64,000 nucleotides of DNA from Micractinium sp. NFX-FRZ (Eukaryota; Chlorophyta; Trebouxiophyceae; Chlorellales; Chlorellaceae): positions 124,001 through 188,000 of the forward strand of contig JAPTJF010000034.1 of NCBI GenBank assembly GCA_029339195.1, in the 5' to 3' direction. The notes beneath the pieces were generated by a model, which was not told the DNA's origin, ran no database searches, and saw only the letters and a list, made by a program, of their open reading frames with translations. A program made the position numbers and the translations under genes. Below are positions 1 through 64,000 of the stretch, piece by piece (position 1 is the first letter of the stretch; every line of letters starts with the position of its first letter).

Positions 1-3000
1 CGTCTGCGTATCCCTGGAAGTGTGCCTTGATGTACTTGCTGAAGGAGAAGCCCTTGAACCGCTCCTCCCCGGTGAGCCCCTTGAGCGCCGCGTCCGCCAC
101 AATCACGCTCTTGTCAGAAGGGTCCTGCGCTTGCGTGGACAGGACGGGGCATATGTGTGAACAGGGCGTTCATGTGAATGGGACGTGGGGGAGGGGCAGG
201 GCGACAAAGTCATGCGCGTGCATATGGGACAGGTGTCTGAAGGTGCCATGCGTGTGAATGGGAGATGAGGGAGGGCAGGGTGGCTTGGTTCCCCCACACA
301 CCACCTGCACGCCTGGGAGCAACAATCGACACACACCTGCAGCCCCCTCTCCTTGCAGTATGCCCAGAAGAACTTGGTGATCTCGGGGCGCGAGGCGGTG
401 GGCTTGCCAATCCAGGCAGCCATCTCGTCCGAAAGCCTGCATTCCACAGTTGGCTTGCGTTTGGAAGTGCAGCGCATTGCCGCAAGGCGATGCATGCAAC
501 TAACTGCACAGCGGCGTGCAGCAACGCAACATGCACTGCCCAGGCGCTCCTGCCCAAGGCGCCCGAGCACCCCGCCCGTCCGCCCCTGCCGCTGCCTCCC
601 TCCACGCCTCCACCACCATGCCCCCGCAGGCAGAAAGTGGGCAGGCAGGTGCGGTGTGTGTGCTGGGCTCACTTGCACTCCTTGGTGAACCCGTTGGGCT
701 TCCGCTCCTTCCCATCCCCCTCCCCGCTGCCTTTGCTCTTCCGCCGGCTGCCGCTGCTGCTCTTGGGGGCTGCGCCGGAGGATTGCCGCGAGCGCTTGGC
801 CGCCGGCTGCGCCTCCTCCTCATCACCGCCACCCTCCTCCTCCTCTTCTCCCTCGCTCTCGCTGCCGCCCACCACGTCTGCAAGGGGCGGCGCCGGAGGG
901 GCGGGCGGCCGGGTGGGCGGGTGAGCGTGCAGGCCAGGAGCGTGAGGTGTGCCAGTGGTGCAGCACAGAAGCCGCCTGCTGCCTTCCAGTGCTGAAGCAG
1001 CATCTCCTGCACCTGCCAACAACAGGCTCCCACCCTAACGTATGCAACGACTCCACGCAAACAAACCACCCACCGGATGTTTTGCAGTGCTTGGACAGCT
1101 GCTTCTGCATCTTGAACATGTCCGTCTTCTCCCCCGTAAACAGCTTCTTCAGCGCGTCATCTGCACGTGACACACAAAGGCTCCCACCATGAAAACAAGT
1201 GACGGAGCAAATGCTTGGCTTCTTTGCTTGCGGAGCAGCGTCTTGAGCGTCACCTGCCATGCAGCACGCCCAACACAATGCAACACGTCCAGCTCAGCAG
1301 CGTGCGCCACGCAGTTCCACACAGCCCCCCGCCACCTCAGGCACCCCGCCACCTCAGCGCCGCCTCACCAAACAGGATGACGCGCTTGTTCTTGGGGTCC
1401 TGCAGGTTGTGCTCCTTGATGTACTCCCACATGCGCTTCACCACCTGTGCAGTGACACAAGGCAGCCAAGGAAACAGACTGAAGAATGTGGGAGGCGAAT
1501 GGGGCAGGCAGCGCGGGTTGTGCCCGCTGGGTGCAGCAGCGCCCGCACGCGCTTTGCCGGCTGGGTTGGTGGGAAAGGCGTGCATGCGCGGAGCAAGACA
1601 GGGTGGTGGAGGTGACGAGCATGCATGCACAGCAAGGGAAGATGAAGGGAAGGCGAGCATCAGATGCAGAATGGCACAGAGAAGACAGGCCAGGAGGGTG
1701 GAAGTGCACGAATCTGTTGCCCCAGCCCCCCTCTGGCCTCCGCCGTCGCAGCAGACTTCCGCTCCCACTGGAGGCGCCGCTGACCCTGCTTGAATGCCCT
1801 TCCCCACACAACAGGCGCTCCACTCCCGAGCCTCTCACATGCATGCGCACACCTGCGTGAGCGGGCACCCTGCCGCGGGGGCCGCTCAGACCAGGCCCCT
1901 TGCCTGGCCTACCCCTGGGAACACCTTCGTCCTTGGGGGACCAGGCCCCGGAATCCCACAAGGCACACCACACCATACCACACCACTGCCACAATGCTCT
2001 CGCCGCACGCACCTGCGTGCGCGGCAGGCGCTCCACCCCCAGGAACTCCTGCATCTCCGGCGACAGAAACGAGCCCAGGGAGCTGCCGCTGGCCTTGCGC
2101 TTGCGCGCACTGCACGTACAATGAGGAGGGAAGGGCCGGCGGGTGGGTGGGCGGGCGGGTATGGCAGGCCGGGCAGGCGGGCGGGTGAGTGGCGCCGGTG
2201 GTGGGAGCGGTGGCCCATGCCCATGCACACTCTGCAGCAGCAGCAGTAGCAGCAGCAGCAGGTGCAGGAGCAGGAGCGCAGGAGCAACAGCACCCGACAG
2301 CAGCGTGTGGCTGCTCAAGCAGCCCGGTCATGCCCTGCCCTCCCCTCCCCTGCCCTGCCTCACCCCTTGGGCGCCTCCTCCTCGTCCTCCTCATCAATGT
2401 CCTCATCACCCTCCTCCTCCTCTGCCTCCTCCTCCACTGGCTGTGGGCAGGCAGGCAGGCAGGCGGAGGTTCGGTGAGCACCGCGCAGCACGGCGCAGCG
2501 CAGCACAGCACATGTAAGTGTGCACCACTGCTCTGCCTCCTCCACTGGCTGCACAGAGCACCCCAGGCAGGCAGGATGCAGCGCCAGCATGTGCGCGCCC
2601 TCACCCTCATGGATCTCTGCCCGCAGCAGCACCCACCAACTTGACATACTTGTGAAATGCCAGTCCCTCACCTGCGCCTCCAAGTACGCGTTGATCTCCG
2701 CCCGCAGCAGCGCCTTGCGGTCGCCCAGCCCCGCGCCAAACTCCCCCTCCAGCCGCTTCCGCAGCTGCTTCTCTGCAGGTGCGGCGGTAGTGAATCAGGG
2801 GCGTGGCGCGGCACAGTGGGTGCATGGTCTGATGAAGGGTATGGACGTGCACCACACTCCCCTCCAGCAGCTTCTGCAGCCGCATTCCTGCTGCGCTGGG
2901 AGCGAATCTGTAGTGTAGAAATTGAGAGCACGCTTCAATGACCGCATATCAGCAGTGCAAGCATGGGCATGCCTGCCACCTGCCTCTGAAGTCTGCGCGC

Positions 3001-3601
3001 GCGCCCCCACATATGGCACCCAAACGCATGCCCCTGCCCCCAGCGCTTTCATGGAAGCCAGGGCCCCTTATCACTGCTGGAGGTGCATCGCAGTGGACGC
3101 TGCCAAGAGGAGACCAAGACGAGATACCAGCAGCACGTACCCACCTGTGGTGGTGGCCAGGTCGACCTCTGCCAGCAGCTGCCGCAGGCGCGCCACCACC
3201 GCCTCATCGCTGGGCGCCTCCCCCTTGGCCTCCGCCTTCACCTCCTGCTTCACTGCCGCCGCCGCTTCTTCCCCAGCCTCAGCCTTGGGCTCCGCCTTGG
3301 GCGCAGCTGCCGCTGCCTCCTCCGCGCCCGCCGGCTCTGCCGCCGCTGCCGCCGCCGCCGCCTCTGCGTCCGCTGCCTTGCCTTCTGGCAAGGCAGCGGC
3401 TTCTACAGGCGGCCGCGTGTCTTCTGAAGGACCCGCTGCCGCGCCATCGGTCCGCTCCTGTTCCGCCACTGCGGGTGGCTCCGCCTCTACGATAGGCGGG
3501 TCGGGCGCTGCAGCATCGGGCTGCTCATTGGGCGGGCTCGCGGGTGTTGCAGCCGCAGGCTGGGCGAGCGGCGGAGCGTCGCCCGACACAGTGTCCACCA
3601 T
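1..3601 (-). CDS. SWIB-domain chromatin/transcription protein with DEK_C domain (3' end outside the window)
   Basis: Nine exons are visible on the minus strand: 3145-3601, 2672-2772, 2364-2440, 2013-2109, 1369-1444, 1074-1160, 673-877, 337-436 and 1-124 (continuing past the edge), giving at least 441 residues. After an Ala/Glu-rich N-terminus comes a DEK_C-like domain at about 137-186 (LRQLLAEVDLATTTEKQLRK). An acidic stretch and a KRK basic cluster follow, then one SWIB domain at about 225-298 (SPEMQEFLGVERLPRTQVVK, DPKNKRVILF). A second acidic/basic linker leads to a second SWIB domain from about 360 (GFTKECKLSDEMAAWIGKP, TASRPEITKFFWAYCKE). DEK_C plus tandem SWIB is the plan of plant SWIB/UAF30-type nuclear proteins, thought to act in chromatin remodelling or RNA polymerase I activation. 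The start at 3601 is the first Met of the open exon. The function is inferred from the family. Confidence 0.88.
2531..2556 (-). repeat. Ghost copy of SWIB-gene exon 3 5' end
   Basis: A direct copy of about 25 nt of the start of exon 3 (parent about 2419-2443), including an acceptor-like CAG. One 3-nt unit is missing. It lies in the intron just upstream of its parent. Confidence 0.65.
2600..2632 (-). repeat. Ghost copy of SWIB-gene exon 2 3' end
   Basis: It copies the LLRAEI-coding segment and the GTGAGG donor of exon 2 (parent 2666-2713), with an internal deletion. It lies in the intron that follows its parent. Confidence 0.6.
2851..2886 (-). repeat. Ghost copy of SWIB-gene exon 2 5' end
   Basis: It resembles the KQLRKRLEGEF-coding start of exon 2 (parent about 2735-2772) and would read LQKLLEGSV. 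It lies upstream of its parent in intron 1. The match is moderate (roughly 23 of 28 bases in the core). Confidence 0.5.
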
Positions 3602-4805
3602 CCTGGAGTGTCGTCCCGCTACCTCGCGTAAATGACAACGATAATGGCTGGCAACAAACAAGCAATCCAGCAACGAGGCGGCGGCAGCAGAGCGGCTCGT
3701 GCCTGCGCTGTGCTGCCGCTGCATTCCCACCGCTGCATGCAGCGTGCTGGCGGAGCACCAAGGCGAGCAGTGGTGCCCAGTGCTACCTTGCTGCCTTCCT
3801 GTTCTTCCACCGCACTCTCAAGTCCTCCAGAGGCTCCCTGCATGTCGCTGAATATGCCCCTCCCCCGGAGCACCCGCACCCCCACCGTCTAGGGCCCACA
3901 ACTGGCACTGGAGTTGGCGATGGGCTTACCCTTTCACCCGACCCAGTGAGGAGCCTCAAGCTGCCACAACCTGCTCAGAGCAGCCTTTTGAGCCAGGCTT
4001 GGCTTCTTCCTGCAGCTCGCCAAGGGTGCAAGGCAAACCGCTGGGAGCAGCCTTGCCCCAGAACGCTTCCTGTCCTCATGTCGATTGACTTTGCAATCTC
4101 ACTGGACAGGTTCCCTACCCAGGCACCGCATCCTTGACACTCCTACATCTTGTGACACCGGCACCCTTCCTGCAGACGGTTCAAGACCTGGCCCTGCTGC
4201 CTGCAGGTGTTGCCGCCAACAGACTGCACCTTGGTGTGCACGGGACGAGCTGCAGGATGAACAGAGAACAGCACAGGCTATCGCAGCCCTGTTGCATGAA
4301 GTTTGAGCGCCTGGTCTGCACACAACGGTGGTGAGAGCTCTTGGCCAGCTCTTGGCCTCTCACTCTGGCGAGTGGGTACAGGACAGTGACGCCAGCATAC
4401 AGTGTAGCCAATCACTCGACGAAAATGGGAGGCGCAAGGCCATAGGAGGGATGAGCTTGTGGCATCGGGATTGGGTGGCTTTGGTATGGAGCCACCTTTG
4501 GCGGCTGCTTACCAGCGGAATATATTGGGCCGGTGACCACTCCGAGCCAGTACCGGGTGGCAGGCCTTTCCGCCTCTCCAGGCAACTGCGGACACTGCCA
4601 CATGCCCTGCACGCAGTGATCGTGAACCATGCATCCAGAACCAAAGCATGCCTGAGAGAAGGATCTTGGCCACGTGGCGCCACGTCAGAAAAGGAGGCGC
4701 AACGACAAAGAGTCCGAGAATGCGGTGCGCCCTCCTCCAAACCCCATCGACCAAGCATAGTGTTCAGGTGTTCGAGCCGTCAAGTCCAGGAGGGCTGGTG
4801 CGGCC
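3602..4805. other. Intergenic, divergent SWIB gene / family copy 1
   Basis: About 1.2 kb between two genes transcribed away from each other. It must hold both promoters, but I see no motif I can name and no convincing coding exon. Confidence 0.5.
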
Positions 4806-7800
4806 ATGGACTTCGGGTGTCCCATAGCGACGCCGACGGCGGGAATTCAGGGCGTGAGCGAGATCAGGTGGGCGCTCAAGATGCTGTTGGGCTGGGTGAA
4901 TCGTTGTAGGACGGGGGCTTGGGAGTTGGCGCCGCGCGTGGCGCTGCCGCGAAGGGTATGCCGCAGTACGTCGCAGCCACCCGCCTGGCCCCGCCGCCTC
5001 TCCAATGGACATGGTGAAACAACCCAGTTGCCAATTAGTTGGAACCAGGGCCACAGCAGGGCGCTTGCTAAGTGGGTGCACCTTGACATGGCGGAGCGCC
5101 CACCACGACGTCTGCCTGCTCGCTTGCAGGGCCTACAAGCTAGGGAAGAAGCGGTGGAGCTACAATTCTGTGGAGTTGGTGCTTGCGGACGAGTCGGGGG
5201 AGGGCGCAGGAGCTGCGGGAGCCGACGGGCCTCGCCGGCGGGCCGTCGTCCAACAAGCGGTGCACTGTGCCACAAAATTTCCAGAGGCCCACCAGGCAAG
5301 CCCTGTTTTTTAGGGCTGGTCGGGGCCACGCCATCCTAGGCGGCAGCCGGGGGCTTCGGGGGGCCGGCAGCGGGCTGTGCCCTGCAAGTGGTGTGGCCCG
5401 ACATCTGCGGCTGCGAGCAGGTGGGCGGGACCAGCCGGCGCTTTTGTGACCGTACATTGCCGCCAGCCTCACCCCGCTGCATCTCCCTGCCATCGCCCCC
5501 TGCAGGACTCTGCTGTGGGGTTTCTGCTTCAGCTGGAATCTGGTGTCAAGCTGCAGGCGCACGTCTACCTCTGCTATGACTCTTCGCCAGCAGATACCGC
5601 ATCAGCAGCCGGCGCCACCGCCGACGCCAGCAGCGGCCGTGGCCGCGGCCCCTCCCTGGTGCCCGGCACAGAGCACTATGCCTGGTAAGCTGGCTGGGCT
5701 ATGAAATATGTCACCAGGGGGGGCAGCAGCAAGGCAGCATGGTTGGCTAGCTCTGCATGCTAGGATGTGCGGCTAGGGCAGCCCAATGCGTGCGGTACGC
5801 GCCGGCACGGCATCAACCCTAGCCACCCTAGCCACGACCGCCAATTCTGATGCCCACCTGCAGGCAGCTGGTGACTCGCCAGCACTGCTGCAAGGGCTGC
5901 GAGGGGCGCGTGCTGCGTTCCATTCAGGTGGGTGCTGGCCCTCAACAGGGCATCCGTCCGTTTTGGATTACTCCCGTACTGTAGGGTTTCATGTGGGGCT
6001 TGGCGGCCAGATTCTCACAAAATGGGGCAGGGTCATCGCAGGGCGCTCACCCATCCTCCTTGCCCTCCCACGTCCCGCTCCCTGCAGCGCTTTGGCCGTG
6101 TAGGCAAGCGCGCCAGCAGCAGCAATGACGCGCGCGCGGCAGCAGCAGCCGACGGCGGCGCTGATGCAGCGCTCAGCCTGGCGCCGGCCGCTGGCATGAA
6201 GAAGGTGCTTGGGGCCCTGTCCTCCTGCCCACTTCCCCTCATGTGTTCAGCCCCAGTTTCTGTTTTTAAAGCGACTGAGGCTCCATTGAGCGCCAGCCCC
6301 GGGCCCTGCCCTCCTCCTGCCGCCATGCGGCACAGTGCATGCAGCCCCAGGCAGGGCCCTCTTGTCCCGTACAAGCCCGCCCTGCCCCGCACATCTGCCC
6401 TGACCTCGCCCTCCCACCCGCCTGCCCCACCCTTTACGAACACTGCAGGACCCCAAGTTCATGTACCTCTCGCTGGACGAGGCGTGCACCCACGTGGAGG
6501 CAGCTGCCTTCCGCCTGGTGGCAGGCATCTACAACCGGCAGGGCACCAAGCTTCTGGCCACCTCGGTCAGCCCGCCCATCCGGTGAGTCTCATGGTGTTG
6601 TTCTCCAGGGGGCTTGCCAGTGCGAGGCTACTGCCGTCATGGCATGCAGGGGTAGGGGGCAACAGTAAGTGCCCCACCCAAGGGTCGAGGTGGGTGGTAC
6701 TGCCCTGCTAGTACCGGCTCCTTCGACAGTCCCGCCACCTGCCCACTGCCTGGCCACGCCATGCGCCCCCTGGCCCAGACCACCCTCTTCCCCTCCCCTC
6801 CCCTCCCCACGTGCAGCGTGCTTGCCAACAATGATGTGCCCACAGGGGCGGCCCGGATCACTCTGGAGGCCCAGCTGCCCTCCGACTGGGAGGGGTGGGC
6901 CGCCGAGGAGGCCGGTCCCGCCCCCATCAAGCCCCTCCCCATGCAGCAGCTCACCCCGCAGCGCGCCCCAAAGCCCGCGGCATCCCCCGCCAGCCACCGC
7001 AAGTCACCGGTGAGCGAGCACAGCACAGCACAGCACGCCAGCGCATCACACCACCACAGCGTGGCGCAGTGCAGCGCAGCTGTGCCCCTAGCCCACGCCT
7101 GCCCGCATGTGACCCTGCGCACAGGCCCACCCCCCCGCCTGCTGCGTGCGCAAGCCCCTCGCACCTGCCGGCCTGTTTCTTGGCCCTCTCACTCCACCGG
7201 CCGGCCGGCCGCATCCAACCTGGCGCGCCGTGCCGCCACACCCGGCTCCGTGCCGCCCCTCCCGGCCCTCCTCACTCTGCCGCCCCACCCTGCCCGGTGC
7301 CCGCAGGCCAAGTCTCGCCAGGTGGCACGCGCCAGCTCACCATCCTCGCTGGCACAACCCGGCGCAGACAGCTGCCCACAGGACAGCAGCGACATGAACC
7401 TGCCCTGTGCCCTCAGCACCCCGGTGATAGAGGACACCCTCACACTGGGGCGCTCACCCTCCGTTGTGGGCCGTGCCGTCGTGTCCTCGCAGCGCCAGCG
7501 CCAGCGCCGCCAGCAGGCGCAGCAGCAGGCGCAGCAGGCGCAGCAGGCGCAGCGGCAGCGGCAGCTCGAGGAGGACATGGAGGCGGCGGCCCTCAGGCAG
7601 GAGGTGGAGCAGGGGCTTTGTGGGGGGCGGCAGGGGCAGGCGGGGCACTACCCTGGCGGCCGCTGGGAGCTCCCGCTGGCAGCGCACGTGTCGCCCCCAC
7701 GGCGCGACGGCGCGCAGCTGCTGCCCCGCACGCTGTCCCTGCCCGCCTCGGCCATCCTCCACCTGCAACAGCAGGAGCAGGAGCAGGAGGGCAGCGGTGA

Positions 7801-9199
7801 CGGCGGCATTGGCGGCGGCCAGGGCGGCAGCCAGCGGCGCCTGCGCCGGCGGCTGTCGCTGCCAGGTGGCAGCGCCGACTTTGAGTATGACTACTCCCTG
7901 GAGGTGCGCTCAGGCTGGGTTGAGAGGGTGGGCCGTGCAAGTGAGAGTGAAAGTGAGTAGCTCGGTGCTGCTGTGCCTCCTGCCTGCCGGCAGTGCTCCA
8001 GGGTGGGGCGGGCGACCGTCTTGGCATTGAGCGAGGACTGAAGGGTCGTGCCTTGTTAGTCTGCCCTGGCCTGCCTGGCCTGGCCTGCCAGCCTTCCTTT
8101 GGGGCCGCGCCTCACCCCGCCATCCCCGCCCGCCCCTCTCGCCCCTGCAGACCTCGCATGGAGGCGCCACGGCAGCGCAGCACTTCCACGCGCCCGCCTC
8201 GTGCACGCAAGCACACTGGCTGGCGCCGGCGGGCCCCGAGGACTCCGCCATGGGTGCGCCCACCACCGGCGGCGGCGACGGCCGGGGCAGGAGCGGCAGC
8301 GGCGGTGACGTGGCAGCTCATTGCGAGGCGGAGCGCCAGCTGCGCCTGCTGAACCAGCTCAAGGCCCAGATCCTGGCAGCCAACAACGAGGCCGCCAGCA
8401 GCGGCTGCGACCCCCACGGCATGCCCCCCGCCGTGCACCCCATGCCCGGCTACGCACACCTCAGCGCAATGCTCTCCTCGCAGCTGCCGCTGCCGCTGCC
8501 GCAGCACCTGCCAGTGGCGATGCCCCTCCCCTCGGCGGTGCACCAGCAGCACACGCAGGGCCTGTACCTGGGCAGCTGCCCCTCAGTTTCCACCCTGGGG
8601 GGCGGCGACTCGCTGCTGGGGCCGCACCGTTCCTCCTCCTCCCTGCTGGCCGAGGAGTCTGGGCTGATGCTGGACAACCTTGGACTGCCGCTGCTGGAGG
8701 CCGAGGATGACTCATCGGACCTGCACATGGCGCTGATGGACGCCGCCCCCGGGTGAGCTATTTTGACACCTGCACGCAGAGTGGGGCGGGCCTTTGGGAG
8801 GGGCGCGCAGGGTGGAGGCAGCAGCGGGTGGAGTCTGAGGGAGCGCACCGAGGGGGCAAGCATGCCTGCGGGCGGGGGGTCTTTTGTTCTCCTGGACACA
8901 AGCATGCCTGCGGACACCGGCACACTTTACCGTTTCTCCAGCAGACAGTCAGGATGGATGCCGCACCGGGGGCGGGACAGGGTAGCGGGCATGCGGTGCT
9001 AAGCTGCAGTGGGCGACAGCCCGGCCGGTGCTTCAGCGCTCGCCGTGCGCCAAACTGCTCTGCCACCAGGCTGCTGTGCTTCGCTCGCCCCCCTGTGCTT
9101 GCTTCTGCTCACTGCTTGCACTTTGTCCCCCCCTGCAGAGTTGAAATGCTAGACATCAGTTCCCTTTTTGACGATGAGGAAGCCATGATGCGCTCATGA
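4806..9199 (+). CDS. Putative transcription regulator, local three-copy family, copy 1
   Basis: I do not recognise this family. Ten exons: 4806-4867, 5130-5295, 5506-5684, 5864-5927, 6088-6204, 6449-6582, 6817-7009, 7307-7903, 8151-8752 and 9139-9199, giving 724 residues. The first exon was fixed by comparison with the other two copies: all three end in EIR just before AYKLGK. The conserved core (about 19-275) carries AYKLGKKRWSYN, LQLESG...VYLCYD, LVTRQHCCKGCEG, RFGRVGKR, DPKFMYLSLDEACTHV and SPPIRVLANNDVPTGAA. A Gln/Arg-rich, probably coiled stretch follows (about 367-408). The C-terminus has alternating acidic and hydrophobic residues (LLEAEDDSSDLHMALMD; LDISSLFDDEE), the style of an activation domain. 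A nuclear regulatory role is inferred, not shown. Intron 2 has a GC donor at 5296. Confidence 0.75.
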
Positions 9200-10686
9200 G
9201 CAAGCAGCCAAGCGAGGCCGGGCCAGCTGTCGCAGTCCGCCCCCCACGCGGCGCGACGCACTGGCGCCCACATGCCGGCCCGCCCCGTGCGCGCCCCACA
9301 GCCGTTTGTCGAATAAACGAATGCCTAAACTGTCCCGCAACAACCTAGCTTAAGCACCGACCCTACTCCTGTGTAATCGGCCTGTCCGTCTTTCTGCCTG
9401 CCTGCCGCCCGGCTGCCGCCGATGCTTCGCCCCCTTCCCCCACTTTTGTTGGGTGGCTGCCGACTGCGCAGCCGGGCCCCCCAACTCACCTCACCCACCA
9501 CCCACCCCTCTCTTCTGGCCAAGCCCTCCTCCACCATTTCCACACCCACCCGCCTCTGGCCTCTCTCTCTTCAAGCCTGCGCGCCTGTTGTGCTCGCCTG
9601 TCACCTGCTGCCACCCCCTGACACTCCTTCCTGTTCCGCGCCGGCCTCAGCAGTGCAACACCTGCCTGCTGCCGTGCCCTGCCCCTGCACCCAACTGCAA
9701 CACTGACCCTCAACTGACCCTCCCGCGCTCGCCCCCCCACCCTCCCCCTACACTCCACCCCTCACCTCCATGCCCGCACTTTGAACTCCTGCGGACCCCT
9801 GTTCCTCCGAGCTTTCACACTTGAACACTCGCACCCTTTCCCGACCCTGTTCCATGACGCAACCAGCCAACCAACCCAACCAATCCAGGTCACAGCTGGG
9901 CCCTGAGTGGATGCGGCCCAGCATGCATAGCACCTGACAGTTTCATGCGTCTTATTGGACCCTTTGCCTCTTGTTCCAGATATCCCCTCCCCCCCGGCTT
10001 CTTCCCTCCCTCCCTTCTGGTGCTCCCACCGTCAACAGAGGGGCGCCATGCTCCAAGCAACTGTGTGCAGAGCATTCAGCATGCGTTGCTGCCCCATTCT
10101 GCAGCCCGCATCCTCAGCACTTTGCCCCCATGCGCATGCGCCTCGTGTGCCGCGCCACGTTGTTGTTGTGAACTGTAGTGCTCCAAAGCCAGCGCTGACC
10201 ACCCTAACGCATATCCACGCCCGCCCCGCTCCCACCCCGTCGTCCTCGCGTCACGCATGAACCTAATTCCATTCTTTGTCTGATTGGAGGCACCACCAGG
10301 CTCCGCAGCCCCTTCCCGCAACCTCGTGCGCACCCAATCGCTGCGCGCCCACGCTAGGAGGGCGCCCCCTGAAACTCACCCCCGCTAGCGGCCCCCCTTC
10401 CCATCCCCTTAAGCCGTGCTTGCCCAGCATAATAGATGTTTATGGCTGTAAACCCCGTTGCAAAATTGATAGCGAGACAGAGGCGAGAGGAGCTTGGGTG
10501 AATGGCTCAGAGCGGGGGGAAGATGCAAGGTGGACACCGTGCTGAGCTGGCAGCGGCAGGCTTCTTTGAAGTCAATACTGTGGTTACAATGAATTTAACC
10601 GGCTGGTTGTTCATCGTGGCACACTTGGCCCCAGGGCAGGCGGCCGTGCGACCTCAGGCGGGTCTGCGCCGGGTGCTGGCAGGCTC
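9200..10686. other. 3' flank of copy 1 and upstream region of copy 2
   Basis: About 1.5 kb. The first part is 3' untranslated sequence, and a pyrimidine-rich stretch follows (about 9420-9800). No exon or named motif was found. The promoter of copy 2 is expected toward the right end. Confidence 0.45.
9372..9376 (+). promoter_or_regulatory. Polyadenylation signal TGTAA (family copy 1)
   Basis: TGTAA lies about 170 nt after the stop codon, the usual signal in chlorophyte algae. Confidence 0.55.
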
Positions 10687-13069
10687 ATGGTGACCTGCCC
10701 CCTTCAGACTCACCTGCCCCACTCATGGCAGGAGCAGGCGGGGTGCGCTACTCAGGAGATTAGGTGAGGTCGATCGATCGCGTATGCAGGCTGCGAAGCG
10801 GGCTAGGAGCCGCCAGGCGGGGTGCACTGGCACTTGCCCCTCGCTTGGGGTCCTCGCGGGCGGCGAATTGAGCTGGACATGGCCTGTCGATCTCACGGTC
10901 GATTGCAGGGCCTATAAGCTGGGAAAGCGGCGCTGGAGCTACAATCAAGTCGAGCTTTTGCTGTCTGAACAAGCGGGCGGCCGGCGGGCGGTAGTGCAGC
11001 AGGCGGCAACGGGAGGCGGCATCAAGCTTGCTGATGCCCACCAGGTGAGCTTTGCATCCCTTACTTCACCTTGAACCATCGGCATGCAGAGATGCCCCAA
11101 GGGCTCCTGAGCGGCAGCCATCCCAGCTGCTGCGCCCTGCTTCGCAGGAGTTGTGGGGGGCGCCGCCCCCACCCTGCCGCACCAACCCCTGCCTGCTGCC
11201 CCCCATCCTCAGCAGGAGTCTGGCGTCGGCTATCTAATACAGCTCGCATCGGGCCGCAGGCTGCAGGTCCTCGTCTACCTTTGCTTTGACCAGCAGGCAG
11301 CGGACACTGCGTCGGCAGCTGCAGCAGCAGCGGCAGCGGGTGCTGGGCGTAGCGGCGGCGGCGGCGACGGGGCATTCACTTGGTGAGTGCGCCGCACCGC
11401 ACCGCCTGCGCAACCTGCAGCCGTGCCGGGCTGCTACGTGGAAGCACTGCCCTGAGGCTGTAGTGCATGACGCAGCGGTTACATAAGCTGTGCCTGCCCT
11501 GGCAGCGCACTTGTTGTGGGCGGGCCCCAGGCTGCTGCCGCTTGACGCACCTGTGCTCATCTGGCCTTGCCCCTCTGCAGGCGCCTGGTGACGCGTGGGG
11601 ACTGCCGGAAGGGGTGCAGCGGTGCAGCGCTCAAGGCCATACAGGTGTGGGCTTGCCGGTGGCATTGCGGCGCGTGCTAAGCCTGCTGCATGGAAACTGG
11701 CGGCCCGGTTGGCCGGCCTTCCTTGTGTGGTGTGGCCACTACCAGAAGGGCCCCTGGCAGGGCAAGTGCCTCCCGCCAATCGCAATTCTTCCGCCTGCCA
11801 ACCTTAAACTGCTGCTTGTCTCACCGATGCAGCGGTTTGGCCGGCTGGGCAAGCGCGCGTGGAACGACGAGCAGCAGCCGCAGCAGCCGCCGTCGCCGGC
11901 TGCGGGCGCCGCGCCTTCCAGCAGCGGCAGCTGCCAGGGCAGCATGAAGGCAAGTTGGCTCAGCCGCTGGCATTGCGCCGCTGGTGCTGCCACCTGCAGC
12001 GAATGGAAGGCTCTGATGCGGTGCCAAGGCCAGTGACAGCACTTGAATGCAGGGCATCCACTTCCCCCTCACTGCACCTCAACAGCAGCTTCCATTCCTG
12101 GCCCTCTGTGCTCCGTCAGGACTCGAGTGCACGCACCTCTTACCTCTTGCACTCTCCTTGTCCCCTGTCCCCTGCCAAGCTTGTGCACATCCCTGTTGCC
12201 AGGGTGTTGATTGCGCTCTTGCCTGCGACCCTGGCTCCCCCTGGCAACCAGTGCTCAGGACGTCAAGCCGTGCTGTTTGTGCTACAGCAAGTACATCGCC
12301 CGCTCATGGAAGCCTGCCCTGCTGCCGCTCCCTCAGCCCCCTTACTCCCTCCACTCCCCCGGTACCGCAGGACCCCAAGTTCATGTACCTCTCGCTGGAC
12401 GAGGCGTGCACCCACGTGGGGGCAGCCGCCTTTCGCCTGGTGGCAGGCATCTACGACGCCAGCGGCACGCACCTGCTGACCACCGCCGTCAGCCCGCCCA
12501 TACGGTGAGCGCCATCCAGTGGTGCCCTGGCAGGCAGTGACGCAGACGTGTGTGTGTGTGTGTGTACACTGCCTGGCGGTGCACACCGGCAACATGGCTC
12601 CGTCCACGTAAGGCGTATCCGATTGGCTCATCTGCTGCCCCTCACCCCCATCACTTTGGATGCAGCGTGCTTGCCAACAACGATGTGCCCACAGGGGCGG
12701 CCCGCATACCCCTGGAGGCGCGTCTGCCCTCCGGCTGGGAGGGTTGGGCCGCCGAGGAGGCGGCTGCGCAGGCTGCGCAGGCTGCAGAGGCCGCAGGGGC
12801 TGAGGCGCCAGGCAGCAAGCTGCCGTCGCTGCGCGTGCACCGCGAGGGAGCCTCGAAGCGCCATCAACCGCGCGCGGTATGTGTGACGGGGCAGGCAGTG
12901 GGGTGGGAGTGGCAGAGGGAGGCGGACAATGAAACAAAGCGCAGCGACCAGGCGTGTGCTGCCGCTGAACGCTCATGTTGTTGTGTGCCTGCGTGCAGGA
13001 GCAGCAGCAGCAGTCACCCCTGTACCAGCAGTCGCCCCTGCACCTGCAGCAGATGCCGCCCCTTGCGCC

Positions 13070-13109
<40 letters not shown>

Positions 13110-14161
13110 CAACCGCAGCTGCTGACGCCGCCCTCCCCTCGGCAGCCCCAGCAGATGCAGCAGGACCAGCCGTTTTCGCCGCTCCGGCAGCAGCAGCAGC
13201 AGCAGCAGCCGCTTTCGCCGCTACAGCAGCCCCACCAGCATCCCTCGCTTGTACTGCAGCAGCAGCAGCAGCCGCAGCAGCAGCCACCTCTGCCTGCAAT
13301 CCAGCAGCAGCAGCAGCAGCAGCAGCGGCTGCAGTCCATCAGCCCGTCAGGCAGCGGCCAGCTGCCCAGCAGCTCGGCAGCTCTGTCCCCACCGCCACAA
13401 CAAGACAGCGGCGAGGCCGCTCCCGTTGCGCCGATTGCAGCACACATCCTCCAGCAAGCTGCGGTGGCTCGGGGGCAGCTGCTGCAGGCGGCGCAACAGC
13501 TAGTCCAGCTGGAGTCCCTGCTGCAAGTTGTGAATGGCGGGGCGGCACGCCCCAGCCCAGCGTGCAGTGCCGAGCAGCTGGCGCAGGCGCTGCAGGCGGC
13601 GGCAGCGGCGGCAGGTGGCGGCCCAGTGGTGGGGCAGGGGGTGCCGATTTGGCCAGCGGCGGGCAGCGGCGAGGCACAGCCCTCCAGCCCGCTTAGCCCC
13701 GCAGCCAGCAGCCTGCAGCAGCTGTCTGCCCTAATCACCCCTCTGCTGTCAAGCGCCCGCACAGGGATGCTCATCTCTCCAGCCTCATCGCTGCCCCAGC
13801 ATGGGTCTGGCGCCGCCCCTGAGCAGCTGCCGCTGTCTGCCGCCACCCCCGTCGACACGCCCCTGGCGGCAGCGGCGTCGCCAGCGCAGCGTGGCAGCCT
13901 GGCAGCCTCGGCTCCCGAGGGTCCACAGGCGCAGCAGGAGGCTGAGCGGCAGCTGCAGCAGCTGCAGCGCTTGAAGGCGCTGGTGCAGGCAGCCAGCCTG
14001 GAGAGCTTGGAGGGGGGCAGCCCTCGACCAGCCACAACGGCCCTGCCCTCGCCAGGCCAGCAGCAACGACAGCAGCCACAGCAGCAGCAGCAGCAGTTGC
14101 AGCAGCAGCAGCCACAGGGGTCGCGTGTCGGCGAGCCAGGTGAGACCGCCAGCCTCGTGTT

Positions 14162-14196
<35 letters not shown>

Positions 14197-14486
14197 ACCC
14201 ACAATTGCTGCTGCTGCTGCTGCGGCGGCTGCTGCTGGCACTGCTGGCGCTGCTGGCTGCTGCCGCAAGCGTGGCTGCCGCCGCCGCTCCTCCCTACTCA
14301 CTGCTGCGCGCTGCTGCTGCTGTAGCTCAAGCCTGGGGGGCCATGGCACGTCCTGTGTGTCGAGACATCTCGCCTCCGCCTTCCCACGCCTACCTTGCTC
14401 GCCCGGCTGCCTGTGCAGGACTCCCAACCCCGCCAGCATTAGCAACGCCAGCAATAGCAGCAGTACCTGGAGCGCAAGCATTGCCT

Positions 14487-14521
<35 letters not shown>

Positions 14522-14612
14522 GCTGCCAGCCACCACGGCTGCTGTGACCGAGGCAGCACCTGCTGCTGCTTCTGCTGCCGTGAAAGCGGAGGAGGCGCTG
14601 TCAGGTAGCTGA
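10687..14612 (+). CDS. Putative transcription regulator, local three-copy family, copy 2 (Gln-rich tail)
   Basis: Tandem paralogue of the gene at 4806. Exons: 10687-10763, 10909-11044, 11216-11382, 11581-11644, 11833-11949, 12371-12504, 12666-12876 and 12999-14612, giving 839 residues. The core (about 24-260) keeps EIR-AYKLGKRRWSYN, VYLCFD, RKGC, RFGRLGKRAW, DPKFMYLSLDEACTHV and SPPIRVLANNDVPTGAA at the same intron positions and phases as copy 1, but the double Cys is reduced to RKGC. From about residue 303 the protein is a Gln/Ala/Pro-rich tail coded by CAG repeats. A perfect in-phase candidate intron, 14140-14418, sits in the last exon; if it is removed the protein is 746 residues and loses a poly-Ala/Leu stretch. 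Intron 5 has a GC donor at 11950. No acidic C-terminal exon like that of copy 1 was found. Confidence 0.72.
13062..13345 (+). repeat. CAG/poly-Gln repeat region
   Basis: Several interrupted (CAG)n runs inside the last exon of family copy 2. They encode Gln tracts separated by Pro/Leu/Ser-rich segments. Confidence 0.85.
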
Positions 14613-14689
14613 GCTGGCTGGAGATGCCAGCCAGGCAGATGGCGCTCACGCCGAAGGCGAGCGTGCATGTACCTGTGCATTCTTGTGCC

Positions 14690-14694
14690 TGTAA
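14690..14694 (+). promoter_or_regulatory. Polyadenylation signal TGTAA (family copy 2)
   Basis: TGTAA about 80 nt after the stop codon at 14610-14612. Confidence 0.5.
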
Positions 14695-15049
14695 CCCTGT
14701 CTCCCTCCGATCGCATCCCTTCCGATTCTTCCCATTCTTGCGCTACACTCCATTTGATGGAGGGGGGGCATCTTGCCGCCAGCTTGGAGGCGCGAGGCGC
14801 GCCCCCCTCGTCACTGCTCACCCGCTAAACGAAAAGACAAATAAGCTCGCAACACACATGCACCCACCTCCTGCTGCAATCCAGCCACCACCCGGTAGCA
14901 CCAGAACCCTCGTCTCCGCCTCTCTTCATCTGTCCATAGCATGGCACACTCAGTCCTCCCGCAGCCGCCCCGTGCCAAACGCATCTAGCCAGTGCGCCAG
15001 CGACCGCACCCAGCCAGTGTCTACTGTAACACAAGCTTGAGTCGGCAGC

Positions 15050-15054
15050 TTACA
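15050..15054 (-). promoter_or_regulatory. Polyadenylation signal TGTAA (Vma22-like gene)
   Basis: TTACA on the plus strand, about 150 nt past the stop codon of the minus-strand gene. Confidence 0.5.
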
Positions 15055-15202
15055 TGAAAGGAGTGATGTGATGCAGTGCTGTGATTGGGGTGGACGTGTT
15101 GTAAGGGGCAGATGTGTGTTGAGGTGGAACTAAAGCATACTGGCCCAACTCGCTGCAAGAAACTTATTGTCCAGGTGCCAACACCAGGAAACGTGCAGCC
15201 AG

Positions 15203-16677
15203 TCACGCCAGTGCTGTGCTGCCTGTGCTGTCCCCGCCACCCCCCTCGGCCGCCGCCGCCTGTTCCTGCCACCCATGCAGGCCGCGGCGCAGCCGGCGCT
15301 GCGCGTTGGCTGCCTGCACAGCCAGCGCCAGTGCCTCGCCGAAATGCGCCTCTGCCTCCCTCAGCGAAGGTGCCACCAGGCTGCCAAACCAGGCCAGCGG
15401 GCGCCCGGGTGGCGCCACGTCAGCATACTCTTCATCGTCTTCGCCTGCTCCCGCATCGCCATTGCCAGTGCTCACACCCCCAGCGCCATCCCTGCGGCAG
15501 CACGGGCCCGCAAGGGTGCGGGGTGGCAAGGGGACATCACGATTAAGCAGGAGAGATGCAGGCAAGAGGGTGAAAGACAAGGCAACCACGGAGGGCAGGA
15601 AGCGCGCACCGCGGGGCAAGCAGAACACTGCTGCAAGTTTTCGCCCAGCAGCAGCTGAGCATCAGGCATGCCAATACAGACAGCGGCAGCAGATCGGCAG
15701 CGCAAGCCAGGCCACCCCACCTGCCGCCGCCACCCTCGCCTCTGCCGCTGCCCCCGCCTCTGCATTCGCAGCCCTACGTAGCTTCCAGCGCCAGCAGAGT
15801 CACGGGGGCCGCACAGCCAGGCCAACACGCCATGCAGCATCAGAACAACCCTAAGCCTGCCCCGGCATGGGCAGAACGCTCACCCGTGGCCAGCCTCGCC
15901 GCCGCCGCCGCTGCCGCTGCCTGCACAGCCATATTTGGCTGCAAGCTGCTGCATGATGTCGCCGCTCTCCTGAGCTGCCAGCCGCAGTCGCTGCAGCTGC
16001 GCCTCCAGTGCATCTCCCTGCTCCCCGCCCTGCCCGCCAGACGTCTCTGCCCCTGCGGCCGCAGCATCGGAGGCACCACCGTCCGTGCCGCCGCTGTCGC
16101 CTCCTGCTGCGGACGCTGCCAATAGATCAGCTGCTGCTTGTGCCGCCTCATCTGGGCCTTCCGGTTTGGCCCAGCTGCCGCTGCTGGCAGGTGAGGGAGT
16201 AGCAGCGGGCGCCTGGGCTGGGTCCATCACAGCCAACTCAAGCTCTCCATCCTCTGCAGCGCCCAGAAAGCAAACAATTAAGACAGCTTGAGCAAAGCAT
16301 GGATCTCAACACCCGGATGTGGCGCGCTGTGCAGGGAAGCCAACAGGCCAGATGGCAGAGCTCTGCAGAGGCAGGCGGCAGGTGGGCGCACCTGCGGCAC
16401 GCACGCGGGCGGTGGCGCGCATGTGGGAGGGGAACTGCAGCGCGGACACCCGGTCGGCGCCCATGGAGTACCGCGCCTGGGCCAGGCTGAGGAATCCGGC
16501 GCGCATAGCCTGAGCCAGCGCGGTCTGGAGGGCCAGCAGCTCCTGCACTCAGGCCAGGGTTCAGCGCTCTCCCCATTCGGCGATCAGACCGCTTTATCAG
16601 TCTACCAACATCGGCCCGGGACTCGCGCGTACCTGTGCAGCGTCCAGAGATGCCACAAAGTCGTCGCTCGTGCCCAT
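15203..16677 (-). CDS. VMA22: V-ATPase assembly factor, Vma22/CCDC115 family
   Basis: Four exons (16633-16677, 16392-16542, 15884-16253, 15203-15491), 284 residues. The N-terminal helix region ELLALQTALAQAMRAGFLSL is followed by AQARYSMGADRVSALQFPSH, which matches the family signature (LAKARYAMG...LQY). The C-terminal block WFGSLVAPSLREAEAHF matches the WFG-L-PPSLRQAQ motif of CCDC115. Between them lies a low-complexity Ala/Gly/Ser linker (about 67-150) with a short coiled segment. Family members act in the endoplasmic reticulum in assembling the V0 sector of the vacuolar proton pump. The start was chosen at the Met about 15 residues before the first conserved helix, as in animal homologues. 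A 39-nt extra exon near 15730-15770 would also keep the frame but is not needed. Confidence 0.85.
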
Positions 16678-17895
16678 CGCGCTCAAGTAGGAACACACCT
16701 GGTGTAACAAGAGGCTTCAGAGTCCCCAATCAATGGCAGGCGTGCAGCCAAGTCAAAAGAACTCGGGCAGCTGCCGGCAGGCCTGCCCAGCTGGCGCCCT
16801 GTCGCACTGGCGGCGCGGCGGTGCCCCGTGCCTGCAACTGTAGACACTGCATGTCTCCTGTTGCCAGCGTGCCATCATGTCATTCATCAAGTGTATGTTC
16901 GTATACACTCCTAGCAGTGTGCCCACCTGCTCACACTTGCCAGGGAGATGGCGTGGCAACCCGTGGGCAGTGCCCGTTCGGGCGCAGGGCGCTGGGCGGC
17001 GGGTGCAGGGCACAGGTGGCACAGTCACACCAAGTACAACTACTTTGTAAGCGGTCCGTCGCCATTAGGCTCAACTGCCAAGGTCAACTCACAGAAGGCA
17101 GGTCTTCCGGGAAGCGGCAGCTGGACTCCCACATGGCCTGTTTGTCCAGCCCGGCAGAGGCCAGGCCAGGCCAACGTGCCAAGCGGTGCACAGCAGCAAA
17201 GCAGATCCATGCAGAGTAAGGCAACGTAATACAGGCCCGACACTGATCACACTGTTGAAGGGTCCATTTTCAAACTGAACCGCAGGGGCTGCAACACGCG
17301 CCTGACGGTAGGCGGGCGGGCGCCGGGTGGAGGCAGTGCAGCCTCCATACCCCTGCGTCGCCCTATATTATTGCAGTGCGCCACAGCTTGCAGGTGTTGT
17401 TGATCGCCACAACGGCTGCAAGATCACTTGTCTGAGACGTGATGGGGCCTGGGGCTCAAGTGATCACCACCATGGGAGCCTAGTACCCCTCGATCAATTT
17501 GCAAACTCTATGTGCAGCCCCAGAGTCGGAACTAGCGGGCACTCAGTGCTGCGACTGCATGGCGACTGCTGCGTTGCTGCCCAGCATGAGCCATGTTCTT
17601 CACCCCCCGCTCTCGCGTTGGTTCTGCATGTTTTCTTGACGCGGTTTCCCCTGCAAGACTCGCCCGCATTGCCTGCCTCCTTTGCCGCAGCGAGCGCAGG
17701 CGCCTTTAGACTGCTTGGTCTCGGCACTTGGTCGCTCGGAGCGCCCCCCGCACCGGCTGAGCCGCAGGAACCCGGTAGGGCGTTCCCTCGCCCCCCAGCC
17801 TCCGGCACTCGTAAATGCACCGCCTGTCTGGCCGGCCCGCCACCGTCGCAGCGCCCGCACCGCTCGTGTCCAGCCCTCTGCGCCGTTCGCCCAGG
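16678..17895. other. Divergent intergenic region (Vma22-like gene / DEG protease)
   Basis: About 1.2 kb holding both promoters. A 7-nt perfect inverted repeat (AGTGTAT / ATACACT, 6-nt spacer) lies near 16889-16908. Nothing else I can name. Confidence 0.45.
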
Positions 17896-20800
17896 ATGAC
17901 CACCCCGGCAGCAGCCCTGCATTCCTCTGCACTGCTCCAACAGGTGGCCCACTCCTCCGCCCATTATTTGCCAGCCTGCCACCGCTTGCGCCCCGTTTGC
18001 ACGTGCACCGCCACCTGCAAGCCCGCTCCTCCGCTGCCTGCAAGTCTGCCCGCCGACCCTTGCATTCCCCGCTTCCCCCTTCCCCCCCTTGTGCCCTGCC
18101 TGCCCACCTCCGCCCCGCAGGTTGTGCGCCCCGTCTCGTGTGCTCTGTTGTCCCATCTGCGCGGCCTAGCGGTGGCAGCGGCGGCAGCACCCAGTGGGAC
18201 CTTCGGCGGCAGCACCCACCAGCCCTCCCGCTTCCTGAGCACCCGCAGCTGGGCGCCCTTTGGCAGCGGCAGGCGGAGCAGCAGGCCGATGGAAAGCGGA
18301 AACGGCAACAACAACATGGCAGACGCAGGTGGGTTGTTGGTGTTTGGTGCTCAGGGTTGGGTGCTGCTGTGGGCAGATGGGACGGTTGACTTGCGACCGC
18401 AAGGAGGCGGGCGGGCGGCGGGACGCCGCCACCCGCCCGCCCGCAAGCTTGCTTGCAACACCCTTACCTTCCTTTGCTCTGCGCCTGCTGCTTGTGCTAC
18501 GTTTCTACCCATGACCGCTTGTCTCCACTAACCGCCGCGCCGCGCCCCGCGCCCCCTGCCCCCCTCAACACTGGCTCAACCGTGCGCCTCGCCTTCCCGC
18601 CGCTTGCAGTGGCGGCCAAGCCTTCCTCCCCCCGGCACCCGGAGGCCGTGATGGCCTCAGCGTTCAACTCCCCCAAGCGCTCCGGCCTGTCCACCATGCC
18701 CCCGCCGCCGCTCGACCTGCAGCCGCCGGCGGTGGCGACGCGCCGCGGGCGGCCGCCGCTGTCGGCGGCCGCGGCGGCTGCCGCGGTTGCGGGCCTCGAG
18801 ACCGCGCCCTCGGCCACCGACCTGGTGCAGTCTGACATTGAGAATGCACTCTCCTCTGGGGGTGAGTGGGCAGGGAGCCCGGGGGCACAACAAGCGGTCG
18901 CCTCCAAGCATGCCTGGCTCGCCCGCTCCCGCCTGCCCATTGCAAGGATTCTCCCTCGCTGTTCTGCCTGCCTGCAACCTGCCCGCACCACCCCTTTCCA
19001 GCACCCTCCCTCCTGCCCACCCCACCCCACCCCACCCACCCTTTCCCGCCTCCCTCCCTCCCCCCATCAGTCATCCTGGACCCCAACACCCCCCGCTCCC
19101 CCAAGCACCAGCAAGCCGAGGCGGTGATGACCAGCGGCAGGACAGCCCAGGTGGGGGCTGCCTGGCTTCACACTGGCCTGTGCTGAGCTGGCAGGTTTTC
19201 ATCAGACCGGTGCTGAGCTGGCCTGAGCTCCACTGGGTGGGATGGCCCGGCTGGGCTGCGATGGCCCGCCTGCCCGCCGGCCTGCACCGCGCCCCTCCCC
19301 CTACGCTTGGTCACGCGCTTGCCTGCCCCCGGGCCCGCCCCCGATCGGTGCACGCGTTGCAACCCCCGCTAACCGTTTGGCTTTGGTTGCCTGGGTGCAG
19401 GTCCTTAAGAGGCACATGGATGCAGTGGTCAAGGTGTTTGCAACGCACAGGTGAGGGCTGCCCGCTGTGCCCGCTGCGCCCTGCTGCACCCTGCTTTGCG
19501 TGCCATGGCAGGTGCAGGTGGCGTGGTGCCGCGCGTCGCTCTGCGCCTTGCTGCCCGCAATGCTCGCCTTTTGGGCCCTGCACCAACCCTCCACCCATGC
19601 TCCGCCTGTGCCGCACATGTGCTCGATCCCACACCTGCCATGCAATCTCCCGTCAACCCTGTCTCACCAATAGGCCCAGCTTCATGCTCCCCTTATCCCC
19701 ACCCTTCATCCGCGCTCACGGCCGTCTCGCCTCCCACTTGCTTCCTCCCCTGCCCCCGCAGCAAGCCCAACTTCACGCTGCCCTGGCAGCGCCAGCAGCA
19801 GTTTGCCTCCAAGAGCACCGGCTTTGCCGTGAAGAACGAGAAGGGCGAGCGCTGGCTGCTCACCAACGCGCACAGCGTCAGCTACGGCACGCAGGCAAGC
19901 AGGGGTCACCCCACGGTGGGGTGGCCGGGGGTGAAGTGGGTCGAGGGCCGGCCTGGGGCACGCTCAAATCATGGGGGCCCAAAGGGGCAGGCTCAAGTGC
20001 AAACCAGCGCCCGCTTCATCCCCTCCTCCTAATTCTACCGCAGGTCCAGCTGAAGAAGCGGGTTGCTAGCGAGATGAAGGTGGAAACTCGGCATGTACTC
20101 ACCCCTGTTGCAACTACCTGGAAAGTCACGTTACCCTGCCTGTGCAGGTCCAGCTGAAGAAGCGGGGGGACGACGAGAAATATTCGGCCACCGTGTTGGC
20201 GGTGGGCACCGAGTGCGACGTGGCGCTGCTGACAGGTGGGTGCTGGGTGGGTGCTTGGGGTGGGGTGGGCGCCTGACAGGTGGGGGATGGGTGACACCTT
20301 GTGCAAGCGTAGCATTGCGCATCTGCGTCCGCTGCCTTCCATTTCTGACGTCCCTCCCTGTCTTGTCCAGCACTGACGTTCAGGCGTTTGCGGATAGGAA
20401 CATTTCTTGCTCTTGTGGTCCACTTGCTGCAGTGGATGACGATAACTTTTGGAAGGACATCGTCCCGCTGGAGCTGGGCGACCTGCCCGCACTGCAGGTG
20501 GGGCCCATCTGTTCATATTATTTGTTTGCTTGTGTGTGGCACGTGTGTGTTGCAAGTGGGGCGGGGGCCTCTTGCACTGTACGTGGGGTGGGGGCCTCCC
20601 GCATGCCGTGAGGGGGGTGCACATGTCGAAGGCGGGAGGGGCTGGGCGGCCTGCCTGCTGCTATCCAATCACGCTGTGACTTTCTTTTGTTTCGTTTCCC
20701 CCTGCAGGAGCAAGTGGCTGTGCTGGGCTACCCCATTGGCGGTGACAGCCTGGCGGTCAGCGCGGGCGTGGTGTCCCGCGTGCAGATGACGCACTGTGAG

Positions 20801-23800
20801 TGAGGGGAGGGGAGGTATGGGTAGCTGTTTGGGTTGAGCGAGCGCTGAGAATCAACCACTGATGTCGGGCAGGTGAGCAGTGGTTGTGTTGGAGGGCCGG
20901 CCATGCCCGTGGGTGCCCCAAAAGCTCCCCCTCCCCCGCCCCCACCCCCCAGCCCCCCTACCAATCTCTCCTTATCTGGCCTCTTCTTGCATGGCTACCC
21001 ACAGGCCCCGCAGCTGGCTGCATGAGTATGCCGTTTGTGCAGAGGGCTTCTTCCCCACTGTCCCACATTTTCCCCACCCATTCCGGCACCCTCTCACCCG
21101 TCCCCTTATCCCCGCAGACTCGCACGGGTGCATGAGCCTTCTGGCGGTGCAGACCGACGCCAGTATCAACAGGTAAGAATTAATAGTAAAGAAGAACAAA
21201 TGCAAAAAGACTGCAAAATGTGCCAAAATGTGCCAAAATTTTGTGCTTTCCCCAAAAGCGCAATAAGTTTCATGCACGGCCACTCCTGCAACCGCCCACT
21301 GCAACACATTGACACCCCTGCTTTGTGCCCTGCCTCATGGTCGAAATATCTGCAGCGGAAACAGCGGCGGCCCGGTGATGAACACCCAGGTGGGCTTAGG
21401 AGGAGGGGAAGGTGGGCAGGCAGGAAGAGGTCAGCGGCAGCAGCGGAAACAGGTGGAGGGCTGCGACTGCGAGCGTGTTGCCAGCGCTGCCTGTGCACAC
21501 CGGTGCCCAGTTCCAACCCCCTCCCCGTGACCTTCCCCTTCCCTCTGGCAGGGCGAGTGTGTGGGCATCGCTTTCCAATCGCTCACCGGTGACGCCCAGA
21601 GCGTGGGGTGAGTGGCTGGAGTGCACCTGTTGTGCTCCTGGCCCATCCCTGGCATGCCGCCACGCCCCATCTGCCGCCGCCTGCCCCTCTCATCTCTTGC
21701 ATGCGCCCCCTGCGCGCTGCCCCCCTGCCCTGCAATGTGCCCGCCTGCTCTGCCACTGCGGCCCGTGCAGCGCTCCTCGCCTGCCCCACCCCTCTACCGC
21801 CCCAGCCATCCAGCCTCACCCCATGCGTGCCTTCCTTTCTTCCTTCCCCTTCAGCTACGTCATCCCCACCAGCGTGGTGCGCCACTTCATCAGCGACTAC
21901 ATGCGCAACAACCGCTACAACGGCTTCCCCTCCCTGGTGCGCAATCTGGGCCAGTTTTGTGTGTTCAAGTTGTCTGCCTGTGTTCCTGGCTTGTCTGCTT
22001 GTGGTCCTGGCTGATTGCATGCGCAACAACCGCTGCAACGGCTACACCTCCCTGGTGAGAGATAGCCAGAGTGTGAGACAGGTGGGGATGGCGAACAGGG
22101 TGGGGAGGTCACACAATTGGGCAGCAACAGACGCCTGCACTCCCCTCCCTGATGAGCATTCCCCCGGGCCCCTGCACAGCACAGCTGCTCCTAGCACATT
22201 GACATCAGCCCAACACCTCTCCTCTCTCCCTCTGTGCAGAACATCGTGTGGCAGGAGATGGACAGCAAGGCGCTCAAGCGGGCCTACGGGATGGAGCCCC
22301 ACCAGAAGGGGGTGCTGGTGAGGGGGCGGGGCCGCATGGGTGGGTGGCGGGTGAGGGTGGCGGGCGGGCGGACCGGCCAGCGGGCCACCCCCCGGTTACA
22401 CCCACACCTCCCAAGCTGGCGTCCCACCAGCCATACCCCATCCCCCATCCGTCTGCTGGGTGCACCCTGCATTTGTCCCTCAACAATGCCCCACTGGTAG
22501 ATCACAGTGTTGACAAAAGTATCATTTTCTGTGTTTCCCCGCCAGGTGCGCTCGGTGGCGGCTGCCTCCGACGAGGCCTCCTCCCTGCGCCCCGACGACA
22601 TCCTGCTGCGCATCGACGGTGTGGACCTGGGCAACGACGGCTCCGTGCCCTTCCGGCACGGCGAGCGCGTCGACTTTAAGTGGGTGGGGGACTGGGGGGG
22701 ATGGCATCAGGCCAGCGCTGGCAGGCCGGGTCGCGCCTGGTGGCCATGCTATGCTACGCTCGTGCTGTGGTCATGCAGCATGAATATAGGGGTTAACAGA
22801 GGGTCAGCACGTCGTTGGTCCTTAGCATGAGCACAGCTGCTGCGTTCATGTAGGCACCCACGACGTCCTGGGCCCTGTGTTCACCCCTGTGTCCATGCTG
22901 CGTCATGCTGTGCTGGGCAGGTACTTGGCGCCGCCCGGGCACGTGGCCAACACCGTCCAGTTGGACGTAATGTGGTCACGTTATGGTCATGCTGCGCCCT
23001 GCTGTGCTGTGCAGGTACCTGGTGACCAACAAGCACGTGGGTGACACCGTGCAGCTGGACATCCTGCGCCAGGGGGAGGAGCAGTCGCTGCAGGTGGGCA
23101 GCAGGGCAGTGGCCTCGGCTGGGTGGGGAGTAGGGTGGGTGATGATTGGGCGGTTGGGCGCGCCGCCCGCCCGCCCTGCCACATCCAGCCTGGCCTTGCT
23201 TGCCTCCTGCCTCCCTCCCTCTTCTGTTCACCAAACCCTTACCCCATCTCACCCTACCTCCCAGACCAGCACCTGGTTCCCCCCCACCTGGCCCTCCCCT
23301 GCCTTCTCACCCCAAATCTTCCCACCCCCTGCCACCCTGCTCCCAGGCCTCGCTGAGCCAGCGCCCCTTACCTGGTGCCCCCAACCTCCTCCCTCTTCTG
23401 CCTTCTCACCCCACGTCCTCCCACCCCCTGCCGCCCCCCTCCCCAGGTATCCCTGAGCCAGTACCAGTATCTGGTGCCCCCCCACCTGCGTGAGGCCAAG
23501 CCCAGCTACTTCATCGTGGGGGGCCTGGTCTTCACCTCCTGCTCGGGTGGGTGGGTGCAGGGCGGGTGCCAGGAAGGCCAGGGTCGGGGCTCACCACGGG
23601 CAACGAGTGGGCTTGCTATGCTTCTTTGCAGAGGTCCTGGTCTCCGCCGCTTGCTTTGGGACAGTGTGTGTGGGCATGACCTCACCCGGTGCAGCGCCAC
23701 GGCAGCCTGGGAAGCCCCTGCTCCCCTCCACAAGCACACACAACCCTCTTTGGCTTACCAGCTTTCCGTCTCACCTCCCCCTCTCCTCCTTGCTTGATGT

Positions 23801-25716
23801 GCAGACCCCTACCTGGTGCAGCGCTACGGGAGCCTGGGGGGAGCCCCCGTCCGCCTCATGGCGCGAACCTACTACGGTGTGAAAGAGCGGCCTGATGAGC
23901 AGGTGGGTCGAGCGGCGGGCAGGCCCTGGGCGACGTTGATCGCGGCAGGGCGGGGTGCCGGGACATTGGCGGTGCACGGGGCCCTCATTGATACCGGCAG
24001 CGGCCCTTCACATTCTCTCAAACCCTCTTTGCTGCCTCTACCTCCCCTTGCCTCCCCTCCCCCTCAATACACATGTTTATTTTCCGCAGCAAACTGATGC
24101 ATGGCTTCTCATGTGCTGCCCTCACTTCCCAGGCGTTCGTCCTCTCGTCCTGTGCTGGCCTGTGACTGGCTACCATTCGGTCTCTTTCCCCCACATGCAT
24201 GCAATACTGTCAACAACCCTCCCGTTTGCTGTTACAGGAGGTCAAACCTCTCCTCTGTGCTGGCCTGTAACGGCACCATTGGGTATAGCCAACCAGGGCA
24301 TGCCGCATTCTTTACATCACAATATTCACACGCACAACCATTTTCCCCTCCGGGCGCAGGTGGTCATCCTCTCCTCTGTGCTGGCCTGCGGCGCCACCAT
24401 TGGCTACGAGTCGACCATGGGTATCCGCGACGGTGTGGTCACGACGTTCAACGGGCAGCGGATCCACAACCTGGCGCAGGTGGGTGGCATGGGCCCAAGA
24501 AAATGAGATGGGGAATGTGTGATGACAAACGTGTCGTGAGGAAGGGAAATGAGGTGGAGGGGGTGGGGGTGTGGAGGCTGGGGGCAATTACCAGCTTCAA
24601 CGGGCAGCAGGTCTGCCCCCTGGCGCTGCCGATTGAATGGGCAGGTTTTGGTGGGCAGCCAGCGGTTTAACGTTGGACCCTTGCTTTGTGGCTTCCGCTG
24701 CTGGCAGGGCTGGTTTCGTAGGACCCTGCGGGGCCCTGGAGCTCCCCGCCACCCTTTCCTCACCACCCTTTGCCCTGCTGCTTCCCCCCTCCTCCATCTG
24801 CAGCTGGCGCGCCTGATCCAGCAGAACCAGGACGAGTTCCTGCGCTTCGACCTGGAGGCTGCCAACAAGGTGGGTGGGGCGCTGGTCACAATTACAATTA
24901 CAATTCTGAATTGGACCAGCTGGGGCTCCTGCGTCACCTGTGTGTGTCCGCGCATGCTCCTGTGCTGCGCAGGCCAGGACGAGTGGACAAGGTGCTCCCT
25001 TTCCCCGCCTTGCCCCCCCTTCTCCACCGCCCCTCCCCTCGTCCCTCCTTTCCCGCGCATGCCTCCCCCCTTTCCTTCCAAGCACCTGTCCGCTGCCATG
25101 CCCCGCCCCCCCCCCCCCCCCTGTGCAGGCACGTGTGGTGCTGGTGGCGGATGCCCTCGGAGCCTGCCCCTCCGCCAGAGCCCCAAACCTCCTTCTTCCT
25201 TCTCCCTCTCGCATCATGTGTTGCCGCCCTGCAGGTGGTCATTGTGGATGACGCCTCCGCACGCCGCTGCACCGCGTCAATCCTCCCTCTTGCTGTTTCA
25301 CTAATGTTTTTCCCTGCATCTGGCATCCACAGCCTCAAAACCCCTTCTTGCTGTATCCACTGCTGCCTGCAGGTGGTCATCGTAAATGCTGCCGCTGCCT
25401 GCCGCTCCACCTCCTTGATCCTGGAGGAGCACAACATAGCCACTAAGCCTGGCTGTTTCCACCACCGCTTTTGCCTGCTTTTGCCCGCTTTTGCCTGCAG
25501 GTGGTGATTGTGGACGCCGCCGCTGCCTGCCGCTGCACCGCCCTGATCCTGGAGGAGCACAACATAGCGGCTGAGATGAGCAAGGATGTGAAGGCCCAGC
25601 TGGAGGCCTGGGCGGCCGACCCCGACTCGGGTGTCGGCACCAAGGGCGAGGCGCGCAAGGCTGGGGCTGGGGTGGACGGCGCGGCGGCAATCGGCACCCC
25701 GGCGAAGGCGCGCTGA
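17896..25716 (+). CDS. DEG/HtrA-type serine protease with PDZ region, DEG9/DEG10-like, probably organellar
   Basis: Twenty-one exons, 709 residues: 17896-17943, 18121-18328, 18610-18861, 19071-19150, 19401-19450, 19762-19894, 20148-20235, 20433-20497, 20708-20795, 21118-21172, 21356-21389, 21552-21607, 21855-21936, 22240-22317, 22546-22679, 23015-23093, 23447-23546, 23805-23902, 24360-24479, 24804-24869 and 25501-25716. The trypsin-like triad is visible: His in [11 protein letters not shown], Asp in ECDVALLT, Ser in [16 protein letters not shown]-type segment follows ([16 protein letters not shown]), then the long C-terminal region typical of plant DEG9/DEG10 ([24 protein letters not shown]). 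The N-terminus is rich in Arg/Ser/Ala with few acidic residues, consistent with a mitochondrial transit peptide. Family role: ATP-independent protein quality control. Intron 6 has a GC donor at 19895. The introns carry at least 13 ghost exon copies. Confidence 0.9.
20041..20062 (+). repeat. Ghost copy of DEG exon 7 start
   Basis: 22 nt identical to 20145-20166 (acceptor CAG plus the VQLKKR codons), offset 104 nt. Downstream the copy degenerates. Confidence 0.8.
21006..21044 (+). repeat. Ghost copy of DEG exon 10 start
   Basis: Resembles 21110-21154, including the CCCCGCAG acceptor and the TGCATGAG core, with small deletions. Confidence 0.55.
22019..22057 (+). repeat. Ghost copy of DEG exon 13 end
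   Basis: 36 of 39 bases match 21901-21939 ([12 protein letters not shown] codons plus a GTG donor), offset 118 nt. The copy would read [12 protein letters not shown]. Confidence 0.9.
22890..22975 (+). repeat. Ghost copy of intron 15 end plus DEG exon 16 start
   Basis: Aligns over about 85 nt with 22984-23069, including the polypyrimidine/acceptor region and the HV...TVQLD codons, offset 94 nt. Confidence 0.85.
23261..23290 (+). repeat. Ghost copy 1 of DEG exon 17
   Basis: About 27 of 30 bases match the exon 17 segment at 23458-23488 (QYLVPPHL codons). First member of a three-copy series with unit near 100 nt. Confidence 0.75.
23341..23390 (+). repeat. Ghost copy 2 of DEG exon 17 start
   Basis: Acceptor plus first codons (copy of 23441-23490, offset 100 nt). 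The intervening intron sequence is also duplicated (about 23300 versus 23399). Confidence 0.8.
23681..23729 (+). repeat. Ghost copy of DEG exon 18 start
   Basis: Matches 23809-23857 ([15 protein letters not shown] codons), offset 128 nt, with scattered substitutions. Confidence 0.75.
24131..24180 (+). repeat. Ghost copy 1 of DEG exon 19 start
   Basis: Resembles 24358-24405 ([14 protein letters not shown] codons) with one insertion. More distant member of a pair of upstream copies. Confidence 0.7.
24236..24292 (+). repeat. Ghost copy 2 of DEG exon 19 start
   Basis: Acceptor CAG plus CTCTCCTCTGTGCTGGCCTG, nearly identical to the parent at 24357-24412. The copy contains a stop codon (TAA). Confidence 0.85.
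24588..24626 (+). repeat. Ghost copy of DEG exon 19 end
   Basis: Resembles 24438-24476 ([12 protein letters not shown] codons) and lies in the following intron. The copy reads [12 protein letters not shown]. Confidence 0.7.
25121..25178 (+). repeat. Ghost copy 1 of DEG exon 21 start
   Basis: Most diverged of three upstream copies of 25493-25545. It keeps the GTGGTG..TGGTGG..GATGCC pattern and a GCAG acceptor. Confidence 0.55.
25228..25286 (+). repeat. Ghost copy 2 of DEG exon 21 start
   Basis: CTGCAG acceptor, [12 protein letters not shown] codons and a decayed 3' part. Parent 25495-25553. Confidence 0.8.
25366..25447 (+). repeat. Ghost copy 3 of DEG exon 21 start
   Basis: About 61 of 72 exon bases match the parent at 25501-25572, with the acceptor also copied. 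The frame stays open through LILEEHNIA, so use as an alternative exon cannot be excluded by eye. Confidence 0.9.
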
Positions 25717-25814
25717 GGCGGCGCTGGTACAGCTGCCCGCCAGCTGGCGAGGACGCCCCGTGCACAGCCGCGCCCTCGAGCCGAGCTCGTGCTGTCCTAC
25801 CTGTATAGTGTGTC

Positions 25815-25819
25815 TGTAA
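25815..25819 (+). promoter_or_regulatory. Polyadenylation signal TGTAA (DEG protease)
   Basis: TGTAA about 100 nt after the stop codon. Confidence 0.55.
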
Positions 25820-25951
25820 AGTGCTGCACCCTGCATGCCTCCTGGGACCACCTCTTTGCCAGTGACCTTGTATAAAGCCCGCCTGCCTGCCAGACGCTGA
25901 AGCCTGCTTGACCACTGCTAGGTGCTTTGCCTCAATCAATGCAACATGCTG

Positions 25952-25956
25952 TTACA
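25952..25956 (-). promoter_or_regulatory. Possible polyadenylation signal for family copy 3
   Basis: TTACA on the plus strand, the nearest complement of TGTAA downstream of the copy 3 stop. The long distance makes this weak. Confidence 0.25.
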
Positions 25957-27127
25957 CAGCGCACGTGCCACACAAGTGCAAAGTGACGCAAGGTGTGTGG
26001 GCTCAAAATTACCCTCAGTTGGCGGTGCGCTGAGCAGGCACAGCGAGTGTGGAGGGAGCAGGTGGCACGCTCGGGGCCATTGCCGTTGGGTTACCACTTG
26101 GGGTTTGACTGAAAGGAACGCATGGAACGGCAAAGCTGTGCCTGGGGTCAAAGTTTTGATATTTATGCAGCAAGGGGCAGTTGGGGTTTGGGTTCAGGGA
26201 GCCACTCCGAGGGTCGAGAACAACAGGGGGAAGAGGACAGGGGGGTGGGGCGTGATGGCGGGGTGAGGAGGGTGGGGGCCGGACAGGGCAGGAGCGGCGC
26301 CAAAGGGGGGGCACAGGGGAGTCTGGGAGAGGGGCGGGACAACAGAGCTGCATGCGCACAAGGCAACCACTGCAGGAACGGAGGCCGAGGGTGGCTGTCG
26401 GAAGAGCGGCATGAAGACGTGTAGATAATCGAACCAGCAAGGTGACCGAGGCTCCAGCGGGAGAACAGTGCTGGTAGGTGGGTGGAAAAGAGGGAGGAGG
26501 CTGAAAGGGAATGCAGGGATGTTTGGCGTTGTGCGCCTTCACAGGGGAGGACAGGGCATGCAGAGGTGATGGGGGCTGGCGGCAAGCAAGGCCTGAGGCG
26601 TTTGATGCCGGAGGGATGGTGGGGAGAGCGGGGGTGTGAGGGTGGGACGCTGGCGAATTGTGCCGGCAAGACTATGACAAGTGACGAGTGGGAGGGGGCG
26701 CAGTGGAGGGGCAAAGTGTTCGGGAATCGCCGAAGGGAGGGGGCAAAACATAAGCCGGCAGCAGATGCAGTGCGTGGCGCAGGCGGTTGCAAGGTGCAAG
26801 GTTGGGAGGTATGTGTGGCGGTCGGGCAGCGAGGAGTCAGGGTGAGCTTCAGGGCAGCTTCTGCAGCCGTGCTGTGGGGGCGGCGCTCTGGGTGCCCAAA
26901 GACAAACGGGGCAGACCAGTGTGCGGCCAATTCTGGCATGAGTGACATAAAAAAAACGCTGGTTACGGGCGCACCCGGGAACGGGCCTGGGAGGGGGTGT
27001 TGTGGGTGCAGGCCGGTGCCAGGTGAAGCGTGGTGGCGCAGGGCGGGTGGTGGGCCGGGTTGGGAGGGGCCCACCCCCCGGCCCTTGCCCCGGGCGGCAC
27101 CTCGCAGGCCGGCACACCACGCAGCGC

Positions 27128-28603
27128 TCACAGAAAAAAGCTTGGCCCGCCCTGGTGAAATGGTGCCTCTGGCACATCCGCAAAAATGGAGGCGCTGCCA
27201 TCAAACATGGAGGAGAGGGATTCGTCCAGGGGTGGGTGGGTGAGGAGGGTGGCGCTGGGTGCAAAGCCCAGGTGGGTGCTGGCGCTGGGTGCAAAGCCCA
27301 GGTGGGTGCTGGCGCTGGGTGCAAAGCCCAGGTGAGTGCTGGCGCTGCGTGCCAGGCCCGGGTGGGAGCTGGCGCTGGGTGCAAAGCCCGGGTGGGAGCT
27401 GGCGCTGGGTGCAAAGCCCAGGTGGGTGCTGGTGCTGGAAGCCTGGCCGGGGTGGCCGAGGGGGCTTGGGGCCAGGCCATGCAGCCCAGGCAGCCAACAG
27501 AGGTCTTCCAGGGAGGAAGACGAGGGGTCACCCCCACTGGCAGCAGCAGGTCCCAGAGGAGCTTCGCACCCCGCCCTGCCTGCCGCCGCTGCCGAGGCAT
27601 GCAGAGTGCAGGCGGGCGCGGGGCTGGTTGAGTGCGCCGCGCAGCTGGCGTGCACCAAGTCTGCAGGCAGCAACGTGGGGCGGGGTGGGCGCAGGATGGG
27701 GGAGGGAATATGGTAAGCAAGGGGCACACGAGTTGGCGAGGCGGAAGCCTCCTGCCTGCACACCCGGGTTGAAGCGGGGAGTGTGGGAGGGCAGGTGGGC
27801 AGGCACCACACCAGCGCAAGCATGGGCCAAATGACGGCAACCAAGGGCAGATGCGGCCGGGAACTGCATCCCTCAGCCCCCCAAGCTGTGCTGCACCCTC
27901 ACCTGCGGGATGCGCGACACATGCCTGCGGCTGTAGCGGCTGCGGCGGCTGCAGGGCGGCAGCAAACAGCGACGCGCGGCTGTGGGCTGCCTGGCTGGCC
28001 GCCTGAAGCTGCGAGTCGGCATGCCGAAGCAGCGCTTCACGGAGAGGCACTGCAGCTGCAGCTGTGTCAGCACGCGCAGCATGGGCCAGGTGGCCTGCTG
28101 GCGGCGCATGCGCATGCGCACCCACGCTGGCAGGGCCGAAGGGCTGCTGCCCGCCGGGGCGCAGCAGAAGGCCGTGAGGGCAGGAGCCACGGTGCGGCAG
28201 CGGCGGCTGCGGCGGAGCCGCCACGCCCGCTGTGTGCGCTGCAGGGCCAGCACCCAGGGGCGTGCCGCTGCCGTGGCCAGAGTGCATGACGTAGACATGC
28301 GTCTTAGCGGGTGGCAGGGGGCCCAGGGGCTGCGCCTCGGTGCCTGCACCGCCACCGAGCCCTCCAGGGGTGGGCGGGGAGCATGTGCCGGCGCCGCCGT
28401 GGAAGCACACTGCCGCGCTGGCGGTGCTGTCCGACGGCGAGAGGAGGGGATGCGCGCCCCACCAGTGCTGCTGCTGCTGGTACTGCTGCTGCACGGCTGC
28501 CAGGCGGAGGCGCTGCTCGTGCCGCCAGGCTGCTGCCACCGAGTGCCAGTCCGGCAGGCTCGCGCCGCCATTGGCTGGCAGGCTGGCAGCGGTGGAGAGC
28601 CGG

Positions 28604-28638
<35 letters not shown>

Positions 28639-28648
28639 TGGCTGCTGT

Positions 28649-28708
<60 letters not shown>

Positions 28709-31700
28709 GGCTGCTGCTGCTGCCAGTGCGGCTGCTGCTCCTGCTGCTGCGACGGCTGCTGCTGCCACTCGTGCTGCTGCTTCTGGGCCGCCCATGCTGC
28801 CACAGCCGCTGCTGCACGCCCGTCGTGCTCAGCGGCCGAGGAGGAGAAGGTGCGATGGATGCTGCCATTTGGTGATGCAGCTGAGCCAGTGGCACCAGCC
28901 GCCTGAGGCAGCACAGGTGGCTGCCGCTGCCACAGAGACAGCGGGGCATGCGCAGCGGCGGCGGCGGGAGTGGGCACTGCCAGGGAGCGCACGCAGGCGC
29001 CTGGGGTGGGGCCTGCGGCATGCGCGGCGCGCTTGGGAGGCGGCAGCGATGGCGTGGTCACCACCTGGTGCTCGCTCCACAGCGCCGAGCGGGATGCAGA
29101 GGGCGTGAGCAAGTGAGCGGAGTGCTGAGCTGGCAAATGGACCAGGCTGCCGCTGTGCTGTGGCGTGCGCACGTAGCTGACGTGGGCGGCGGGGGTCGTA
29201 GCTCCCAACAGGCTGCCGCTCCCCTGCTCCTCGCCAGCGCCAGTGCCGGCGCTCGCGGCAGGCTCGGCACCCTGCTGCTGCTGCTGCTGCTGCTGCACCT
29301 GCATGCCCGCACTGCTGCTGGGCTTGGCGGCAGCCGGGGGCTGCGCGGGGGCGGGTGAGCACGTCTGCTGCAGGGGGAAGGCAGCCAGCGCGGCTGTACT
29401 GAGTGTGTGTGCAACAAAGTGCCAGCTGGCGCTGTTGTGCACACCGGCAAGCTCATGGGGGTGACAGAAAGCACCAGCTGGCACCCCGCAGCTGGTGGGC
29501 AGGTGCAGGGTAAGGGGGCGCCAGCTGGCGGCCCGCACAGGTGGCCCTGGGTCCCCTCCAGCGCACAAAACCCCCCCATCAGTGAACATGCCGATAAAGC
29601 TGCTCGGTGCCTTCTAAGGGCCCCAGCAGCCATCCCACAGCCCCACCCCTTTTAACCCTTCATCCTTCAAAACGGCTCAGCAGCCCAGCCGCCCGCCCCG
29701 CCCCGCCTGTCTGTCACGCACGTCGCACACCCACCTCTGCAGGTTTGCGGGAGCGGCGCGGGGCGCGCGGGCGCGCGGGGCGCGCCGCTGGCGCCGCCTT
29801 TTCTGCATCAGGCTCCGCTGCGGTGATCCACCCCTCCCAGTCGGAGGGCAGCCGAGCCAGCAAAGGGACGCGGGCCGCCCCTGTGGGCACATCGTTGTTG
29901 GCAAGCACGCTGCATCAGGAGACATGGGGGCGGCAGGGGAGGGCAGATTGGGGTGCGAGCAGGAGGGGCAGGGCCAGGGCATGCAGTGGGTTGTCGGTGC
30001 ACAGGGGTGCACAGGGGAGGAGGGAGCCGGGAGGGGCGACACAGCAGGGGTGGTGAGAAGCAGCTGGAGGATGCCTGTGGCAAGCAGCTGGCGGGACTGG
30101 CTGGGCAGTGGCAGGAAGCACCGGTGCCTGCACGGTCCCGCCCCAGCGCCAGCGCCACCAACCCGCCCGTCGGGCAAAACCGTGGACCACGGCCGCTGGC
30201 GGCAGGGTTGCTGCAGGGAGTGCTGCGGGGCTGGCTGCTGGGCCGCTGTAGAAAGCTTCACACGCGATCACAACAGGAGGCATTTCCGTCCCGAAGCCTC
30301 ACCGTATGGGCGGGCTGACAGCGGTGGTCAGCAGGTGGGCCCCGCTGGCGTTGTAGATGCCTGCCACCAGGCGGAAGGCGGGGGCCTCCACGTGGGTGCA
30401 CGCCTCGTCGATCGAGAGATACATGAACTTGGGGTCCTGCAAAGAAAAGTGTGGACAGGAAACGGGCGGTGAGTGAGGCAGGGAGACGAGGCTGGCGTGC
30501 ACCTCGCCTGCTGAGGTTCGCCCACGCGTGGCGACCTGAACAAGGGAAGGGCGCAGTAGCACAGATGGAGAGCAAATGGCATCACGTGCATTGGCGGGAG
30601 GCCCCATGTGGGTGCATGCCTCCCCTACGTTTCCCCCCAAACTTGGGGCGGAAGCGGAAACAGGGGGACAGGAACTGTGTGCGTAGATCAGGAAGGGAGG
30701 GGGGCGGGCAGAGGGCGGGGAGAAAAAGTGAGAATCGTGGGGGCTCGCAGGCTCAAAGCCCTGGCCTTGCCTACCTTCATGCTTGCCGCCGGGGCAGGCT
30801 GGGGGCCGGGGGTGTCCGGAGCAGGGCCCGAAGCGGAGGAGGGCGCGTCGGCGGCGGCGGCAGCGGCTTCGTCCGCCCAAGACCGCTTGCCCAGCCGGCC
30901 AAAGCGCTGGATGGGGCGCAGGATGCATCCTTGGCATCCCTTGCAGCAGTCGTCGCGGGTAACCAGGTTCCTGCGGGGCAGGGAGGGAGGCAGGGGCAGA
31001 AGCTGGTGAGAGGGGGTCAGAGAGGCAGCGGCAGGGGCCGTGGGCGGGGGACGTTGGGAGCTCAGGGAGGGAGGCCGGCCAACAAAAGGGAGTGAGGGCC
31101 GGCGGGCAGCGGCAGTCGGCCTGCATGGGGGTGCAGGCTTGGCATGGCTGCCATCTGATATGGCCCGCAGCCTTGGCAGCAAGCCAGCCTGCTTGCAAGC
31201 CTGAACCATGCACCCGGGCACCTGCGGCGGCACGGCCGGGGCAGCGGCCCGCGTCTCACCAGCAGTGGCTCCCGCTGGTGTCCTCAGCCCCTGCCTTGTG
31301 CTGGCCTGCCTCTTCACCCGCCGCGCTTCCCCTGCTGCCGCTGCTGCTGCTGCCATTGCTGCTGCTGCTGCTGCTGCCGGCGGCGGTATGGCCGCCAGGG
31401 GCAGCCTCACAGGCAGCACTACCGCTGGTCTCTTCAGCAGCGTCATACACAAGGTAGAGGTGTGCCTGCAGCCTGTGCCCCGACTGCAGCTGCAAGCTGT
31501 AGCACACCGCCGAGTCCTGCACAGTGGTTGCGCAAGTTGAGGGCTCAGCTCGAGTGGTCCTCCCGCACAGGGGACGGGCAGCTGCTGCGCAGAAACAGGG
31601 TGTATACAGTCTGTTCCCGCACAAGTGCATCGCCGCCTGCACAAGGCTGCGTGTGAAACTTCCGGGTGGGACCATCGGTCGGCCAGCGTACTGGACAGCA

Positions 31701-32303
31701 GCAGGACCGCCCTCCTCGACGTACGGGGCAGAGAGCAGGGCGGCGGTGCGCCCTGGGCGCGCCTGCGGCATGCTCATCGGCGAGATAAGTTTACAGCCTT
31801 GCCTGGTGGGGCTCGGGGAATTGGAAGTCGGCATGGAAAGACGTCTGCTTCACTCCCGCCTGCCGCTCGCCGCCCGCCTCCGCAAACGAAAGTTCTATTT
31901 GATTATAGCTCCACCGCTTCTTGCCCAACTTGTAGGCCCTGCAGTGTGAGTGGGGCCGTCGATGGGTGCATGGACCGCATGCTCTGGCAGGCCAGCCCGT
32001 TGCGCACAACTGCGCCATGCGGCTGGGTTGAGCGCCGCCTTGGCGTCACAGGGCGGCCAGCTGGCCGGCGGCACAGTACCACCCAGGCGCTGGGCTGGGG
32101 AGGCCAGGCTCCTGCACCAAGCGGCCTCGCGCTGTCATGCAAGCGCGGTGGGGTGGCGCAGCACAGACACAGCGAAGGATGTAAGCCGCGTCTGGTGTGC
32201 GAGCGTCCCTGACCTCTCACCTGATTTCCGCGGCGCTAGAATCTCTTCCCGAGTGTGTGAGCACAGGACACCGACGCGCGCCCCCCGCCACGCCCCCCGC
32301 CAT
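27128..32303 (-). CDS. Putative transcription regulator, local three-copy family, copy 3 (inverted, Gln-rich)
   Basis: Eight exons on the minus strand: 32221-32303, 31803-31938, 31260-31516, 30775-30970, 30303-30436, 29735-29909, 27903-29367 and 27128-27660, giving 992 residues. The core (about 26-310) has AEIR-AYKLGKKRWSYNQIEL, LVTRDDCCKGCQGC, RFGRLGKRSW, DPKFMYLSIDEACTHV and SPPIRVLANNDVPTGAA. Copies 1 and 2 have an intron between the Cys motif and RFGR; here the two exons are fused. The 488-residue tail exon is rich in Gln and Ala, with a long run from CAG repeats. The last exon encodes a ten-residue repeat (THLGFAPSAS) and ends in LDESLSSMFDGSASIFADV, again acidic/hydrophobic as in copy 1. 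Intron 2 has a GC donor at 31802. A DNA-binding or regulatory role is inferred from this architecture only. Confidence 0.74.
27250..27448 (-). repeat. 30-bp minisatellite in the last exon of family copy 3
   Basis: About seven tandem 30-bp units of the type GGTGCAAAGCCCAGGTGGGT (plus-strand fragment), read on the minus strand as THLGFAPSAS or SHPGFAPSAS. The length is a multiple of three, so the frame is kept. Confidence 0.9.
28600..28770 (-). repeat. CTG/CAG repeat coding poly-Gln
   Basis: Long interrupted (CTG)n on the plus strand, read as Gln tracts on the coding strand of family copy 3. Confidence 0.9.
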
Positions 32304-32777
32304 GCTATAGGCGTGGTGCCGGCGGGAGTCAGGGCTCTTGCTGGGTTGCCCCTGGCGCGCTCTCCCCGCTGTCGAGCACCCCTTTGATGCCGTCGTTGGT
32401 GGCTGAAATGACAGAGCAGGATTGCAGGGAGACACCGAAGAAGTCACGAAAGGCGGAAGCTGGTTCTGCACATACATGTGCATGGGAATTCGGAGTCGCG
32501 GCACGCTCCCGTCCTCTTCAAAAGCAATTACACACCGCCCTGTTTGGCTTTGTGCGCGTGACCGAGTCGCCACTGCGCGTGGGAAGACACCAAGTTGCCC
32601 CATGTAAGGACAAGTGCTCAAGCTGGCGAACGATATCGCCTCAGCAGGTTGCAATGCTAGCGGCCACCTGGAAATGCGGCGGCATGGCGTCTGCGCCAGG
32701 CGGGCAGTAGCGCGCGCCCGCCCGCGCACCCGCCCGCCCGAGCACCCGCACGCCTGCCGGCTCCACGCCTATAGCAT
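32302..32777. repeat. Inverted repeat flanking the start of family copy 3
   Basis: The sequence around the copy 3 start codon (32302-32323, containing CTATAGGCGTGG) recurs inverted at 32756-32777, 21 of 22 bases, with about 430 bp between the arms. I see no transposase or clear target-site duplication. Confidence 0.6.
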
Positions 32778-34208
32778 CACCCGTCCTGGAGGGGTGCCTC
32801 GTGCCTTTGGATAGAGAGTTTGCTGGCCAGAGGCGGCAGCAGCTGAAGTCTGGTTCTGCCGGCGCCTTTTTACGGGTCCCATACAGCGCAGGGACCCCGC
32901 TCGATGGGTCCACTGTAGGCAACCCAGTACTGTATAAATCAGGCACTCATTTGTTCAAATCTGCAGCCATGTATGAGGATCCGAGCTGAGTCCCAGCATG
33001 CAAATGGGAATGCCCAGGCGACCTACAGGAATGGGCCCTGCAGCGGCGTACCAGCTGGATTGCACCAGGCGTGTGATGGCGTCCTCGGCATCCATGTTGG
33101 TCAGGCTCCGCTCTGCAGGTGGTGAGGGTTCTGCGCGTGGCGCAGGGAGTCAGCAGACGCATGGAAAGACTGTACATTCAGCGCAGCAGTACTGCTTGCA
33201 CGTCAGCGGCCCCCAAATGTATGCCTCTCTGTTGCCGGGAGTGCTGACACCACCCTGCACGCCACTGCCCACGGGCTGCACGGGGTGCGCTGCCTCGACA
33301 TGCGGGAGCCCCTGTGGCTGTAGCCCCACCAGGCTAGCCGCCAGCTCCACAACCCTGCCCCACCCTGCCACGTCGCCTCTTGCTGCTAACTCGCCTCGGG
33401 GTTTGGGGTAGGCAGGCGGACACATTGTTGAGCAGGAGTGCAGCACAGCGGCAGCGGGCCGACAGGGCTGGTGCGGGCTGGCTTGGGCAGAGCAGCCGCA
33501 CCGGCACCTCTACCTGTCTCCAAGCAGATCCCAGCACTAGCGGAGCTGTGGAGTGAGACCGAAGCCGATTGCTCCTTGCCAGGTTGTAAGTTTTGGATGG
33601 AAAGAAGGTGGGCCGGCAGAAGCAAGAGTACAGTGTTGTTTTTTGGCAGGCGTGCTGCACCGGCTCCCAGTGCACCTCGCATGCCCGCTCATGAGGTGCT
33701 TGCACTGCTGCACAAGGGCCGGCCTGGCACCGGGTGCCGCTCTGGGCGCCATCTCCTCCCAGTCCTTTCCACTTCCACCGCCGCCCGCTCACCCTTCACA
33801 TGGGAGGCGCCCAAGGGAGTCGTTTGTTCCCGCCCCCGCCCAGCCTCTCGCCCACGTGAGCACACCATAATCTCAGCATGCAGCAGCACATAATCTGCGC
33901 CGGTGCAAGGCATGGGGCTCAGCGAGCGTGCCAATTGCCTGCACAGCTGTCTGGCAGAGATCGGTAGGGATGGCAAAGGGGGAGAGCAGGCAGCCTGCGC
34001 TGACTGCCCAACAACACTGCCGCCTGTACAGTTCGTACATATTGGCTAGATTTATCATGTACAGTATGCTAGACAAACAATGTGCGAAATGATGCATGCT
34101 CAGGAGGCTCCACACACCATGCAGAGACAATACCAATGAACAGGGGCAGCTCTCTATTGCCGTGCCGCCCACCGAAGCGCTGCTCACAAGTGCTCTCCCT
34201 GCTGCCGC
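32304..34208. other. 1.9 kb unassigned region between family copy 3 and the prenyltransferase
   Basis: It contains the upstream region of copy 3 and the 3' flank of the prenyltransferase. Two short stretches look faintly coding: a 46-codon minus-strand ORF at 32955-33095 (starts MDAEDAITRLVQSSW) and a plus-strand stretch at about 33240-33325 (HGLHGVRCLDMREPLW). Neither has identifiable partner exons or a family, so I do not call a gene. Confidence 0.35.
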
Positions 34209-36453
34209 TCACGCCTGCCGCCCTCCATACCGCCGCTCCCGACTCGCATAGTCCCTGAGGGCCGCTGCCAGCTGCTCCCTCCCAAAGTCTGGCCACATGA
34301 CGGGGCTGAAGTGCAGCTCTGCAGGGGGGAGGGCAGCCGGGCCAGGCGGGCAGGAAAGAGGAGGGCAAAGGGCAGGTTTGGTGTGCTGCTCCCTCAAAAG
34401 CCTGGCCATGTGGCGGGGCAGAAGTGCAGCTCGGCAGGGCACGGGGAAGCGCTATGAAGGGCACGTACAGCAAGGAGAGGAAGCGCAATGAAGGGTGGCA
34501 GGCACAGAGGGGAAGTTAGCAGTGCAGGGGTTGATGGAGGCGCATGGCTGAAGGACAGTGTTGCTGGGCAGAGTAGGCAGGCAGAGGCAAGATCAACACA
34601 TGCACCCCTCACCGGAATATGCGGTTTCAAAGAGCATGAAATTACTGAGGCGCTGCTCCCCGCTGGTGCGTACCACCAGGTCCGGGTGGCGCCAAGCGGC
34701 CGGCAGCTGCCGGGTAGCCAGGTGCTCCTCAATCACCTGGAGGTCAACACAAACTTTCAATCAGACAAATAAATCATGGTATTGCCAGATGCCCCAGAAC
34801 GGATGAAGGGGTGAAACTGCAGCACTATCAGCAAGGGAGCAGGCTCAGCCACCGCGCAAAGCCACCAAATCCCTCTCTCGTCACATGCTCGTTCAATCAC
34901 CTGCGGCGTGATCGCTGTGGGGTGCAGCTGCCCGGCAGCTGCCAGCCGCGCAATCTCTTGTACTGCAAGCGTCAAATCCTGCCGCCCGCTGTAGCTGAGA
35001 GCTATTGTGAGGTGCAGGGTTGAGTTGTCAGCCGTCGCCAGCTCAGCGCTGCGTGGGAGGGTAACGGAGGTGCGGCAGGTGCGTGTGTAGGGGGAGGTGT
35101 TGGTTGAGCGTGCGTGTGTGGTATGAGTGTGTGCACCGGTGGCGCCGGCTGCGGCATCCAAGCCCCGCAGCAGCAGCAGCAGCCGCGGCGGGTGCCGACC
35201 CGCCGCCGCCCTGCCCTGCCCGCCCCCCATACACGCTCCACCACACTCCCAGCCCGCACACCCAACATACAACATAACACCACGTTGTCCCGGACAGCAC
35301 ACGAAAGCCCCACCTGCGGATCTGGGCACGCAGCGAGGCGGGTAGCTGCCCAATTTCTCCGATGAACCGCAGCCGCACCCCCATGGCTGCCAGCTCAGCC
35401 AACTCAGCTGCCAGCACACGCTCCATCAGCGCCAGCAGGGCGTCCACCTCAGAGGGCGCCCGCCGCCAGTTCTCTGAGCTGAAGGCGTACACCTGACAAG
35501 GGGGGAGGGTATGCGTGCATGTAAAGTAGGTGGCGCGAGCAGTGGCGCCAGCAGGGCGTGCACCTCCAGCGGGCGAACGATGCCGGTTTTTTGAATTTAA
35601 ACCACACAGCTGCGCTTTGAAGCGGTGAGGGGTGCGCATGGTAGGGAGCGTTCTGGGCCAAGGAGGGGGGATGGTGCGCTTCCGCTTGGCACACCCCTTT
35701 GCCTGGAGGGGAATGCAGCTGGCTTCATGTTGTGCTTGGCCCCACTCACACACATACCAAATCGCATTCACTCACCGTCAGGCAAGGCACGCCCCAGGAG
35801 TGGCAGCAGTGCACCACGGTCCGCAGCGCCTGCACCCCCCTGCGGTACCCCAGCGCTGCAGGCAGCCCCCGGGCGGCTGCCCACCGGCTGTTCCCATCCA
35901 TAATCACTGCCAGGTGGCGGGGCAGCTGCTCACATGGTGGCACCTGCACCCCCCCCTGCTGCTGGTGTTGCTGCTGCTGTTGTTCTGAGCCGGCGGCCGC
36001 CTGCGTGCCACGCTGGCCCGCTGCGCAGGCTTCGGGTACGGCGGCGGCGGCTGCATGCGGGTCGCCGCTGCCTCTGCTTCTGTCTTCAATGCTGGTGGTG
36101 CCTTCCCCGCTGCTGTTGCTACTGCTGTGCGCTTGCCACCACCATCCGTCTGCACTGCTGCTGCCTCCACTCGTGGCGGCGGCAGCGCCGGCGCCGGCGG
36201 CGCCTGCTGCCGCCACTGCCACTGCCGGTGCTGCAGCCTCTGACGCTCTCAGCCCGCTCAGCGCTCCTCCTTTCCACCTGCGTCTTTGCCGCAGTATTGG
36301 CTGGGCATTCTTGTGCGCCTGGGCTGCCCTGCTGCCGCTCGCGAGTGTGGCATGACCTTGCACGCAAGCTGTCCGCATGGTTTGCGATGTCTTCCAGCAG
36401 TGCTGTTGAACCGTGGATGTCGCTGCAGAGCAGTGCACAAGCCGGTAGCCCAA
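34209..36453 (-). CDS. cis-prenyltransferase (dehydrodolichyl / undecaprenyl diphosphate synthase type)
   Basis: Five exons: 35776-36453, 35314-35492, 34901-35048, 34613-34736 and 34209-34318, giving 412 residues. The conserved regions of the family are present: [13 protein letters not shown] with the metal-binding Asp near residue 186, [19 protein letters not shown], and the substrate/metal region [20 protein letters not shown] followed by [15 protein letters not shown]. Such enzymes add isopentenyl diphosphate in cis to make polyprenyl diphosphates, for dolichol or for plastid polyprenols. The N-terminal 175 residues are Ala/Ser/Gln-rich and could be, or contain, a targeting peptide. A start at the in-frame Met at 36378 (387 residues) is also possible. 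The gene is divergent from MTHFR with only 0.2 kb between starts, so they probably share a promoter. Confidence 0.9.
34384..34440 (-). repeat. Ghost copy of prenyltransferase exon 5 start
   Basis: About 55 nt copy of 34271-34326 ([12 protein letters not shown] codons and acceptor), in the intron upstream. The copy reads [12 protein letters not shown] and then a stop. Confidence 0.9.
34887..34903 (-). repeat. Intron 3 opens with a copy of exon 4's first bases
   Basis: Exon 3 ends CAG and intron 3 starts GTGATTGAACGAGC. Exon 4 starts GTGATTGAGGAGC after its own CAG (34724-34739). Donor and acceptor therefore sit in two copies of the same segment. Confidence 0.75.
35541..35574 (-). repeat. Ghost copy of a prenyltransferase exon 2 segment
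   Basis: Matches 35424-35457 (EVDALLALM codons); the copy reads EVHALLAPL. It lies in intron 1 near its parent. Confidence 0.75.
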
Positions 36454-36658
36454 TTGGAAAACTCAGCCCGATGGGGTGGCGCATGGCAGGCGTCCCAGAC
36501 CCCCGTAATTCCCATCGCTTTCTGCCACCTTTGTTTGTGAGTTTCTCTTGGTGTGCGCACCTCCCCCGACCCAACCCGCACGCCGACCTTGCTCTCTCTG
36601 CTCGCGCCACTCGGAGCGCTCAGCTTTTGTTCTCTTTTATCTCCCAGTCAGCGGCGCC
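36454..36658. promoter_or_regulatory. Bidirectional promoter region, prenyltransferase / MTHFR
   Basis: Only 205 bp separate the two divergent start codons. The MTHFR side has a pyrimidine-rich leader just before the ATG. No TATA box or known operator was recognised. Confidence 0.6.
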
Positions 36659-39600
36659 ATGGCGGGGGCAAAAATCATCGACAAGCTGAACGAGAAGATC
36701 GCCGCGGGCGAGCCCTTCTTCTCCTTTGAGTACTTCCCGCCCAAGACTGATGAGGGCGTGGCCAACCTGAAGGAGCGCCAGATGCGCATGGCCGCTCTGG
36801 GCCCCGCCTTCTGCGATATCACCTGGGGGGCTGGCGGCTCCACCGCCGATGTGACGCTCGACGTGGCGCGGAGCATGCAGCAGGAGGTGCGCTGCTGCTG
36901 CTTGCAGCTGCCAAGTCCTGCAGGGCACAGCATTGGGAGCAGGCCACCGGGCGGGGATGCAGGCAGGCCAGCGGTTTGCAACAGCAGCTGCACGGCATCT
37001 CACCCCACCGCCTGCCCTGCGTGCCAGCACCCACCAAGCCCTTTCCCTGCCTCCTTCCTTGAGCTGCTGCACTTGTGCTTGCATTGCACAGGTGGGTGTG
37101 CACAGGCCGGTTTGCCTCGCAGTTGGTTCAAGGTGCGTGTCACTCGCATGTTGCGTGTTTTTGCAGGTGGGTGTGGAGACGATGATGCACCTGACCTGCA
37201 CCAACATGCCTGTGGAGAAGCTGGAGGAGGCACTGATCAAGGTGGGTGCTGGAAGAAACAGAAGGATTGCAGCTGTGTGGTGCCGTAGTGGTCGGCAGAG
37301 GCGGCATCTTGGCACCCCCTGATGCCTCCCCCAATGCCTGCACACATCTGCGTCCCCACCTCCCCTGCTCCCACCAATGCTGTGGCTCTGTTTTCACCAC
37401 ACCAGCTTCCCCCCACCCGCCCGACAGGCCAAGGAGTATGGCATCCGCAACATCCTGGCGCTGCGCGGCGACCCGCCTAAGGGGCAGGAGCACTTTGAGA
37501 AGGTGGGGCGGTGGAGGGTTAGATAGAACCTTGGTCTGGGCACCATGGGGACACGTTGAAACTAACAGTCACGTTTTACTTTGGGGGGGGCGGGGGCCAG
37601 GGCAGGCAGCCCATCAGGGGCTGTCAGTAGGTGGCAGAGGCTTGGCAGGAGCTTTGGAAGGTGGGGTGGGCGGAGCTGCGCTGGGCACCTGGGCGGGAGC
37701 TGGGCAGGCAGGCTGCAGGCGCGTGCACTGGGCAGGCAGCCCTGGGGGGTGGCTGGCGGCAGAGACGGGGGGGCGGGGCTGAGTCTGCACAAGAATTGAG
37801 CACTGGAAGCGGGCTGCACCACGCCAGTTGTGTGTGCGCACTGCACATGCAGCAGCTCAGTGGGCAGCCTGTGCATGTGCAGGTTAGAGGCCCCGCTGAC
37901 GTTTGCCTGCCGCCTGGCCTGCCTCCCAGTTCAAGCAGTCCTCCCCCTTGCCATGCCCAGGCTTCCCGTGCCTCAACCTGCCCTCCTGCGCTGCTGCTTC
38001 CTGTCCTCCCCGCTGGCTGCAGGTGGAGGGCGGCTTTGCATGCGCCCTGGACCTTGTGAAGTACATTCGGTAGGTTGGGTGGCAGTACAGGCATGGCGCC
38101 ACAGTGGCGGTACAGCTGCCGACTTGATACCAACTGCCTTTGGACAGGGCGAAGTACATGTACTGGGGCGCAGTACAAGTGGCGGTAGGTATGGGCGTAA
38201 ACGGCAGCACATGCGGGAGCTGGTGCAGCAGCACAACTGGCAAAGTAAGCTGCCTGGCCAGCCGCGTGCCTGCCCAGGCACTTACCCACCCCCTCGTGGC
38301 ACCCCCCATTTTGCTTGCCTGCTGATTGCTGCAGCGCGTAGCACGGCGACCACTTTGGCATCGGCGTGAGCGGCTACCCTGCAGGCCCACCTCAAACCCC
38401 TCTTCCTTCTTACATAACCCTACCCGCACCCTGCTTCTTCATGTTCCTGCAGCGCGGAGCACGGCGACCACTTTGGCATCGGCGTGAGCGGCTACCCGGA
38501 GGCGCACCCCGACGTGATTGTGGAGGAGGCGGACAAGATGGAGGCCAACTACTGGGCCGACATCGACTACCTCAAGCAGAAGGTGGGTGGGGCGTGCACA
38601 ATCTCTGCTTACCTCGGGCTGCTAGCGTGTGGTCTGCTTGGGTTTTTAATGTGTGTGTTTGGAGCTGGAATGTGGTGGTGGAGGGGGTGGAGAAGCTGGA
38701 GGCCAACTGCTGGGCCGGCGTCACCTATCTCAAGCAAATGATTGAGGGTCCAATCCGGCACTGCCCCCCTGTGATTCCTGTTTACTTGCAGATTGACGCA
38801 GGCGCCGACTTTGTGGTGACCCAGCTGTTCTACGACGTCGACCGCTACCTGCAGTTTGTCAAGGACTGCCGGTGAGTGGTGGCAAGGCCTGTGTGTTGAG
38901 GGGTCTTGCCTGCGTTCAGTCCGTGTCAAGGCCGGCCGGTGAATGTTTTGTGTTGCCCTGCTGGCGCCGGTGGTGGCGCATGGATGCCAGCCACGCGCGC
39001 TCCCTCCTTCTTCTCCCACCAGCACTTTGGCCAACCTCCTTGAAAGTGAATCGGTGGTTCACACTGTCCCACGCAATCCACCCTCTGCCCCCTTGCCCAG
39101 GTCGCGCGGCATCCACTGCCCCATCCTGCCGGGCGTGATGCCGGTCATGACGTACGGCGGCTTCAAGCGCATGACCTCCTTCTGCAAGACAGCGGTGCCG
39201 CAGCACATGAGCGACACGCTGGAGGCGATCAAGGGGTCGGATGACGCAGTCAAGGTGGGCGGGTGTGTGCGTGCAAGGAGTGGGGGACAGCGTGTGTTGC
39301 GTCCCAGCCTCCCCCCCGTGCATTCCCTCCCCCCCGCCCCGCTCTTGCTGCTACCAGCGAGAACAGAAGAAACCGATCTGTTGACCTAACTGCACGCATT
39401 TCAGCCTGCAGGCTAGCAGCATCAGCCCGGGCACACAGGGTCCCACATGTCCCACAGGCGTGCCTGCAGGCCTTACGGCTATTAGCAGATGGGCAAAAAG
39501 CCTTACCATGTTGCACAAGGTCACGCACAACACTCAGCTTGCGTCACTTGAACACACGCACATGTCAATGTGCAGGCCTACGGCATCAGCATGGGCACCA

Positions 39601-40292
39601 TGATGTGCCAGCGGCTGCTGGACGGCGGCGCCCCCGGGGTGCACATGTACACGCTCAACCTGGAGCGCTCCGCGGGTGGGTGGGGCAAGGTCAGATTGGC
39701 TGTTCCCTGCAGGCTGCCTGCTTGCCTTGACACCACACACTTGGCTGCGGGGGCTGAGGAGGGCACATGCACACAGAAGTTTGCATGTGAGATGGATGGG
39801 GTGCGGCAGGCGGGGAGGGGCTGTAGGCAGGGGGGCAAGGGAGAGGTACGGAGGCGTAACACGCGGATTGTGACTGTGAGGAGCGTTTTGGGCCCCGCCC
39901 CATCGCTCCGGTTTCCTTCCCGCCCCTGGCCACGTGCTCCTCAGTGCCCAGCCTGCAAAACGGGGGCCTGCGAGGTGCACCCGCCGTGTGGCCGCGCTCT
40001 CCCGTGCTCCCTGGTCGCTGTGGGGCGGCCGAGAGTGGGCACCACTTCCCGCGTGCCCCTGCCGCCTCTGCCCCGCTGCACGACCTCCCTGCCCCTACTG
40101 CACACTGCAGCTGGAGAGCGTGTGGCGCATCGGCCAAGGCCGAAGCGAGACCTCTTTCACTTCCCCTCTTTCACTTCCCTTGTCTCATTACGCCCTCCAC
40201 CTGTATCCCTGTATGCAGTGGCCATCCTCGAGAATGTGGGGCTCATTCCCAAGGCCGCCAAGCAGCCAGCCGCAGACGGCGTCAGCAGCTGA
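36659..40292 (+). CDS. MTHFR: Methylenetetrahydrofolate reductase, catalytic domain only
   Basis: Nine exons: 36659-36886, 37167-37241, 37428-37502, 38023-38069, 38453-38582, 38792-38871, 39101-39254, 39576-39675 and 40219-40292, giving 320 residues. The TIM-barrel motifs match plant [19 protein letters not shown] with the catalytic Glu near residue 24, [32 protein letters not shown] with the flavin-binding Asp near 116, [31 protein letters not shown] and [20 protein letters not shown]. The enzyme reduces methylene-THF to methyl-THF with FAD, supplying methionine synthase. Plant and animal enzymes carry a further C-terminal regulatory half. Here the frame ends in a stop about 23 residues after the barrel, so the length resembles bacterial MetF. 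No C-terminal-domain exons were found downstream before the next gene. Confidence 0.94.
37649..37677 (+). repeat. Possible ghost copy of MTHFR exon 3 end
   Basis: Resembles 37489-37517 (exon 3 end plus GTGGGGCGG donor side), roughly 24 of 29 bases. It is in G-rich sequence, so chance similarity is possible. Confidence 0.3.
38141..38183 (+). repeat. Ghost copy of MTHFR exon 4 end
   Basis: Copy of about 38048-38092: GAAGTACAT codons plus intron sequence up to CAGTACA, offset about 92 nt. Confidence 0.75.
38335..38379 (+). repeat. Ghost copy of MTHFR exon 5 start (44/45 identical)
   Basis: Offset 118 nt from 38453-38497, preceded by its own GCAG acceptor. The single mismatch turns GAG into TAG in the exon's frame, so inclusion would truncate the protein. 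Confidence 0.95.
38672..38740 (+). repeat. Ghost copy of MTHFR exon 5 end
   Basis: 69-nt gap-free copy of 38514-38582 with about 16 substitutions, in the following intron. The copy has an open frame ([18 protein letters not shown]) but no GT donor at its end. Confidence 0.88.
39462..39495 (+). repeat. Ghost copy of MTHFR exon 8 start
   Basis: Resembles 39569-39600 (acceptor plus AYGISMG codons), with an insertion and a stop. Confidence 0.65.
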
Positions 40293-41056
40293 CCGGCTCG
40301 CAGCCGGCACAAATTGACTGGCTGGCAGGGCGGGATGAGGGCCTCAAGACCATGAGCAGGCCTGCCAACGTCTTGTGGCACGCGAGCGCCTCACCCTGCT
40401 ACCCGTGCCTGGCGCCCGCCCGCCGCGCCTCTGAATGCTGCTCATTGCTACTGCCGACTGTGCGTGTGCGTTTGTGTATTGCCGGCGGGACCGCAGCTGT
40501 GCAGCTGCGCTGCGCCTGCGACCGTCGACCCGCTGCTCCTGCTCTCCTTTCCCCCTCCCCTGTTTTGTTCCTTCCCTCCCACTTGCTCCCTCCTTTCACA
40601 AAGCTGTATTCTTTTGCAACGCCCTCTCAACCTGCACTATTCCACACAATCCAGGTGCAAGCACAGCGCACGCGGCAGGCGCATGTGGCAGCAGCCAGCA
40701 GCTGGCCACGCGGCTGCTGCCAGATGCGGGGGTCATGCTCATGAACCGGGCCCAAACATCCAGGGAACCTGCATCACACCGTGCTGCTTCATGCCTCACA
40801 ACAACAGATGGCGCCCTGACGCCAGCCAGGACCTGCGCCCTTATTTAGCCCTGCCCTGGAGCACTGTTCGTCACGTGCCACTGCCACTGAAGGCTGCTGG
40901 CCTGGGACGAACGTACGGGCAGTTACATGGGGGAAGCAGCGACAGAGGGCTGCCAACGGCGGCGGCTGTGTGGCGGCGGCCCGCCCAGCCCGGCATCAGC
41001 AAGCTCATCAGTGCGCCAGCGCAAACTCAGCCTGCCAGCTCAGCGTGCCTGCCAGC
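40293..41056. other. Convergent intergenic region (MTHFR / FYV7-like gene)
   Basis: 3' flanks of two facing genes. TGTAA of the minus-strand gene is at 40923-40927. No clear plus-strand TGTAA, only TGTAT variants. Confidence 0.45.
40923..40927 (-). promoter_or_regulatory. Polyadenylation signal TGTAA (FYV7-like gene)
   Basis: TTACA on the plus strand, about 130 nt past the stop codon. Confidence 0.5.
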
Positions 41057-42583
41057 TCAGCTCTGCTGAAGCTGCGCCAGCATCTTCTCCACCCTGTACT
41101 TCATTACCGGCTGACCGTGCCCCGTCTTCTTCCTCAGCACCTTGCTCTTGGCTGCGCGCTGCTTGGCGTCGGCGGCCAGCTTGGCGGCCCGCGCCTCGCG
41201 CGCCCGCTGCGCCTCCTCGCGCACAGCAGCCTCCTCGGCCTGCGCGACAGGCGGGCGAGCGGGGAGGGGAGGGGCGCGGTGAGAGGGGTGGGTGCTGTGC
41301 TAGTTCATGGTGCCGCACGCATCGGAGACGTCGGAGGGGCACGAGCAGGCGGCAGCCGGCAGGCAGGCGCAAGTGCAGGCGTGCCCGCACAGCCACAGCA
41401 TGCAGGCAGTGCAGGTGCTTTTCAGCAGGGTAGTGATACTTGCCACACAAACAGCAGGTGCCTCGTGCCCCACACACACAAGCTGCGCCTCCTGCCACGC
41501 ACACCCACAGACAGTGCCTCCTTCCCCTTTCACCGAAACAGCTGGATGCAGAGGCAACCTCCCGCCGGGCTCTGCCCTCACCTTGCGCTCCTGCACCTCT
41601 GCTGCGATGCGCTGCACATGGGACAGGGGCTTGGGGTGCCTGCCGCCGCCGCCCCGGCCGCCGCCCCTGCCGCCATCGCTGCCACCCCTGCCTGCGTCTC
41701 CACCTCTGCCGCGGCCTCTGCCCCCGTCGCCACCCCTCCCGCCACCCCTGCCCCTGCCGCCATCGCTGCCGCCCCTGCCTGCGTCTGCGCCCCTGCCGCC
41801 GCCGCCCCTGCCGCCGCCCCTGCCGCCATTGCTGCCCCTGCCGCCGTCGCCTCCCCTATCGCCTATTTGGCGCCCCTGCTGGTGCCGCCCCTGCTGTTGC
41901 TCCCCGTCACCCTGCGCTGGCGCGCCCCCTCCCTCGCCGGCCTGCATCTGCTGCTGCTTCCTCTGCTGAAGCGGAGGTTGTTGACGGTCCCGTGTCTGCT
42001 GCTGCTCCTGGGGAGCTGGCGCGCCTTGCTGCACCGCCTGCTGCGGTGCCGCTGATGCTGGCTCGCCGTCAGATGCAGCATTGCTGCCCTGCCCCGCCTG
42101 CAAGCACAGCATAGACAGGAGGCCCGCGGAGTAAGCACAGCATGCCAGCACCAAGCCGTCACCCCGTGGGGTGCGTTGAGCAGGCAAGAGCAGGCAGCAG
42201 GGTGGCCTGCCTTGCAGCGCTGAAGCCAACCATCTCGCTCCAGACACCCAAATGTTTCCCGGAACAACAGGTGAGTGGGGGGCCATGCTGCCAGTAGCGT
42301 AGCAAGCAGCGCATATATGTGTGGCGGCGGCGGCGGCGGCAGCGGCGGCAGGGACCCCCACCTCGTCCTGCGGCGCTCTCGGAGCAAGCTTTTCCCCCAG
42401 CCGCTTCTGCAGCTTCTTGTATTTGTTCACCACCGCGGCGTTGAGCGCCCGCTCCTTCTCCTGCTTGGCGCGCTTGTCATACGTGCTCTTGCCTATGCCG
42501 CCAAACTTCTGCAGCGAGACTGCCTCGAAATGTGGCCGCTTCTTGTGCGGCTTGCCCTGTGGCTTGTCATGCGAGTGCTTCAT
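41057..42583 (-). CDS. rRNA-processing protein, FYV7/CCDC59-like, with RGG-rich region
   Basis: Three exons: 42362-42583, 41582-42097 and 41057-41239, giving 306 residues. The N-terminus is very basic (KPHKKRPHF, KYKKLQKRLGEK) with a conserved-looking FGGIGKSTYDKRAKQEK. The middle exon holds a Gln-rich stretch and then long Gly/Arg repeats (GRGGGRGGGGRG type), typical of nucleolar RNA-binding proteins. The C-terminus is a charged helix ending in KKTGHGQPVMKYRVEKMLAQ, which matches the end of FYV7 proteins (KKGQPVMKYR-EHLL). FYV7 is needed for 35S pre-rRNA processing in yeast. The RGG insertion is not usual for FYV7, so the assignment rests mainly on the C-terminal motif. Confidence 0.68.
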
Positions 42584-43152
42584 GGCGCGCTGAACCGGCG
42601 GCGGGCCGGCGGCAAGGCTGCGGCAGGAACGAAAGCCCTTGCCCGGACGTCAACTGATGCATGCACGAACTTGCATGCCATGAATAAGCGGGCGCGCCCT
42701 GCGGACGTGGGTGCCACCGAGGCCAGCCTTCTCGAGAGAGTATCGCGAGCTTGCAGGCCCCACAGCTCCACTGCAAACTCGTATACGCTGCTCCGACACG
42801 TTTACACGCTCAGAGTGCCCGCCGACACTGCCTACTTGTGATCGCCGGCCACCCCGTAACCAGGCCGCAGCCCACCTCGCTGGTCACACCCAGAGGCTCT
42901 ATTGAGGTTACGGGTCCGCGCCGGCGTCATGACGCTTGCGGTTGTCCAGCCTGGGCGGGGTGCGGCGGCCGGCAGCCCGACGGCCGCTCGCCGGCAGGAT
43001 ACCGCCCGGCACTTGCGCGTTGTGCCCTGGCCCAGCCACAGAACTGACACGCCCTGCACCCATGTTCACATACTCATTATGCAGCAGACAGACAACACAA
43101 CACCAGGCCTCCAGAGAGGCTGCAGACGGGAGAGGCTTTTCGCCGCCGGCCC
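42584..43152. other. Divergent intergenic region (FYV7-like / CBS gene)
   Basis: 569 bp with both promoters; no recognised element. Confidence 0.45.
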
Positions 43153-46100
43153 ATGGAGGCAGAGACGGCGTTCAGCAGCGCGCAGGCGCTGCTAGAGCGC
43201 ACCAAAGTCACGGATGTGTGCAAGCCCGGCCAGAAGATTGTGCTGCTGGAGCACAACCAGACGATTGGGGAGGCGCTCAAGGCGCTGGCCAAGAATGACA
43301 TCCTCAGCGCGCCCATGGTGGGTGGGGGCTCTTCACTCTGTTTGCTACCGATTGGTTGCGCTTAATTGGGGAGGAAGGCTGGGTGCTGGTGCCATCCAGG
43401 GGCGACCCAATGGCACCAGGGGGGCAGGCGCACAGAGCGCTGGCCAAGAACGAAATCCTCAGCACGCCCATGGTGGGTGGTGGATTATGAGAGCAGCAGA
43501 GCGGGGTGGAGTTGCCTCTGGTTGTTGTTGCTGCTGCTGCTGCTGTGCATGCGGTGGTGTGTGGAGGTAAGAGAGGGCCCGGATGCAGGGGTGGGACTGT
43601 TAGAGCAGAGGCCCTTTTGAGCACCGCCAGGTGGGCGGTCTGCACCGAATGGGGTGCCAACATGGCCACAGCCCACCTGTGGCTGCCCAGCTCACCTGCG
43701 TGGCTTGCCACAGTTGCAAGTCGGGTGGGAAAGGGCGCCCCAGGGAACCCTTCCCCTGCACACGCAACCGGCAAGCCCTTGGCCCGTAAAGCTAGCATAG
43801 CAGGCAGGCCTTGTGCCACTCATCTCCTTCACTGTGCTCACCTCTTTTTCCTAGCCCCTGCTGCCAGCCTGGACTTGCCCCCAGCTCCGGTTTGACCTGT
43901 TGGAATTACCCGGGCAGGCGCCCTGCATGCGCCGCTGCCTCCTGCCCTTCCCCGCAGGCTGCCACACCGCACACTGATGGGAAGGCCGTCGCCCACACCA
44001 CTCAACCACCCACCGCACCGCCCCGCACCACCATCGCTAGCCCTGTCCCACAGCCTAGCCGCACGCAGCATCACACCGCCCCTCTGTCCCTCCCTGTCCC
44101 CACCCTTGCCCCTTCTGCCTGATTTCCAGCCAGCTGGCCACCCCTCCCCTGCCCACCATGACCGCCTGCCTGCCTGCCTGCCCAACAGCCTGACAGGTCA
44201 TGTCCTTGGCAAATCGTCTTCTGAACAGTGGCACCTGTGTGTGCGTGCAGGTCCCTGCCAGTCCAGGAATGAAGGACCTGCTGTTCCCTCACATCCCGTG
44301 CGCATCCTGACCCTGCCGTCTCGCCTCCCATCAAGCACACTGACCGGCTGGATGTCTGGCTGCTCATGTTCAGAACTGTCGAGTCAAGTTTGAACATCGC
44401 TTCCCTCCTGCCCCGAAGCTGTGCCCACAGGCCATGTCTTCAGCCGATAAATGGCCTCCCTCACCTGCTCCCCCCTCTTTCCCTCCCCCCGCAGGTCATC
44501 AATCCAGACATAGAGGAGGTGGTGGGAGGCGGGGAGATGAGCCCGCAGGTGAGCGGTTACGTGCCATGACATACGGATTGTGCGCAACCGACAGGACGGA
44601 GGAGGGAGGCAGCCGGGGGCGGGGAGATGAGCCCGCAAGCGGGCTGGGGTGGTCAGACGCTATTGTGGCAAAGCGCGCTGGGAGGCCTGCCGTGAGTTTG
44701 GATCAGGCAGCCTGGTGCCCCGTGGGTTGATGCAAGCGCCGCCTGCCTGCCCCCGCCCCTGCAGCTGCTGGGGTGGATCGACGTGGCAGATGTGCTCAGG
44801 GCTTTCCTGCAGCGTGCGTGGGCCCCTGGGGCAGCACTCCAAGGGTTCGGGGGGGTGGGCATCATGCCGTTGTTTTGTGGGTGCTGATGTCACTACCATG
44901 ACTGTTGGCTACTTCTGTCGGTGGCGCGTGGGCAGGGCTGGGGCAGGGGCGCGTGTGCATGCACTGCAAGAGGTGGGTCAGCCGTTGCGCTCGCGCTGCG
45001 CTTGTGCTGCCACCATCCGCCTGGTGTGTTTGTGTCGCCTGATGGAGGCGGCGTGTGTAAGGAGCGCCCACTGCGTGCTGCTGCTGCCTGCCCACTCACC
45101 GCACCTTGGGTGCTGCTCCTCATCCTCCTGCCTGCCTTCCAGCGGGCCTAGATATCGTGCGCACCGTGTGCCCACTCATACCGCCAACTTGCCCCGCCCC
45201 TCACACCTTCAGCCAACCCTTGTCAGAACACACTCTGCACGCCTCCCTGCTTGCAGACCTGCTTGACGCGGGGCGCATGCTGCCTACCCACGTGCCGGAC
45301 GTCAGTTGTCCTCACCCCTCTGGCCTGCCGTCCCTGCCCCCCATGTTTCCTCCTGCAGACCTGCACGACGCGGGGCACGCGCTGCCCACGCAGATGCTGG
45401 CGCTCATGAACCTGCTGGAGAAGGAGGGGCCCGGCTTCAGCGACCGGCTGCTGGTCACCATCAGGGGTGAGCTTGGGTGTGTAAAAATGGTGGTGGGCGA
45501 CACACTTGGTGTGTGTGTGTGAATGGTGGTGGGCGACACACTTGGTGTGTGTGTGTGAATGGTGGTGGGCGACCGGGGGGCTGGTGCACCAGACAGAAGC
45601 GGAGGCCACCAGCCTGGGCCTGGCACCACCCTCTTATAATGATCTGAGTCGTCTCCTGTGTTGCAATCCGTTCCCCGCAGGCGTGGAGGACCGGGGGCTG
45701 GTGTACCAGACGGAGGGGGAGGCGACCAGCCTGGAGGTCGCCATACGCAACGTCTTCCTGCGCCCCGTGGATGGGGAGACCAAGGTGGTCCACCGCCTGG
45801 CCGTGTTTGATTCGCACGGCGAGATCACAAACGTGATCAGCCAGACAGGTGAGGGGATGCATGAATGATGTTTGCATTGAGAAGGTTGGCAAGGGCAGCA
45901 GGGGGAAGGGGCAGGAGGCCGGCGGGGGGGCGTGCAAGGTAGTCAGCGAGACTGGAGGGCGGGCGGGAGCGAAGGCAGGTGAGCGAGCGGGCACGCCTGC
46001 GGTTTGCCGCCTGCTTCAGTTCTCAACCCCCTGGGCGCTACCATTTGAACATCTGCAATGAGCATCGACGGTGACCTTCCCCACGTTAAGTGTTGTCCCC

Positions 46101-48963
46101 GCCGCCCAGCACGCATGAAGAGCCGCACTTTGTTGTCCCCCTTTACATTCCCAGAACCAGGCGTTCCAAACTCCGGTAGTTGCTACCACCTTGGCATTAC
46201 CCCCTGGTTGGGGCAGACATCATTGCTGTCCGCTTCCTGCTGTCCCCGTCTGGATGAGCTCTGACTGAAGTTCCCAACCCAGCCTGCCCGTTGCACCCAC
46301 TTTCCAACCCTTACTCCCTCGAGACATCATGCTGCCAGCTGCCTGCTGCCCACTTTGGTGACCTCTTGACCAGACCGGCGGCCCACATGCCTGCTGCACC
46401 TTCTTCCCACTCCTTTGCCTCCCCCCAGACGTCATGCGCTTCCTGCTGTCCCACGTGGACGAGATGGGGCCAGTGGCGGACCAGAGCCTGGAGCAGCTGG
46501 GGCTTCTGACAGGTCAGGAGGATGGGCGGCCACCGGTGTCACACTGCGCTGCGCTGCGCTGCGCTGCGATGCGATGTGCTGTGGGGTGTTGTGCCTGAGT
46601 GACGAGTTGTGTGCCGAGTGCGGCAGTGTGCCCTGTAGTGCCCTCAGTTCTGCGTGTAATGCCTGTGAATTACCACCTGCCTCTCTCCCTCTGATTAGCC
46701 TGCCGCCCGCCCGCTCGCCCGCCTGCAGGCAAGCCCCCCGTGCTGTCCGTGAGCCCTCACGTCCCCGCCCTGCTGGCATACGCACAGCTGGCAGCGCAGC
46801 AGGTAGGAGGGCGCACAGCGCGCGCAGCAAGGCAGCTGGACAGAGTGGTGGTGCCGCAGCGTGGTTCGAGCGGCATCGTGCCGGCACGAGTGTGCGCCCC
46901 GCTGGGACAGCTGCTTCTGCTGGTGCTTGCGCACGCTCCGTCCTGCTTACCCGAGCTTCTGCTCTGCTGCGCATGGCCCGGAGCGAAAGTGCCCTGCCTC
47001 TGTGCCTCCTGCCCTCCCTGCTGCCTGCCAGGTGTCGGGTGCGCCGGTGGTGACGGACAGCGGGGAGCTGATCGCCAACCTGAGCATATCAGACATCAGG
47101 TGCGCACATCTGGCATAGCACCAGCCAGCCACACAGCGTGGCATACAGAGTCACCGCAGTAGGTCAAGGGTAGTCTGGCGCGCTGCCTCCCACGCCGGCT
47201 CGGGCCCCCACACCCTCCCCTTGCCACACCACACCTCGACTTTGCAAGGCAGGACAACAGGCTGAGCAGTTTGGCGCCCTGGCTCTCATATGCCACCTCC
47301 TGCCCCCATTCCTTCCCCCCGTTGCAGGGCCATCACTGCTGAGCAGTTTGGCGCGTTAGCGCTTCCCGTGGCCGAGTTCCTGGCGGTGGAGCACGGCACC
47401 GCCTACCTGGGGTGCGTGGGTGTAGCATTGCGGCCAGATGTTGGGGCTGTAGCATTGCAAAGGCACGCCGGACCTTCACTTGTTCCGGGGACTGCACGAT
47501 GCTCCCTCTTCTCCGCCAACAGAGCACAGTGCCGTTGACGTACCCTCGGCCCTCGAGCATCTTGCCATCGCGCGCCCGCAATTGAATGCTACGTTATTGC
47601 GCTATAATGCCACACTGCTGTACCGCCCCCTCCCCCTGCAGGTACAGTGCCACCACCAGCGCCCACGCGCGCCACCCCTTCTTCGCTTCCGCCAACCGCA
47701 GGTGGGTGGGGCGGGCTGCTATGGGACGCCCTGCTGCCCTGCTGCTCTGCTCTGGGTGCTGATAGCGGTGGGTGGGGTGCTGATAGCGGTGGGTGGTACC
47801 GCTGCTGGTCAACTGGCTGGTCGGGCAGTGCACGTGCCCGCAAGCCGCATGCACGTGCCAGGCGCTTCTCGTCCGGCGCCGCTCTCTTCTGAGGTCCCAT
47901 AACAAGCTGCAGAAGGGCCCCCGCCAAGCCAGCTGTTTCATAACAAGCAATTTCAACTCACAAGTCAAGCTGAGCGTTTTATTGCATAATTCCATGATGC
48001 AGCGGGGGTCCCACCAAGGGCGACATCCAGCTGTTCACGGTGAAGAAGGACACGACGCTGAGGGAGCTGCTGAACAAGGTGGGTGACGGCATGATTGTGG
48101 GGAATTTCACGCAACACAAATAGGAAGGGGGTGCAATTAAACAACAATCAAGGAAGCGCACGACGCTGAGGGAGCTGCTGAACAAGGTGGGATATGATTA
48201 TGAGAGGGACACGTCATGTAACATAAAGGAATGGGGAGGATGCGTGAGGAGGATGTAAATAAAAGGACATGACGCTGAGGGAGCTGCTGAACGGGGTGGG
48301 CGGAAGTGCCAAGTAGCACGCTGTACCTGCCCCTTCCCAACACGCTTCCCTGGCCTGCTCCTGTTTGTTTTCCCTTCTCCGCAGATAGTGGGAGAGCACA
48401 TCCATCGCGTGGTAAGCAAGGGCAGGGCTTTTGGCTTTTCCTGATGCTGCTGTCGCCGCTGCCACTGCGGCTGCGGCCGCCGCTGCTGCTTACTTTCTTT
48501 CAACTGCTGAGCCTGCTAATGATGCTGAGCACTCCTGCCCTATGCCTGCCTGCCTGCCTGCCTGTGCTGCAGTATGTGGTGGACAATGACGACACGCCAC
48601 GCGTGCAGGTGGGCGCCAGCTGGCACAGGGGCTGTGGCCCGGGGATCACACACAAGTCCCTTGAAAACGGGGATTGAGCGCGGCTCTAGGGGCTGGGACA
48701 ACGGGGAAGGGGCAGCGGTGGCCCACGCACGCCACCAGCAGATCACCTGACCTGCATTCGCTTTCGTACCCTCCTGCCTGCCTGCCCGCCTTGGCTGCAC
48801 GCTGCCAGCACGCACACGCTGTTGTGTTGCGCCCGCCCTCCCCGCGGCATCAAGCAGATTGTCAAGCAGTGCACCCCCTCCCCTCCTCCATGCACCCCCT
48901 TGCTTGTTGCAGGCCGTCATCACGCCCACCGATGTGCTGCGCCTGGTGGCAGGCGTCTACTGA
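43153..48963 (+). CDS. CBS-domain protein with four CBS motifs (SNF4 / PV42-like)
   Basis: Fourteen exons, 367 residues: 43153-43317, 44495-44548, 44765-44813, 45359-45466, 45681-45848, 46429-46512, 46729-46802, 47032-47099, 47328-47411, 47642-47701, 48003-48078, 48385-48411, 48573-48608 and 48913-48963. Four CBS motifs can be read. Motif 1 spans about 15-90 (LLEHNQTIGEALKALAKNDI, LLGWIDVADVLRAFL). Motif 2 ends in HGEITNVISQTDVMRFLL (about 165-190). Motif 3 is VSGAPVVTDSGELIANLSIS DIR (about 235-257). Motif 4 includes DTTLRELLNKIVGEHIHRVY and ITPTDVLRLVAG (about 320-365). Paired CBS motifs bind adenine nucleotides; the four-motif plan is that of AMPK gamma/SNF4 and plant PV42 or CBSX-type proteins. 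Which kinase or partner it serves cannot be told. Several exons are tiny (27 and 36 nt). Confidence 0.82.
43437..43480 (+). repeat. Ghost copy of CBS-gene exon 1 end
   Basis: 41 of 44 bases match 43282-43325, covering LAKNDILSAPM codons, the exon end and the GTGGGTGG donor. Offset 155 nt. Confidence 0.95.
44598..44639 (+). repeat. Ghost copy of CBS-gene exon 2 end
   Basis: Copy of about 44514-44551, keeping GGGGAGATGAGCCCGCA. Its donor has become AGC. Confidence 0.8.
45247..45294 (+). repeat. Ghost copy of CBS-gene exon 4 start
   Basis: Acceptor TGCAG plus ACCTG-TTGACGCGGGGCGC, copy of about 45350-45400, offset about 104 nt. Confidence 0.85.
45486..45573 (+). repeat. 36-bp tandem repeat in intron 4 of the CBS gene
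   Basis: About 2.5 units containing GGTGGTGGGCGACACACTTG and a (GT)n run. The last unit runs into the ghost copy of exon 5. Confidence 0.85.
45568..45623 (+). repeat. Ghost copy of CBS-gene exon 5 start
   Basis: Copy of 45686-45741 (EDRGLVYQTEGEATSL codons); the copy reads GLVHQTEAEATSL. Offset 118 nt. Confidence 0.85.
46213..46260 (+). repeat. Ghost copy 1 of CBS-gene exon 6 start
   Basis: Resembles 46427-46474 (GACGTCATG..CGCTTCCTGCTGTCCC) with a short insertion. Confidence 0.7.
46321..46365 (+). repeat. Ghost copy 2 of CBS-gene exon 6 start
   Basis: Weaker copy of the same segment (AGACATCATGC...CCTGCTGCCCAC), about 106 nt before the parent. Confidence 0.5.
47240..47290 (+). repeat. Ghost copy of CBS-gene exon 9 start
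   Basis: Shares GCTGAGCAGTTTGGCGC with exon 9 (parent 47322-47367) and has a decayed acceptor. Confidence 0.75.
48151..48191 (+). repeat. Ghost copy 1 of CBS-gene exon 11 end
   Basis: 38 of 41 bases match 48043-48083, including the AAGGTGGG donor; the last 30 are identical. Offset 108 nt. Confidence 0.95.
48261..48300 (+). repeat. Ghost copy 2 of CBS-gene exon 11 end
   Basis: Second downstream copy of the same segment, offset about 217 nt from the parent and 109 from copy 1. Confidence 0.92.
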
Positions 48964-50024
48964 GCTGGCTGGCCGCCTCTGCTGGCACTTCAGCCCTCTG
49001 GCTGCCCTGCACTGCCACCCCGGCATGCACCCGCACAGCCGAGGGAGGTAACCACATGGCATCGGCAGGCGGGGGCGGGCTGGGGCCCCAATATCGCCAC
49101 CTCAGCAGGCAGCTCAGCAGGAGGCTCACCCTGTCCCTCTTTGCACCACAGCACTGCACAGCACGGTATCAGCCCGATCCAGAGTGTTCTCAAAACATTG
49201 CATCTCAAGAGCTCCTAAGGCAACCAACCCCCACCTCGTGTGCACGCCGCCACATTCGGTGGCGCGCATGTCCTACTGGCAGCGCTTCTCCTTTTGTGCT
49301 GTGCTTCAGCCACACCCAGTCGGTACATGCGTGTGAACTGCACTGTCTATTGTAACAGCTACCCATCAGTGAGTAACTCCCACCAGCCATCCACAAACCA
49401 AACGCGCTTGCTGCCTCCATCCTGATCTACACAACCCCGCATGTGTGGCGGCCGGGGATACGGGAAACCTGTGTGCCAGGCGTGTTGCTGCGCCCCACCA
49501 GGCTATCCGCTGTTGCTGCCAGAGCCTGCTGTGTGCCAATGACCAGCTGAGTGCAGCGCGGAGCAAGTCGGTATAACGTTACCCAGGGTCAGGTGGGGGG
49601 CACAAGGGACAGACAGCGTGTTGGTGGCAGAGGATGCAGGGTGAGGGGAGGGAGCAAGGGGGGTTGGCTGAGAAAGGCGGGGAGAATGAATCAAAGATAA
49701 GGCAGGGGTAAAGTAGGGAAAGACAGGCGGCAGGCGGTAGTGTGTGCTGCTGGCAGGTGCGCAGGCGGTGAATGTCTGAGGGCCCGCGCCACTGCCGCTG
49801 TCGGGTGCCCCGTGGGGGCCGGCTGGCCGGCCCGCCTTCTGACCAAATGCATGCACCGGGACAAGGAAGCTTTGCGGACAAAATCAGTCCGGAGCCCTCC
49901 TTCGTACGCTCCCGGTGCGCGTAACATCAAAGCATCCGGTGAGCACAGCCGTTATCAAGCCCAGGCGGCTCCATGTGCCTGTTCCGCGCGCGTGCAGCGG
50001 CACAGGGCGTGAGAGCCTGGCTCT
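48964..50024. other. Convergent intergenic region (CBS gene / PDX1)
   Basis: About 1.06 kb of 3' flanks. No coding exon; no clear TGTAA for PDX1. Confidence 0.45.
49351..49355 (+). promoter_or_regulatory. Polyadenylation signal TGTAA (CBS gene)
   Basis: TGTAA about 390 nt after the stop codon. Confidence 0.45.
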
Positions 50025-53000
50025 TTACTCGGAGCGCCCGGCATAGGACTTGAAGCCCTTCTCCCGCACGTCAATGCCCACCATGGGCTCGCCCAGGTCG
50101 GCAGACACCTGCAATAGGGGCAGGGCACAAGCACGAAGCGTGTTTGAAACAGGAGCAAAGACTGACTGAACAGGAGGAAAGACTGGCAAAAAGAAGAGGC
50201 GCATTGCCCGCCAGGGCTGGCCCAGGTCAGACAACAGCCTTGCCAGGTGCTTAGCCTGGTGTTGTTTCCTGTTGTGCGGTGGAACGCACGTGTGTGAGTA
50301 TTTACGCACACGCACACAGCCCTTCACCAGCCTCCCCCATTTGTGTGCTCGACGATAACAAAGGCAAGGCTCACCTCGGCCAGCACGGCGGGGTCGTTGT
50401 AGTGGGTGACGGCCTGCACAATGGCGCGCGCGCGCTTGGCGGGGTCGCCGCTCTTGAAGATGCCGCTGCCCACAAACACGCCGTCCATGCCCAGCTGCAG
50501 CGTGGGAAGAAGGCACACAGCATGCCAAGTGGGGGTGAGAGGGGGGTTGGGGGCACAGGGGGAAGAGGCGCACACACACGCCTGTCCATGCCCAGCTGTA
50601 AGAATCACATGACATGAACAGAAGATGCGGCGTGGACGAGTGGACAGGACAGTGAGGGTGGGAGAAGGGATGGAGCCAAGGGGAGCAGCGGTTGGCGCTT
50701 TGTCAACAGACAACAAGGCGGCATGTGAACACACACACGCGGTGCGTGTCGCTTGGCCACCCACACAAACACCCGCCGCCCATTGCCCTGCACCTACCTG
50801 CATCATGAGCGCAGCGTCGGCGGGGGTGGCCACGCCGCCGGCAGCAAAGTTGACCACCGGCAGGCGGCCCAGCGCCTTGGTCTGCCGCACCAGCTCAACG
50901 GGGGCGCGCAGCTCCTGCAGGAATGCAGAAGGCAGGATGGGGGCAGGATGGGGTTGAAGAGGGGCGAAGGTAGGCTGGGACAGGATGGGTTTGCACAGCG
51001 AGTCGAGGCAGAAGGCAGGATGGGGGACAGGACCGGGTTAGATAACGGGGCAGGATGGGGGACAGGACAGGGTTAGAGAGCGGGTGAACGCGAACAGGCA
51101 GGCGGGTGGACTTGGGTGACGGCGGGCGGCACAACGGGCACGCCACACACCCTGTGCCCCCACCCTTGCAACCTGCGCAAAACTGCAGCTACAAGCTGCA
51201 ACTGATAACAACATCAGTCAACCAAAATCGTGCACAGGCTCACCTTGGCGTAGACGTACAGCTCGTCATCATCCATGGTCTGAAGCTGGCGGATGGCGCC
51301 CTGCACCGCGCGCGCGTGCCGCACTGCCTCGACCACGTTGCCGGTGCCTGCCTCGCCCTGCAGAGGTAACGGGACCACGGCGAGATGAGCGGTTGGGGGC
51401 TGAGCAGCTGGGAGACAGAGAATGCTCTTGAGAGATTGGGCAGTGAGCGTGCGAGCCCTGTCCGCCTCTCCCTAGTCGTGGCAGCACCGACCCATCACTG
51501 CTGCCTTCATAAAGCCAAACTCGACCTTGAACTCGGACTCGGCCACCAGGCCAGCACCCACCCACCTTGGTGCGGATCATGGCCGCGCCCTCTGCGATGC
51601 GCCGCAGAGCCTCGCCCAGGTCGCGGCAGCCGCAGACAAAGGGCACCTTGAAGGTGTGCTTGTTGATGTGGTGGATGTCGTCGGCGGGGGTCAGCACCTG
51701 CCGGTGGCGGCGAGGGGAGGAGAGGAGCAGGGGGACAAGAGCGGGTGGTGGGCATACAGCGCTGTACATGGCCGCCCCGCTGTGCCCGCCCTCCCCCGGC
51801 TCGACAGCAAATCATGACGTCGTACCCCACCAACTGTACACTAGCACCCGAAATATGCTTTGCCCAGCACCCACCTCGCTCTCATCGATGCAGTCGATGC
51901 CGAAATCAGCACCCAACAACCGTACGCCAGCACCCAGACAACCCAGCACCCACCTCGCTCTCGTCGATGTAGTCGATGCCGCAGGCCTCCAGGATCTGCG
52001 CCTCCACAAAGTGGCCGATGCGCGCCTTGGCCATCACGGGGATGGTCACAGCGGCCTTGATGTCCCGGATCATCTGCAGGGGCGGGCAAGAGATGGAAAA
52101 GCAAAGCAACAGGAAGCAGGCCGGTGAGTCGGGCATGGTCTGGCCTGGTAGTTGCGGGGGGCAACTGCGGGCCAGCACCAGTTGCTGGCACACACTCTGC
52201 CTCCTGCAGTGGACCTCCCCGGACCTCCTGTACTGTACTGGACCAAACCCACCTGGGGGTCGCTCATGCGGGCCACGCCGCCGTTGCGGCGGATGTCGGC
52301 GGGCACGCGCTCCAGCGCCATCACCGCCACAGCGCCCGCCTCCTCGGCGATGCGCGCCTCCTCGGGGGTCACCACATCCATGATGACGCCACCCTGCAGC
52401 GACAGGTGGTGGCGGTCAACGACACGGTCAAAGGAGCGGCGACAGGTGGGGGGCCAACAGCTGGGGCGGCACGAGGAGTAAAAGGAAATAAAAGGAAACC
52501 AGCGCGACCGGCGAGCGGGGGCAGGCGGAATGCACCCTAGTACTTGGCAGAGCCCTAGCTGCAACTTTTGCTGCTGCAAGTGCAGCCATACGATCGGCTT
52601 CTGTGCCCCCCAAGCTCACCTTGAGCATCTGGGCGAGGCCCACCTGCGGAGCGGGCAGGGAGGCAGGAAGGGGAGGGACAAGGTGGATGAGCAAGGGGCA
52701 GTCGGCAGCAGGCGGGAGCAGCAAAACAAAGTATCCAGGGTGCCGCAGGCTGCCAAACAGCCACCCGCTACAGCTGAGGCAGCTGTGCAGTGCCTAGCTG
52801 TCTCGGCTGGCAGCCGGGCTGGAACAGAAGGCCCCGCCCAGCCTAGCGGCCGTGCAAGCTGCCTGCGCCGTCGTCGCACAGTTGTTGAGATCAACACGCA
52901 AGCTGCGCTGCAACTGCCCAAGACTCCATGCTGCTCTTTGGTAAGCAGCCAGATGTAGAAGCGGCTGCCCGGCTGCAAGGACGATTGCTGTGGGTACCGC

Positions 53001-53254
53001 ACGTGCTGGCACGCTTTGCAGGTGCAGGCCTGCAGAGGCGGCGGCGGCGGCGGCGCCGCCCTAGCCCCGCCAGACCCGCTGGCTGGAAGCGCGCCATAAG
53101 GCTCGCTGGAGCACCCTGACATCCATCTGACTGCCCGGGTGTGGCTGGGCTGGCGCCGCTGTGGAGGCTGGCAGGCCCCCCACATGCACCACACCACATG
53201 CAGACACGGGCGCCGCACCTTGACCGCCTGGGTGCCGCGCTGCTGCTCGGCCAT
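50025..53254 (-). CDS. PDX1: Pyridoxal 5'-phosphate synthase, lyase/synthase subunit PDX1 (PdxS)
   Basis: Nine exons: 53219-53254, 52620-52643, 52253-52393, 51954-52073, 51566-51697, 51244-51357, 50798-50914, 50375-50494 and 50025-50108, giving 295 residues, the usual PdxS length. The barrel motifs are complete: [20 protein letters not shown] with the catalytic-site Asp near 26, [14 protein letters not shown] with the substrate-binding Lys near 83, [34 protein letters not shown] with the second catalytic Lys near 151, [19 protein letters not shown] and the phosphate-binding [11 protein letters not shown]. The enzyme makes PLP from ribose 5-phosphate, glyceraldehyde 3-phosphate and ammonia supplied by PDX2, which is not in this window. 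Exon 1 has only 12 codons and exon 2 only 8. Confidence 0.97.
50569..50600 (-). repeat. Ghost copy of PDX1 exon 8 start
   Basis: Copy of about 50470-50500 (LGMDGV codons and acceptor). In the copy the acceptor reads TTACAG. Confidence 0.75.
50930..51095. repeat. Imperfect tandem repeat in PDX1 intron 6
   Basis: Repeated GGCAGGATGGGGGACAGGAC-type units of roughly 35-45 bp. Purely intronic. Confidence 0.7.
51863..51902 (-). repeat. Ghost copy of PDX1 exon 4 end
   Basis: 38 of 40 bases match 51942-51981 (IDYIDESE codons plus GTGGGTGCTGGG donor side), offset 79 nt. The flanking intron is duplicated too. Confidence 0.95.
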
Positions 53255-54076
53255 GGCTGCTGGTTCGACGGTGCTGCGGAGGGCGGTGGGGCGGCGGCGC
53301 AAGCAGCGACGGACCGATGTGACAGCACCAGGGGTGTGTGAAAGCAATGCAGGAGTACGCAAAATCAAAGGGGTGGTGACAGGAGACTTTTTTGGCCGCC
53401 ACAACAAAGCTGACGTGGCTGGTGGGTGGAAAACCCAGAGATGGGCGGCCTCCACCCTCCTGAAGCCGCTGAGCACTACCAGATTGCTTGCATCGCTTGT
53501 GGAAGCCGCCGCCGGCCGTGCCTCGCTGGACACCCAGAGATACATTCACCGCTTGCACCGACAACGTCACCCCCGCCTGCCGAGCCACTCCCGACCACCT
53601 GCTTTGCTTGCCATTGGGTGCCTTCTCTACGTCTGCTGCGCCCTGGGCTCTGTGCACGTATATTTTGGAGGAACTCTTCCGAAGTTGTTGACGTGCAGGC
53701 AGCAAGCGCGTCTTGCTTGTGGACACGGGCGGTCTTGCCAAGCCCCAGTGCTGGGTTGCGGCAAGAAGCACATTAATTGTTGCTTATCATCAGCGAGATG
53801 GGCAGCAGTAAAGCCAACTTGATTCATGTGCATAAGGTGAGACTTGTGCACTGGGTCACGAAGCACAATCCACCACTGCTGCCGCTGCCAGCCGCACGGC
53901 ATGCCTGCCGCTGCTGACGAGGAGTGAGGAGGGCCGGAAGAGGGCGACGGCCTGTCCATGGCGCAGCGATCGTGCTGTAGCTTGTCCTCACCGCCTGCCG
54001 AGGACACCACGTTTGTTTGAGGGCCTCACCGTCCGCAGAGAACAAAGTTGTTTCACACTCCTGGCTGCCCAGCAGA
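53255..54076. other. Divergent intergenic region (PDX1 / ETF beta)
   Basis: About 0.8 kb with both promoters. No exon or named motif identified. Confidence 0.45.
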
Positions 54077-56619
54077 ATGGCGGGACGCATCCTGGTGGCG
54101 GTAAAAAGGGCTGCCGACTATAATGCGCGCATACGGGTCAAGCCCGACAAGGTAGGACCGCGGCGAGGTCCGCCCGACACTGCGATTGGCCCGCCCTCCG
54201 CTCACCCCTCCTTCTCTCTTGCTTGCAGAGTGGTGTTGATCTGAGCAACGTCAAGATGGCGATGAACCCTTTCTGTGAGGTGCGCTGGGGCCCATGGGAC
54301 GCCTGGCGGGTGGGAGGCGCGCGGGCAGCACGTTCACAGCGGCAAACGTCCGCCACACCCGATGCTGCTCTGCCCTCTACCCTACCCGATCGTGCAGCAG
54401 TATGTCCCTCCACAGGCTGTGTTCTGCTATGTCTGTTCTTGCTGCACGCTGGCTGTTAGACTGAGCGCAGGCTTTGCGGCCTCCCGTACACATTCGTCTC
54501 CAATTCATACGCATGCCCGGGCATGGAGCCTGAATCGGAGTTTTGCTTGGGTTGTGGTGGTCCTTTCATGTTCCCCACAGATCGCGGTGGAGGAAGCGCT
54601 GCGAGTGAAGGAGGCCAAGCTAGCGGAGGAGGTGGTGGCTGTCAGCATCGGGCCCCGCCAGGCTGCGGACACCCTGCGCACCGCTCTTGCGATGGGGGCG
54701 GACCGAGCGGTGCACGTGCAAACAGATGCAGAGGTGTGCGCTCAACCAGCGCATCTGTTTTGCAGCAGTGAGCTGTTCTTTGTTGTTTACCAGGGTGCCA
54801 GGCAGAGTGAGCAGGTGCAGGTGCAGGTGGGTGCTTTGATTCGGCAACCTGAACCACGTGATCTTTGACTGTGTTCCAAGGTACAGTGGGGCCAGGAGGG
54901 AGCGACTCGTCCCTTCCCTCCCTCCCATGATGTTAGTTCATTTTCCACATATGCATGTGCTGCAGGTGCAGCCGCTAGCTGTAGCCAAGCTGCTTGCGGC
55001 GGTGGCGCAGCGCGAGCAGGCGGGGCTGGTGCTGCTGGGGAAGCAGGCGATTGACGATGACAGCAACCAGGTAAGTTGGATCGTTGTTGTCTAGTGGGGA
55101 GTGCTCTTTGGTCCAGGGAAGGCTTGTTCAAGTCGTCTGGTCTGGTGTATGGAATGCTGAATGTGCACATGTGCCTGGTGCGGAGGTGGGGCCACCCGAT
55201 GGGCCAGGCGGGCAGTGTGGAGAAGAGGGCTGTTGGGTGTGCAGGCATGTTGGTTGAGAAACGGGGCGGGGCTCTCAAGACAGTGTTGGCAGGCAGTAGA
55301 TGCTCATCCCCAAGGAGTGGTTGGCAAGTGCCCTTGCCTGAAACCCATCTCATGTCCCACGTCATGCTCCCTCTTTGCCTTGCGCTGCTCCTCGCGCCTG
55401 CCCGCAGGCAGGGCAGATGCTGGGGCTGCCGGTCTGGCCCCAGGCCACTTTTGCCTCTTGATCTGCACTCCTCCCCCTGTCGTCCTCTGCCACCTGCAGA
55501 CGGGGCAGATGCTGGGGGCGCTGCTGGGCTGGCCCCAGGCCACTTTTGCGTCGAAACTGGAGATTGATGCGGCAGCGGGCAAGGCGACGGTCACACGGGA
55601 GGTGGATGGAGGGCTAGAGACGGTGGGTGGGTGCGGGGCCCAGCTCAGGTTCTGAAGACGATATACACAGGAACCCCGGGGCACGTGCTGGTTTCGGGGG
55701 TGCTGCTGCTGCCTGCCGGTGGTCTAGGGGTGACGCAGCCGCGTGCCTTGCCCTGCATGCGGCCTGCTGCTCCTGCTGGCTCCCGCTGCTGCTGCTTACG
55801 GCTGCTGCGATTGGCGGCTGCGGCGTCTGCAGCTGCACCCCGCGGCCCCGCCCCGCCCTGCTGTGCTGCACTGGGGGGCAAGCCTCCTTCACTGTGCGAG
55901 GTATCCGCCCCTAGCCCTGGTTGCGGGCAGTGCGGCCTGCGGCTGCATGGCACCCCTCCCTCACACTTGTTGTTCCTGCAGCTCTCCCAGCGGTCGTGGC
56001 GGAACCGGCTTATGTGCGGGCGTTGAACAGACCTCCCCCCACCTGGCGCCCCCCCCAAGGCCCCCCCAACTGGCATCACCCCCTCACCTGGCCCGCTGCC
56101 TTCATGTTTTTCCTGTGCAGCTGCGGCTGAGCCTGCCGGCAGTAGTGACAGCAGATTTGCGGCTGAACGAGCCACGCTACGCCACGCTGCCCAACATCAT
56201 GAAAGCCAAAAAGAAGCCGCTGGCCATGCTGAGCCTGGAGGTACGTGCTGTGTGTGCTGTGCTGGGCTGCGCTATACGTGCAGTGCATCCGCACACAGCG
56301 TGGGCAGTATGGGGTGCCCGCTTAGGAACTGCCCAAAATCATGTCGGTAATAACGAAGCTACCACTGTCCATGCTGAGCCTGGAGATGCTGCGCTGTGCA
56401 CGCCGCGCAGGCAGTGTTTGCCGTGTCGTGCGTGCGACACATTTCACACTGCCGTGCGTGTCTTGGCTTGCTTCCCTGCCGCAGGAGCTGGGTGTGGATG
56501 CGGCCCCGCGGCTGCAGACGCTGGGCGTGCAAGAGCCTGCCAAGCGCAAGGGGGGCGTCATCCTGTCCTCTCCAGCCGAACTGGTGGACCGCCTGCGGAA
56601 CGAGGCCAAGGTCATCTGA
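54077..56619 (+). CDS. ETFB: Electron transfer flavoprotein subunit beta
   Basis: Seven exons: 54077-54151, 54229-54279, 54581-54733, 54966-55070, 55500-55622, 56121-56240 and 56485-56619, giving 253 residues, the normal length. It has [19 protein letters not shown] at the start, [20 protein letters not shown] (the ETF beta signature), [20 protein letters not shown], and [20 protein letters not shown] with the Lys-rich recognition-loop region (KAKKKPL). With ETF alpha it carries electrons from mitochondrial acyl-CoA and amino-acid dehydrogenases to ETF:ubiquinone oxidoreductase; beta binds AMP. An in-frame Met at 54017 would add 20 residues containing Ser/Arg/His. The inner Met was chosen because it matches homologues. 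ETF alpha is not in the window. Confidence 0.96.
55401..55457 (+). repeat. Ghost copy of ETFB exon 5 start
   Basis: Copy of 55493-55552 with acceptor CGCAG, GGGCAGATGCTGGGG and CTGGCCCCAGGCCACTTTTG, and a 3-nt deletion. Confidence 0.92.
55976..56028 (+). repeat. Diverged ghost copy of ETFB exon 6 start
   Basis: Reads [15 protein letters not shown] against the parent's [20 protein letters not shown] (about 56136-56190), as if internally deleted. Confidence 0.5.
56335..56396 (+). repeat. Ghost copy of ETFB exon 6 end
   Basis: Copy of about 56194-56255 including [12 protein letters not shown] codons and the following intron bases; the GTACG donor became ATGCT. Confidence 0.88.
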
Positions 56620-57667
56620 ACAGCATTTGAGTGATGCACTGATCGATGCACGTTGAGCGGCGTTGGGAGTGGTCGGGTCCGAAGAGCGCGACCCGTGCAC
56701 GCTGCGTCTCACCGCCTGCCCACGTGGCATGAGCCCGCCGCCAACCAGCCATGCGGTTTGTAAGTATGCTGTATATCCTCCGCTCAACGCGCAAGCCTTG
56801 CCTGTCCTTGTACCACTTCCCCAACTGTACTGCTAGTTCCTTTCAACCCCTGGTATGTTCCAGCTGTACCTCTGCCGTTCTGTGCTCAAGCAAGCCGGGC
56901 AGGGCCTTGGCACCCTCGGATGCCCATCTCCTGTAAATCAGCCAGCACTTGGGGTTCCGTGCAGTTGTCACAGTGCTGGCTGGGGTTTGGGCGCAGGCCT
57001 CCTTGAAGTCTAGACCCCTTGTGTCAACCCCCCTTGCATCAGGCCTTTCAGGATCACATCACAGGTGGAGGCACTACAAACATACAAGGGGAATGTGCTC
57101 ATTGAGGCAGGAATTAACGGTGCCAGATGATGAAATGGCGGCCCCCTGCCGCGGCGACAAGCGGCGGAGGGGGAGGGCGGAGAGGAGGGGAGGCGGTACA
57201 GCCAGGAGATGGTACAGTGCTGCAAACCTGGGTGCTCACAAGGGGAAGATAGATGCTGCGGAAACATACAACAGGCAGGCGATAGTATACAGCTCGGGTG
57301 GACAAGGGGGGAGGGCACAGAGGTTGCGGGGTAGGGGAGGGGTGTGTACAGGGAGGATCCCAAGGGCACATACAGAAAAACAGGGAGGAGCACAACAGAC
57401 ATGTTGTGGGGAGGGTGGGGGGTAAACAGGCGACCGGGTTCGTATGAGGGGTGCCATGCTCGAGGTGTGCATGGGGAGAAATGCAGGGGTTCTGGGGAAG
57501 GGAGGGACGGGGGCAGGGTCCAGGCGCTTGAGACATACCGTGCAGCCTGCCCAGCTGACCAAAACTTGTTTTCGTTATCAGCGGAAGGTGTAGTGTGTTG
57601 TTATCTGCAGAGGGGTCTGCCCTTTCCGCTGCGCGCGCTGTGGCGCGCTCGGCGTCCACAACAGCGC
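56620..57667. other. Convergent intergenic region (ETFB / uncharacterised gene)
   Basis: About 1 kb of 3' flanks. G-rich on the plus strand toward the right. No exon seen. Confidence 0.45.
56932..56936 (+). promoter_or_regulatory. Polyadenylation signal TGTAA (ETFB)
   Basis: TGTAA about 315 nt after the stop codon. Confidence 0.45.
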
Positions 57668-60600
57668 TCAGCTGCCCAGCACCACAGCGCCGAGCGTGCG
57701 CCCCGCGGCCCAGGCCAGCAGCAGCAGCTTGCCTGCCTTGAGCGCGCGCAGCAGCAGGTCCTCTTCATCGTGGCGCCGCCGTGCCCGCAGGCGCACGCGG
57801 CCGCCGCCCCGGGCGGTCCGCTCCATGGCATGAAGGAAGAGGTGATGGCTGGGGTTGATGTACGGGTCAAGAGGCAGCAGCGCCCCGCTGGCGCCACGGC
57901 AGCACGTGCAGAGGAAGGCCTGCAAGCGGGCAGGGACGAGCCAGGGTAGGGTATGGGAGCAGGGAGATAGGGGGCACAGCTGTGGGGTTGCCCTCTGCAT
58001 GCACCTCACTCATGCACCCAGTTGCAACCAAACAGCCCCCACCCCACACCTCTGCCACCAATCGTTAGCCATCTGGACAGCACCGAGCTGCAGTTTCGCA
58101 GGCCCCCTGCATGCCTCTGTGCCCCCGCATGCATGCATACCTCTGAGGGTTGCCAGCTCAGCAGGCTGTCCTCCGCCGGCAGGTGCGGGAGCGCCCATGC
58201 CGGGACGGCCTTGGGCTCCCCAGCTGCCACCGACTTGCAGAGCTGGTGCAGGCTAAGCTTGGAGGGGGGAGGGGGGCCCAGCAGCAGGCGCAGGTCGCGA
58301 GTGATGCGGGAGACGAGCTCCGGAGGGAGGTGGGAGCTGCAAGGGGGATGGACAGGTGGCACAACAGATGACGAAAAATTGAGAGCAGCAGGGGTGTGGG
58401 GGTAGGACAGGTGGCAGAACAGATGACGAAGGAGTGGGAGCTTCTATGCACACCGATTATGCAGTTGAGTTTTAGCACACATGCTGACATGGCAGGATGG
58501 AGGAGGCGCAGGTCAGGAGTGATGCGGGCCATAAGCCACCCCTATGCCAACCGTATGCCACCCCAATGCGCCCTCCATGCCCCACCCCAGTGCCCCACCC
58601 GTGCCCCACCCAGTGCCTCACCCGAGTTCCGCTTCTACTGCCTCCACCAGGCCTGGTGGTGGCTGCCGGCCGCCAGCCTGGCACTGGTACTGCGCCGCCA
58701 GGTTGGCGCACAGCTGGCGGCAGGCCAGCTGCTGCAGGGAAGCTGCGGAGGTCAGGCCCCAGCCCTGCTGCTGCCGCGGCGCGTGCAGCAGCTGCGCCAG
58801 CCAGAGCGGGCGGCGCTGCTGCCCCCCCGCCTGCTGCTGCTGCTGCCGGTGATGCAGCTCCGAGAGAGCAGTGTCGCTCTGACAGCGGCGCGGCGGCTTG
58901 GCGGGCTCCTGCCGCTGCTCCCGCTGCTGCTGCCAAAGTGGTACGACTGGCAGCGGCAGCGGTACTGCTGGCCTCAGCTCTGCGGATGGGCAATGAGAAG
59001 GCACATGCTCCTGCACCGCTGGCAGGCTGGGGGCCCTGGGCAGCGAGACATGGCTGCCGATCCTGGCACCGGCAGCTGCAGGCGCTAGGCTGCCGCTGCC
59101 GCCGCTGGTGGTGCTGGTGGTGCTCAGCGCCTGCATGCTGGCCACGCGCCGCAGGACGGCCTGCGGCTGCACTGGCGTGATGGCTGTGCTGACGCAGGGA
59201 AGGTGGCCTAGCAATGACAGCGGGCTGTCCAGTAGCGTCTGCTGGCAGGGGGAAGGTGGGAATGCAGGGTTGGCGGGGGGCATGAGTGGCGCAATTCAGG
59301 CACGATGCCTCCCGCTGGCTCACTAGGCATAAGATGCACAGCCTGCGCTGCACATGGGGAGGACAGTAGCGCACATATGCAGCTCAACGGATGCTGGCCC
59401 TCCCAGCACAAACTTATGCTGTCCACCTAGCCCAGCCAGCTGCTCTGCGATCGATGCAGGATACAGCATGCTGGACCCCAGCCAGCAGTCTCAGCACACG
59501 CGGCATGATGCCACTTTCCTGGGGGTGACAGATGCAATGCAACATGCAATGCCGCTGCTGGTATGCTATGCATGCTACGCATGCTGTGCGCTGCTGTACG
59601 CTGCAAGCTTGCCTGGAGGTCGGCGGGCGTGAACAGCTCCCAGCGTGTCGGCCGGCTGGTGGCGTACACCGTCGTGAGCAAGCCATCAGGCAGTGCCGAC
59701 AGATACAGGTGCTTGCCGCCAACGCGCCGCACACTTCTAATGCTGAACCCTGCCGCCACCAGGCCCCCGCCTGATGGCTGCACAAAGCCCGGCGCCGCTG
59801 CGTCCGCCGCCGCCGCCGCTGCCGCCAGCCCCGCTGCATCTGCGCTGCTGCTGTCGGCCTCGCTGCTGGCCCCACCACTGCCACCAGCCTCCCTCGAGGC
59901 ACCACCGGTGCTGCTGTTGCTGCACTCGCTGGCACAGATGTTGGCAGTGGTGCTGCTGCCAGCAGTACCGCTGCCAGCTGGGGCTGCCAGGCTGGCCCAC
60001 CCTGGCTCCACCCAGAACAGCAGGCGCTCATCTGGATACACAATGCTGCCTCCCGGTGCCTGCAGGGAGCAGGAACGGAGCACGTATAAGAAGCTCAAAT
60101 GCAGCAAACCTTTACCGGAGCGTTTATATCTTAGTCCCCCACCCTCAAGCCAGAACACCGGTCTGTCTAGGACACCAGCCAGCACCAGCACTAAGTGCGC
60201 AGCGCCCCAGCAGCCGGGGCGGGGAGCGGCAGGGGCGCGCCCCGACACAGGCACGCATGTGCGCACGCAGGCAGAAGGCCCTCACAGAGACAGACTGCCT
60301 CCACAGCCCCATGAGCCCTGCTGGCTCTTTCTCGACTCTACAAGCTGTAAATGGCCTGGTGCCCTATCAAAACCAACTCCTCCGTTGGCTCACCTCCAGG
60401 CAGGGCGCTCCATCATCGTCAACGTACAGGCTGCACCTGCTGGCCTGGTGGGTCAAGGAGTAGACCGAATCGCCATGGTGGCTCAGCAGCCAGGCACAGC
60501 GCTCGAGGGCAGCAGGGGAGGGCGCGGGTGCTGGCGAGGGCTGCAGCACGCCGGCGGCGACGCCGCCGGGGGCGGGGTGCAGCGTGACCCCGCAGGGGCG

Positions 60601-62217
60601 TGCGCCGCCGCCCGGCTGCCGGCAGCCGAGCAGCTGGCCGTGGGCGTTGAGCAGCAGGGTGGGCGTGCGGCTGGCGAGCTCCAATGCAAACCGCGTGGGC
60701 TTGGCAGGCCCCCCGCTGCCGCCGGTGGCCAGCATGCCATGCCGCACCACCACAGGCGCAGGCGCGCAGCCAGCAGCCTCTGCCCCGCTGCCGCTGTCGT
60801 CAGCCGGGCTGGCCGGCGCGCTGCCGGCACTGCCGTAGCCTTCTGCTGCTGCCGGCAGTGGCCGTGCCTCCTCGCCTTCCGCCAGCAGCTGAAGCTCGCC
60901 TGACCCAGACAGCAGCAGCGTGAACCGCTCCCGCCCCGTGCAGCTGTGCTGCGCCTGCAGCAGCACCTGGCCGGTGAGCGGTTCATGCGACAGCAGCCGC
61001 CGGCTGTCAGCAGTCCACAGAGTGCAGGATGGCGCCGCCAGGCTGCCTGCCTGTGTGCGCAGCGGTGCCGCCTCCCCCGGTGCAAGCAGGAAGTGCTCGC
61101 TGCAGCAGGCCGCCTGCGGGGGTCCGGGGGGAAGGGTTGGGAAGATTTAGGAAAGGATCCTTGCGGCAGCTGGCATCCTGCTGGGGGCTAGAAGGCATTC
61201 CTCGGGGCAGCAGGCCAAGTGGGGGGAAAGAGAGCAGGCCCGCTACAACGAGGGGGCACGGCAGAGCACGCGGCAGATGCTGCGGCAGGCCAGGGTGCAG
61301 CGGACACAAGCTGCAGCCACGCGCACAAGCAAAACCCTGCACTCGCAATCATGCATCCCCCACTCGCCTCACCGGCGAAGTTGCCGACAGCGCCCCGCTG
61401 CTGCTACCAGACAGGTACCCCCCACCTCCTGCGCCGCCGCTGGCGCTGCCCTGCTGGCAGCGCAGGGCAGCCCGCAGCGGCCAGGCCCACAGGCTGTGCC
61501 GAGGCAGGCCTGCCTCCAGCAAAGCAAACAGCTTGGAGGGCCGGTCCCTGCCCAGCGGCATCCGCCCCGCTAGCGCAGCGCCACCTGGCGAGGCCTGCAG
61601 GCACGCGCTGCCTGCCAGGCGCAGCACCACGCCTGCGAGTCAGGGGCACAGGCAGCAGAGGGATCAGGGCAGGGCATTCGTATGGGAGAAGCAGGATGCC
61701 CGACTTGTGTTCATGCCATGCCCAGCAGCATTGGGGTCAGCATAACTCATCCCAGTGGCAGGACAAGGTTGCCTGGTTAGCGTGCATGCCATGCCACAGC
61801 ACACGGGCCGGCATGCTGTGCTAGCGGCGCTGCCAGCATTTTGGCAACAGCACCGGTGGCAGGCTGGGCGGCAGGCGGCTCACGTCTGTCCATGTCCATG
61901 AAGAGCTGCAGAGTTTGAGGCGCGTTGTCGCAATTGAGCTGCGCGCCATGGGCAGAGAGGTAGCCGCCAGTGGCCCCCGAGCGCAAATAGTACCGGCAGG
62001 TGTCGCTCGTGGCGCTTCCCGCCTGGCTGGCAGCGGGAGGGCCCACGCCCGCCGCGGCTGCTGCCAGCACCCACAGGCACGCCTGGTCGTCAGACGTGGC
62101 GCTGGGGCTCACAAATCGCAGCGCCTGGCCGGGCCAGGCCACTAGCAGGCGGCCTTTGAAGTCGCTAAGCTGCACCAGCGCCCCGCACTGCCCTAGCGGG
62201 CCGAGGGTACTCTCCAT
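57668..62217 (-). CDS. Large uncharacterised protein with weak beta-trefoil-like repeats
   Basis: Not recognised. Seven exons: 61884-62217, 61373-61632, 60394-61113, 59613-60059, 58622-59241, 58141-58336 and 57668-57919, giving 942 residues. The N-terminal half repeats short patterns such as YYLRSGATGGYLSAHGAQL, TPTLLLNAHGQLLGC and SLYVDDDGAPCLEV, which recall the 'exposed-surface plus reporter Gly' style of fascin/actin-crosslinking beta-trefoil repeats; this is only a resemblance. The middle (about 640-790) is Gln/Ser/Pro-rich. The C-terminus has a helical block (HLPPELVSRITRDLRLLLG, KLSLHQLCKSVAAGEPK) and AFLCTCCRGASGALLPLDPY, then ends in ALKAGKLLLLAWAAGRTLGA. Intron 4 has a GC donor at 59612. 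The Met at 62217 was chosen; the frame is open further upstream to 62367. Confidence 0.62.
58503..58535 (-). repeat. Ghost copy of exon 6 segment of the 942-residue protein gene
   Basis: Copy of about 58285-58318 (RITRDLRLL codons); the copy reads RITPDLRLL. The nearby intron sequence ACAGATGACGAA is also duplicated (58360s and 58420s). Confidence 0.75.
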
Positions 62218-62495
62218 TGAAGCGCAGCAGTACGAGATCACTGTCGCCAGCCACTGTGGCGTGGCGGCACGACGCGCAAGGCAAGAGCCTCTTGCACTTT
62301 GGCGCCCTCGACTGCCAGCAAGACAAGTAAAATGGGGGAGCCCCAATCGAGCTGCTTTCCGCCTCACGACATTCTCGGAGTTCCTGGAAATCCGCGAACC
62401 ACCAGACCATAGCCTTCGCTCTCTCCAGAGGACGTGCAGATGTGCCCTGCTTGTTAGGCAGCCACCTTCCCGTCTCTGACTGCTAGAAAGGCGTC
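62218..62495. promoter_or_regulatory. Short divergent promoter region
   Basis: 278 bp between the start codons of the 942-residue gene and the last gene. No named element seen. Confidence 0.4.
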
Positions 62496-63907
62496 ATGGC
62501 GAAAGAGGAGGAAGATGAGATTGTGGCGAGCGGCGAAACGCTGCGCACGGTGAGGCGGTGCACCCAGCGGCGGCGGCGCTGCGGGCCAGTGCCGTGGCAG
62601 ACGCAGTAGTGTCTTTGACCAAGCCTTGTTGCTGGGTGCAGAGGGGCATTGTCACGCGGGAAATAGTATTAGTTTGATCCGGGAGCAGTTATTATTTGCC
62701 TTACCACCGCCACCAAACCGCTGCACGCCGCCTGACCGTCCCTCTCTGCCATTGCCGCCCCGCCCCCTCGATGTCGCCCCCGCCGCAGGTGGCGGGCTGG
62801 ATGGGGGTGGCAGACGGCGAGCTAGACGGGGTGATGGAGCGGGAGGGACTGAACCCCGAATTCGAGGCGGGGCGCACGCAGGGGCTGGGGCTAGGCGCCA
62901 AGTTTCTCCCCCACCACAAGGTAGGTGGCTCTGTCAGTGTCCGCAGCGGCCTGGGTCATAACAGTGGTCTGCGGCCTGCCCACCCTGTGTATGTACTTGT
63001 GGATGGCTTGCTGGGTGGTTGGCAAGCAGCAGGACGCACTTGTGCGGGGGGTCGGGGCTGGGCGCGCTTAGCTTTTGGCACACCACATGAGGCAGCGGGG
63101 TTGTGCTGGCGGGCTAGCAGCGTGTCGGGCCGCGCCGGGCAGTGCGGCCGGCTGCCTAGTTGGGGAGTTGCTGGGGCGCCTGCTTGACAGGTGCGTGGCT
63201 GGCTGGACGCGTCCACAGTGCAGAGTACTCCTGACAGCCTGCTGCCGGGCCGGAAAACACATGCAGCATGGCTGGCTGTAGGCAGCAGCAGGCGAAGCAT
63301 GCGGCCGGTTGCTGCCCCTCCAGCACTCCGTGAAGCCGGCGGAAGGTGGCAGGAACATGGGTTGGCTGGAGGCCGGCCTCTGGCCTCAGATGCAGCGCCA
63401 TTCAAAGCATGCTGTTGCCTCCTTAAAACGACCGTCCTGCTGCCCTGCTTGCAGGCGGTGGGGCTAACGGCGGGGGTGGAGCACCGGTTGGGCAGCAAGC
63501 TGAAGCGGTCAGCCGCCAAGGCGTCCCCGGCTGCCGGGGTGCGGGGGCACCTGGGGCTGTTGTCAGCGGGGCAGGCACACGCACGGGGCTGGGGCGGCCA
63601 CCAGCACCACCCCCAGCAGCATCAGCACCAGCACCAGCAGCGGCAGCAGCAGGCAGGGGCAAGCAGCCTGGGCGCGGCTCAGGAGGAGGAGGAGGACAGC
63701 GAGGAGGAAGAGGGGCGGGGACAAGCATTTGGCAAGGTGCGGCAGGCGGGCGGCAAGGGCAGGCCGGGGGGCTTCAGCCGCAGTGACCTGCTGGCGGTGA
63801 GCGGCAATGCAGTGGCGGCAGCGGCAGGGAAGAGGAAGAAGAGAAAGAAGGGCGGTGGAGGAGGCGGCGGCGGCGTGGCCGGAGCAGCAGCGGGCGGCCG
63901 CACGTGA
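62496..63907 (+). CDS. Small basic, possibly nuclear protein of unknown function
   Basis: Not recognised. Three exons: 62496-62549, 62789-62920 and 63455-63907, giving 212 residues. The N-terminus is acidic (MAKEEEDEIV). The second exon holds the best candidate conserved motif, GRTQGLGLGAKFLPHHK, followed by EHRLGSKLKR at the start of exon 3. The rest is low complexity: a His/Gln run (QHHPQQHQHQHQQRQQQ), an acidic run (EEEEDSEEEEG) and a basic tail (GKRKKRKKGGGG), typical of nucleolar or nuclear proteins. Nuclear localisation is inferred from this composition only. Exon 3 could in principle contain another intron. The window ends before any complete polyadenylation signal. Confidence 0.6.
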
Positions 63908-64000
63908 CGGCATGCTGCAGCGTGGCCGGCGAGTGCGTGGATGCATGCCGATGCAAGGCTGACCTGTGGATAGCGCTTGCACAGATAAGCCTTGCGTGTA

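What the first reader, a model, noticed from the sequence alone, without database searches (positions are those of the whole stretch)
1..62217. Pervasive 'ghost exons': decayed same-strand copies of exon ends in neighbouring introns
In eight of fourteen genes I find about 39 intronic segments of 20-90 nt that repeat the start or end of an adjacent exon together with its splice site. All are in direct orientation, next to their parent and usually 80-250 nt away. The range runs from nearly identical (MTHFR exon 5, 44/45) to barely recognisable, which suggests a continuing process rather than one event. No feature type in ordinary annotation names this. It fits repeated short tandem duplication across splice junctions, a proposed route of intron gain or lengthening. 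The six other genes (the three unknown-family copies, the Vma22-like gene, the FYV7-like gene and the last gene) show no clear case, so the load is uneven.
Basis: partly seen in the sequence, partly recalled or inferred. Interest (0 to 1): 0.88.

Follow-up and report, generated by a model that had tools for sequence, protein, structure and literature searches.

The report
Exon-end copies inside algal introns
In this green alga about one tested exon end in ten has a partial copy of itself lying about 100 letters away inside the neighbouring intron; the copies are real, but most do not look like ordinary stuttered duplications that are simply rotting away.

Summary
Local repeats 45-400 nt apart are almost all same-strand: window 45 direct vs 3 inverted, 21 other 10-kb loci 120 vs 4. 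With other genes' exon ends as the null, 59 of 568 exon ends outside the window match their own adjacent intron at p<=0.01 (about 6 expected; reverse complements 4); in the window 34 of 175 do. Intron segments do so in about 31 of 472 and intergenic ones in 5 of 139. The copies look unconstrained.

A tandem duplication across a splice junction must copy intron and exon together, but the match ends near the splice site (median 5 nt into the intron; over 13 nt in 4 of 56 pairs, against 62-83% in neutral simulations). Fits need the flank to diverge at least six times faster than the copy, or to be unrelated; ordinary tandem duplications are about 7%. Yet the flank keeps intron-end composition, and in ten multi-copy arrays inner spacers match better than outer flanks. 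I favour old junction-spanning duplications whose exon part is kept similar by exchange with the constrained exon. Exon-bounded copying is the main rival.

The parts
38326..38379 (+). Copy of an MTHFR exon start (parent 38444-38497, offset 118)
   Evidence: 52/54 overall, 44/45 exon positions; flanking intron shows no homology
38672..38736 (+). Copy of an MTHFR exon end (parent 38514-38578, offset 158)
   Evidence: 53/65; splice site lost in the copy
38924..38945 (+). Copy of an MTHFR exon end (parent 38857-38878, offset 67)
   Evidence: 19/22
39397..39434 (+). Copy of an MTHFR exon start (parent 39561-39598, offset 164)
   Evidence: 28/38, weak
48153..48191 (+). First copy of a CBS/SNF4 exon end (parent 48045-48083, offset 108)
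   Evidence: 37/39; spacer homology p=0.010 global, 0.003 local
48263..48300 (+). Second copy in the same array (offset 217)
   Evidence: 35/38
43422..43483 (+). Copy of a CBS/SNF4 exon end (parent 43267-43328, offset 155)
   Evidence: 54/62; the 15-residue peptide it adds to the predicted protein is absent from the 8 related proteins aligned
44605..44637 (+). Copy of a CBS/SNF4 exon end (parent 44515-44547, offset 90)
   Evidence: 28/33
45252..45298 (+). Copy of a CBS/SNF4 exon start (parent 45354-45400, offset 102)
   Evidence: 37/47
45576..45617 (+). Copy of a CBS/SNF4 exon start (parent 45693-45734, offset 117)
   Evidence: 37/42
46231..46246 (+). Short copy near a CBS/SNF4 exon start (parent 46437-46452, offset 206)
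   Evidence: 16/16
47261..47277 (+). Short copy near a CBS/SNF4 exon start (parent 47338-47354, offset 77)
   Evidence: 17/17
20040..20062 (+). Copy of a Deg exon start (parent 20144-20166, offset 104)
   Evidence: 23/23; no flank homology detected
22013..22057 (+). Copy of a Deg exon end (parent 21895-21939, offset 118)
   Evidence: 40/45; no flank homology detected
22894..22966 (+). Copy of a Deg exon start (parent 22988-23060, offset 94)
   Evidence: 31/35 and 23/28; intron part also similar, an ordinary tandem duplication
23300..23344 (+). Tandem duplication reaching a Deg exon start (second copy 23399-23443, offset 99)
   Evidence: 39/45, intron part conserved
23684..23711 (+). Copy of a Deg exon start (parent 23811-23838, offset 127)
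   Evidence: 25/28
24247..24285 (+). Copy of a Deg exon start (parent 24368-24406, offset 121)
   Evidence: 34/39
24596..24626 (+). Copy of a Deg exon end (parent 24447-24477, offset 149)
   Evidence: 25/31
25228..25250 (+). Outer copy of a Deg exon start (parent from 25499, offset 266)
   Evidence: 15/16 to the exon, 20/23 to the inner copy
25371..25447 (+). Inner copy of the same Deg exon start (parent 25499-25575, offset 128)
   Evidence: 65/77
34397..34439 (-). Copy of a cis-prenyltransferase exon start (parent 34284-34326, offset 113)
   Evidence: 37/43
2859..2891 (-). Copy of a SWIB-gene exon start (parent 2744-2776, offset 115)
   Evidence: 27/33
2612..2633 (-). Copy of SWIB-gene exon sequence (parent 2693-2714, offset 81)
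   Evidence: 20/22
50584..50598 (-). Short copy of a PDX1 exon start (parent 50483-50497, offset 101)
   Evidence: 15/15
51874..51902 (-). Copy of a PDX1 exon end (parent 51953-51981, offset 79)
   Evidence: 27/29; spacer also homologous
55401..55457 (+). Copy of an ETF-beta exon start (parent 55493-55552, offsets 92/95)
   Evidence: 22/25 and 32/36, split by a 3-nt indel
56362..56385 (+). Copy of an ETF-beta exon end (parent 56217-56240, offset 145)
   Evidence: 22/24, with more diverged homology beyond it
58501..58528 (-). Copy of exon sequence of the last gene (parent 58283-58310, offset 218)
   Evidence: 25/28
61184..61226 (-). Weak copy of an exon start of the last gene (parent 61079-61121, offset 105)
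   Evidence: 31/43
30593..30622 (-). Copy of exon-interior sequence of an unknown-family gene (parent 30377-30406, offset 216)
   Evidence: 25/30

Best explanation
Exon-tethered arrays. (1) Short same-strand tandem duplications arise in this genome, in introns and across splice junctions [shown: excess of direct over inverted repeats; a minority of pairs with the intron part still homologous]. (2) If the unit spans a junction, the copy that joins the rest of the exon stays functional and the other becomes a hidden intronic copy that is not constrained as protein or as splice site [shown by the spread of differences over codon positions and the loss of splice dinucleotides]. (3) The intron part drifts in both copies and is lost, while the exon part of the hidden copy is repeatedly refreshed by exchange with the constrained exon (replication slippage, unequal exchange or short conversion). 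This leaves similarity only over the exon and the splice-site core and produces arrays exon-(spacer-copy)n [inferred]. The result is longer introns seeded with exon look-alikes.
For: Direct repeats far exceed inverted ones in the window and in 21 outside loci. 59 of 568 exon ends outside the window and 34 of 175 inside match their own adjacent intron. Flanks of the copies keep the composition of real intron ends: pyrimidine 0.722/0.655/0.600 against 0.557/0.538/0.523 for controls at the same distance (41 acceptor-type), G 0.419/0.381 vs 0.312/0.297 (28 donor-type), as expected if the intron end was once copied too. Residual flank homology is weak but real: mean z 0.99 (52 pairs) vs about 0.2 in 300 control comparisons, p=1e-4. 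In the L005 pair at 6186 the spacers are clearly homologous (no shuffle of 300 reached the score) although the exon part is 65/68; over 16 hand-picked pairs 6 have spacer homology at global p<=0.01. In 10 hand-picked arrays of three or four copies, inner spacers have mean z 2.67 (8 of 11 at 2.0 or more) and outer flanks 0.68 (8 of 10 at 0.5 or less, two at 3.0); p=0.005, the edge effect of unequal exchange. Spacings in several arrays are near-equal (108/109, 93/94, 113/115, 84/88). Differences between copy and exon fall on all codon positions (0.122/0.151/0.177; 140 replacement, 68 synonymous, 2 stop codons; 50 pairs). The copy's AG is intact in 33 of 41 and its GT in 13 of 28, where exon positions are 0.855 and 0.815 identical. 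With the least flank homology, exon identity exceeds neutral simulation (0.857, 39 pairs, vs 0.808; p=0.0006). The fit needs the flank to change at least 6 times faster than the copy.
Against: No exchange event is seen directly. Where the spacer is still partly homologous, the exon part is not more conserved than neutral simulation predicts (0.850 vs 0.839 in 10 pairs, 0.829 vs 0.870 in 3). The likelihood does not separate a fast-decaying flank from an unrelated one (both -63.9). Patchy identity within copies is weak: 8 of 24 vs 12% in simulation for intermediate identity beyond the match, uncorrected, while mean identity there is the same as in simulation (0.462 vs 0.469). Exchange over 20-70 nt is short for recombination. 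Arrays in introns alone should also be homogenised, yet they are detected less often than exon ones. Three of 11 inner spacer pairs show little similarity (z 0.4, 0.5, 1.2).
Confidence: 0.4

Rival explanations
1. Exon-bounded copying: a process copies just the exon end plus the splice-site core into the neighbouring intron, without the rest of the intron, for instance template switching guided by splice-site-like motifs.
For: Matches end close to the junction (median 5 nt into the intron, 90% within 11.5 nt) even in pairs with 94-98% exon identity. Best likelihood is a mixture with 93% unrelated flanks (-60.2, one parameter more). Three of three spacers queried have no other match in the assembly.
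Against: The outer flank has intron-end composition out to about 57 nt, which a random landing site would lack. Near-equal spacing in several arrays. Some spacers and flanks are clearly homologous. I know of no mechanism that stops at splice sites. In 35 of 100 pairs involving an exon the match lies more than 6 nt from the junction, some of them because of an indel.
Confidence: 0.3
2. Ordinary neutral tandem duplications across splice junctions that simply decay.
For: Some pairs fit: window offsets 94, 99 and 79, L009, L024 and the L026 donor array. Intron segments also show an excess, about 31 of 472. A junction-spanning case is published for potato (PMC4974935, abstract and results section read).
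Against: Neutral simulations fail by a wide margin (log-likelihood -137.7 vs about -60).
Confidence: 0.1
3. The copies are functional (splicing decoys, poison exons, enhancers) and conserved by selection.
For: Copies are better preserved than their flanks, AG is intact in 33 of 41 acceptor-type copies, and the gene finder called several copies as exons.
Against: GT is intact in only 13 of 28 donor-type copies. Differences are spread over codon positions. Of 18 amino-acid-changing differences inside the matched stretches of 8 CBS-gene copies, the relatives aligned carry the exon's residue in 16, so the copy is the drifting one.
Confidence: 0.07
4. Intron ends are intrinsically hypermutable (slippage in pyrimidine- or G-rich tracts), so flanks scramble quickly while complex exon-derived copies do not.
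For: Spacer alignments are rich in gaps while exon parts show 0.136 gaps per substitution. Composition is kept although sequence is lost.
Against: Near-equal spacing in several arrays means little net length change. Simulations with 0.6 indels per substitution still give a mean z above 5.
Confidence: 0.1

Closest known systems
Tandem duplication crossing an intron-exon boundary in the potato RdRp gene (PMC4974935; abstract and results section read)
   Same: Same-strand duplication of an intron end plus the adjoining exon start, with extra splice sites.
   Different: There the intron part is copied with the exon part and a new intron results; here the intron part is mostly not similar, no new splicing is shown, and there are many loci.
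[quoted passage not shown]
   Same: Exon sequence ends up inside an intron.
   Different: There the intron is the duplicate itself; here copies lie inside longer introns.
[quoted passage not shown]
   Same: Partial exon duplication hidden by splicing.
   Different: Few cases (5 of 31 in the passages seen), and they create novel intron positions.
Minisatellite-like tandem arrays under concerted evolution (general knowledge)
   Same: Near-equal spacing in several arrays, inner spacers alike, edge units divergent.
   Different: Here one repeat copy is coding exon and mainly that part of the unit stays alike.

Membership tests
Junction-spanning tandem genomic duplication | Exon and adjoining intron parts copied as one contiguous unit | tested here: not met
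   Met in a minority only: matches run more than 13 nt into the intron in 4 of 56 pairs vs 62-83% in simulation; about 7% in a two-class fit; 6 of 16 hand-picked pairs have spacer homology
Junction-spanning tandem genomic duplication | Same strand, adjacent | tested here: met
   165 direct vs 7 inverted, window plus 21 loci at score 14
Rogers-type intron gain | Offset equals intron length, intron made of the duplicate | tested here: not met
   Median offset 114 nt; introns with copies have median 304 nt, with a median of 181 nt of intron beyond the copy (values distorted, some negative, where a copy was called an exon)
Introner-type or other mobile element | Inserted sequence present in many genomic copies | tested here: not met
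   3 of 3 spacers queried match only themselves in the 66-Mb assembly; the search skips simple repeats and very common words
Tandem exon duplication with alternative exons | Whole exon copied and spliced into some transcripts | not testable with these tools
   Copies are partial; the one copy peptide aligned is missing from the 8 relatives chosen of 57 listed; no RNA data
Concerted evolution of tandem arrays | Inner units alike, edge units divergent | tested here: met
   Internal mean z 2.67 (n=11) vs edge 0.68 (n=10), p=0.005, in 10 hand-picked arrays; two edges at 3.0 are exceptions
Concerted evolution of tandem arrays | Direct evidence of sequence exchange (mosaics, shared new variants) | tested here: inconclusive
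   8 of 24 vs 12% in simulation for intermediate identity beyond the match, but equal means, 0.462 vs 0.469

The most novel reading that the evidence does not exclude
Splice-bounded exon ends act as master copies: a genome-wide, exon-directed process creates or keeps refreshed partial exon copies in adjacent introns, forming exon-(spacer-copy)n arrays at roughly one exon end in ten. Introns would be partly built from their own exons, with similarity set by exon constraint rather than by age.
Probability: 0.35. Interest if true: 0.85.

Novelty: new variant of a known kind. Interest (0 to 1): 0.62.

Why it matters
If exon ends keep seeding or refreshing copies of themselves in neighbouring introns, intron lengthening has a local, exon-driven source that can be studied copy by copy, and divergence between exon and copy could not be read simply as age. 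The copies look so much like exons that a gene finder called several of them as exons here, so they are a hazard for gene annotation in this lineage. The case also makes a sharp test possible: close relatives would show whether copy and flank are equally old.

Tried and rejected
Rejected: neutral whole-unit tandem duplication as the general account. Rogers-type intron gain. Mobile or captured spacer DNA (three spacers against the assembly; ten spacer/flank pairs against the fetched loci gave only themselves, array copies or short matches, up to 5 rows per query shown). Unequal crossing between divergent haplotypes: it would put differences mainly on third codon positions. Protein-level or splice-site selection on copies. 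Copying from spliced RNA: copies carry intronic splice-site bases.

Led nowhere or weak: the first gene-finder settings drifted to tiny exons, replaced. Acyl-CoA-synthetase-like paralogs (identity inferred from the predicted peptides, not from a family search; L005, L024, L025, L026) carry copies at the same exon start in the 3 of 4 genes predicted to have that intron, which by my own rough estimate (no call) is not beyond chance. A claim I first drew, that intergenic and intron-only repeats are nearly absent, was softened by the gapped test. The longest-run test for clustering of differences was marginal (p=0.035). No relative was found in viral contigs (one scan). No outgroup algal DNA was found here. 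No paper describing this was found in 10 searches; the 2010 Chlorella variabilis genome paper is not held, so whether it mentions this is unknown.

Dropped before counts: locus L013 in most tests (45 pairs at score 16; it was still in the profile, so one search replaces that profile's splice-site figures), TRF-masked short-period repeats, offsets under 45 nt in most tests, two of the eight arrays listed (a coding repeat and the L017 array) were left out and four others added by hand. In one search the L026 case was given a wrong register for its exon part (printed 43/54; the match itself is 53/54). One search counted positions outside the matched stretches; one search gives the corrected count.
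Full report
WHAT THE WINDOW IS. The window is 64 kb of a 66-Mb, 838-contig assembly (G000:C34:124001-188000), 62-69% GC by 4-kb steps. Its ETF-beta protein is 87% identical to Micractinium tetrahymenae and 83% to Chlorella variabilis; its CBS protein is 84% and 83% identical to two named Micractinium species, with one unnamed sequence at 91%. So it is a Micractinium/Chlorella-type green alga. I trained a small splice-aware gene finder on 284 kb of this genome. It recovers a SWIB protein, a Deg protease, a cis-prenyltransferase, MTHFR (in two pieces), an rRNA-processing protein, a CBS protein, PDX1 and ETF-beta; all nine proteins submitted have the expected Pfam domain. Models are predictions. 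The finder sometimes called the intronic copies exons.

Exact words of 16 nt repeated within 20-600 nt occur in 34 direct and 0 inverted places in the window. With approximate matching and masking of short-period repeats, direct against inverted is 45:3 in the window and 120:4 in 21 other 10-kb loci (score 14, offset at least 45). L013, which alone gives 45 pairs at score 16, was left out. Reading the 50 window pieces by hand I count 31 intronic copies of exon sequence in nine genes. Copies of exon starts lie upstream and copies of exon ends downstream. The median offset over 69 anchored pairs from the window, other loci and paralog loci is 114 nt.

A CALIBRATED RATE. For each exon end I scored its best gapped local match in its own adjacent intron against 99 exon ends of other loci in the same intron. 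By set, p<=0.01 is reached by 34 of 175 exon ends in the window, 59 of 568 in L002-L023 without L013, and 10 of 48 in the paralog loci; the reverse complements reach it in 0, 4 and 0. About 1% is expected. An earlier run over all 791 gave 11.4% of 395 exon ends and 12.9% of 396 exon starts, exon starts against the intron on the far side 2.4% of 170, intron segments against the rest of their intron 7.4% of 231 and 5.8% of 241 (their reverse complements 1.3% and 2.5%), and intergenic segments 3.6% of 139. So local same-strand duplication is general, but exon ends stand out about twofold over introns at this sensitivity. At high stringency the contrast is larger: 69 exon-intron, 27 intron-intron and 2 intergenic pairs at score 16 without L013 (some of the intron-intron ones are copy-copy pairs). 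The paralog loci were chosen because they are related to a gene with copies, and the window is where the effect was first noticed, so the L002-L023 rate (10%) is the fairest.

THE COPIES LOOK UNCONSTRAINED. Differences between copy and exon are 0.122, 0.151 and 0.177 at codon positions 1 to 3, with 140 replacement, 68 synonymous and 2 stop codons (50 pairs). Inside the matched stretches of eight CBS-gene copies (85 codons), of 18 amino-acid-changing differences the related proteins carry the exon's residue in 16, the copy's in 1 and neither in 1, beside 7 synonymous ones. The copy is therefore the derived one. The splice dinucleotide of the copy is intact in 33 of 41 acceptor-type and 13 of 28 donor-type copies, where the first 15 exon positions are 0.855 and 0.815 identical. 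A copy-derived 15-residue peptide predicted in the CBS protein is absent in the 8 relatives aligned, chosen from 57 listed.

WHY SIMPLE TANDEM DUPLICATION FAILS. A duplication that spans a junction must carry an intron part S with the exon part E, giving S-E-S-E; with only the exon constrained, S should diverge about twice as fast as the copy of E. I compared the two S parts by gapped alignment against mismatched S parts. Observed mean z is 0.99 over 52 pairs, with 65% below 1.5. Neutral simulations through the same detection give mean z 5.1 to 6.8 and 10-20% below 1.5 over six settings. The ungapped match extends a median of 5 nt into the intron and more than 13 nt in 4 of 56 observed pairs, against 62-83% in simulations, depending on exon identity. 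Over 16 hand-picked pairs, 6 have spacer homology at global p<=0.01 and 10 do not; those without include MTHFR (exon part 44/45), a Deg pair (19/19), L005 (37/39) and L017 (30/32). Fitting a rate ratio, the log-likelihood is -137.7 for equal rates, -69.5 at 4, -63.9 at 6 and 8, -64.3 at 12, and -63.9 for unrelated flanks; a mixture of 7% ordinary duplications and 93% unrelated flanks reaches -60.2.

WHAT THE FLANKS STILL TELL. The flanks are not random intron. Upstream of acceptor-type copies the pyrimidine content is 0.722, 0.655 and 0.600 in three 15-nt windows, close to real intron ends, while control positions at the same distance give 0.557, 0.538 and 0.523 (41 copies; p from 1e-9 to 0.002). 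Downstream of donor-type copies G is 0.419 and 0.381 against 0.312 and 0.297 (28 copies; p 0.0008 and 0.005). Control introns without copies give a z of about 0.2 (300 comparisons), so the observed 0.99 is a real though weak residue of homology (p=1e-4). In one L005 pair the exon part is 65/68 and the long spacers are plainly homologous (global score 29.6 against 9.0 +/- 3.7 for shuffles). In ten hand-picked arrays of three or four copies, neighbouring inner spacers have mean z 2.67 (8 of 11 at 2.0 or more) and outer flanks 0.68 (8 of 10 at 0.5 or less, two at 3.0; p=0.005). Spacings are nearly equal in several arrays (108/109, 93/94, 113/115, 84/88) and not in others (104/126, 137/149, 118/214). 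Three of three spacers queried match only themselves in the assembly.

INTERPRETATION. One reading joins these facts: old junction-spanning duplications, in which the intron part has drifted to near-unrecognisability while the exon part of the hidden copy is repeatedly made similar again by exchange with the exon, whose own sequence is held by selection. It explains why similarity ends near where selective constraint ends (the splice-site core), why flanks keep composition but not sequence, and why arrays tend to show similar inner spacers and dissimilar edges. The exchange step is inferred. Against it: pairs with partly homologous spacers show no excess exon identity over simulation (0.850 vs 0.839), evidence for patchy identity is weak and the means are equal, and the likelihood cannot separate fast decay from unrelated flanks. 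The strongest rival is exon-bounded copying into the intron by an unknown process.

RELATION TO KNOWN WORK. Tandem duplication as a route of intron gain is well established (PMC3443670 and PMC2891723, passages read), and a duplication crossing an intron-exon boundary is described in potato, with the intron part copied (PMC4974935, abstract and results section read). In the Auxenochlorella preprint (PMC12633428, passages read) heterozygosity at four-fold sites is 3.44% and in introns 4.02%, which supports treating intron and silent sites as similarly fast in this group. The Coccomyxa genome paper (PMC3446292) mentions nothing of this kind in the four passages seen. Ten searches of the held library found no description of splice-bounded exon-end copies as a genome-wide feature (listings only); most subscription papers are not held.

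VERDICT. I rate it a new variant of a known kind, of fairly high interest, with a clear outgroup test that could not be run here.

Noticed in passing
window 20040-20062, 38326-38379, 43422-43483: Copies are so exon-like that an ab initio gene finder includes several as exons, which splits or pads genes such as MTHFR, Deg and CBS.
   Followed up: partly
L024:2700-3000, L026:2940-3190, L005:6170-6420: In acyl-CoA-synthetase-like paralogs the same exon start (FELPK / FEMV) carries copies in all three of four genes predicted to have that intron, including a four-copy array in L024; by rough estimate not beyond chance.
   Followed up: partly
L026:1035-1088: Exon-start copy with 53/54 identity at offset 121; a paralog (L005:4242-4277) has a copy at the equivalent exon start, also at offset 121.
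   Followed up: partly
window 43422-43483: In the CBS gene the copy keeps Glu at residue 49 as several relatives do, while the exon has Asp: a copy preserving an older exon state.
   Followed up: yes
window 45474-45573: A 36-nt unit repeated nearly three times in a CBS intron directly beside an exon-start copy.
   Followed up: no
window 4805-14547 and 26090-32018: Long predicted proteins of unknown family sharing a YKLGKKRWSYN motif and large glutamine-rich stretches; two such regions lie in one predicted gene.
   Followed up: no
L013: A 10-kb locus with unusually many local direct repeats (37 pieces at score 21; 45 pairs at score 16); not examined further.
   Followed up: no
window and fetched loci, predicted introns: The trained 3' splice site consensus is strongly TGCAG, often CTGCAG in the examples seen, which is a palindrome.
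   Followed up: no
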